A DNA stretch of 41,065 bases from Candidatus Cloacimonadota bacterium (GCA_029553545.1 JAKPKU010000215.1:1-41065); one strand, 5' to 3'; counted from the first letter of the stretch, positions 1 through 41,065 are shown. A program made the numbers and translations. The notes: a model not told the origin generated them from the letters alone.

Positions 1-6
1 TAATCG

Positions 7-35
7 TTGTAATTAGCGTTATGTTTACTTATAAT
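7..35 (+). promoter_or_regulatory. Promoter of tRNA-Ser
   Basis: A -35 box TTGTAA (7-12) and a perfect -10 box TATAAT (30-35) are separated by 17 nt. Transcription would start near 42, a few bases before the mature tRNA at 48. This is the expected arrangement for a singly transcribed tRNA gene. Confidence 0.7.
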
Positions 36-47
36 TTTTCTTGTCGC

Positions 48-138
48 GGAGGAATACCCAAGCGGCTGAAGGGGCAGGCTTGGAAAGCTTGTAGGCTCTT
101 AACGGGGCGCGAGGGTTCAAATCCCTCTTCCTCCGCCA
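48..138 (+). tRNA. tRNA-Ser (anticodon GGA)
   Basis: The acceptor stem GGAGGAA (48-54) pairs with TTCCTCC (128-134). It is followed by discriminator G135 and an encoded CCA (136-138). The anticodon stem CAGGC/GCTTG closes the loop TTGGAAA, giving anticodon GGA, which reads UCC and UCU. A long variable arm lies between the anticodon arm and the T arm (GGTTCAAATCC), as in class II serine tRNAs. The discriminator G is the serine identity base. A promoter and a terminator flank the gene, so it appears to be transcribed alone. Confidence 0.93.
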
Positions 139-154
139 TTCTGAAATGTCAAGA

Positions 155-185
155 CACGCAAACTAATGCGTGCCTTTTCTTTTAT
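155..185 (+). terminator. Intrinsic terminator after tRNA-Ser
   Basis: The arms CACGCA (155-160) and TGCGTG (167-172) form a hairpin, followed by a pyrimidine-rich tract (CCTTTTCTTTT). It lies 17 bases after the tRNA end. Confidence 0.75.
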
Positions 186-508
186 TTCTACTATAAAATA
201 GTAGAAAACAAGCCATTTCAGGCGTAGGAAAAAGTGATTCTGAACTAAGCACACTTGCCCCACCATTTTTGACTAAAAATTAAGAACCCTAGTAAAAACT
301 GCAGGGACACTGGGGTTAGATTATTCAAAAACTAAAAGCAGGCCTCAAATTGATGAAGTCTGCTATTTATCTTAATACTATGTATTACTGCTATTCGATA
401 GGAAATAACATATATTATTTCTTATTCGTTAATAACTCAAGATACTTCTTAGATAGAAGCCATCATTACAATCAAGCTTAATTGCTTTTTATGAAAACAA
501 TTATCGTT
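186..508. other. Gene-free, decayed intergenic stretch
   Basis: No convincing gene, RNA or regulatory structure is visible. A weak imperfect stem (AGCAGGC near 337, GTCTGCT near 366) is present. A short minus-strand reading near 245-330 vaguely resembles the end of an IS3-type transposase, but it is too degenerate to call. Confidence 0.5.
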
Positions 509-868
509 TTAGAAAACTTTAATTAAATAAGACCTAATGGGTTCCCAAATTATCGTGTCATTATCTGTCACATAAATATGAGTAATACCACTTGCACGAG
601 ATTTGTTACAAAGAGCCCAAATCAAATTTTTCAATTCTTCAGAAATTTTATCAATATTGGAATAAACAAGCGCATATCTTTTACTTCGTGTTTTCATTAT
701 TTTATCGAATTCATCAATTTCACGAACAAATTTATGAGAAAACATATCGTATCTTTCATCCATTAAAACTGTAAATTTTTTTATTAATTCGATAGATTCA
801 TCAAGTGAACAATCAATCGAAACTAGTTCGGTATCATCTAGCGGATTAATTCGAACTTTTTTAGGGCT
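509..868 (-). pseudogene. Unrecognised ORF fragment with no usable start
   Basis: An open minus-strand frame of about 120 codons ends in TAA at 509. The first ATG in frame is at 763 and has no ribosome-binding sequence. The open frame continues upstream to about 868 without a start and runs into the DUF4143-type remnant in a different frame. The predicted product is hydrophilic with a charged N-terminal half. I do not recognise a family. The missing start and the neighbouring pseudogene suggest a 5'-truncated relic, but a short expressed protein starting at 763 (84 residues) cannot be excluded. Confidence 0.35.
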
Positions 869-1080
869 GTAATAGGTACAACATACACGCCATCCGGTCT
901 AAGATATGCAGCGTTAGTAGTTCCACATTGGTGATTTCCCGCCATTTTCAACAATATTTTTTAAAATTTTAATAGATTTTCTGCTGCTTCATCAGTCTTA
1001 TCTGTGCCAAGCTTAATTTCAAACGCGCGCCATTCTACATCATCAAGTTCAATTACCATATCAATTTCTTGATTGTCATA
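850..1080 (-). pseudogene. DUF4143-type AAA+ ATPase, C-terminal remnant
   Basis: Reading the minus strand from 1080 gives pieces typical of the C-terminal restriction-endonuclease-like DUF4143 domain of archaeal/bacterial AAA ATPases: an E-I-D-M-V-I-E-L stretch, then R-A-F-E-I-K-L-G, then D-E-A-A-E-N-L-L, and finally D-G-V-Y-V-V-P-I-T-A-L-K. An in-frame stop and at least one frame change interrupt them. The segment that normally joins them is missing, and the whole N-terminal ATPase part is absent upstream of 1080. The relic is therefore nonfunctional. The family call rests on remembered motif order. Confidence 0.55.
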
Positions 1081-1103
1081 ATTTTAATAATTATAAAACT
1101 TTC

Positions 1104-1131
1104 AAAAAAGGGCACGATTTTACTCGTACCC
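1104..1131 (-). terminator. Terminator of the catabolic operon
   Basis: On the minus strand, GGGTACGA (1131-1124) and TCGTGCCC (1117-1110) form an 8-bp stem with one G-T pair and a 6-nt loop. A run of six T follows (1109-1104). It lies about 50 bases after the PfkB-kinase stop at 1182 and should end the operon that starts at 9907. Confidence 0.8.
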
Positions 1132-1181
1132 TATGAGCATAGTTTATTTCACTGTGCTGTTTTTCGATAATTATATTTTTT

Positions 1182-2081
1182 TTAATCTCTGTCGAGTAAA
1201 AATTTATTAACCTCTTCCTTATAAGGAAGTGCGACTCTTACACCTGCTTTTTGACACTTAATAGCACTTGTAGCGCTAGCGAATTTACAACAATCTAAAA
1301 TTGATTTTCCATCTAAATAAGCAACTAAGAATGCACCATGGAAAGTGTCTCCAGCACCATTAGAATCAATGCATTCAACCTTAAAACATGGGTAATATTT
1401 TAATGCATTGCCATCCATATATACCCCACCTTTTGAACCCATTGTAACCACAAGGACTTTAGGATGATACATTTCATTTAATGTTTGAATTGCTTCTTCA
1501 ACAGTATCCTTTTTCGTAATCTTTGTTGCAAATTCTTCACTTGGAATAAGAATGTCAACGTATGACAATAGTTCTTCAATTCCAGAATATAATCCACCAG
1601 CATCTAACGAAACTAAAATGCCATTTTTCTTAGCGATTTTTGCTGCTTCAATAGCAATTGGAAGAGAATTGCCATCCAAATGTAAGATAGATGCATCATC
1701 TAAAACAGAAAAATCTAAAAGGCTTGGATCTTGAGGAACATTTCCACGATCATAAACACAAGTTCTACTTCCATTGGCTTTGTTTAACACAATATAAGAT
1801 GTAAATGCTTTAGTGTTTTCAACTTGCTTTACATATTTTGTTTCAACGCCATATTGGTTAAATTCTTTAATCAATGTGTCACCAGTGGCGTCTTTAGAAA
1901 GAACGCCGAGGTAAGAAGAAGGAACGCCTAATCTTGTGATTGCCACTAATGCATTACCAACAGGTCCTCCTCCGGAAGTAAAAACATTATCGGCTTTAAC
2001 CTTAAAATCCTCAGTAGGATATGAAGGCATTTCAATAATTGTATCTAAAACACAGGCCCCTACGCCTACTATTTTATTCAT
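1182..2081 (-). CDS. PfkB-family sugar kinase (ketohexokinase-like)
   Basis: A 299-residue kinase of the ribokinase/PfkB family, predicted to be cytoplasmic and to transfer phosphate from ATP to a sugar. The GGGPVGNA motif near residues 37-44 and the GAGDTFHGAF signature, with catalytic Asp at residue 245, are both intact. A G-S-R-T-x-x-Y motif in the middle resembles ketohexokinases, and the overall pattern also recalls sulfofructose kinase (YihV) and KDG or 5-dehydro-2-deoxygluconate kinases, so the substrate is open. It is the last gene of the operon. Its ATG overlaps the TGA stop of the aldolase gene (ATGA), which implies translational coupling. Next to a class II aldolase, its likely job is to phosphorylate a ketose before cleavage (inference). 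Confidence 0.85.
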   Translation of the reverse strand: MNKIVGVGACVLDTIIEMPSYPTEDFKVKADNVFTSGGGPVGNALVAITRLGVPSSYLGVLSKDATGDTLIKEFNQYGVETKYVKQVENTKAFTSYIVLNKANGSRTCVYDRGNVPQDPSLLDFSVLDDASILHLDGNSLPIAIEAAKIAKKNGILVSLDAGGLYSGIEELLSYVDILIPSEEFATKITKKDTVEEAIQTLNEMYHPKVLVVTMGSKGGVYMDGNALKYYPCFKVECIDSNGAGDTFHGAFLVAYLDGKSILDCCKFASATSAIKCQKAGVRVALPYKEEVNKFLLDRD

Positions 2082-2905
2082 ACTCTATCGTTACTTCCTA
2101 AAACAGCAATTTTGCTCAAAGCAAATTTCTTTACTGCTTCGATTGGTTCTTTCATGATGATATCAATCGCTACTTTATTCTTGTCTTGTTCTTGGACAGA
2201 TTCAATAAATGAATAGCATAAATCAGTGGAGAAGTTCATTTTTCTAATACCAGCTTTAACAGCGGCTTTAATTTGATCATCAGGAACACCACTACCACCA
2301 TGTAAAACTAAGCTTACACCTGTAGCTTCTTTAAGTTCTTTAATTCTTTCAATAGCTAAAACAGGAGCTTGTTTATATCTACCATGAGCAGTGCCAACTT
2401 GAACAGCTAAAGCTGCAACGCCAGTTTCTTTAACGTATCTAACTGCATCTTCGACTTCAGTGTATTGATTGCTAACGCCATCAGCAGCTCTACCAACATG
2501 ACCAAGTTCACCTTCAACTTGAACATTAACTAATTCACATTCTTCGACAATCTTTTTTGTGCCTTTAATATTGTCTTCAATATCTAACGTTGAATAGTCA
2601 ATCATGATGCCTGTAGCGCCATCTCTTAATGAAACAGTAACGCATTCTTCGTTAGCACCATGATCTAAGTGCATACATACAGGAACAGTTGCTCTTTTAG
2701 CAGCTTCTAAAATAATTGGTGCTAAATAATCGATGTTGCGGTTAGAAGCTAAGCGTGAATAAAATTGCATAATAACTGGTGATTTAGCTTCTTCTGCAGC
2801 TTGAAGAACACCCATAACTGTTTCCATGTTGTAAACATTGAAAGCAGGAATTGCATAGCCATCTTTTTCGGCTAATGCCAAAATTTGTTTTAAAGTGTAT
2901 AACAT
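2078..2905 (-). CDS. Class II (zinc) ketose-phosphate aldolase
   Basis: A 275-residue enzyme of the class II fructose/tagatose-bisphosphate aldolase family (FbaA, GatY, IolJ type). It cleaves a ketose phosphate to DHAP and an aldehyde using a divalent metal. Visible motifs are HLDHG (catalytic Asp81, metal ligand His82), the E-G-E-L-G loop, V-G-T-A-H-G with a metal histidine, L-H-G-G-S-G with another metal histidine, and an N-F-S-T-D phosphate-binding stretch. Length matches the short GatY/IolJ-like branch. A good AGGAGG site precedes the ATG. It sits between the fused Etf gene and the PfkB kinase. Its exact substrate (1-phosphate, 1,6-bisphosphate or a deoxy-keto acid phosphate) cannot be read from the sequence. 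Confidence 0.88.
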   Translation of the reverse strand: MLYTLKQILALAEKDGYAIPAFNVYNMETVMGVLQAAEEAKSPVIMQFYSRLASNRNIDYLAPIILEAAKRATVPVCMHLDHGANEECVTVSLRDGATGIMIDYSTLDIEDNIKGTKKIVEECELVNVQVEGELGHVGRAADGVSNQYTEVEDAVRYVKETGVAALAVQVGTAHGRYKQAPVLAIERIKELKEATGVSLVLHGGSGVPDDQIKAAVKAGIRKMNFSTDLCYSFIESVQEQDKNKVAIDIIMKEPIEAVKKFALSKIAVLGSNDRV

Positions 2906-2915
2906 AATATACCTC

Positions 2916-4277
2916 CTATAACTTTATGTTATTAACGTCCATCACGATTCCATAATCACTGTAATCAAAAATCGGAGCGTTTTTACCTTTATTAATTGAA
3001 ATAATTGTGCCGGAAGTACATATTCCGACAATATGTTGAATAGCGCCATCAATTCCAATTGTAACTAAAACTTTAGGTGAGATTTGTTTACCTGTTAAAC
3101 CCACTTGGTAAGAATATGGGAAAACATCACTATCAGCTAAAGGTCTAGAACAAACAATTAAAGCGTTATACTTTTTCGCTAATTCTTTAACGGTTTCTAA
3201 GTTTGATAATGAACCTCTTCCAAGAGAGAAAACAACATCGTTCGTGGCCTTAGGGCTTTTGATTGTCGCCATAGAAATTGCGCTTTTGCAATAAATTTCA
3301 GCATTGATGTTTCCACCTAACGCTGGTCTTGTCATATAAAATACGCCGTTTCTATAGGCAAATTTAATACAGTCAGCGCATAATCCAGCTCTCATTCTTA
3401 TCGCGATTCTAGAGGCAATTTCCTTATAAGGAAGAGCTTCTTCCCATAAAATAGCAGAAGCGTTTTTGTTTTGAATTTCTTCCTCGATTTGTTCTAAGGT
3501 TTTGTCTTTTATATCTAGCTTCTCGTAACTAACAAAATATTTTTTAGCGATTGGTTCAATGTTGCCAACATATAAGCCAAAAGGAGCTTTCTCAACTTCT
3601 TCAGTAACATTGTTGTCTTTGGCGTTTAAAGCCTCTTTTATTAATGTATCTAATTCACTGAATTCTTTGAATTTAACAAATCTTCTATTGTCTTCGTTTG
3701 GAAAAGATTTATTAACAATAGTTGGTGATCCATTAAAGCCAATATCATTAATGTTAATATTTAAAACACTATTATCGATAACTTCTACATTGTTCTCTTT
3801 TGAAAAAATAGACGGACTTCTCAAAGGGAAAATCTTTTCAAAAGAAACAATTTGTTTCTCGTTAAGGTCAAATGCTTCATTTTCTCTTGTTTCAACATGA
3901 TTAGAATCGATTTTTATGACATGTGAAATCATTTGGAAAGAAAGAAGTTCCGATAACATAAATGGGGTTTGCCCAGTATCACCATCAAAGGAGTTTCTTC
4001 CCGTGAAGACTAAATCAGGATTGTACCTATTGATTGCTTTTGCAAGAATTGTCGAAGTAGCAACAGTATCACTACCAGCATAAGCCGCATCAGAAACAAG
4101 TATCGATTTGACTCCTAAACGAGTTAGCTTTCGTAAACTTCCTTCTGCTGACATTGGACACATTGATAAAACTTGAACTTCGCTATAAGGAAAACGGAGA
4201 GCGGCTTCTAAAGCTGTCTCATCAAATGTATTCAAATCTCCTTTATAAATTTTTAATAAAACTAATATCTTTTTCAT
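2916..4277 (-). CDS. Fused electron-transfer flavoprotein (EtfB-EtfA)
   Basis: A 453-residue single chain that reads as EtfB joined to EtfA. Residues 1 to about 215 look like the beta subunit (adenine nucleotide alpha-hydrolase-like fold, start K-K-I-L-V-L-L-K, with D-G-D-T-G-Q-T-P in the nucleotide-binding part). Residues from about 230 carry the alpha subunit, including its C-terminal FAD-binding motifs: G-R-G-S, S-R-P-L-A-D-S, V-G-L-T-G-K, G-I-D-G-A-I-Q-H and N-K-G-K-N-A-P-I-F. Most bacteria make these as two proteins, and both parts here are short. The likely role is to take electrons from the FAD oxidase/Fe-S pair encoded upstream in the same operon. The ATG overlaps the TGA of the FGGY kinase gene (ATGA). 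Confidence 0.85.
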   Translation of the reverse strand: MKKILVLLKIYKGDLNTFDETALEAALRFPYSEVQVLSMCPMSAEGSLRKLTRLGVKSILVSDAAYAGSDTVATSTILAKAINRYNPDLVFTGRNSFDGDTGQTPFMLSELLSFQMISHVIKIDSNHVETRENEAFDLNEKQIVSFEKIFPLRSPSIFSKENNVEVIDNSVLNININDIGFNGSPTIVNKSFPNEDNRRFVKFKEFSELDTLIKEALNAKDNNVTEEVEKAPFGLYVGNIEPIAKKYFVSYEKLDIKDKTLEQIEEEIQNKNASAILWEEALPYKEIASRIAIRMRAGLCADCIKFAYRNGVFYMTRPALGGNINAEIYCKSAISMATIKSPKATNDVVFSLGRGSLSNLETVKELAKKYNALIVCSRPLADSDVFPYSYQVGLTGKQISPKVLVTIGIDGAIQHIVGICTSGTIISINKGKNAPIFDYSDYGIVMDVNNIKL

Positions 4278-5740
4278 TTTACGTTGTAATAATCTAAAGT
4301 AAATTGGCTTATTTTCTGGTAATTTTTGTAAATTTCTAAATATTTATCGTTATTTTCTTTAATTGGTGTAACTTCAGAAACGATAATTTGAGTTTTGTTA
4401 ATCGCTTCTTCAAAGTCACGATAGCAGCCATTAGAGATAGCACCGCATAATGCTGAACCAAATGAGGAATCATTTTCTTTTGTAACAATCAATTTCATAT
4501 TTAAGACATCAGATAAGATTCTTAACCAAATTGGTGATTTGCTTCCACCACCAATAACAAATGCTTGGTTAGGTAAATCAAGACCATGTTCTTTTAAATA
4601 AAGCAAACAATCTAACATCGAGAAAGCTACGCCTTCATATAAGGATCTAGCGAAGTGAGCTTTTGTATGCATTGCTGAAAGTCCAAAGAATGATCCTCTA
4701 ATAGTTGGGGAAGCAAATGGAGTTAATTCGCCATTTAAATATGGATGGAAGATTAATCCGTCACTACCTAAAGAGACACTTTCCGCCATTTCATTTAAAT
4801 CTTGGAAGTCTCCGCCAAAGTTATCCCTAAACCATCTAGAAGATGCAGCACAAGATTTAGTAGCGCTGCCAGGGTAATAATGCACACCATCTAAGTGAGC
4901 GTAATTAATAATATTTTTATCAGGTACAGGTTTATTGGAAACCATGTAAATTCTTCCTGCTGTAGCTAATTTAATGGAAAGGTCGCCAGTCTTGACACCA
5001 CCAGAAGAGAAAACTTCCATTGCTGTATCAGTAGAACCCACTAAAACCTTTGTGGAAGTTGAAAGTCCACTTTCAGAAGCGGCTTCTTGAGAAATAAAGC
5101 CCACAACATCTAATGGCTTAAGAATTGATGGCATGACATCTTGAGATAAACCGACGATTGATAAAAGTTTCTCATCCCATTTATTCTCATCAAAGCCAAA
5201 CATCATTGAGCCTTCCGCTTCAATATAATCAGTTTGATATCCTGAAGGGCAAAATTTAAACCTTACATAATCCTTAGCAAAGAGAACATGAGCAATCTTT
5301 TTAAATAGTTCTGGCTTTTCATTTTTGAAAAACATTAATTCCGGTAATGTCCAAATAGTGTCAGGATAGTGTTTTGTTTTTTCAAAGATATAATCTTTGT
5401 AATTTTCTAAAAGATATTGTTTTTCTTTTATTGAACGAGTATCTGTCCAATAAATTGAATCATCAATTACATTATTGTCTTTGTCTAAAATAACCGCTGT
5501 ATGGGTTGCGGCGTCAAAGCATAATGTGGCAATTTGTTTAGGATCGATTCCGGTTGATAAAATGGTTTTAATATTGTTGATTGCAGCATAATACCAATCA
5601 TCAGGTTTTTGAGTAACAGAGCCGCCCTCACCATAATGAGTGTCATATTCAGTTTTTGCTGTAGCAACAATATTGCCTTTTTCATCTATTAATGTAGCTT
5701 TTGAAGAGCCACCACCAAAATCAATACCTAAAAAATACAT
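4274..5740 (-). CDS. FGGY-family carbohydrate kinase (xylulokinase-like)
   Basis: A 488-residue sugar kinase of the FGGY/actin-like ATPase superfamily. The N-terminal nucleotide site G-I-D-F-G-G-G-S-S-K and the W-x-D-x-R segment near residue 100 are present. So is the C-terminal FGGY signature region ending in V-I-G-G-G-S-K-S-P-I-W. Overall shape is closest to xylulokinase/ribulokinase-type enzymes that phosphorylate open-chain ketoses. The ATG at 5740 is preferred, although an in-frame TTG at 5746 is better placed relative to an AAGGA site. The gene begins 2 nt after the epimerase stop and its TGA overlaps the next ATG. Two sugar kinases in one operon imply either two substrates or sequential phosphorylations. 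Confidence 0.88.
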   Translation of the reverse strand: MYFLGIDFGGGSSKATLIDEKGNIVATAKTEYDTHYGEGGSVTQKPDDWYYAAINNIKTILSTGIDPKQIATLCFDAATHTAVILDKDNNVIDDSIYWTDTRSIKEKQYLLENYKDYIFEKTKHYPDTIWTLPELMFFKNEKPELFKKIAHVLFAKDYVRFKFCPSGYQTDYIEAEGSMMFGFDENKWDEKLLSIVGLSQDVMPSILKPLDVVGFISQEAASESGLSTSTKVLVGSTDTAMEVFSSGGVKTGDLSIKLATAGRIYMVSNKPVPDKNIINYAHLDGVHYYPGSATKSCAASSRWFRDNFGGDFQDLNEMAESVSLGSDGLIFHPYLNGELTPFASPTIRGSFFGLSAMHTKAHFARSLYEGVAFSMLDCLLYLKEHGLDLPNQAFVIGGGSKSPIWLRILSDVLNMKLIVTKENDSSFGSALCGAISNGCYRDFEEAINKTQIIVSEVTPIKENNDKYLEIYKNYQKISQFTLDYYNVK

Positions 5741-5742
5741 AA

Positions 5743-6597
5743 TCAATTAATCCTTATACTATGATTAAAAATATAACATGAAGAAGGTTCCAAAGAAACG
5801 ATGTCTTCTTTTAAAGAAACTTCGTATTCGCTATCGACAAAATCAGGGCTTTTAACCCAAGGTTCAATACAAATATATTTAGCACCAGGTTTAGTCCATA
5901 AAAGAAGGTTGTTTGAATCAGGGCATTCAACCGTTAATTCAACTTTTCCATTATGAAGAAGTGAAACCTCGTGAGAATTAATATGTCTAAATACAAGAGC
6001 GTCGACACTAAAATAATCATATTTTAATGGTAATAATCCATTGCAGTTTAAGAAATCACGAGTGGTTTTTCCAAGTACTTTTCCTTCAAGATTACAAGAA
6101 ACTAAATCCTTATCATCTTTAAATAGAATGGAATAATTTTCAAAGTCATCTTCAAGAGCGTATCCTTCGTGAGCGCCAGTAGAAAAATACATAGTTTTTG
6201 TATCTTCATTAACCACTTTGTAGGCAATTTCCATCAAGCCTTCTTTTAAGATAAATGTGACGTAAAAGGAAAATTTAAAAGGGAATGTTTTTAAAGTTTC
6301 CTCATCTTCTTTTCTCACTAAAGTAACTGAATTTTCAGTCTTAGAAAATATAGTGAAAAGTTTATTTTTAATAAAACCATGTTTTGGAAAAGGATATTTT
6401 TCTCCATTAACTACATAGATTTCATCTCTAAAAGCACCAGCAACAGGGAAAAGGACTGGAGTTCTTCCAGCCCAATATTTTTCATCACCTTGCCAGATGT
6501 ATTCTCGTTCTCCTTTTTTGAGGCTCATCATTTGAGCACCCATTAAGGAAATACAAGCACTATAATTTTTGTTTTTTAAAATTATTTGACTATCCAT
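5743..6597 (-). CDS. Aldose 1-epimerase family protein (LacX-like)
   Basis: A 284-residue protein of the galactose-mutarotase/aldose-1-epimerase superfamily. It starts with a beta-strand-rich segment (I-S-L-M-G-A-Q-M-M-S-L). The P-V-L-F-P-V-A-G and K-H-G-F motifs follow, then a T-G-A-H-E-G stretch with a catalytic-type histidine, and later C-I-E-P-W-V-K-S-P with the expected glutamate. These are the family's substrate-binding motifs in the LacX-type order. It would interconvert alpha and beta anomers of an imported sugar in the cytoplasm. The ATG lies 16 bases inside the end of the isomerase gene, so the two are translated together. Confidence 0.85.
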   Translation of the reverse strand: MDSQIILKNKNYSACISLMGAQMMSLKKGEREYIWQGDEKYWAGRTPVLFPVAGAFRDEIYVVNGEKYPFPKHGFIKNKLFTIFSKTENSVTLVRKEDEETLKTFPFKFSFYVTFILKEGLMEIAYKVVNEDTKTMYFSTGAHEGYALEDDFENYSILFKDDKDLVSCNLEGKVLGKTTRDFLNCNGLLPLKYDYFSVDALVFRHINSHEVSLLHNGKVELTVECPDSNNLLLWTKPGAKYICIEPWVKSPDFVDSEYEVSLKEDIVSLEPSSCYIFNHSIRIN

Positions 6598-7373
6598 TTA
6601 TGGCATTCCTCACTTGTTGAAAGCAATCCACGACGTGGACCAGCCATAATCCATAATGTGTAGTTTTGATAACCAGGAGCAACTGCCATAGGATGATATC
6701 CTGCAGGAATTTCTACTGCATCGCCATTGACAATCTTATATGCTTCATTAATGGTGTTGTCTGCTGTATAAACCATTTGCATACCGAACCCTTGTTCTTT
6801 ATCGAATTCGTAGTAATAGATTTCATCTAAAGCACCTTCTACACCATTTTCAACATCGTGTTTATGAGGAGGGAAGCTAGCCCAGAAGCCATTTTTTACC
6901 CAATATTCACCGATGTATAAGAAGTTACTTTCCATAGTTTCAGGGAACGTGAAAGCAACATCACGAACAAATGTTTCTTTACCAAAACGAGCTAATTTGA
7001 TTTCGTCCGCTCTAATGCATTGTGGTTTGAAGTATTTTGGTGCAGGAGCTTTCGCAATAGCGACTTTTACACGTTCTGAGACACATTTGATTGTAAACTT
7101 GGTATTTTTACCAACATATACATTCTCAGCGCCCACAACTTCCATAGTGGAAGCTCTTTTGCCAACAGCTTTAAATTCAAAGCCTTCGCCATAAATATCA
7201 CATTGTCCATATAACACTAATGCAACAAATTCTTTATCAACTTCGTCGATTTCAAATTGCTGATCTTTAGTAAGAACGAGCATATCCATTTCAGCATATG
7301 TTAATGGGGAATTTCTGGATGTAATAATCTTTTTATATCCTAATTCTTCTTTGTAACTTTTCTTAAGATTCAT
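6582..7373 (-). CDS. KduI/IolB-family isomerase (cupin)
   Basis: A 263-residue bicupin of the KduI/IolB family (5-keto-4-deoxyuronate isomerase / 5-deoxy-glucuronate isomerase). The C-terminal cupin carries the metal ligands P-P-H-K-H-D (His170, His172), a following D-E-I-Y-Y-Y glutamate, and a G-Y-H-P histidine, as in IolB. Start choice: the ATG at 7373 follows an AGGTGAG site by a few bases. A GTG at 7382 is also in frame but lies within that site. No other inositol genes (iolG, iolD, iolE) and no pectin lyases are in the window, so it probably isomerises a different keto/aldo sugar. The end overlaps the epimerase start. Confidence 0.8.
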   Translation of the reverse strand: MNLKKSYKEELGYKKIITSRNSPLTYAEMDMLVLTKDQQFEIDEVDKEFVALVLYGQCDIYGEGFEFKAVGKRASTMEVVGAENVYVGKNTKFTIKCVSERVKVAIAKAPAPKYFKPQCIRADEIKLARFGKETFVRDVAFTFPETMESNFLYIGEYWVKNGFWASFPPHKHDVENGVEGALDEIYYYEFDKEQGFGMQMVYTADNTINEAYKIVNGDAVEIPAGYHPMAVAPGYQNYTLWIMAGPRRGLLSTSEECHKWIVK

Positions 7374-7382
7374 TTTTCTCAC

Positions 7383-8471
7383 CTATTTGCAGTTTTCAAG
7401 CAACATCATTTCTAATGTAATAACATTATAACCTTCTGGTTGAGTTAATTTTAGCATTTCATATTCTGCAGGGTTTTCAGTAACTAATGTATGGCAATCC
7501 ATGTTCTTAGCATCTTGCCATCTAATTTTCGCTACATCAACTTGGACATCATGCATATAAGCATCCATCAATAAAGAGCCTGCCATATTTGCTAATTTTC
7601 TATTTAAGAAAATCTCTTTGTTTGTACCAACAGTTTTAACTAATTCTCTAACTGTTTCACTGTCATCAAGATTTCTAGCGTAAGCGTAATTATCTTGAAC
7701 AGAGTAAGCTTTTTCGCCTTTAGTTAAGCTTAATGCGGTAAGGTTTTCCTTGATAAAATCATGGAAAGCCACGACTTTTGTTTTAACTTCAATACCCCAT
7801 TCTTTGTATTCGTGTTTGATTAAATCTAAATCAACAGGGTCATAAATAACGACTGTTTTGTATTCATTAAAGATTTCGGCAGCCTTTTTTGCAGCTTCGA
7901 CTGTTTCACCAACTTTACCTAATAAGAAATATAAAGCGGAGCCAGTATTGCATGCATCTTCGTCAACAGTGTAATCAATGTGCATTTTGTTCATTAATTC
8001 CACAGCGCCTTTAACAGAATCAACGCTCTTATATAAAGCATCTTGGCCAAGAACAAGAAGTGTATCACTCTTCTTAACAGGTAAAATGTTACCAATGGCT
8101 GGATCGAGTTCTAAACCATATGCATTACCAGTTGTTTGCATATTGCTAACAAGAGTTTTTACATATTCTGGGAGTAAACCTTTTAAAGCAATTTCAGCTT
8201 TAACTTCTTGGATGAAGATTTTTGGATCCCATCCAGTAACACAGTTATTAGTGCAAGCACCACAAAGTGTGCATTCATAAATATTATCAACGATGACAGA
8301 TAAGTCTTCAGCTCCTCTATCAACAACAGAAACACCAAGTGCCCTAGCACGAGCAGTATTTCTTTCTTGTCCAGTAGCGTTTCCAATTGGACAAACGTGA
8401 CGGCACATCCAACAGAATCTGCATGAGTTAGCTTGTTGTCTTGCCTTTTCAGAAATTTCTAATTTTTTCAT
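7383..8471 (-). CDS. Fe-S electron-transfer subunit (GlcF/heterodisulfide-reductase-like)
   Basis: A 362-residue cytoplasmic protein with two ferredoxin-type clusters near the N-terminus: C-R-F-C-W-M-C-R-H-V-C-P (from about residue 17) and C-T-L-C-G-A-C-T-N-N-C (from about residue 68). Both have the C-x2-C-x2-C-x3-C spacing of [4Fe-4S] sites. The rest resembles the GlcF/LldE/HdrD C-terminal part, but the usual CCG motifs are degenerate: the first reads D-A-C-N-T-G-S. In glycolate and D-lactate oxidases this subunit passes electrons from the FAD subunit. Here the partner is the gene directly upstream, and the fused Etf is three genes downstream. A strong AAGGAGG precedes the ATG. Confidence 0.82.
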   Translation of the reverse strand: MKKLEISEKARQQANSCRFCWMCRHVCPIGNATGQERNTARARALGVSVVDRGAEDLSVIVDNIYECTLCGACTNNCVTGWDPKIFIQEVKAEIALKGLLPEYVKTLVSNMQTTGNAYGLELDPAIGNILPVKKSDTLLVLGQDALYKSVDSVKGAVELMNKMHIDYTVDEDACNTGSALYFLLGKVGETVEAAKKAAEIFNEYKTVVIYDPVDLDLIKHEYKEWGIEVKTKVVAFHDFIKENLTALSLTKGEKAYSVQDNYAYARNLDDSETVRELVKTVGTNKEIFLNRKLANMAGSLLMDAYMHDVQVDVAKIRWQDAKNMDCHTLVTENPAEYEMLKLTQPEGYNVITLEMMLLENCK

Positions 8472-8485
8472 CGTAAATTTCCTCC

Positions 8486-9907
8486 TTATAGACCGAGCTT
8501 AAATGGATTCATAATGTGATTTGGATCCAATTTATCTTTAAGTCCTTCAAATACTTGCATTGCAGGACCATATTGTTCTTTCATTAATCTGCCAAGTTTA
8601 ATACCAACACCATGGTGATCGTTAACGACACCACCATTAGCAATAGCGGTTCTAACACCAGTATTCCAAATTGCATTATGCAATTTCATTGCTTCTACTG
8701 GATCTTCTGGTGGATTGTCAACAATGAATCTATCGTAGACCATACAGCCCCATTCATACCAGTGAGAGAAGTGAGCAATAAATCTTGCTTGTGGGTATTT
8801 TGTTTCAATGGCGTTTTTCATTGCCCAATAGATTTTTTCAATCTTATCAAATGGAGCAATTGTATCCATTGTGCCAAAGCATTGTGGTAAGTCCATCATG
8901 TGGCCAGGATAGAAGAATGTAATCTTTTCTTGCCACCACTTTTCACCATATTCGCTTCCCAAATCTTCAGCGCCATATTTAGCAAATGTTTCTAAAAGAA
9001 TCTTTTCTTCAACGTCTACTAATTCTTTAACGCCTTCGATAGCAATGTTCATAAATGCGCCTGGCTTTTCAACGCCAACAATCTTTTTAATTAAAGAAGC
9101 CGTTTCAGCGTTATCGTAAAGTCTCATACATGATGGTTTAAATTTTTGGAGAATTTCTTTACTTGCTTTGAAAGCACTGGACATATCTTTAAATAAGAAG
9201 CCTCTAAATCTTCTTACTTCAGGTTGTTCATAAATTCTAATTTGAGCCTTAGTAATGATGCCTAATGTACCTTCACTACCAATGAAGATTTGGTTTAAAT
9301 CTGGACCAGCAGCGTGTTTTGGTGCTGGAGAAGTGTAAATGATGTCACCATTTGGTAAGACAATTTCCATTTGGAGGACCATATCATCGATCTTGCCGTA
9401 TTTTGTAGAAACGACACCAATACCTCTATGAGCTAAGAAACCACCAACAGTTGAACATGTTAATGATGATGGATAGTGCATTGTGGCATAGCCTTTTTCG
9501 TTTGCAGCGATTTCAATGTGCTTGTAGATTGCACCTGCGCCACATTCAATGTACATACCATCTGTATTAATTTCATAAATTTGGTTCATGCGTTTTGTGT
9601 CGAGTACAATACCGCCACAAACTGGAATAGCGCCACCTTGTGTGCCGCCGCCACCACCCCATGTAGTAACAGGGAGTTTGTAATAATTAGCAATTTTTAA
9701 TACTTTTGATACTTCTTGAGCATTCTTAGGAGAAACAACAAAATCTGCCTCTGGCATTTGTCTTCCTCTATCAGCCCACATTCTGCTGAGCCAGAAATAA
9801 TCGACGCTGTGAGTAAGCTTGTCAATTTCTTTCACTGAGCAGTTTTCAACACCGACTGCATCTTCGAGTTCGGTTAAAATTTGTGTAAATAAGAATTCGT
9901 TTAACAT
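8486..9907 (-). CDS. FAD-linked 2-hydroxy-acid oxidase (GlcD / alkyl-DHAP-synthase-like)
   Basis: A 473-residue flavoenzyme of the vanillyl-alcohol-oxidase superfamily. The N-terminal FAD_binding_4 domain shows V-V-S-P-K-N-A-Q-E-V, the glycine-rich T-T-W-G-G-G-G-G-T-Q-G-G loop and I-G-S-E-G-T-L-G-I-I-T. The C-terminal oxidase domain ends with N-D-H-H-G-V-G-I-K-L and the family's D-P-N-H-I-M-N-P-x-K-L-G-L. The last half also recalls alkyldihydroxyacetone-phosphate synthases. Together with the Fe-S subunit and Etf it should oxidise a 2-hydroxy acid (lactate, glycolate or a sugar acid) to the keto acid. It is the first gene of the operon. An AAAGGA site lies an unusually long 14 nt before the ATG. 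Confidence 0.85.
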   Translation of the reverse strand: MLNEFLFTQILTELEDAVGVENCSVKEIDKLTHSVDYFWLSRMWADRGRQMPEADFVVSPKNAQEVSKVLKIANYYKLPVTTWGGGGGTQGGAIPVCGGIVLDTKRMNQIYEINTDGMYIECGAGAIYKHIEIAANEKGYATMHYPSSLTCSTVGGFLAHRGIGVVSTKYGKIDDMVLQMEIVLPNGDIIYTSPAPKHAAGPDLNQIFIGSEGTLGIITKAQIRIYEQPEVRRFRGFLFKDMSSAFKASKEILQKFKPSCMRLYDNAETASLIKKIVGVEKPGAFMNIAIEGVKELVDVEEKILLETFAKYGAEDLGSEYGEKWWQEKITFFYPGHMMDLPQCFGTMDTIAPFDKIEKIYWAMKNAIETKYPQARFIAHFSHWYEWGCMVYDRFIVDNPPEDPVEAMKLHNAIWNTGVRTAIANGGVVNDHHGVGIKLGRLMKEQYGPAMQVFEGLKDKLDPNHIMNPFKLGL

Positions 9908-9934
9908 ATTTAATATTTAAATCCTTTCGTTTTC

Positions 9935-9962
9935 ATTATAGTCTTTTATAAAAAGTTTTCAA
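9935..9962 (-). promoter_or_regulatory. Promoter of the catabolic operon
   Basis: On the minus strand a -35 box TTGAAA (9962-9957) and a -10 box TATAAT (9940-9935) are separated by 16 nt. The start site would be near 9928, about 20 bases before the oxidase ATG at 9907. Confidence 0.6.
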
Positions 9963-10000
9963 TTTTCAATTTGGTTAATTGTATTTTTGTGTTTCTTTTT

Positions 10001-10045
10001 GAAATTTTTTTTCATGTTTTTAGAAATTTTTTTTCATTTTTTTGC
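10001..10045. promoter_or_regulatory. Tandem RpiR-type operator boxes
   Basis: The 15-mer GAAATTTTTTTTCAT occurs twice (10001-10015 and 10023-10037), with starts 22 bp apart, so both lie on the same helix face. Each contains an inverted half-site GAAA-N5-TTTC. The site lies between the divergent oxidase operon and the rpiR-like gene. The second box continues as TTTTTCATTTTTTTGC (10030-10045), and that 16-mer recurs exactly at 35311-35326. RpiR proteins commonly bind GAAA/TTTC-type dyads near their own gene. Assignment to this regulator is inference. Confidence 0.5.
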
Positions 10046-10096
10046 ATTTTTAACCACTTTATATTCTTTTTTTCACAAAAATGAACTAAAATAAAT

Positions 10097-10102
10097 TATA
10101 AT
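10097..10102 (+). promoter_or_regulatory. Probable -10 box of the rpiR-like gene
   Basis: A perfect TATAAT is found 27 bases before the ATG. The best -35 candidate is TTCACA at 10072-10077 with a 19-nt spacer, which is long, so promoter strength may depend on the regulator. Confidence 0.4.
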
Positions 10103-10129
10103 TATTTTAAGCAAAGGAAGATTAAAACC

Positions 10130-10984
10130 ATGATTAATTTACTGGCATCTATCAAAACACACTACGAAGATATGACAAATAGAGAGAAACGTATTGCGGA
10201 GTTCTTAACAAAAAACAATTTTGGAAAAATTTTCACAATTACTGAATTAGCTGAAAAATGTGATGTCAGTGAAGCAAGCATTTTCAGATTTGCAAAAACC
10301 ATTGGGTACAAAGAATATCCAGAATTAAAGATTGCAATCGCAAATCAAGAGTATCATTCATACAGTCTTAACATGAATAAAGACGATTCGATGTCCACAC
10401 TATTCTCTAAGGTTTGTGATGATGTTCTCTCATCATTAGGAAAAACAAAAAATCTTTTAAAAGAAGAAGCTTTAAACAAAACCGTTGAACTAATTATGGG
10501 TTCTAAATCCATATATTTATTTGGTGTTGCTAATTCCGGTAATATTTGTGGTGACTTTGAACATAAATTATTTAGATTAGGATTTAATGCCCGCTCATTA
10601 ACGGACTCGCACATGCAAATCATTGCAGCAAGTCAAATTACAAAAAAGCAATTAATTATTGCTGTTAGCCATTCCGGTAGAACAAAAGATATTTTAGAAT
10701 CAACAAAATTAGCAAAAGAAAACGGTGCGTCTGTTGTTGTTATGACAGCTTATGCTGATTCCCCATTAGCCGCAATGGGAGATGTTGTTCTATTAACTAA
10801 ATCAGACGAAACAAATTATAGAATGTTGGGTTTGTCTTCAAGATATGCTTTATTAGCCATTATTGATACAATCTATTCTTACATAGCAATTCATAGCGAA
10901 AACAAAAATCAAGTTTCACAAAAAATTGAAGAAGATATAGCAATTAAGCGTATCGAATCAAAAAAGAAAAAATCATCAAGATAA
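10130..10984 (+). CDS. RpiR/MurR-family transcription regulator
   Basis: A 284-residue regulator with an N-terminal RpiR-type helix-turn-helix (about residues 1-77, with L-A-E-K-C-D-V-S-E-A-S-I-F-R-F-A-K recognition-helix pattern). A C-terminal SIS sugar-phosphate-binding domain follows (about 110-260, G-V-A-N-S-G and S-H-S-G-R-T-K-D motifs). Family members sense phosphosugars and act as repressors or activators. It is divergent from the catabolic operon, and a tandem GAAA/TTTC box lies between them. It is followed 18 bases later by the LctP permease gene, probably in the same transcript. A lysine-rich tail ends the protein. It likely controls this locus. Confidence 0.9.
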   Translation: MINLLASIKTHYEDMTNREKRIAEFLTKNNFGKIFTITELAEKCDVSEASIFRFAKTIGYKEYPELKIAIANQEYHSYSLNMNKDDSMSTLFSKVCDDVLSSLGKTKNLLKEEALNKTVELIMGSKSIYLFGVANSGNICGDFEHKLFRLGFNARSLTDSHMQIIAASQITKKQLIIAVSHSGRTKDILESTKLAKENGASVVVMTAYADSPLAAMGDVVLLTKSDETNYRMLGLSSRYALLAIIDTIYSYIAIHSENKNQVSQKIEEDIAIKRIESKKKKSSR

Positions 10985-11002
10985 TAGTTAATATTTGTTC
11001 TT

Positions 11003-12661
11003 ATGTTTGCACTTTTAGCATTTGTTCCTATTTTTGTTTCGCTTATATTAATGGCTGTATTTAACGTTTCCGCAAAAATCAGCCTTCCAATTTCTTATGC
11101 ACTTGCGGTTATTTTAGGCTTAATTTTCTGGAAAATGGATTTCTTATCCGTTTTAGCCTATACATTATCAGGTTTGCTTAACTCTGTAGATGTTCTTGTT
11201 ACAGTAACAGGGGCTATTCTTTTAATGAATACATTAAAGGAAAGCGGCGCAATGAGTACAATTAACAAAGGGTTCTCAGCTATTAGTAAAGACAGCAGAA
11301 TCCAAGCAATTATTATTGGCTGGATGTTTGGCTCATTTATCGAAGGAGCGGCCGGTTTTGGTACACCAGCTGCATTAGCTGCACCACTATTAGTATCATT
11401 AGGATTCCCACCAGTATGTGCTGCTGCTGTTACATTAATCTTTGATAGCGCTGCGGTTTCCTTTGGTGCTATTGGAACTCCAGTAAATCAATCTATCGCT
11501 TGTTTAGGCACAACTATCGTTACAGATTCTTATGCTTCTTCAATATCTATGTGGACTGCAATACCTCACTCAATTGCAGCGATTGTAATTCCATTTATTG
11601 GCATCGCAATCATGTGCAAGTTTTTTTCTAAAGAAAAGTCTTTTAAACCAGCATTAGAAGTATTGCCATTCGCTATTTTCTCTGGCTTAGCATTTGCTAT
11701 TCCTTATTGTGTTATCGCCATATTCTTAGGCCCAGAATTCCCATCATTATTGGGTGCTTTAATCGGTTTAGTTATTACTATTCTTGCCGCAAAATTTGGC
11801 TTCTTGGTTCCTAAGAAAACTTGGACATTCCCTGAAGAACCTTCTTGGGATGATTCATGGAGATCAACCGCAGAACTCGCCAAGCCAAAAGAAAGCAATA
11901 TTTCAATGATTAAAGCATGGTTACCATATATCTTAATTGCTTTAATTCTTGTTATAACAAGATTGCCATTTTTACCTCTTAAGAGCATCCTTACAGGTAA
12001 TTCATATGCCGCTAATGTATTTGCAATTAAGATTCCAGAACTTTTTGGCGTTGCTAATACATCTTATACATTTAAGTGGGCATGGTTACCAGGAACGGTC
12101 TTTATTTTGATTTCAATCGTCACAATTTTCATTCACAAAATGACTAAAGATAATGTGAAAAAATCATTTAAAACTAGCGGTAAGCAACTTATAGGTGCAG
12201 CAATTTCTATCGTTTCCGGATTAGCTTTAGTGCAAATATTACGTTATTCAGGAGCCAATAGCGTTGATTCTTCAGAAATGAAATCAATGATCTTCTATAT
12301 GGCAGATGCCTTATCAAATGTTGGCAAGGCCTTATATGTTATTATTTCTCCAATAATTGGTATATTAGGTTCATTTGTTTCTGGTTCAAATACAGTTTCA
12401 AATACACTATTCACAAATTTGCAATATCAGTCAGCAGAAAATTTAGGATTACCAACAGTTCTAATTGTGGCAATGCAAATTATTGGTGGCGCAATTGGAA
12501 ATATTATCTGTGTTAATAACACTGTCGCAGTTTGTGCTACCGTAGGAACAAACGGAAAAGAAGGCAAGATTATTAGACTTAATTTAGTGCCAACTCTGAT
12601 TTACGCCACAATTATCATTTTGATATTTGTGTTCTTAATATTTGTTTTTAAAATCGCATAG
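11003..12661 (+). CDS. LctP-family lactate/glycolate permease
   Basis: A 552-residue, strongly hydrophobic protein with roughly 13-14 membrane spans. It matches the L-lactate permease (LctP/GlcA) family: the [16 protein letters not shown] block near residue 110, the conserved S-F-G-A-I-G-T-P, and a C-terminal [10 protein letters not shown] repeat. Family members move lactate or glycolate by proton symport. No clear ribosome-binding sequence precedes the ATG, so translation may be coupled to the regulator gene. Its presence beside an FAD oxidase/Fe-S/Etf set recalls anaerobic lactate operons. It could import the acid or export the end product. Confidence 0.9.
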
Positions 12662-12665
12662 AGCA

Positions 12666-12700
12666 TTAAAAAAGCGGGAATTGATTTCCCGCTTTATTTT
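12666..12700. terminator. Bidirectional terminator between lctP-like and isomerase genes
   Basis: AAAGCGGGAA (12671-12680) and TTCCCGCTTT (12686-12695) form a perfect 10-bp stem with a 5-nt loop. A-rich sequence on the left and T-rich sequence on the right make it work on both strands. It lies between convergent genes. Confidence 0.88.
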
Positions 12701-12711
12701 GGACATTTTGC

Positions 12712-14106
12712 TTATTTAATTGGATCAAAGATTAAATCAGCGTAGTAAGCGAACTCTTTGAGTTCTTCTGTATAGTCACCAGGAACTTCACTCATATGGT
12801 GAATATATGGACCTTTAACAATCTTTTCTTCTAATTGTGGAAGGTTTTCAAATTCAGCCCACATGTATGTACCGAATGTTTTTGGACCTGGGCAAGTATT
12901 GAAATGGCCTGCCAATAAATAGTATTGTCCCTTTTCAACTTGGAATCTTGAAATTGTGTAATCGCCATCTTTAAGTTTGAATGAAGGTTTTGTGTTGTAT
13001 AAGAATGGTTTAACACTTGGATCCTTGTATTCTAATGGGAATGGACCGCAGTGCCATAATAGTTCACTGTTGTCATTATGTGGGTGACGGCATGTGAATT
13101 CACCTTGAATTGGCTTAACAGAGCCTCTACCAGCGCTCATTAATAAAACATTGGTAATTGTCATGTGGATGTCCCATTCGCACGTTACAAAGACGTTTCT
13201 GTCGTTTAATAAGCACATTGCTAAGCATGGGTTAGCGCCCCAAGCAAGGTTGATACCAGTCCAGCATTCACTGGAGATAATATTGCAATCTTCTTTCTTA
13301 GCTAAGTTTTCATAATAATAGACAATAGCCAGCATTTTCTTTAAATATGTATCGTCTAATGAGCCAACATCAAATTTTTCTTTAAGATTAGCGAGGTCGA
13401 TGTCTAATTGCTCTTGTTTTGTATCCCAGATAGCGTTTAAATCTTGTAAAGCTTCGCTGAGGTTATAAATAACAATATCTGTTCCAAACTTTTCGCAAAG
13501 TTCAACTTCGTTATACATAATTGACTTGAACGGCTTGATTCTTGAACCAACTTGAACAATCTTCATGTTGTAGAAGTTCTTAACCATACAAGCAACAGAG
13601 AAGAATTTTTTAATTCCTTTATCAAAAGCTGGAGAAGCGATGTCGCAGTTTTCAATATATGAGAATTTGACATTATTTCTCTTTAATTGCTTGCCCATTG
13701 CAAACAATCCACATTGAGTATCAGTATATCTGATATCATTTTCAAAATGACGATCACGAGGACCCCAAAGTAAAGTTGGAACATGCAATTCTCTTGCAAC
13801 TAATCCTGCGCAGTCTTCGTTACCAAAATTGCAGTTAATAATGAATAAAGCGTCAATTTTTTGTTCTTTAAAATATTCCGCAACTTTAGCGCAGTCTTGG
13901 TCTAAGCAAAGAACGCCTTCTTCGTTTAACCAATCGATATCAATAAATTCAGTTTGCTCATCAGAATAATTCTTTTTGATATAAGGAATTATTTCCTTTT
14001 TGTTATCAACAGCGTAATCACTTTGGAAAATGCCGTATCTTTTTGGAGGTTCCTTAATCCATCTTCTAATAGGGAGCAATCCAATTTTTAATTTGTAATT
14101 TAACAT
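12712..14106 (-). CDS. L-fucose/L-arabinose-isomerase-fold protein
   Basis: A 464-residue protein that resembles the L-fucose isomerase-related family (FucI/AraA superfamily), which interconverts aldoses and ketoses using Mn2+. The middle part has S-S-E-C-W-T-G and C-E-W-D-I-H, plausible metal-binding acidic residues, followed by a C-terminal beta-rich domain (H-C-G-P-F-P) typical of FucI C-terminal regions. Start choice: the ATG at 14106 follows AGAAGG by 9 nt. An open frame continues 17 codons upstream without a site. It is the last gene of the long glycan operon, and its product would feed the kinases and aldolase of the other operon. Substrate is unknown; fucose, D-arabinose, L-arabinose and sulfoquinovose-like sugars are all possible. 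Confidence 0.72.
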   Translation of the reverse strand: MLNYKLKIGLLPIRRWIKEPPKRYGIFQSDYAVDNKKEIIPYIKKNYSDEQTEFIDIDWLNEEGVLCLDQDCAKVAEYFKEQKIDALFIINCNFGNEDCAGLVARELHVPTLLWGPRDRHFENDIRYTDTQCGLFAMGKQLKRNNVKFSYIENCDIASPAFDKGIKKFFSVACMVKNFYNMKIVQVGSRIKPFKSIMYNEVELCEKFGTDIVIYNLSEALQDLNAIWDTKQEQLDIDLANLKEKFDVGSLDDTYLKKMLAIVYYYENLAKKEDCNIISSECWTGINLAWGANPCLAMCLLNDRNVFVTCEWDIHMTITNVLLMSAGRGSVKPIQGEFTCRHPHNDNSELLWHCGPFPLEYKDPSVKPFLYNTKPSFKLKDGDYTISRFQVEKGQYYLLAGHFNTCPGPKTFGTYMWAEFENLPQLEEKIVKGPYIHHMSEVPGDYTEELKEFAYYADLIFDPIK

Positions 14107-14148
14107 AACTACTACCTTCTTTTCTATTAATGTTAATCTTTTTATTTT

Positions 14149-14171
14149 AAAAATCAAATAATTTGATTTTT
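14149..14171. repeat. Perfect AT palindrome between two operon genes
   Basis: AAAAATCAAAT (14149-14159) and ATTTGATTTTT (14161-14171) are perfect inverted arms with a 1-nt centre. It touches the stop of the GLUG gene and lies 43 bases before the isomerase ATG. It could be a weak terminator, an mRNA processing hairpin or a protein-binding site. Confidence 0.55.
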
Positions 14172-15508
14172 CAATCTACCAAAACGCAATTAGAGTGTGT
14201 ACCACCAGTGTCTTCCGCACCAAAGAATTGTTTTCTTTCAATTTCTGCGTCGTTTCCACCTGTAATATTTTCAATAACAACATTATTTATTTTAATGCCT
14301 TTTTTAGCGGAGCAATCAGTAACGCTGCCTCTATTTGTGCCAGTTATAGCACCTGAATAAACATCGCTACCAGTAACGTCTGCGTTATTAGTGCAATTAG
14401 TGATTGTAGACTTAGTTGTATATGGGCTACTTGATGCCACTCTTAGAATACCTACAATGCCACCTGTACGGCCGCCAGAAGTATTTGTGACTGTACCGTT
14501 ATTAGTACAATTAGAAATTTGCACAAGCGTTTTATCTACGTTTGAAGCTAGAATACCACCTGCACCTAAGCCATTGCACTTTACAGAACCGTTATTAACG
14601 CAATTTTCAATATAGCCTGTTCCACTATATAAGTAGCCTAGGATACCAGCGTTTCTTGGGCCGGTACCAGTAACACCTGCTCCATTGGAACAATTTTTAA
14701 TTGTGATGCCATTAACAGCAACACCAGCAATACCACCATTTTCTTGTGAACCTTTAATAGTGCCGCTTAAAACGTGAACATTTTCAATAGTGTCTCTTTC
14801 CGCTCTACCGACAATACCTGCGGTACGTTGCGATGTTGATGCTGTAGAATCAGTAGATTCGATATAAACGTTACTAAGTTTAAGATTCTTAATTGTAGCG
14901 TCGATCGCATTACCAAATAAAGCAGTACAGCCAGTTGATTTTCTAATATATAAATTAGAAATTGTATGATTTTGACCATCAAAAATTCCTTTAAAAGAAT
15001 TTGCTGTTGTAATGCCAATTCCTGTAGTCCAATGAGAGGTCAAAGTGATGTCTTCATCCAAAAGAACTGTATATCCTTGGTAAGTGAATCCGTTATTAAC
15101 ATCTTGTTGGAATTCCACCAAATCATCTTCATTAGCAATTCTAAAGACTTTTTCTTCAATTACTGGTTGGTTTTCTTCCTCGGTTAATTGAGCATCAGTT
15201 TTAATTGTTAAAACATATCTTGAGAAAGATGAATAAATAGCATCAAGTTGATTCAATGTAGTGGCGTTATTTAAACGAGTTTTCACTTCATTAATGAGAT
15301 TTGAAACTTCAACTTTTTGCGCTTCTCTATAAATAGAAAGATCTACTTTATCTAATTCAGCGATAAAATACGCTCTTACATCATTAACACTAGATTTGTT
15401 AGTGAAAGTAACGCTAGGAGAAGCAAAAGTAACATTTGTTTTAATAGTTAAACCGCCTAACATCAAAGCAGGAATAACAGCTAATCCTAAAAGTAATTTC
15501 TTTTTCAT
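14171..15508 (-). CDS. Secreted GLUG-repeat beta-helix protein
   Basis: A 445-residue exported protein. Residues 1-30 form a signal peptide (K-K-K start, hydrophobic core, probable cleavage after T-F-A-S) without a lipobox cysteine. A helical stretch follows (about 40-110). From about residue 130 a beta-helix begins with F-D-G-Q-N-H-T-I-S-N-L. It continues with GLUG-type repeats such as G-I-V-G, G-G-I-A-G, A-G-I-L-G, G-G-I-L-A and G-G-I-V-G, spaced by N-C-x-N motifs. The C-terminal tail F-F-G-A-E-D-T-G-G-T is shared in pattern with the lipoprotein at 32839-35229. No LPXTG motif or membrane anchor is seen. Its role is probably binding of a surface or glycan ligand. Confidence 0.75.
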   Translation of the reverse strand: MKKKLLLGLAVIPALMLGGLTIKTNVTFASPSVTFTNKSSVNDVRAYFIAELDKVDLSIYREAQKVEVSNLINEVKTRLNNATTLNQLDAIYSSFSRYVLTIKTDAQLTEEENQPVIEEKVFRIANEDDLVEFQQDVNNGFTYQGYTVLLDEDITLTSHWTTGIGITTANSFKGIFDGQNHTISNLYIRKSTGCTALFGNAIDATIKNLKLSNVYIESTDSTASTSQRTAGIVGRAERDTIENVHVLSGTIKGSQENGGIAGVAVNGITIKNCSNGAGVTGTGPRNAGILGYLYSGTGYIENCVNNGSVKCNGLGAGGILASNVDKTLVQISNCTNNGTVTNTSGGRTGGIVGILRVASSSPYTTKSTITNCTNNADVTGSDVYSGAITGTNRGSVTDCSAKKGIKINNVVIENITGGNDAEIERKQFFGAEDTGGTHSNCVLVD

Positions 15509-15522
15509 AACCTTATTTCCTC

Positions 15523-17970
15523 CTACTTATCTGCATTCCTGATTGCTTCAATAACTAATGGAGCAACCATTTGATATGCTTCCACTGTTGGGTGAAGATT
15601 ATCCACGAAATATGAAGCTTGTGGTTGTCCGTTAACGCAGTAAATATCCTGAACGTCAACGTAAACTAACCAATCTTTTGATTCGCAATATGTTTTTAAA
15701 TTGCTATTAAATGATTCAATTTGGCTCATTCTTGCCATTGGCTTTTCATGAGTGCATTTACTTGTAGCTAAAACTGCACATTTAAAATTTGGATTAATTT
15801 CTTTAATACCTTCGAGACACTTTTTCATGTTTGCCATTATAGTTTCAACACTAATGTCTGCATCAATATCATTAACACCATTCCAATAAATGCCCCATCT
15901 TGCTTTATAGGAAGCAACTTCGTTTAAATATTGATTTGAGAATGTTCCTGTTTGAGAACCGCCAATACCAATATCTAAAATATCGCTTGTTAATGGAGCA
16001 AAATCTTTTTTGTAATTATGCCAAAGTTGTGTATATGAGTGACCAAAGATGAGATATTCACAAGTGAGTAAATCAGTAGAATTCTTAAATGTGATATCAC
16101 CGCTTAAGCTTGCACCCTTACTAGCGCTCTTAAAGCCAGCATATTTACCAGTTAATGGTTGTTCATCGATATATTCAAAGATACATCTATCATCAAAATA
16201 GACATTGATCTTATTTCCATTCATGACAACTTTCATCTTTCCGGCGAGATTCATGAAGTTTGGATAATATTTGAGAATTGACCATGTAGCGGTGCCGTTA
16301 ACAAATTTACCAAATCTGACACGGCTTGCTTCAGAAAATTCTACCATGTAATAAGAAAGTCCTTCTTCGCTTTCATAGAAAGAATCAGTATTAGGTTTTG
16401 TTAATCTGAAAACTAAACCAGAGCCAACATTTTTACCTAATGAGATTTCTGCTTCGAGGGTTCCATTTTCTGGTAATTGTTCTTTTAGAAGAAGCATTGA
16501 TTTATTCTTTTCAGCACAAATCAAATCTCCTAAACCATACCATGATCCACTAGAAACATCGTATTTAGCTTTCCAGTTATCATTGCTGCTTGCATAGTTC
16601 TTTGTTGTGACTTTCGAGTATGTAACTCCATGTCCTGATGTGCAAATAGCAAATTTAGTGCCAGTAAACATATGGAGACCAGAATAGCTCATTTGATATA
16701 AGCCATCAAAGTAAACATGTATTTCTTTAGTATCTTTAACAACTTTAATTGTGTGTTCTTTGTTGATATCAAACCAAGGTGTGTTCTTGCTCTTTAAAGT
16801 AACAGGGCTACCGCCATCGACAGAAGAAAGATATAAAGTACCTTGTTTAGAAAGATATAAATAATAGTAGGAAACACCAGTTTCTCTGAAGAAGGTTGTG
16901 CTTCCATTGTTATCAATACAAAATGCTAAGCCAACATTGTTGGTCATATCTTTAGCGTTGAATGTTGCTTCTAATTCACCAACAACAAATTCTTTAGATT
17001 TGTGATAGGCAATGGTCATATCTTGCGTAACTTCAAAGCCATTATTAGTAACATTTCCACTACCATGAGCAATGCCATAGTTTTCAAATTTAGAATCCAT
17101 GAAACTGGAATCGCTATTTATAACCATATTTTTGAATTCACTTCCTTTTGAACCAGAATAGATACCTGCTTTGGCACTGCTATTTAATGTGACATTATCA
17201 CTATAAACGCAATTATTATCTACCCAATAATCTACACTTGATGTCTCTTTATCAAGGCTAATTGTTAATGTTGCTTTAGTATTTATTTCAACATTATATA
17301 AAGCTTTAACTAATCTCAAGTTAGTGCCATCGTAGTAAGTAATTTGAGCCTTTTTATAAGAATTAAACCCAAAAGAGTAATAGGTTTCTGTAACATCGTT
17401 ATAATTGAAGAACACAAAGTGATCGTAAGTAAATTCCTTTGGAGAAACTTCAATTTGGAATGTGCCATTATCAAAATTATTAACTAATGTTTTAGCGGCA
17501 CGATAATCATCGGCTACATACTGTCCATCTTTTTCAGTGAATGTAGAAGTTAAATCAGATAATTTTTCGCTTCCAGGAATGAAAGGATATTCTTTAGAAT
17601 CAACAGTAAATGATAAGGAGCCAACTGAAGTACCCTTATTCATAACGGCGAGAGTATAAACGCCTTCATTCAATTCAGCATCCAAACTAACTTCGCTCAT
17701 TGATGGGTCTTTTAAAACAAGAGACAATTCATTTGTTAAAAGTTCGGAATAGCCAATAGTCTTTTCAGTCGCATCTGAATAGAATAACTTAAATAATAAT
17801 GTTGAGGTATTTAATTTATCTCCTTCAACATAATTAAGCTTAGTGTCTGTTATAACTACAGATTCAATCGTAGGAATTGTAACAACTTCTTGCTCTGGTG
17901 GTTTTTTTCCACCACAAGCAGAAAGAGTAAACAGCATTCCTAAAACAATAATACTTTTTGAAATTTTCAT
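15523..17970 (-). CDS. Lipoprotein with concanavalin-like modules and SGNH hydrolase
   Basis: An 815-residue surface lipoprotein with lipobox L-S-A-C (Cys19). An Ig-like segment with V-E-G-D-K-L spans about residues 35-125. Three beta-sandwich modules of LamG/DUF1080-like type follow (about 130-640), each with V-Y-F-D or I-H-V-Y-F-D strands. The C-terminus is an SGNH/GDSL hydrolase: block I F-G-H-S-Y-T (Ser near 645), block II G-I-G-G-S, block III N-G-V-N-D and block V D-N-L-H-P-T (His near 793). Block I has G-H-S instead of G-D-S. Likely activity is carbohydrate esterase (deacetylation) on an extracellular glycan. Its ATG overlaps the TGA of the membrane-protein gene upstream. Confidence 0.82.
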   Translation of the reverse strand: MKISKSIIVLGMLFTLSACGGKKPPEQEVVTIPTIESVVITDTKLNYVEGDKLNTSTLLFKLFYSDATEKTIGYSELLTNELSLVLKDPSMSEVSLDAELNEGVYTLAVMNKGTSVGSLSFTVDSKEYPFIPGSEKLSDLTSTFTEKDGQYVADDYRAAKTLVNNFDNGTFQIEVSPKEFTYDHFVFFNYNDVTETYYSFGFNSYKKAQITYYDGTNLRLVKALYNVEINTKATLTISLDKETSSVDYWVDNNCVYSDNVTLNSSAKAGIYSGSKGSEFKNMVINSDSSFMDSKFENYGIAHGSGNVTNNGFEVTQDMTIAYHKSKEFVVGELEATFNAKDMTNNVGLAFCIDNNGSTTFFRETGVSYYYLYLSKQGTLYLSSVDGGSPVTLKSKNTPWFDINKEHTIKVVKDTKEIHVYFDGLYQMSYSGLHMFTGTKFAICTSGHGVTYSKVTTKNYASSNDNWKAKYDVSSGSWYGLGDLICAEKNKSMLLLKEQLPENGTLEAEISLGKNVGSGLVFRLTKPNTDSFYESEEGLSYYMVEFSEASRVRFGKFVNGTATWSILKYYPNFMNLAGKMKVVMNGNKINVYFDDRCIFEYIDEQPLTGKYAGFKSASKGASLSGDITFKNSTDLLTCEYLIFGHSYTQLWHNYKKDFAPLTSDILDIGIGGSQTGTFSNQYLNEVASYKARWGIYWNGVNDIDADISVETIMANMKKCLEGIKEINPNFKCAVLATSKCTHEKPMARMSQIESFNSNLKTYCESKDWLVYVDVQDIYCVNGQPQASYFVDNLHPTVEAYQMVAPLVIEAIRNADK

Positions 17971-18965
17971 GATTCTTTTTCAAAAACCTCCATTTGTTTC
18001 TCTTCAATCGCTTTTTCAGTTTCTTTATCTTGTAAAGATTTATAAATTCCCTTCTTTTTAGGGAAGGTAAAAATGAAATTACCAACAAGAACAGAAACAA
18101 TTAAGTAAATAGTAGTCGCTAAGGAGAAAGTGAAAACCATTTTGTCCGACTTAATAACAGCAGAACTAGGTGCCATCTTAATATAATGTTCTGAATGAGC
18201 ATCAACTTGTTTATCAAGTTCCTTCTTAGCTTTGTTAAATATTTCAACATTACCACTATTGAAATCATGGCCTTTTTGAATTGACTTTGAGTTGTATTCA
18301 TCAATATAAGGGCGTAGATCTTTGTAAATATTTGATTCTATTTGAGGATATTTTTCATTAAATTCATATGAACAAACGATATTGTTATTGTTATCTATTA
18401 ATTGAAAAGATTTAACAGTATCGTTTAAATCATTAATATTTGAAACCCAATCAGTTTTTGTAATGTAGATAGTCAAGAAATGGTATTTAGCCTGATAGTC
18501 AAAGAAATTGATACGATAATTGATATCCGTTTCTTGGCTATCTTTTGAATTAAAAAATAAATCACATTCTTTATTATTAGTTGTTACAAAATGCACTTTA
18601 GCATTATTGCCTTTAGAGAAATCAGGCACATAGAAGAAGGAGAAAGCAATACTTTCTTCAACAGTGTCATATAATGTTTCATATTTTTTGTTTGATGCAT
18701 TATATGTGTAATGTGGCTGTTTAGTTAAAACTGGTTGAACTTCAATTTTAATTTTGTCTGTATTGTAAGTAGATAAATATTTATCATCTTCTTTTGCAGA
18801 AGCGTAATAGAAAAACGAATTAGCTAAATCAAAATTCCTCTTATTAACAGCATCTTTTGCCATTCCATCAAAAGTAGATTGGAAGGAAATGGTAGCGACC
18901 AATAGGACCACTCCCACTCCAAAGATTAAAGAGACAATAGCGTAAATTAGTTTTTTCCACCACAT
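17967..18965 (-). CDS. Two-TM membrane protein with large ectodomain, unknown
   Basis: A 332-residue protein that I do not recognise. A first membrane span lies at about 5-27, an extracytoplasmic domain of about 245 residues follows, then a second span (about 278-300). A charged cytoplasmic tail is rich in Lys and Glu. The ectodomain is mixed alpha/beta by eye, with several Asn/Tyr-rich strands and no cysteine motif. It lies within the glycan operon between the cytoplasmic GH43-like gene and the SGNH lipoprotein gene. No clear ribosome site precedes the ATG. It could be a membrane scaffold or sensor for the surface enzymes, but nothing in the sequence shows this. Confidence 0.6.
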   Translation of the reverse strand: MWWKKLIYAIVSLIFGVGVVLLVATISFQSTFDGMAKDAVNKRNFDLANSFFYYASAKEDDKYLSTYNTDKIKIEVQPVLTKQPHYTYNASNKKYETLYDTVEESIAFSFFYVPDFSKGNNAKVHFVTTNNKECDLFFNSKDSQETDINYRINFFDYQAKYHFLTIYITKTDWVSNINDLNDTVKSFQLIDNNNNIVCSYEFNEKYPQIESNIYKDLRPYIDEYNSKSIQKGHDFNSGNVEIFNKAKKELDKQVDAHSEHYIKMAPSSAVIKSDKMVFTFSLATTIYLIVSVLVGNFIFTFPKKKGIYKSLQDKETEKAIEEKQMEVFEKES

Positions 18966-18981
18966 AGATAATTATTAATTA

Positions 18982-21453
18982 TTATAAAGTTTTAAAGTCG
19001 ATGTTCTTGTAAGCACCAGAACCCCAAATGGAGTATAATCCGACTGCACCTCTAGTGAATCCAGTAGAAACATTAGTTTCAATTGCTAGTTTATCATCAA
19101 CAAACACTTTAATAGTATTATCAACAACAATAATCTTAACTTTGTAATACTTATTTAATTCGCCACTAAAAGGTTCTTCTTTAATTATGTATGACTTTGT
19201 ATTGCCGAAATTGTATTTAGAAATAGAAATTTTTTCTAAACCTAATTCTAAGAAATAACCTTGGATATGGGTATTGAAATCAATGAAGTTTTGTCCAGGA
19301 ACTTCGTGTGGAGCGTAATTGTCTTGTCTAAAGATAATTCCTACAGGAGCGTTAGTTTCACTTGGCATAATCTTCATATCGACATTTAATTCGAAATCCT
19401 TGACTAATTGAGAAGTAAAAGAAGCAAATGCTCTTTTTCCAGATACTTGTAATTCTTTATCTTCTTTTGAATATTGATATCCTTCTCTAACGAATGTAAT
19501 GCCATCAGCGTTAGAAGAGAGATCGTTAACAAAAGTTTCTTTTTCTGTAATTTTTGCAAATGAGAATGAAACTAAAGAGAATTCATCTTCAACGCATTTA
19601 ATGGAAATCATATGAACACCTTTTGTTAATTTGCCATATCTAACCATGACGCGTACAACATCATCTTCAACATCAAATTTTGCAGGTAATTCAAAGGTTT
19701 TATATTCCTCATCATCTAGAGCAATAGCAACTTTCTTACCTAAATGTTGTTTATTTAAAATAACATTCAAGCCATAGTAGCCATCTTCTTTAACGTTAAC
19801 TGGATAACGAACGAAATCACCTTTGTTCAAATTAAGTTGTTCAGTGTAGTTATATTCACCAACACCACCGACAACAGTGACAGGTTCTTCTTTTGTTAGT
19901 TTAAATGGAACAAAATCGCCATAAGCATTGTCTTTTAAATGTAAGACAGCAGGAATTTCGCCTAAGATTTGTTTAATTTCGCTGCAATCACTGCTGCCAT
20001 TAGCTTCATCACTAATTGCGGTATAGCCCACTAATGGAACATTGCCTTTTACTAAATAACCAACTTTGCCTTTGGCAAGGTCAATCTTAGTGGTAATTTT
20101 AAGCATATTATTGAAATAAACATTAAGTGTGCCATCATAAGCCACTCTAAATGTTTGGTTGTGTTTATAAGAATAGTCAACTGCTAAAGAACCTTCCTCA
20201 ACAATAGTTTCAGTTCCAGCAGCAACTTTAATTAAATAGATCTTGCGGTTTTCATAATCTGGTCTAATTAACATGTAGTTTTCTTTATCAACATAAGAGA
20301 ATACGACATCAGTGTTCTCGCCTTCTTTTACGTTGAATTCAGCTGTAAATCTTTGTTTTGATTCTAATGTTGATAAATAGAAACTATCAACTTTTTCAAA
20401 TCCTTCATTCAAAGAATAAGAGGAGAAGAATGGGAATTTAGGATAAATACCACCTTCTTTATTACTTGTGCCAGTCATAAATCCGTGATTAACCAATAAA
20501 CGGTCAATGTTGAAAGATCTATGTGTCATGCCATCTTCAAATAAAGCATCTAGGTTGTGATAGCAAATATAATAGGAGTCCATATCTGGTCCCATGAAGT
20601 TAATTGAATGGCCTAAACCAACATGGCCTTCATCTTTATCGCAGTTTAATAAAATTGGGTTATTTGCACCACGAATGAATGAACGGGAAATATTGAAATC
20701 ATTGTAATAATCAATCTTATCAGTTACAGCGTATAAGACTTGATAGCCAGGTGTTTGATAGTGACAGCCAGTATAAGTTAAATAATACCAACCTCTAATT
20801 TTGCAGATACCAGGTCCTTCAGTCCAAGCACCAGTGCCATCGCTTGCTGGAATAATATCGCCTTGAGTGAAAGCTTTAAAGTCATGGAATCTATGAACAG
20901 TAATTCCTTTTGGAGTAGCATGAAAGAATAAGATGTGTTCGTCATCATCAATCAAAACAGTGCCATCAATTTTAGCATCGATTTGATCAGAATATTTTTC
21001 AAAAGGTCCTTCTGGTGAATCAGCGACCAAAACACGGTGTCCACGAGTTGGAGAAACAGCGGCTTCACCTGGGGAAACGATTAAATAAAATTTACCATTA
21101 TAGTAATAAACTTCAGGAGCGTAAGCATTTCTAGTGTAACGGCCATTTTCGTCAACTTCTTTGACAACATAGCCTTCTTTCATGCCTTTATTTTTAATAG
21201 GCTCCCAATTAAGCAAGTCTTTGCTCTTCCAAGCACGTAAACCAAAGTTAGTTAAACCACTGGTAGTAATGTATAGGTAATAATAACCGTTATATCTATA
21301 AATATAAGGGTCAGCACAACCGTTACTAAATTGTCCTTTAACGACTGATTTGTCGAATCCACCACAATCGTAGTTATTAAAATTTTTGTTATCTAAGGTT
21401 TTAATTTTAATGGAATCTAATTTGATTCCTCTATCTTCACTAATTGCACTCAT
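18982..21453 (-). CDS. Cytoplasmic GH43-like glycosidase with C-terminal modules
   Basis: An 823-residue glycoside hydrolase of the five-bladed propeller type (GH43-like, clan GH-F). Catalytic candidates are in place: base Asp48 in C-A-D-P-Y, Asp163 in D-G-T and acid Glu212 in T-E-G-P. Beta-sandwich and CBM-like modules follow (about 350-825). Unlike its two neighbours it has no signal peptide. The ATG at 21453 sits 6 nt after GGAGG, and the N-terminus begins where the mature part of the paralogue begins. It would act on imported oligosaccharides. GH43 enzymes commonly cleave arabinose, xylose or galactose linkages; the specificity here is unknown. It is part of a tandem trio. Confidence 0.82.
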   Translation of the reverse strand: MSAISEDRGIKLDSIKIKTLDNKNFNNYDCGGFDKSVVKGQFSNGCADPYIYRYNGYYYLYITTSGLTNFGLRAWKSKDLLNWEPIKNKGMKEGYVVKEVDENGRYTRNAYAPEVYYYNGKFYLIVSPGEAAVSPTRGHRVLVADSPEGPFEKYSDQIDAKIDGTVLIDDDEHILFFHATPKGITVHRFHDFKAFTQGDIIPASDGTGAWTEGPGICKIRGWYYLTYTGCHYQTPGYQVLYAVTDKIDYYNDFNISRSFIRGANNPILLNCDKDEGHVGLGHSINFMGPDMDSYYICYHNLDALFEDGMTHRSFNIDRLLVNHGFMTGTSNKEGGIYPKFPFFSSYSLNEGFEKVDSFYLSTLESKQRFTAEFNVKEGENTDVVFSYVDKENYMLIRPDYENRKIYLIKVAAGTETIVEEGSLAVDYSYKHNQTFRVAYDGTLNVYFNNMLKITTKIDLAKGKVGYLVKGNVPLVGYTAISDEANGSSDCSEIKQILGEIPAVLHLKDNAYGDFVPFKLTKEEPVTVVGGVGEYNYTEQLNLNKGDFVRYPVNVKEDGYYGLNVILNKQHLGKKVAIALDDEEYKTFELPAKFDVEDDVVRVMVRYGKLTKGVHMISIKCVEDEFSLVSFSFAKITEKETFVNDLSSNADGITFVREGYQYSKEDKELQVSGKRAFASFTSQLVKDFELNVDMKIMPSETNAPVGIIFRQDNYAPHEVPGQNFIDFNTHIQGYFLELGLEKISISKYNFGNTKSYIIKEEPFSGELNKYYKVKIIVVDNTIKVFVDDKLAIETNVSTGFTRGAVGLYSIWGSGAYKNIDFKTL

Positions 21454-21470
21454 AAGCAACCTCCAAATAA

Positions 21471-24062
21471 TTAGTCAAGCGAACGCACTTTTAATTTTTG
21501 ATAAGAAATCTCACCACTAGATGCATAAATACCACATGCACCACTAGTAAATGCTAAATCATCAAAATATGTAATTACCGTTTTGCCATCGAGTTTAACG
21601 TCAAAACGATTATTTCTTCCTGTAACAATAACGTTATGATATTTGTTTGCTTCAACTGAAAGACTCTTCTTTTCAAGTTGAACAGTTTTATTTCCGAAAT
21701 AATTAACGCGGTACAAAGTGACATCCATTGTAGTAAAGGCAACATAATATCCTTGGAACGCTAATTCTTTTGTAGCCTCTTCTTCCGCAGAGAAATCTCT
21801 ATCAGAATCATCGGAGTATTCAGCGTAGTTCTTCACATGGAAAACGACACCAGCTTGGTTAGATAAGGAATATAAGCTAGGTGTTGGTAAATTAATATCA
21901 ACGCTCATATCAAAATCATGAATGTGTTTTTCCATCGCTACTGCGTAATTTCTTTCTGAGTTATTAGAATGAATCGCAGAATTTGCAAAATTCCATGTAT
22001 TATCTTTAGCAAAATATAAACCTGATGTAGTTTCATCCACTAAAGGAGAAGAAACATAATAATTCTTTGCGGCTTTCTTTACGAATTTAAAGCTAACTAA
22101 CTCAAGACCATCATTGCTGAGATTTTGAATCTTTACTTGATTTAAGCCAGATTTAATTTCGAAATCCCCTAAAGAAACCTTCATGAAATTATTTTCAGTA
22201 GAATTATAAATAGTAGGGATTTTTAGTTTAACATCGTCGCTGCCTTGAACTTCAATAGCGATTTCTTTGCCTTGATCTTTCTTTGAAACAACGATTTCAA
22301 TAGAATAACGGCCTTCCTCATTGAAGTTTGTGAGGTATCTAGCATAATCGTAAGCTGAACCTAATTTGAGGGCGGAGACACCTTGATATTCTTTATCGCC
22401 TTCAATAGTGAAGACTCCGCTATTAGAGCTTAAAGAATAGGATTGCATACCTTCGATTTGATTTTCTCTCATGTATAAGGATGCTGGAATATCAGAAAGA
22501 GCTTGTTTAATTTCTAATTCGTTAGATAAGCCTCTAGCAACATTAGAATAGGCTGTATAACAGATTTCAGTATTTTCGCCTTTTAAATATCCAATTTTTC
22601 CGCCTTTTAAATCAATATCCATTGCATTGATTTTTAAAGATTCATCAAAATGTAAATCAAATTTACCATCTCTATAAGAAATTCTTACGGTGTGCAAATT
22701 GGAATAAGAATAATTTCCAAAAATAGAAACGCTCTTGATTAATGTTTGTTTTCCTTCTTTGATTTGATAAACATCAATAGTGTTGAGATCAAAATCTAAA
22801 GAAATGTATGAATAATTTGAAGCGTCATTATAAGAGAAGATAAGTTTACTATCTTTTGCGTTTTTCAAATTGAATTCTGCAGAGAATGTATCATGAGATG
22901 CAGTTGAAGAGAGCAATAACGCTCCTTCTTTTGTTAAACCTTGTTCTGTTTTAGTTGAGAATATAGGAAGGCTTGGTTTAATTGAATTAAAACGATTATG
23001 GTGAGTTGTTAATAAGTTACCAGAAATAAGCAGACGATCTAAATTGAATGAACGATCTAAGCCCTTTCTTCTATTAATGTTTTGGTAAGCCATGTAATAA
23101 GAATCTAAATCTGGTCCTAATACAGTAGAAGCACTACCTAAACCAATGAATCCTTCATCAGCGTCAGCGTTAACTAGTAAAGGTTGATTAGCACCATTAA
23201 CAAAGGAACTTGAAATACCTTCAGGAGTGTCATCGTTGCCCCATCCATCACTAATAGAGTAGCAAACTTGATGAGAGCCAACGCCTTCATGTAAACCAGA
23301 ATAAGTGAGGTAATATTTGCCCATATATTCAAAAACAGAAGGAGATTCGCTAATATTTCCCGCTAAATTTGTATTGCCAATAATATTCTTTGTATCAACT
23401 ACTTTTGTCATTGAAGGCATAGAACCTGTAAAAATTCCACCTTCGCCAGTTGATAAGAAGAAGTTATTCTCATAAGCATCTTTAACCACTGTTCCATCGA
23501 CATAACTATCGATTTTGCCACTTGAGACTTCCTTGAATGGTCCTTCAGGTGAATCACTCATTAAAATATGATGTCCTTCAGGTCCTTTTGCAGCGGAAGT
23601 GAATTTAGATTCATACATGTAGAAATGTCCGTCTTCATAATGCACTTCTGGTCCATAAGCACCAGTGGTAACAGAGTCTAATTTTGAAGAAACATAGCCT
23701 TTATCTAAGCCAGTCCCTTGGCAGCGTTCCCAATTGATTAAATCATCAGATTTCCATCCGAGAACACCCGCCATACCACCAGCTGTGTGGCTAGATGCTG
23801 CATATAAATAATATGTACCGTTATATCTTAAGATATATGGGTCACCAATACCAACGCCTTCAATTTGACCTTTAATTGTGGAGTTTCCAGAATTAACAAA
23901 GTTATTGAAATCGTTGTTGTCATAATATTCAACATCATAATCAAAATGACTTAAACCTCTAGTGTCGCCACCTTGTGGTTTAGAATTATTATTCCCAAGA
24001 CATCCAGTAAGAACGAGAGATGAGGAAACAATTAATAATTGGATAGAATATTGTTTTTTCAT
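21471..24062 (-). CDS. Surface lipoprotein GH43-like glycosidase
   Basis: An 863-residue lipoprotein (L-T-G-C, Cys21) with a GH43-like propeller. It carries base Asp74 (G-D-P-Y), Asp189 (V-D-G-T) and acid Glu239 (S-E-S-P), so it should be active. Later modules include concanavalin-like and CBM-like beta-sandwiches that align with the neighbours. The start at 24062 gives a proper K-K-Q signal peptide. An upstream in-frame ATG at 24071 is only 2 nt from AGGAGG. The start lies 1 nt after the stop of the preceding gene. It is probably anchored outside the membrane and cuts a polymer or side chain before uptake. Confidence 0.82.
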   Translation of the reverse strand: MKKQYSIQLLIVSSSLVLTGCLGNNNSKPQGGDTRGLSHFDYDVEYYDNNDFNNFVNSGNSTIKGQIEGVGIGDPYILRYNGTYYLYAASSHTAGGMAGVLGWKSDDLINWERCQGTGLDKGYVSSKLDSVTTGAYGPEVHYEDGHFYMYESKFTSAAKGPEGHHILMSDSPEGPFKEVSSGKIDSYVDGTVVKDAYENNFFLSTGEGGIFTGSMPSMTKVVDTKNIIGNTNLAGNISESPSVFEYMGKYYLTYSGLHEGVGSHQVCYSISDGWGNDDTPEGISSSFVNGANQPLLVNADADEGFIGLGSASTVLGPDLDSYYMAYQNINRRKGLDRSFNLDRLLISGNLLTTHHNRFNSIKPSLPIFSTKTEQGLTKEGALLLSSTASHDTFSAEFNLKNAKDSKLIFSYNDASNYSYISLDFDLNTIDVYQIKEGKQTLIKSVSIFGNYSYSNLHTVRISYRDGKFDLHFDESLKINAMDIDLKGGKIGYLKGENTEICYTAYSNVARGLSNELEIKQALSDIPASLYMRENQIEGMQSYSLSSNSGVFTIEGDKEYQGVSALKLGSAYDYARYLTNFNEEGRYSIEIVVSKKDQGKEIAIEVQGSDDVKLKIPTIYNSTENNFMKVSLGDFEIKSGLNQVKIQNLSNDGLELVSFKFVKKAAKNYYVSSPLVDETTSGLYFAKDNTWNFANSAIHSNNSERNYAVAMEKHIHDFDMSVDINLPTPSLYSLSNQAGVVFHVKNYAEYSDDSDRDFSAEEEATKELAFQGYYVAFTTMDVTLYRVNYFGNKTVQLEKKSLSVEANKYHNVIVTGRNNRFDVKLDGKTVITYFDDLAFTSGACGIYASSGEISYQKLKVRSLD

Positions 24063-24063
24063 A

Positions 24064-26610
24064 TTAGTCATTGCCTCCTGTAACAGAAACATTGCTGAAA
24101 TAAATCAATGCATCTCTAGTTCCAAAAGCAAGATGTCCGCTTGAAACAGCGAAATCATCTGTTAATGAGAACATTTTCTTATCATCAAATGTGATTTTGA
24201 TTTTATTTCCAAACATTGAAATATTGAAATTAATATATGTTTTAGTGGAGAAAGTTCTATCATATGTGCCTAAAGTATAGCTTTGGCCATAATTTACTCT
24301 AATAAGATTTGTTCTATTTGAACTAATAGCGAGAATATAACCAGTCGCACTATCGAGTTGATCGACGCTGGAATCGCACCAGTTAGTTAATCTGAAACCA
24401 AGCATAATGCAGGAATCAGGATTTGGAATAGAACCAATCGCCACATCAATGGAATATGAGAAATCGGTAATGCAGTCATTTCCAACATAAGCTAAGTTAT
24501 TGGAATTAGCGTATGTTTGAGTGCATTGTCCACCATCCATATCTTCACCGATGAGAAAATCTGACAAATAGGAAATACCTTTATCAGAATATGTTTTTAA
24601 ATTGTTTTGGAAGGAAGGAAGAGTTTTGCTTGTTTCCACTAATCTAAATGAAACTAAATTAAAGGAAGCATTGCTCAAGTTTTCAATGAATACTTCGCTC
24701 ATTCCTTTTTCAACATCGAATTCAGCGGTTAATGTTCTTACATAGTAAGAGCCACCAATGTTTGTTGTTTTATAAATTACTTCATCGCTTCTTCCGATTC
24801 TCAAACCGATATTTTGTCCACAATAAGCAAAGTCATAATTAAAGACCATTTCAAGTCCGTAATGACCAGCTTTTTTAACATCGACAAGATATCTAGCGTA
24901 ATCTTTAAATTTAGCTAAGGATAATACTTGAGAACCATAAAAACCAGAATTGTGTTTGGTTTCTTCAAATAAGCCGCTTTCGCTAGAGAAATTGCAGTAT
25001 TTATCGCCATCCATAAACATACCGGCATAAATTGTTGCTTCAGCAGGTTTGAAATCATTTTTATCAACATCTTTATGGGAGGCTAAAGAATATGTGGTAT
25101 AGCCAATCTCATAATCGCTATCAACTTCATAGCCAAGTTTACCAGTTAAAGGAATGCTGGATTGATAATTAATTAAAAGTGGTTCTTCGTTTAAAGAAAC
25201 AGATAAATAATTCTCATAAGCATCAACTTTTAATTGATATTCAATTTCTTGATTAGGGAGAGTGGTTATAACTTTGTCTAAGCCATTTTCCTTTAATCCA
25301 AAAACGATATTTTCACCGTTCTTTTTAAGATAATAATTTGTTCCACTATTGGTGTATGAGAAATAAGCTGATTTAACTTTAGTGAAATTCATGGAAGCGC
25401 TATAGTTAGATGTAATCTTATCACTCATGATTTTTCCATCTGATAATCTTGCATCAGTTAATTCATAACCAGCAGTGTAAAAACCATTAGAATCTTCTCT
25501 TCTAGGTGCAATTGTTAAATTGGCATCAGAGAAATAAATAGGATCAATATTAAATTCTCTAATTCCTTCGCTCTTTAAGGATGTGTAGCAGCCATAGAAA
25601 CGAGATACATCTGGTCCTTCAACAATGCATAAATCACCAAGGCCAGTATAGCCTCTACTAGATTCAGTATTGAGCATTAAAGCTGATTGATTTTGATTAA
25701 AGAATGATTTTGCTACAGTAGAAGCATTAGTAATGTCTAATTGCTTTGCTGAACAAGCATATGTTCTATAAGATGCAAAATCATCATCAGTTCTAGAATA
25801 TGTCAAATATGTGTAACCATTAACAGTGATAACAAATGGAGATGTTGCGGTGCGCTTTCCTTTAAAGAACGCAGATTTCTCTGTCGCTTCAATTAAAGTT
25901 TTGCTTTTAGCATCCACTTTTAAATCAGTGGTCATGTCATAGACATAGATACCATCTTCACCTGCACCAAAGAAATAGAATTTTTCATGGCTAGCTTTAT
26001 AAATATAGCCAGGTGTAGAAGATTTATCGCCTAAAGAGTCAACAAAAGTAAATGGGCCTTCAGGTGTTGGACCTTTATATAATTGGTAACCATTAGAGTT
26101 GTTATAGTACAAATAGAATTCACCGTTGTGATATAAGACTCTTGGCGCAAAAGCACCACCACTCTTTTTATCTTTAATGACAAATCCCATTCCAAGACCC
26201 GCTTTATCTGCAAAGTCCCAATGAATTAAGTCTTTTGATTTATAAGCTCTAACACCAGTGCTTAATTCTGGGGTGGAAACATATAAATAATATGTATCGT
26301 TGAATTTATAAACATATGGCATCTTAATACCATAGTCATTCCATTTAGCTTGGATAAGTTCTTCATTCTCATGAAGTTCTTTATTACTGAAATGAGCTAA
26401 ATTGCCTTCAAAAATTAAAGCATCAGTTGCGGCATCGCCTTCGTTTGGTAATGTTGCGGTTGGAGGAGTTACAGGTTCTTTTTCGTCATCATCATCTTCA
26501 GGAAAAGAAACTTCAATCTCATCAATGGAGTCTTTTTTGTTTTTGTTTTGTGTACAAGATGTAATGAACAATGAACACGCTAATAAAATTAACAAAGAAT
26601 TCTTTTTCAT
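24064..26610 (-). CDS. GH43-fold lipoprotein, catalytically inactive by sequence
   Basis: An 848-residue lipoprotein (I-T-S-C, Cys19) with an acidic linker (D-D-D-D-E-K-E near 40-45). Its propeller aligns with the two neighbouring GH43-like proteins: K-M-P-Y-V-Y-K-F-N against D-P-Y-I, P-G-Y-I-Y against D-G-T, A-T-S-P-F against T-E-G-P. At these three places the catalytic Asp, Asp and Glu are replaced by Met97, Pro200 and Thr256. The fold elements (Y-Y-L-Y, Y-L-T-Y, F-N-I-D) are kept, so this looks like a binding protein derived from the enzyme rather than a broken gene. C-terminal modules are intact. A strong AAGGAGG precedes the ATG. Confidence 0.78.
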   Translation of the reverse strand: MKKNSLLILLACSLFITSCTQNKNKKDSIDEIEVSFPEDDDDEKEPVTPPTATLPNEGDAATDALIFEGNLAHFSNKELHENEELIQAKWNDYGIKMPYVYKFNDTYYLYVSTPELSTGVRAYKSKDLIHWDFADKAGLGMGFVIKDKKSGGAFAPRVLYHNGEFYLYYNNSNGYQLYKGPTPEGPFTFVDSLGDKSSTPGYIYKASHEKFYFFGAGEDGIYVYDMTTDLKVDAKSKTLIEATEKSAFFKGKRTATSPFVITVNGYTYLTYSRTDDDFASYRTYACSAKQLDITNASTVAKSFFNQNQSALMLNTESSRGYTGLGDLCIVEGPDVSRFYGCYTSLKSEGIREFNIDPIYFSDANLTIAPRREDSNGFYTAGYELTDARLSDGKIMSDKITSNYSASMNFTKVKSAYFSYTNSGTNYYLKKNGENIVFGLKENGLDKVITTLPNQEIEYQLKVDAYENYLSVSLNEEPLLINYQSSIPLTGKLGYEVDSDYEIGYTTYSLASHKDVDKNDFKPAEATIYAGMFMDGDKYCNFSSESGLFEETKHNSGFYGSQVLSLAKFKDYARYLVDVKKAGHYGLEMVFNYDFAYCGQNIGLRIGRSDEVIYKTTNIGGSYYVRTLTAEFDVEKGMSEVFIENLSNASFNLVSFRLVETSKTLPSFQNNLKTYSDKGISYLSDFLIGEDMDGGQCTQTYANSNNLAYVGNDCITDFSYSIDVAIGSIPNPDSCIMLGFRLTNWCDSSVDQLDSATGYILAISSNRTNLIRVNYGQSYTLGTYDRTFSTKTYINFNISMFGNKIKITFDDKKMFSLTDDFAVSSGHLAFGTRDALIYFSNVSVTGGND

Positions 26611-26622
26611 GCATATACCTCC

Positions 26623-29196
26623 TTATTTCAAAATAAACAATTGGTGATTCGCTTGAGAAGAAAGAGGTGTGTCTAAGCACGTAACGATATTATCTTTCAA
26701 AATGAAACGAGACTTTTCACCAGTGGAATAGAAACGAATTGTAGTTTTACTTGTTTCACTACATTCCCATGCACCAAAAGTAATGTTTTTGCTTGAATTT
26801 AATGTTGCACTGCTTGGTGCGCCACCCATTTCAAGTAAATCTTGATATGTAAAACTAAATGTGTATTTTTTGCCACCATTAAATGCTTCACAACTATATT
26901 TAGAGGAGTTCACATCATGGGCATCTAAAGTTAAGTTTTGAGCCACACCATTGTTATGTGGTCTATGTGACCACCAGAGTTGGTTAGCGGAATTTACAGT
27001 GAAATCGTTTGCTCTTGTATAACAAGCAGTTCCATCACTATATAATCTGAGGTTGATGTCGTAACAATTAGAGTTAACATTCATCTTCCACGCAGTCATT
27101 GCGTTATCATCAATACCAATAATCATATTTAAGGCTTCAAGGCCAGTTAATGAATATGCTGGATTGATGTGAGTGCCAAAGCCATCATCAACAACAAATG
27201 AAATTTTTACACCAGTTGAATTCTTAGTGTAAGTTATAAAGAAATGATCGCCATTTTCAGGAATAGCTTCGTTTGATGCACCAGCAATAGAATTGATATA
27301 CATCACTTCTTCATTTGGATTAGCATCGTTATTTAAAGCGAAGAAGCATTTTCCATCTTTATCAAAACGAGCATATAAAGCTGTTGAGTCAGCGTTAATT
27401 GTGTTGTCAGGAGAATCAGAAGTATTTGTTAATTCATATGCTTCTGAATTGAAGTATTTATAAGCTAAACCAACTGTATCACTATTTTGTTTTTCGTAAG
27501 CACTAGCTGGAATAGTTAAATATGTATCGTATAAAACATCGATTTCTTCAGATACAGTAATTTGATTTGAGAGATTAGAATCTTCAACCCATTGTTTGCT
27601 GGTTGAATTATAAGCAAATACCTTAGGTGTTTTGTTAGAATATGTCACTTTATAATCACCGTCTGAATATGCTTTATTAAATCCAGAATCGCCAGTATTA
27701 ACATAGATTTCTAATTCTTCTTCATCTTCAATAGCGTATTTAGATTCGCCTTTAAAGACAAAGCCATTTAATGTCTTAGTAACATAACCAGATAAGCTGT
27801 TCATATTTCCTGAACTACTTGGTTCACCAAGACAAGTGAAAATGTTATAAATTTCAAATGTTCCAAGATCTTTATTAGCCACAGCATTTTCACTAGAAAC
27901 TGTAATACGTTTTGTTTCGTATCCTTTTTTGGAAATTAATAATGTATTAACAGTATTCTTATATACTTTTGCGGTAAATTCGCCATTAGCGTTCGTCTTG
28001 TAAGATGTTGTATCGCCTTCAATAGAGACTTCAAAATCTTTTAAAGAATCCGCTAAGCAGGTAATCTTACCTGTAACATCCACTTTAGAACCCGCTAAAT
28101 AGGTTGGGTAAAGGCGAATGTCTTTAGAACATACTGAAGACATGCTCTTTTTGAGCTTGCCGGATTCAATAATGTATTTAAATGGGAAGAATCCATCTTT
28201 AGAAATTTCAACTTGGAAATCAGAATTTACTGGAACGTTATCAAAATAGAAACAACCATTATTTCCAGTTGTAACAACATAGTCAGAGTCCCCATTAACA
28301 CTAAATCCATTAACAGTAGCGCCTACAACTGGAGAACCAGTGTTATCGACAATTTTGCCAAAAACTGTAGGATTGGAATAAAGAGATTTAGCGTAATTAG
28401 CTTTAGAATATAATTTGTTTTCTTTAGTTAAAACTAAATATGCATCAGGGTTAGTGGTTGCGCTCACTTTGTATTGGTCACTTCTACCAGCTAAACCATA
28501 CCATTTACGTGAATCACCTCTATGAGATAAATCAGCATGAGCAAAAGTTAAACAAACAGGTGAATTTTTAGTGGTACCTAAAATAGAATAAGGAATCTTT
28601 GCTTCAAGATAGTAGCCCTTATCAGTATCAGTTTCATCATTTAATGTGGTATTAGACATTAGGGATGATTTGTAATCCATATAGATGTTACCGGCTTTCC
28701 AACCAGTACCAGTACCCACTAGTCTTCTTGAATAACCAGAAAGGCCTAAATTTAATTGGATATCATCACTTCTTGGAGATGTTCCACCATCTGCTAAAGG
28801 ATCAATATAAATTTCCACACCATCTTCGTTATAAGCACTAGATGAACCAGTAGCTTGAGTAAGAACATTAGTGTCATTTACTTCAAAAAGGAAAAATAAA
28901 TTCGCATTATCGTGATAAGTGAATAAATTAACACTTTTACCACTAGCACCACCATATGTTAAACATGGTGTATTTCCATATAGAGCGTCTTTTTTCCCAT
29001 CAAAATTAATTAAGCTCTTGGATTGTTCTCCTTCAAAATCAAAAGATTCATCAGAAGTAGTTTTGTGAGAATCATAATTTTTATAGGTTATGTTATTTAT
29101 TGCTTCAGCAATTACACTAGAAAACTGTTTTGTTCCTAATGCTACAAAGGAAGCACAAGCAACAATAGCCAATGCTTTAAATGTAGAATTTTTCAT
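26623..29196 (-). CDS. Exported CBM9-like protein with carboxypeptidase-regulatory-like domains
   Basis: An 857-residue exported protein with a signal peptide (residues 1 to about 32, no lipobox). Residues 55-260 resemble a CBM9-like domain: I-N-F-D-G-K-K-D-A-L-Y-G, L-F-F-L-F-E-V-N-D-T-N-V, and E-D-G-V-E-I-Y-I-D-P. Two carboxypeptidase-regulatory-like folds follow (about 295-460, G-K-I-V-D-N-T-G-S-P-V-V-G-A-T-V and T-N-A-N-G-E-F). A further pair of CBM9/family-9-like modules occupies the rest. No hydrolase motif is seen. A role in binding the glycan at the surface is likely. Anchoring is not obvious, since the C-terminus lacks a sorting signal. AAGGAGG precedes the ATG. Confidence 0.72.
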   Translation of the reverse strand: MKNSTFKALAIVACASFVALGTKQFSSVIAEAINNITYKNYDSHKTTSDESFDFEGEQSKSLINFDGKKDALYGNTPCLTYGGASGKSVNLFTYHDNANLFFLFEVNDTNVLTQATGSSSAYNEDGVEIYIDPLADGGTSPRSDDIQLNLGLSGYSRRLVGTGTGWKAGNIYMDYKSSLMSNTTLNDETDTDKGYYLEAKIPYSILGTTKNSPVCLTFAHADLSHRGDSRKWYGLAGRSDQYKVSATTNPDAYLVLTKENKLYSKANYAKSLYSNPTVFGKIVDNTGSPVVGATVNGFSVNGDSDYVVTTGNNGCFYFDNVPVNSDFQVEISKDGFFPFKYIIESGKLKKSMSSVCSKDIRLYPTYLAGSKVDVTGKITCLADSLKDFEVSIEGDTTSYKTNANGEFTAKVYKNTVNTLLISKKGYETKRITVSSENAVANKDLGTFEIYNIFTCLGEPSSSGNMNSLSGYVTKTLNGFVFKGESKYAIEDEEELEIYVNTGDSGFNKAYSDGDYKVTYSNKTPKVFAYNSTSKQWVEDSNLSNQITVSEEIDVLYDTYLTIPASAYEKQNSDTVGLAYKYFNSEAYELTNTSDSPDNTINADSTALYARFDKDGKCFFALNNDANPNEEVMYINSIAGASNEAIPENGDHFFITYTKNSTGVKISFVVDDGFGTHINPAYSLTGLEALNMIIGIDDNAMTAWKMNVNSNCYDINLRLYSDGTACYTRANDFTVNSANQLWWSHRPHNNGVAQNLTLDAHDVNSSKYSCEAFNGGKKYTFSFTYQDLLEMGGAPSSATLNSSKNITFGAWECSETSKTTIRFYSTGEKSRFILKDNIVTCLDTPLSSQANHQLFILK

Positions 29197-29216
29197 AATA
29201 ATCCTCCTTAAACGTC

Positions 29217-30110
29217 CTAACCTTTAACGGCGCCAAAGGACATAGATTTGATAAAGAATTTTTGTAAAACGAGATAAATAGCAATCATTGGTAAGCAGGA
29301 TAAAACAGCACCAGCAAATGTGACTGTATAGAATCCGGAACCAGAAGCTTGTGAATTGAGTTTGTACATCAAGACTTGTAATGTAGCGTTCTCGTTGCTT
29401 AAGTAAATGGATGGACCAAAGAAGTCGTTCCAAATACCCATAAACCAGAAAATACATTGCGCTGCAATTGCAGGTAATAAGAGAGGAAGCATAATTTGAA
29501 GGAACATTCTAAATGTAGAACATCCATCAATCTTAGCAGCTTCAAATAATTCGCTTGGAATACCCATCATGTACTGAATGAAGAAGAACATCATAGAAAC
29601 ATGTATGAATAAGTGTGGGACAATCAAAGGTAATGGAGTACCAATCCAGCCCAAAATATCATATGCAACGTATCTAGGCATTAATAATACAGCGCCAGGA
29701 ATCATCATTCCGGAAAGTAAGAACAATAACCAGAAACGTTTATGTCTTAATCTTAATTTAGAGAAAGAGAAAGCAGCAAATGCAGCAAAGAAAGTGCCAC
29801 AAGGAATGACACAAATTTCAATGAACATTGTGTTTCCATAACCTTTAACTAAATCAACATAGTTAGCGATCAATTTATAGTTTTCGAATGTGAATTTACC
29901 ATCGATGAACATTGTGACATTGCTGAGGTAATTCTCCCAACCTCTTAAAGATGAAAAGACCATGAAAAGAAGAGGGAACAAAACTAAGAAGGCTAAGAAG
30001 GCTAAGAATAAGTTAGCCCCGATAGCGGATAAAATACCTAAGATTTTATCTTTTTTGTCTCTTTTTTGTTTATCAGTGAGGACTGGTTTTTGTTTAACAA
30101 CATTTTCCAT
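29217..30110 (-). CDS. ABC sugar permease, MalG/MsmG-type (CUT1)
   Basis: A 297-residue inner-membrane permease with six predicted spans. The conserved permease EAA loop is visible as E-A-A-K-I-D-G-C-S-T-F with L-P-L-L-L-P-A, the contact site for the ATPase. An N-terminal Lys-rich cytoplasmic tail precedes the first span. It pairs with the MalF-type permease encoded upstream and uses the solute-binding lipoprotein two genes upstream. CUT1 systems import di- and oligosaccharides. The ATPase is encoded separately at 35540. A good AGGAGG precedes the ATG. Confidence 0.92.
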   Translation of the reverse strand: MENVVKQKPVLTDKQKRDKKDKILGILSAIGANLFLAFLAFLVLFPLLFMVFSSLRGWENYLSNVTMFIDGKFTFENYKLIANYVDLVKGYGNTMFIEICVIPCGTFFAAFAAFSFSKLRLRHKRFWLLFLLSGMMIPGAVLLMPRYVAYDILGWIGTPLPLIVPHLFIHVSMMFFFIQYMMGIPSELFEAAKIDGCSTFRMFLQIMLPLLLPAIAAQCIFWFMGIWNDFFGPSIYLSNENATLQVLMYKLNSQASGSGFYTVTFAGAVLSCLPMIAIYLVLQKFFIKSMSFGAVKG

Positions 30111-30121
30111 AATACATCCTC

Positions 30122-31084
30122 CTATAAATCAAGAACCCATTTATTAGAGAATCTAAATTGGAGAATTGTGATTCCCATAATAACAAGTCCGAGTAATAAT
30201 GCTGCCGCGCTGGCAATGGAATAATTCTGTTTATTCAAGCCATAGTTCCAAATGAAATAAACGATAGATTGAACGTCGCGATCGCCAGCAGCAAAGATGT
30301 ACGAGTCAGCGTATGTCTGCAAGCACCCGCTTAGTCGCATGATTAAAAGATAGAAAGTAACCGGAGTTAACATTGGGAAGGTAATTTTGGTAAATTTTTG
30401 TAAACCATTAGCACCATCAATGTCAGCGGCTTCATAATAATCTTTTGAAATATTACACATTGATGCGTAATACAAAATCATCGCAGAGCCCATAGAACCA
30501 ATAGAGTTCTTAATGATAATCGCACTGATTAATGGGATACGATCATGTAACCATCTAATATCAATGTGGAAAAGTGTGTTGATAATACCAGCAGAGCTTG
30601 CTGTTCCACCATCAGAGAAGATTGCTCTCCAAATAACGTTAGAAGCAACAGCACTACAAACAGCTGGTAAATAAATTAATAATCTCCAAAGGTGATTTGT
30701 TTTCTTACATCCTTTTGCATTAGCTAATGTAGCGGCAATTAAACCTAAGAAAATAGCGATTGGAACTTCAATAATAAAGGATAAGGTATTAACAATAGCT
30801 TTTAAGAAGTTAGAACCATAAGTGCTATTAGGATTTAATAACTTTGCAAAGTTATCAAAGCCTACAAACGTGTATTGGAAAGTTGCGCCGTTAAAGTCTC
30901 CAAGGGAGAACATAACAGCAACAATTAAAGGTATGATTGTAAAAATTGTAAAAGAAATAACTGGAGGAAGTATGAAAAGGAAGGCAATTCTATTTTCCTT
31001 CTTTTCAATTTTGGTTCTCTTTCTCTTTTTTTCTTTAGTGTTATAAGAAAGAGTCTGTGTGTTTAATGTATAAGCTAAATCCAT
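30122..31084 (-). CDS. ABC sugar permease, MalF/MsmF-type (CUT1)
   Basis: A 320-residue permease with six spans and a long charged N-terminus (K-E-K-K-R-K-R-T-K). The EAA loop reads E-A-A-D-I-D-G-A-N-G-L with F-P-M-L-T-P. It forms a heterodimer with the downstream MalG-type permease. The ATG is 1 nt after the stop of the solute-binding protein gene, so expression is tightly linked. Confidence 0.92.
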   Translation of the reverse strand: MDLAYTLNTQTLSYNTKEKKRKRTKIEKKENRIAFLFILPPVISFTIFTIIPLIVAVMFSLGDFNGATFQYTFVGFDNFAKLLNPNSTYGSNFLKAIVNTLSFIIEVPIAIFLGLIAATLANAKGCKKTNHLWRLLIYLPAVCSAVASNVIWRAIFSDGGTASSAGIINTLFHIDIRWLHDRIPLISAIIIKNSIGSMGSAMILYYASMCNISKDYYEAADIDGANGLQKFTKITFPMLTPVTFYLLIMRLSGCLQTYADSYIFAAGDRDVQSIVYFIWNYGLNKQNYSIASAAALLLGLVIMGITILQFRFSNKWVLDL

Positions 31085-31085
31085 C

Positions 31086-32660
31086 TTAACGGCCTAAACG
31101 TGAATTGTATTGTGATAACCAGTCATCCAGTGTGCTCTTGTAGATTTTAACTACATCAGCGCCTTTACAATTAGGATTTGTCCAGAAGTTTGCTTTATCA
31201 ACAGCATTACTCCAGTCATCCTTCCATTCATTACCTAAAGTTCTAGTTTGAGTTTTTGCTCTACCAGAAACTCTATCTGTGGCACTGCAGCCATCAACTG
31301 AGTCAATGAAAACATATAAGTTAGATGGATTAACATCAACTTTGCCACCAGCGTATTGTGTAATTTGACCTTCGCCAAATTCAATATATTCATCTTTTAA
31401 GGATTTTAATGTTGGGAACATGGAACCAGATTGATATAAATCTCTTTGGCATTCTTCTGTCATAGACATCCATTTTAAGAATTTTAAGCTTGCTGCACGT
31501 TGGAGGTTTGTAGTTGTGGATTTACCAGAAATACAATAACCAGCGGAGCCAATTTGACAACTACTAACACCATCATCGCTTGTGCCATAAGCACCATCAG
31601 CACCTGGGCCATATGGGCATGGTAAAACTTTGATAGTGAAATCAATAGCGGTTGGTTTTACTGGAGTAACGCCCCAGAATGTTTCACAGTCCCAAGGTCC
31701 AACCCAAGAGAAGATTGAGTTTTGACCAACGAAGGATGTGTAACCAGCAGAAGTAGATGTACCACTAGAACCAGCCATTAAGCCAGTTTTATTGGATCCG
31801 CCTTCACCAAAGCCTAAAGAATGTAAGAAATCTAAAGCTGCAGCGAATTGTGGTTCTTCAACTCTAGAAGCAGAGCCATCATCTGTAGTGAAATCAGCGT
31901 TATTAGAATATAAAGCTGCATAAAGTTCGTAGTGAGATAAGAAATATTTATCGTGGTTACGGCAATAAGGATTAATTAAAGCACCTAATTCACGGAACTC
32001 ATTCCAGTTCATAGGAGATTTATCATTTAGATATCTAGTTTTAATTGTGTTCCATTCATATTTTGCATCGCCTGTTTGTTGGAGTAATTCCTTACAAGCG
32101 GCTTTTAATAATGTTTCGTTATATGCCATTTGGAAAACAGATAAGTCTTTTGGAATTGCGTATAAGCCAGCATCATCTGTTTTACCAACAGTCTTTGTAT
32201 TCTTGTCATAGAAATATCTAGCCATACAGTCATCCCAAACACTATCAACTTCAGCGTTAGTAACATAATCTCTGAAGTTCCAAATGATTTGGTTGAATGC
32301 GTAATAATAGAAGTCAGTATCAGGAACAAAGAAGCAATCTGGTAAATCGTTAGAAGAGTTTGCTAACTTTGTAAGATATGTACTTGAAGGTGTACATGTG
32401 TATTTAATATGGATATTTGGGTATTTAGCTTCAAATTTTTTAGCAACGTTTGTGTAAATAGCTTCAGTAGTTGTGCTGCCCCATGTCCAGAAATCAATAT
32501 AGACATCTTTATCTTCTGGAATAACAATCTCGCCTGTTGCTTTGTTGTAATACTCATCAATTTGAGCATCAGTAACAATCCTTGAAATGTTACAACCACT
32601 AGTAAATAAAGAGGTCACAATAGATGTCACCATAACTGGCAATATTTTTTTAATTCTCAT
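31086..32660 (-). CDS. Extracellular sugar-binding lipoprotein (SBP family 1)
   Basis: A 524-residue lipoprotein (T-S-G-C, Cys23) of the family-1 solute-binding proteins used by CUT1 transporters. After the linker it shows I-D-F-W-T-W-G, then V-A-K-K-F-E-A-K-Y-P-N-I, and later F-S-W-V-G-P-W and a helical C-terminal region typical of the fold. At 524 residues it is longer than common maltose-type binders (about 400-440), suggesting a large oligosaccharide ligand. It is the first gene of the long operon, with a promoter at 32708-32736 and a GAAA/TTTC box at the predicted start site. Confidence 0.9.
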   Translation of the reverse strand: MRIKKILPVMVTSIVTSLFTSGCNISRIVTDAQIDEYYNKATGEIVIPEDKDVYIDFWTWGSTTTEAIYTNVAKKFEAKYPNIHIKYTCTPSSTYLTKLANSSNDLPDCFFVPDTDFYYYAFNQIIWNFRDYVTNAEVDSVWDDCMARYFYDKNTKTVGKTDDAGLYAIPKDLSVFQMAYNETLLKAACKELLQQTGDAKYEWNTIKTRYLNDKSPMNWNEFRELGALINPYCRNHDKYFLSHYELYAALYSNNADFTTDDGSASRVEEPQFAAALDFLHSLGFGEGGSNKTGLMAGSSGTSTSAGYTSFVGQNSIFSWVGPWDCETFWGVTPVKPTAIDFTIKVLPCPYGPGADGAYGTSDDGVSSCQIGSAGYCISGKSTTTNLQRAASLKFLKWMSMTEECQRDLYQSGSMFPTLKSLKDEYIEFGEGQITQYAGGKVDVNPSNLYVFIDSVDGCSATDRVSGRAKTQTRTLGNEWKDDWSNAVDKANFWTNPNCKGADVVKIYKSTLDDWLSQYNSRLGR

Positions 32661-32689
32661 ATATTTTTTCTCCTTTTTGGCAAAAATAT

Positions 32690-32702
32690 GAAATTTATTT
32701 TC
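32690..32702. promoter_or_regulatory. GAAA/TTTC operator at the transport operon start
   Basis: GAAATTTATTTTC is a GAAA-N5-TTTC dyad of the same design as the boxes at 10001 and 10023. It covers the predicted transcription start (about 32701) of the minus-strand operon. A repressor bound here would block initiation directly. Confidence 0.5.
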
Positions 32703-32707
32703 AATTT

Positions 32708-32736
32708 ATTCTAAACTAATAATTTCAATATTACAA
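32708..32736 (-). promoter_or_regulatory. Promoter of the glycan transport/degradation operon
   Basis: On the minus strand, -35 TTGTAA (32736-32731) and -10 TAGAAT (32713-32708) are separated by 17 nt. The start would be near 32701, about 40 bases before the binding-protein ATG at 32660. A ribosome site (AGGAGAAA) follows. Confidence 0.62.
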
Positions 32737-32789
32737 GATATTATATAAATATAAAATTTTCCTTACTTCTATATAGTATCATAGAGTTT

Positions 32790-32816
32790 TTAAAAGAAAA
32801 AGGGAGCATTGCTCCC
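32790..32816 (-). terminator. Terminator of the CxxC/GLUG lipoprotein gene
   Basis: On the minus strand GGGAGC (32816-32811) and GCTCCC (32807-32802) form a 6-bp GC-rich stem with a 3-nt loop, followed by TTTTTCTTTT. It lies just after the stop at 32839 and separates that gene from the transport operon. Confidence 0.82.
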
Positions 32817-32838
32817 ATTTGTAGATGTTGATCAATTA

Positions 32839-35229
32839 TTATTCACTAATAAGTTCACAACCAGTATTTGTGCCACCATTGTCTTGGCCGCCATAGAATA
32901 CATTGGTCAAAGTTCCGACAACTGCACCATTAACAGTGATAGTGTCTAAGACTTTGCAGTTCTTGAGAATGCCTCTATTAATACCAGCTAATGATCCTGC
33001 ATTATTTGGATTCGAACCTTGAACATTGCCTTTTTGAGTGCAATTTTCAAATGTGTTGCATGCTGATGCAGCAGTAGCACCAGGAACGCGTCCTTTTCTA
33101 ATTAAGCCACATAATCCACCAACATATTGGCCAGCAGAAGTTACATTGCCTAAATTTAAGGAATCTTTTACTTCAAAATATGCATTATCGACATTGATAC
33201 CAACAAGACCAGCAATACCGTAATTTGTAGAGGTATTATTAACATCACCTTTGTTTGTAATGTTTGTAGCATAGAGTTGATCGTAAGCTTTAGCTAATCT
33301 ACCAACGATACCACCAACACCTTCGCCCTTAGCGTTAATAACGCCTTCGTTTGTGGTGTCTTCAATTGTGACCTTGGTAAATGCTGTTGCTTTACCACCG
33401 CCAACTAAGGAACCAATAATACCACCAGTACCTCCTTCAGCATTGACTTCGCCTTTATTAACAGTATTACCTCTTATTTCGCAAACCGCTGTGCTCCATA
33501 AGTTACCAACAATACCGCCAGTTCCAAACAAGGTCGCACCAGTACTATCAACAACATTAGTGCCAACAATCTTTCCATCGTTTTCACAGCCAATAATTGT
33601 GACAGTACCAGCAATAGCACGTCCTAAGATACCACCAGTAAACGCTTTGCTTGTGACAAGGCCTTCGTTGACGCAGCCTTGAATGGTTAAATTACCACTA
33701 TGGAGGTAGCTAACGATACCACCATTGTTAGAGTCTGAACCAGTGACCATAGCTTTATTTGTACAATTTTTAATTGTAGCGCTATTAACAACAATACCAA
33801 CAATACCAGCATTTTGTTGAACGCCACTAACTGAGCCAGATAAAACATTAACATTTTCAATTGTGGCGTTTTCAGCACGAGCAGCTAAAACAGCAGCTCT
33901 TTGTGTTTTGCCAACAATATAAGCATTTGCAAAATTTAAATTTTTAACAGTGCCATTTAATCTAGAGAATAATGCGCGAGAATCTCCGCCTTTTTCTAGA
34001 GTAGAAGCATCAATAGTCAAATTGCTGATTGTGTGATTGTCACCATCGAAAATACCAGCAAACTTGTGATTATCATCAAGACCGATACAAGTTCCAAAGT
34101 CAACACCATGTTCAGAATCTTCTTCAAGCTCGAATGTAATGTCATTAGCGAGTTTGAAGTATGTATTTTCAAAGACTAATTTGTTTTCGTTAGTAGCGCT
34201 ATTAACATCATCTCTTAATGTCTTTAAATCCTTAATATTTTTAATTAAATATGGATTTGTTTCAGAGTTTTCAAATGTCATATCATCTTTTTGGAAATGA
34301 TTAACAGATGTTGGTTCGATTTCTTGTTTATCGTCGCCTTCTTTATCGAAGTATTTTCCACATCTTGTGCATTCATAGTGTTCATCACAACCAGAAGCAT
34401 AGGAAGCTGCAACTGAAGCAACATGAATAACATCATGGCCTAATGCAGTGCCATATGTAAATTCTTCATTAGTCATTTCGCCGCATTTGCTACAAACTTT
34501 AAAATATTTAGCAGCTTGTTCACAATTTGCTTCGCTGATAAAGTTGATAGGTTTACCATTTTCACCTAATGTTTCAGAAATTAATTCTGAATAATCATGA
34601 CCAAAATGAGTGGATGTGAAGACGTTGTCAGGATTAGCTTCAAATTCACCACAAACACAGGATTTGTAGTATTTAGAACCATGTGTGCAGTCGCCTTCTT
34701 CAAATAAATACTTTTCATCTTCAACTTCTTGATCGTAAGTATGAGAAGTAATTTTATCTAATGTAACACTTTTAGTATTGTGACATTTTGTACAAGTATA
34801 AACTTTTGTACCTTCTGCTGTATGTGTTGGAGAAAAGGTAATTTTTCCATCATTCCAGGTGTGGTCTTCTACTTGTTTATCACCACAATCAGAACATTGT
34901 CTTGAGTGTTTTTCTTCGCCTTCGGATATCCAAGCACTATATTCATGGTCTGCTAATGTACCATATTCATGGCCACAAACGGTACAAATTGCTTTCTTTG
35001 TGCATGCAGCTGTTCCGCCAGTGTGAGTTGCTTTATCGACAACTTCATTGCATTCAGAACAGGTTTTCCAGTGTTCAGTTTCAGAACATACCCAATCGCT
35101 TAATGTGTGGGTGTGAACTACTGGATCATCAGTTCCTGAATTATCGTCATTTGGTTTACTGCAGCCAGTAAATGCCACTACTGAAAAAGCAAAAGTAGCA
35201 AACATTGTAAAAGCATGTTTAATTTTCAT
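32839..35229 (-). CDS. Lipoprotein with CxxC repeats and GLUG beta-helix
   Basis: A 796-residue lipoprotein (F-T-G-C, Cys23). Residues about 38-330 hold a series of small His/Cys units, each with a C-x2-C pair (C-S-E-C, C-T-V-C, C-S-D-C, C-T-K-C, C-S-K-C, C-T-R-C; one reads C-V-C). These look like zinc-ribbon-type surface repeats. A beta-helix follows: F-D-G-D-N-H-T-I-S-N-L near 400, then GLUG-type repeats (G-I-V-G, G-G-I-L-G, G-G-I-V-G, G-G-I-I-G, G-G-L-C-G). The tail Y-G-G-Q-D-N-G-G-T matches the secreted GLUG protein at 14171-15508 in pattern. It probably binds a ligand at the cell surface. The ribosome site is oddly placed (see the upstream mini-ORF). Confidence 0.75.
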   Translation of the reverse strand: MKIKHAFTMFATFAFSVVAFTGCSKPNDDNSGTDDPVVHTHTLSDWVCSETEHWKTCSECNEVVDKATHTGGTAACTKKAICTVCGHEYGTLADHEYSAWISEGEEKHSRQCSDCGDKQVEDHTWNDGKITFSPTHTAEGTKVYTCTKCHNTKSVTLDKITSHTYDQEVEDEKYLFEEGDCTHGSKYYKSCVCGEFEANPDNVFTSTHFGHDYSELISETLGENGKPINFISEANCEQAAKYFKVCSKCGEMTNEEFTYGTALGHDVIHVASVAASYASGCDEHYECTRCGKYFDKEGDDKQEIEPTSVNHFQKDDMTFENSETNPYLIKNIKDLKTLRDDVNSATNENKLVFENTYFKLANDITFELEEDSEHGVDFGTCIGLDDNHKFAGIFDGDNHTISNLTIDASTLEKGGDSRALFSRLNGTVKNLNFANAYIVGKTQRAAVLAARAENATIENVNVLSGSVSGVQQNAGIVGIVVNSATIKNCTNKAMVTGSDSNNGGIVSYLHSGNLTIQGCVNEGLVTSKAFTGGILGRAIAGTVTIIGCENDGKIVGTNVVDSTGATLFGTGGIVGNLWSTAVCEIRGNTVNKGEVNAEGGTGGIIGSLVGGGKATAFTKVTIEDTTNEGVINAKGEGVGGIVGRLAKAYDQLYATNITNKGDVNNTSTNYGIAGLVGINVDNAYFEVKDSLNLGNVTSAGQYVGGLCGLIRKGRVPGATAASACNTFENCTQKGNVQGSNPNNAGSLAGINRGILKNCKVLDTITVNGAVVGTLTNVFYGGQDNGGTNTGCELISE

Positions 35230-35238
35230 ATATTAAAA

Positions 35239-35259
35239 TCAATTCAGCATTGATCCTCC
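35239..35259 (-). promoter_or_regulatory. Strong ribosome site leading into a three-codon ORF
   Basis: The only good site, AGGAGG (35260-35255), is 4 nt before an ATG at 35250 that reads Met-Leu-Asn-stop (TGA 35241-35239). The real lipoprotein ATG is at 35229, 25 nt after the site and in the same frame. Initiation may occur by short-range reinitiation, or the leader may be regulatory. Confidence 0.4.
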
Positions 35260-35267
35260 TGCTTATT

Positions 35268-35273
35268 ATTATA
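35268..35273 (-). promoter_or_regulatory. Probable -10 box of the CxxC/GLUG lipoprotein gene
   Basis: On the minus strand a perfect TATAAT lies at 35273-35268, about 40 bases before the ATG at 35229. No good -35 box is visible 16-18 nt upstream, and the GAAA/TTTC box at 35304 lies just behind that position. Confidence 0.4.
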
Positions 35274-35303
35274 AAAGATAAAAAAAGGATATAAAGAAAA
35301 ATT

Positions 35304-35326
35304 GAAACTATTTTTCATTTTTTTGC
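35304..35326. promoter_or_regulatory. GAAA/TTTC operator, lipoprotein side
   Basis: GAAACTATTTTTC (35304-35316) has the GAAA-N5-TTTC design. The overlapping 16-mer TTTTTCATTTTTTTGC (35311-35326) is identical to 10030-10045 beside the regulator gene. It lies upstream of the lipoprotein promoter in the divergent region. Confidence 0.5.
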
Positions 35327-35420
35327 GGTTTTTAAAACAATACATAAATTTGAAATCAGAGCAAATATGGCAAAAATGAATAGTTTTTTCTATTTAACAT
35401 TAAATTTATTTAAGCTGCTT

Positions 35421-35450
35421 TTGATGAAATTAGTGGATATAAATTATATT
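35421..35450 (+). promoter_or_regulatory. Candidate promoter of the ABC ATPase operon
   Basis: TTGATG (35421-35426) and TATATT (35445-35450) with an 18-nt spacer form the best sigma-A-like pair upstream of the ATPase gene. The start would be near 35457, leaving a leader of about 80 nt. The region is very AT-rich, so other pairs are possible. Confidence 0.35.
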
Positions 35451-35489
35451 TTTGTTTTAATTTCGAAAGAATCAATATAGAATAAAAAA

Positions 35490-35503
35490 GAAAGTTTTTT
35501 TTC
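35490..35503. promoter_or_regulatory. GAAA/TTTC operator, ATPase side
   Basis: GAAAGTTTTTTTTC has the same half-sites with a 6-nt centre. It lies in the 5' leader of the ATPase gene, 37 bases before its ATG, where bound repressor could block elongation. Confidence 0.4.
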
Positions 35504-35539
35504 ATTTTTTGAAGAAAGAACGATATAGATGGTAATTAT

Positions 35540-36814
35540 ATGGCAACAGTAACATTTAAGAACGTTAATAAGATTTACGACAATAAGGTTCAAGCTGTTT
35601 TTGATTTCAATTTAGAAGTTGCAGATAAAGAATTTATTGTTTTAGTTGGTCCTTCTGGATGTGGTAAATCCACTACATTAAGAATGCTCGCTGGTTTAGA
35701 AGAAATCAGTTCTGGCGAAATCTTAATTGATGATGAAGTAGTTAACGATGTTCTTCCAAAGAATAGAAATACTGCAATGGTATTCCAAAGCTATGCTTTA
35801 TACCCACACATGACCGTGTACGATAACATGGCATTTGCTTTAAAAATTAGAAATGTTCCAAAAGATGAAATCAATAAAAAAGTTATGGAAGCCGCTGAAA
35901 CATTAGCGTTAGTTCCATACTTAAAGAGAAAACCAAAAGAATTATCAGGTGGTCAAAGACAACGTGTCGCTTTAGGTAGATCAATCGTTAGAACACCAAA
36001 GGTTTTCTTAATGGATGAACCTTTATCAAACTTAGATGCTAAACTCCGTGTACAAATGAGATCTGAAATCAGTAAGATTCATGAAAAAGTTGGCGCTACT
36101 ACAATTTATGTTACTCATGACCAAACTGAAGCTATGACAATGGCGGATAGAATCGTCATTATGAAAGATGGCTGGATTCAACAAATTGGTTCGCCAAAAG
36201 AAGTTTATAACTTCCCACACAATATGTTCGTCGGTGGATTTATTGGTTCTCCTGCTATGAACTTTATTAAAGGTACATGCAATGGAACAGAATTCATTAT
36301 CAAAGATGAAGAAGATGAATCTAATGTAGTTAAAGTTTCTTTGAATGACAATTTTAAAGATCTATTAAAGGATTACTCTTCACAAAAAATCGAAGAATTA
36401 AAAGCGGTTATTGATGAAGATAAAAAATGGCTTGAAGAAAACGAAGGCCAAGCTGGCACGTTAGATAAAAAGAACAATGAAATCTTAGCTAAGAATATTG
36501 AAACTAAGAAAACCGCTATCGAAAATCATGAACAACAATTAAAGGAATTCGAAGCAGGTGAATATCCATTAGTGTTAGGTATTAGACCAGAAGATGTCAT
36601 TGTTAAAGAAGGTGGTATTGCAACTCTCAAATGCGATATCGCTGAATTATTAGGTAAGGAATCTATTATTTATACATATATTGCTGGACAACGTTTAATT
36701 ATCCAAACAAGTGCGGATGAAGAAGTTCCAGAAGGCAGTACCTTCTCAGTTAGCTTCAACGAAAAGAAAATGCACTTCTTTGATGTTGAATCCACAGCGA
36801 GGATTAGAAAATAA
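35540..36814 (+). CDS. MsmX/UgpC-type ABC transporter ATPase
   Basis: A 424-residue ATPase that energises CUT1 sugar importers. Walker A is G-P-S-G-C-G-K-S (37-44), the signature L-S-G-G-Q is at 135-139, Walker B has Asp159-Glu160 followed by P-L-S-N-L-D, and the switch histidine is in T-H-D-Q. The C-terminal MalK-like regulatory domain resumes at L-G-I-R-P-E-D near 347. Between them (about 275-342) is an extra Lys/Glu-rich, predicted coiled-coil insertion, making the protein about 50 residues longer than typical MsmX. It should serve the permeases encoded at 29217-31084. Its TAA overlaps the next ATG by one base. Confidence 0.92.
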   Translation: MATVTFKNVNKIYDNKVQAVFDFNLEVADKEFIVLVGPSGCGKSTTLRMLAGLEEISSGEILIDDEVVNDVLPKNRNTAMVFQSYALYPHMTVYDNMAFALKIRNVPKDEINKKVMEAAETLALVPYLKRKPKELSGGQRQRVALGRSIVRTPKVFLMDEPLSNLDAKLRVQMRSEISKIHEKVGATTIYVTHDQTEAMTMADRIVIMKDGWIQQIGSPKEVYNFPHNMFVGGFIGSPAMNFIKGTCNGTEFIIKDEEDESNVVKVSLNDNFKDLLKDYSSQKIEELKAVIDEDKKWLEENEGQAGTLDKKNNEILAKNIETKKTAIENHEQQLKEFEAGEYPLVLGIRPEDVIVKEGGIATLKCDIAELLGKESIIYTYIAGQRLIIQTSADEEVPEGSTFSVSFNEKKMHFFDVESTARIRK

Positions 36815-37149
36815 TGTCTCTTTTTAACAAAACAATTAGAAGTAATTCTAAACAAAAAGACACTAGGCTACAGCCTATTAAACTTAGAGCTAGTAGCAAA
36901 ATTGTTTTTGATCAACTCAAAACATTTTTAAAAGAGAATAATTTTAGTAATATTTCATCCTCTCCAGAATTCCATGAAATTTACGCGAAGAAAAGTGGAT
37001 TTGAATATACTTTTATGGTGTTTGTAGAAACTACTTCAACTGTTCTATCTGTCATGATATATGCAGAAGATAAGTTATTTGTAAAAAAGAAATATTTATT
37101 AGAAATACTAAACGATTTACGAATCGCTTTTGAAAAATCAATCTACTAG
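36814..37149 (+). CDS. Small conserved-looking protein of unknown function
   Basis: A 111-residue, probably cytoplasmic protein with no signal peptide or membrane span. The N-terminal 25 residues are basic and look disordered. The rest reads as alternating helices and beta strands (helix near 28-42, strands near 58-80, final helix near 92-108), compatible with a small alpha/beta domain. I do not recognise the family. The ATG overlaps the stop of the ABC ATPase gene (TAATG), so the two are translationally coupled, and the sialidase-like lipoprotein gene starts 12 bases downstream. A role linked to the transporter is possible but not shown. Confidence 0.6.
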   Translation: MSLFNKTIRSNSKQKDTRLQPIKLRASSKIVFDQLKTFLKENNFSNISSSPEFHEIYAKKSGFEYTFMVFVETTSTVLSVMIYAEDKLFVKKKYLLEILNDLRIAFEKSIY

Positions 37150-37161
37150 GAGACAACTAAC

Positions 37162-39477
37162 ATGACTAGAAAGAAAAGAGTTTTAAGTTACGCTATTATA
37201 TCCGCTGCTCTTTTGTGTGGATGTACTGGCACTAATAAAAATAATCCTGAATCTGATGACCCAGGTCGTTCTGTTAAACATGTTTGGGATGGAACAATGG
37301 CAAAATCCGTTAGTGGCCAAGGTAGTCAAGAAAGTCCATATTTAGTTAACAATGCTTCTGAACTACTTTTTGTAGCGGATCAAATCACCAGTGGTTCCAC
37401 TAGTTATATTTCTTCCTATATCAAATTAGGAGCAAATATTGATTTAGAATATTACAAATGGAAGCCAATCAATAACTTCCAAGGTCATTTAAATGGTGAT
37501 AATCACTCTATTAATAGATTATATATTAAAGGTGAATCATCCTTTGGTTTATTTAAGGCACTAAAGAATGCTTCAGTTGAAAACCTTTCAATTGAAGGCA
37601 TTATTAGAGGTACTGAACAAGCTGGCTTATTAACTGGTGTGGTAACTGGTTCTTTAGCATTAACTAATGTTAAGGTATCTGGTGAAGTTACATGTTCACA
37701 AAACTATGTTGGTGGTATTGTTGGTCAAATTAACAATGGTTCCGCTCAAGTCAGTGGCTGTGAAAACTCCGCAAAAATAACTGGTAATAACAGTGTTGGT
37801 GGATTAATTGGCACAAACTCTAAATCATCTGCAACATATGATAACTGTGTTAATAAAGGTGAAATCAAAGGAAAAAACTATGTTGGTGGTATTACAGGAT
37901 ACCTTCAATTATCTGAACACGAAACATATATCAAAAACTGTGTTAATCACGCGAAAATAGCAGGAAGAGAAAACGTTGGTGGTATTGTCGGATGCACTAC
38001 TGAACCATTAATGCAATGCTCATTCTCTAAAGCGGGCTTAGTATCTCTAACAAATAATAATGAAACAGTTGTAGCAAATACACTGACATCTTATGTCACA
38101 CCATTTGTGGGTAATATTTGTGGTAGAAACATTAGTGATGGCGTTAATACATTTGGAACTTTAACTGAATGCGCTAACGAAGAAGGTTGGGCAAACACCA
38201 TGATTCAAGGTGGTAAAGGTTGTTCTCGTGTTATTGAATACAAAGGTAAAGTGTTATTATTCACAACTTTAAATAACTATGCAGTTAGTGAAGATGGAGG
38301 CCATACATTCGGACCTTTCATTAATATTTCTAATGCATCCACTCCTACTGAAGTAATGCCTAACGGTACTGATACAGCTAACGATACAGGTAATACACAA
38401 CCATATGTTTTGCCTGATGGCAGAATCATGATTATGTATCGTATGCATAGATTAAACAAAGATGCAGGCTATAACTATTATTCATTAAGACTTCGTATTT
38501 CTGATGAAAACGGTGTCTTTGATGCTGGCAAAAAGCCAATTACATTTATTGAATACTGTACTGGACCAACAAGCGGTTCTCCTGGTGGTTTATGGGAACC
38601 TTTCCCAATTCTCATCAGTAGAGATGAAGCAACACATAAGAGTGTTATTTATACATATGTTTCATCTGACTGTCACAATTCTAGCGAATATACATTCTCC
38701 AATGGTTACCATGTTAATAAATTAGGAGATGATATACTTGCTCCAGGTACTTCACAAAACACTATTATGATTCCATTAACCATCTATGATGGTGCTTATG
38801 AAGAAGGAAGCGGAAAAGTCGAAGTCGGCGCTCCAAAATGCATTTTCTATGCATCTAAATTAATGCGTAGCAGCAATGCTAGACCAGGTATGACGATTTT
38901 AGAAAAATTAGATGATGGTTCTTGGTGTATGACGAATGAAAACTGTGAAGAGCAATCAACATTTGTTGATGAGGATGGTAAAACCAAAGGTGGCTATAAC
39001 ATGGTCACACAAATTTCTTACACTAAAGATGGTATCAACTTCACTAGACCACAAACCATTATTCGCCCTATTCATAATTCAGGCGACACCAATGGAGCGG
39101 GTAAGTTATTTAAATGCGCAACATCTGGTGTTTGTAAACTTCCAGATGGTAGATTAGTAATCTCTTGTGCTTCTGACGAAACATATGAAGGTTGCTGGCC
39201 AAGTGATTCATCCCACTACGACCAAATGCAAGCATATGTAACTGATAAACCAGTTAAATATGGCGATAAGTTTGAACGTGGCAACGGCTTAACAAAACTC
39301 AATATTTATAACTATAATCCAAACGAATATACTGTTTGGGGTGTTTGTAACTTTGCTGCTGGCAGAGTATTTGTTTCCTCTCAATATGGTGTTAACAGCA
39401 CCGATTCAAACGGAAAGATCACTTCTCCAGTTGATGGCACTTGGATTGTCAGTAACGATTGGCATAATATCAAATAG
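37162..39477 (+). CDS. Lipoprotein with GLUG beta-helix fused to sialidase-like propeller
   Basis: A 771-residue lipoprotein (signal peptide ending L-C-G-C, lipid Cys at 21 or 19). Residues about 75-310 are a GLUG-type beta-helix (L-N-G-D-N-H-S-I-N-R-L, then G-G-I-V-G, G-G-L-I-G, G-G-I-T-G, G-G-I-V-G). Residues about 345-771 look like a six-bladed sialidase/BNR propeller: an S-R-V-I-E-Y stretch where sialidases have their F-R-I-P arginine, and one clear Asp box (S-E-D-G-G-H-T-F). A second, weaker box-like turn is T-K-D-G-I-N-F. Several tryptophan- and glycine-rich loops could form the active site. Activity (sialidase, other exo-glycosidase, or binding only) is undecided. AGGAG lies 9 nt before the ATG. 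Confidence 0.72.
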   Translation: MTRKKRVLSYAIISAALLCGCTGTNKNNPESDDPGRSVKHVWDGTMAKSVSGQGSQESPYLVNNASELLFVADQITSGSTSYISSYIKLGANIDLEYYKWKPINNFQGHLNGDNHSINRLYIKGESSFGLFKALKNASVENLSIEGIIRGTEQAGLLTGVVTGSLALTNVKVSGEVTCSQNYVGGIVGQINNGSAQVSGCENSAKITGNNSVGGLIGTNSKSSATYDNCVNKGEIKGKNYVGGITGYLQLSEHETYIKNCVNHAKIAGRENVGGIVGCTTEPLMQCSFSKAGLVSLTNNNETVVANTLTSYVTPFVGNICGRNISDGVNTFGTLTECANEEGWANTMIQGGKGCSRVIEYKGKVLLFTTLNNYAVSEDGGHTFGPFINISNASTPTEVMPNGTDTANDTGNTQPYVLPDGRIMIMYRMHRLNKDAGYNYYSLRLRISDENGVFDAGKKPITFIEYCTGPTSGSPGGLWEPFPILISRDEATHKSVIYTYVSSDCHNSSEYTFSNGYHVNKLGDDILAPGTSQNTIMIPLTIYDGAYEEGSGKVEVGAPKCIFYASKLMRSSNARPGMTILEKLDDGSWCMTNENCEEQSTFVDEDGKTKGGYNMVTQISYTKDGINFTRPQTIIRPIHNSGDTNGAGKLFKCATSGVCKLPDGRLVISCASDETYEGCWPSDSSHYDQMQAYVTDKPVKYGDKFERGNGLTKLNIYNYNPNEYTVWGVCNFAAGRVFVSSQYGVNSTDSNGKITSPVDGTWIVSNDWHNIK

Positions 39478-39545
39478 TTCAATTACTTTGTAACCACTAC
39501 TAGTTCTTGTTTAAAACAAGCCATTAGCGGAAGCTAAATTGAACT
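39476..39545. repeat. Nested inverted repeats after the sialidase-like gene
   Basis: AGTTCAATT (39476-39484) pairs with AATTGAACT (39537-39545). Inside is the palindrome CTTGTTT-A-AAACAAG (about 39505-39519). The element begins in the stop codon of the sialidase-like gene. It may be a 3' mRNA structure. Confidence 0.45.
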
Positions 39546-39559
39546 CTCAATAAAAGGAG

Positions 39560-39630
39560 CTCTTAAATAAAACGTGGAAAAACGTGGAATGATAGCTCCA
39601 AACCACGAAATCTCTTAAATTAAACGTGGA
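39560..39630. repeat. Two 19-bp direct repeats
   Basis: CTCTTAAATAAAACGTGGA (39560-39578) and CTCTTAAATTAAACGTGGA (39612-39630) differ at one base. A further ACGTGGA lies at 39582-39588 and an inverted CCACG near 39603. They lie between the sialidase-like gene and the ISL3 transposase, and may belong to the insertion-sequence end. Confidence 0.55.
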
Positions 39631-39632
39631 GA

Positions 39633-39664
39633 GGGTATGAAAGCAATTTCGTACCCTTTTTATA
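39633..39664 (+). terminator. Terminator at the transposase end
   Basis: GGGTATGAAA (39633-39642) pairs with TTTCGTACCC (39647-39656), a 10-bp stem including one T-G pair, followed by TTTTT. It ends plus-strand transcription coming from the sialidase-like gene. Confidence 0.75.
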
Positions 39665-40906
39665 TAGGCTTTTTTCCATAAGTCATGATGAGCATGGCCC
39701 GTTTTCTAAATCGTTCGAAATTATGATATCCATAAGCCGATTTGATGATTGTTTTTAATTGATTATTCAGACTTTCAGCGATGGCGTTTGTGTACTTCAT
39801 TTGCCGTTGGCTTTTAGCGAGCCCATTGGCGATTTCGTTTCGCCATCTATGATAGGTTTTAGCGACCGTTTTTAAGATATCCGAAGTCGTCGCGTGAAGG
39901 CGGCTCACAATTCGATTAATAAAGTTGACGGCCTCTTCAAAACTATAATAGTGATTCGCGTAGCTAAATAACTCTTGAAGAATCGCATATCCCGACCATA
40001 GATCCAAATCAAGTTTTAAGCATTCTAAAATCAAATCGTCATAGTGAAGAACTTCCCCAGTTTTCGTATAGGTATAAAACTTATCGGGAACCTTGCTTGA
40101 TCGACATAGAAAGTATTTCCAGTGTGCTTTCATAAAATTATAGGCAAGACTGCCTTTCTTGGCTTTTGTGTTCATCACCTTTGTTCTTAAGCGGTTGACG
40201 GCATTAGTTAACTGCGTAATGACATGAAATAAAGCGACGATGTGAATGGCATTAGGGAAGTAACGGCTTCTGACACTTTCATAAGCGTCATACATATCGG
40301 AGATAAAAACCTTAACTATGTTAAGTTCGTTAAGATTAATCGATCCAAAGTATTCTCGTAGATAGGCCATCTGGCGGTTTTTGATCATATCGACGATTTC
40401 ACCATTTTCAAAATCGGTGAGAACACACAGACAAATTTTTGATTAATCTCTTCCGAAAAGCGAATCTCATCGATGCATAGAACGCGAGGCATTTTTAAAC
40501 GGGGGACGAATTTCACTTTCTCATCAAAAAGCTGGACGATTCTCCCATTTGAAAGATGATACTTATTAGCGATGTCTTGAAAGGTGAGCTTCCTGGCGAA
40601 ATCAGAATAGATGAGCTGCTTAATTTGTTCAGTATTCTTGTCATATCGGTTTATACCTTTAATCTCGGGCGTGAAAGTTTTATGACAGCTCCGGCATTTG
40701 TAGCGTACTTTCTTGATGCGTATTGTGTCTTGAATTTCATTATTTTCTGAACAGCCGATCTCAACAAAAGCATAATCATTAATATAGACCTTGTCAGCGT
40801 GACAGTGTGGGCATTCTCTTTGATCTGTTCTCTGTTCAATTTCGTAGATGAAACCTTTGTCAGTTTTAATCGGATCAGAAGGAATGTTCTTAAAGTTTGT
40901 TAGATG
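39660..40906 (-). pseudogene. ISL3-family transposase, frameshifted
   Basis: Read on the minus strand, the N-terminal part has the zinc-finger of ISL3 transposases (C-P-H-C near 40815, C-R-S-C near 40690). It continues through a helix-turn-helix segment to R-V-L-C-I-D-E-I-R-F with the first catalytic Asp. Near 40420-40430 the frame shifts by one. The downstream 242-codon frame carries the second Asp (F-I-S-D-M-Y-D-A-Y) and the Glu (A-E-S-L-N-N-Q). No start codon is evident for the upstream frame, which meets a stop just above 40906. The element is probably inactive unless the shift is a sequencing error. Confidence 0.78.
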
Positions 40907-40912
40907 AAAATG

Positions 40913-40977
40913 TCATTGCAACAAAATGGTCTTTTTTTCTGCTAGTAAATAATAATTTGATGGATTTGTTGCAATGA
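40913..40977. repeat. 13-bp inverted repeat near the transposase start
   Basis: TCATTGCAACAAA (40913-40925) and TTTGTTGCAATGA (40965-40977) are perfect inverted copies with a 39-nt loop. They lie just upstream of the transposase reading frame (minus strand) and could form a strong leader hairpin. Confidence 0.55.
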
Positions 40978-41048
40978 GTTTGACAACATTTGCATTTAAT
41001 CAAGGTACGGCTTATATTGGATTTATAGCAAAAAGAGTTGAAGAATGA
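40956..41048 (+). pseudogene. Possible membrane-protein fragment at the right edge
   Basis: A short plus-strand frame after a stop at about 40953 reads about 30 residues with alternating hydrophobic and small residues, containing A-M-S-L-T-T-F-A, and ends in TGA at 41048. The pattern faintly recalls a MATE-type transporter helix. It may be a leftover from a gene interrupted by the insertion sequence, or chance. Confidence 0.15.
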
Positions 41049-41065
41049 ATAGTGACTAACTCATT

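Follow-up and report, generated by a model that had tools for sequence, protein, structure and literature searches.

In the RpiR family, the described systems closest to the locus reported here are the NanR regulators of Clostridium perfringens and Streptococcus pneumoniae and the RccR regulator of Pseudomonas. In C. perfringens, GAAAAATATTTTC is found in the nan promoters close to the start sites and has been proposed as the NanR site (PMC4509764). The S. pneumoniae NanR site is TCTGAAASTACTTTCARA (PMC12713135, PMC4509764); in the DNA-bound structure of this regulator, Arg56 recognizes the G in TCTGAAA, backbone contacts are made by Ser50 and Lys59, and Arg67 enters the minor groove at the centre of the site, and bridging to a half-site 23 bp away has also been proposed (PMC12713135). 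The Pseudomonas RccR site, TGTAGTAAAACTACA, follows TGTAG-N5-CTACA and thus comprises 15 bp with a 5-bp centre (PMC5489143).

We analysed a stretch of DNA of 41,065 nucleotides (hereafter the window, contig C83 of bin G000), for which an earlier note had proposed that a shared GAAA-N5/6-TTTC box defines a single RpiR regulon. Judging from the sequence, we put at roughly 0.65 the probability that all five boxes serve as operators for the RpiR-family regulator encoded at 10130-10984 and form one local sugar-responsive regulon. This is the best reading because the regulator, as the earlier note had stated and a domain search of the window genes bore out, is the only recognizable one in the window. 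The features of the locus are collected in Table 1.

Table 1. Predicted transcription units, promoters and GAAA-N5/6-TTTC boxes of the window; extended elements are taken from the box alignment.
Feature	Coordinates	Strand	Description	Extended element
Eight-gene operon	1182..9907	-	GlcD-like FAD oxidase, GlcF-like Fe-S protein, IolB isomerase, aldose epimerase, FGGY kinase, fused ETF, class II aldolase, PfkB kinase; gaps <=14 bp	
glcD operon promoter (predicted)	9935..9962	-	TTGAAA-16-TATAAT, 11/12	
Box 1	10000..10023	+	TGAAATTTTTTTTCA, palindrome at 10000-10014, extension TGTTTTTAG	TGAAATTTTTTTTCATGTTTTTAG (from 10000)
Box 2	10022..10045	+	AGAAATTTTTTTTCA, extension TTTTTTTGC; 22 bp (~two helical turns) from box 1	AGAAATTTTTTTTCATTTTTTTGC (from 10022)
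RpiR-family regulator gene	10130..10984	+	HTH_6 + SIS, 284 aa; proposed reader of the boxes	
LctP-family (L-lactate permease) transporter gene	11003..12661	+	18 bp after rpiR	
Eleven-gene transporter/GH43 operon	12712..32660	-	solute-binding protein (SBP), two permeases, CBM9 protein, three GH43 enzymes, GDSL esterase, others; gaps <=20 bp	
Box 3	32680..32703	-	TGAAAATAAATTTCA, palindrome at 32689-32703, extension TATTTTTGC; ~+1 of predicted transporter/GH43 operon promoter	TGAAAATAAATTTCATATTTTTGC (32680-32703)
Transporter/GH43 operon promoter (predicted)	32708..32736	-	TTGTAA-17-TAGAAT, 9/12; box 3 at start site	
Terminator-like hairpin	32802..32816	-	3' of the 796-aa gene, which it parts from the transporter operon	
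796-aa lipoprotein gene (single)	32839..35229	-	GLUG-like repeats, weak Pfam match	
796-aa gene promoter (predicted)	35268..35295	-	TTTATA-16-TATAAT, 10/12	
Box 4	35303..35326	+	TGAAACTATTTTTCA, extension TTTTTTTGC; directly upstream of the predicted -35 of the 796-aa lipoprotein gene	TGAAACTATTTTTCATTTTTTTGC (from 35303)
Box 5 (weakest)	35489..35512	+	AGAAAGTTTTTTTTCATTTTTTGA, N6 spacer, one T fewer; upstream of the ABC ATPase gene	
ABC ATPase operon	35540..39477	+	MsmK/MalK-like ABC ATPase (35540-36814), 111-aa protein, 771-aa GLUG-like lipoprotein	

All five boxes are present at the positions previously reported (10001, 10023, 32690, 35304 and 35490), and further details of that report also held: the boxes at 10001 and 10023 are the same 15-mer (GAAATTTTTTTTCAT), the 16-mer TTTTTCATTTTTTTGC has two exact copies only, at 10030 and 35311 (0 expected), and each box lies in promoter DNA. 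Three boxes match TGAAA-N5-TTTCA exactly and two are near copies, distributed over the starts of rpiR/glcD, of the SBP gene and of lipoprotein/ATPase. Between 1182 and 39477, no predicted transcript start lacks a box in its upstream region, and the rest of the intergenic DNA in the window is free of boxes. Relative to the predicted promoters, which are consensus matches only and about as numerous as in the shuffle background, box positions are mixed (at the start site or upstream of the -35), boxes 1 and 2 being upstream of the -35 of the predicted glcD promoter. The regulator gene and the LctP-family transporter gene that follows it are probably co-transcribed.

Several other features of the window were recorded. 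The ETF gene at 2916-4277 encodes a single 453-aa protein in which beta-like and alpha-like parts are fused; in L037, a locus from a Spirochaetes MAG, these are two separate genes. At the end of the GH43 operon, 12712-14157 encodes a 481-aa protein that, given a weak match to the C-terminal domain of L-fucose isomerase, is a possible sugar isomerase. The listed start codon of the 796-aa lipoprotein gene is preceded, at 35229-35260, by AGGAGG and then a small inverted repeat (ATCAATGCTGAATTGAT) with the mini-ORF ATG CTG AAT TGA inside. An ISL3-family transposase gene at 39660-40388, present as a single copy in the bin, is 28-30% identical to plasmid copies from lactic acid bacteria and their kin. 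An Rfam search of the window yielded one tRNA and nothing else.

The regulator carries an N-terminal HTH_6 domain (PF01418, 62.1 bits against a cut-off of 28.3) and a C-terminal SIS phosphosugar-binding domain (PF01380, 65.8 bits against a cut-off of 25), and aligns over almost its full length with solved RpiR regulators, including the RccR-type structures 8ju9/8k3b, which are its best PDB matches, pneumococcal NanR (8tx9/8v4v) and Vibrio NanR (4ivn). Matches to the named subgroups AlsR, HexR and MurR reached 106-178 bits, all under the curated NCBIfam cut-offs (296-408). At the positions aligned with Arg56, Ser50, Ala52 and Lys59 of NanR the residues are identical, and the position of Arg67 is occupied by a proline. 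Because of this proline and the 4-bp spacer of the NanR site, contacts at the operator centre must differ from those of NanR; the conserved residues together with the proline would agree with recognition of the same half-site around a different centre (4 bp for NanR, 5 bp here).

The boxes have the form of an RpiR operator, as their length, symmetry and half-site fit published RpiR/NanR-type sites; like RpiR-type operators, they are palindromes within the 14-18 bp range located in promoters of a regulator and its putative targets. The locus resembles that of C. perfringens NanR in combining an RpiR-family regulator with GAAA-N5-TTTC at several sugar-use starts in very AT-rich promoters, but its genes are those of GH43/ABC transport and of a GlcD/IolB/FGGY/aldolase operon rather than sialic-acid genes, and the C. 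perfringens element is itself only a proposed NanR site. With the activator NanR of S. pneumoniae, the locus shares TGAAA/TTTCA half-sites, several sites in one locus and paired sites ~22-23 bp apart (22 bp for boxes 1 and 2; tetramer bridging is proposed for NanR). However, the S. pneumoniae type, defined by TGAAA-N4-TTTCA and Arg67, does not extend to the window, where the spacer is N5, the aligned residue is proline and sialic-acid genes are absent. RccR likewise has a 15-bp pseudo-palindrome with a 5-bp centre and two copies in one promoter, whereas RccR and HexR differ from the system described here in half-site (TGTAG versus TGAAA), in their central metabolism targets and in site length (15 and 28 bp; PMC5489143).

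An alternative explanation is that the boxes are operators of another, global regulator whose gene lies elsewhere in the source genome, for example a CcpA-like catabolite regulator with a cre resembling TGAAANCGNTTTCA. Sites of the cre type are usual in sugar loci of Gram-positive-type bacteria. The TGAAA...TTTCA half-sites also overlap with the published cre consensus, given as WGWAARCGYTWWMA (PMC6528599) and as tTGAAAGtGtTTaCAa (PMC12713135). By contrast, cre is a 14-bp palindrome of even spacing with a central CG, and the centre of every box is 5 or 6 bp long and has no CG, features on which we rejected a CcpA site; moreover, two of the boxes fall within the divergent rpiR/glcD start region. 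We consider operation by a global regulator unlikely.

For the window as a whole, GAAA-N5/6-TTTC has 11 matches against 5.1 expected, and this loose pattern is weak alone because the six matches other than the boxes are all intragenic; the signal is the concentration of boxes in promoters, not the frequency of the pattern across the window. This concentration is not random: in three promoter regions of 222, 178 and 310 bp (710 bp; 79-83% AT), the five boxes compare with 0.16 expected from dinucleotide shuffles or 0.28 from a second-order Markov model, and a count of five was reached in none of 2,000 simulations under either null model. When all intergenic DNA was taken as the scope, the box count had P ~0.0005. 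The strict form, TGAAA-N5-TTTCA, was seen three times (0.02 expected), and a palindrome family count of 3 was reached in 0 of 3,000 simulations in a look-elsewhere control covering every 5-bp half-site with G or C and spacers of 3-9.

Four of the boxes also carry an asymmetric extension that the earlier note had not described, WGAAA-N5-TTTCATNTTTTT, usually followed by GC. Exact matches to WGAAANNNNNTTTCATNTTTTT in the 2.88-Mb bin number four, namely boxes 1-4, and the chance that T.TTTTTGC follows any given TTTCA is 2-3 in 10,000 in this DNA. With leave-one-promoter-out matrices, each held-out site came immediately after the training sites in a ranking of 82,084 positions. A sigma-54 promoter, considered for the TTGC that ends the extension, was rejected, there being no GG at -24.

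These data also bear on two further explanations. The boxes could represent common features of AT-rich promoters, such as UP elements, A-tract bending or T-runs, or else chance low-complexity matches, as T predominates in their spacers and extensions, the DNA around them is 79-83% AT and T-runs are frequent between genes. The earlier note had itself raised such an artefact of AT-richness as a challenge to its proposal, but shuffle and Markov controls of the same composition fail to give the box counts, and the invariant G and C of the palindrome as well as the GC after the T-run are common to three promoter regions, which makes this explanation very improbable. If a single promoter segment had recently been duplicated within the locus, without selection for binding, this would fit the exact 16-mer and some further flank similarity common to boxes 2 and 4 and the 22-bp tandem of boxes 1 and 2. 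Such an origin is very improbable given that box 3, on the opposite strand and with a different spacer, retains both palindrome and extension, and an operator copy, even if duplicated, would still be an operator.

The GlcD/GlcF/FGGY part of the cluster recurs in distant genomes, several with IolB, aldolase, PfkB or ETF genes, and searches of 400, 296 and 399 genomes from two other groups found distant GlcD-cluster homologues and no close RpiR orthologue (<=38% identity). The GlcD-like/GlcF-like/FGGY cluster (1182-9907) was observed at L037, L131, L132 and L146-L149, with varying gene combinations, and no paper was found in the literature that names the GlcD/GlcF/FGGY/IolB/aldolase/PfkB/ETF combination. 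GlcD is 66% identical to that of the window in L037, 71% in G766, 57% in G866 and ~50% in G606 and G462. In L037 and G866, with 57-66% GlcD identity, an RpiR homologue adjoins GlcD. L037 is the closest readable syntenic RpiR locus, and here TGTAATAGTATTACA lies between the divergent genes with the same 15-bp layout and another half-site, a single palindrome in ~360 bp that is not significant alone; if it is the counterpart of the boxes, the 15-bp layout would be conserved in L037 and the exact half-site would not. No such palindrome was seen in G866, and in G766, where no RpiR gene adjoins the cluster, the box scan gave 7 places versus 15 for the reversed control. Among 58 relatives of the bin, only weak SIS-domain matches and no RpiR orthologue were found. 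The proposal of one RpiR regulon is supported in part, by the shared element, a box near each predicted start, the RpiR-like form of the site, the sole recognizable regulator and the recurrence of an RpiR homologue beside GlcD in L037 and G866. Against it count the different half-site in the syntenic L037 locus, the proline at the Arg67 position, the 4-bp spacer of the NanR site and the mixed box positions.

The contig is almost certainly misbinned. Its tetranucleotide correlation to the bin is 0.49-0.61, and every 5-kb stretch of the window lies at 0.38-0.65 to the bin and at 0.75-0.87 to the rest of the window; among 20 sampled stretches from fifteen other bin contigs, correlations were 0.85-0.92. 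Genes for tRNA-Ser with the anticodons GGA, TGA, CGA and GCT are already present in the bin, and the tRNA-Ser(GGA) of the window is a second, dissimilar one, with matches in a plasmid collection that are mostly from Bacillota; likewise, the window RpiR is the sole HTH_6 protein of the bin. The uniform composition of the window and the lack of a host-like flank favour a binning error over a foreign island. The contig is therefore unfit for describing the genome under which it is filed, and box counts in the bin are uninformative on the source genome because the contig appears not to belong to it.

A scan of the bin for the box gave 63 places; of the 50 listed, 35 share a single 15-mer that belongs to an unrelated dispersed repeat. 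The bin was rejected as a genome-wide background, as most of the listed places are the core of this repeat and the window almost certainly comes from another genome. A copy of the TGAAAATAAATTTCA 15-mer on contig C205 was also set aside, this short contig having neither composition and the copy lacking extension and promoter context. The dispersed repeat itself (CACCCTCTATATATATAGGGC...TTTTTTGAAAACTATTTTCACC...GCAGATGCCTACTACGAGCGGGTTTAGAGGTGATTTTTTT) is very conserved, ~100 bp long and found in bin G000 at L001:1460-1565 and at least 34 further places, none of them in the window. It has three predicted hairpins, a terminal T-run and almost no covariation, had no match in Rfam and is a candidate mobile repeat or RNA.

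Returning to a local RpiR regulon as the preferred reading, its members would be rpiR, the oxidation/kinase/aldolase operon, the 20-kb transporter and GH43 operon, the lipoprotein gene and the ABC ATPase operon. In this reading, binding, effector and sign of regulation are inferred. One RpiR dimer would occupy each TGAAA-N5-TTTCA palindrome. The 22-bp offset of boxes 1 and 2 sets both on one face of the helix between divergent promoters, an arrangement that would accommodate either a tetramer or a pair of cooperating dimers. The SIS domain may bind a phosphosugar derived from the adjacent pathway, which would alter DNA binding or the oligomer state. Box 3, at the transcription start, appears placed for repression, and boxes 1, 2 and 4, upstream of -35 elements, appear placed for activation or looping. 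A control circuit of this sort is of an ordinary bacterial type. A more specific possibility, which we offer tentatively and regard as doubtful, is that the functional operator is a directional composite of palindrome, fixed T-run and GC (WGAAA-N5-TTTCATNTTTTTGC), recognized by an RpiR of a lineage without a close sequenced relative, and that by way of a single phosphosugar signal it links plant polysaccharide import and cleavage to an oxidase/IolB/FGGY/aldolase pathway that has been little described.

With the boxes, an RpiR regulator from an uncultured lineage gains a concrete candidate operator. By joining the transporter/GH43 operon to a catabolic operon whose substrate is uncertain, the proposed regulon would also narrow the search for that substrate.
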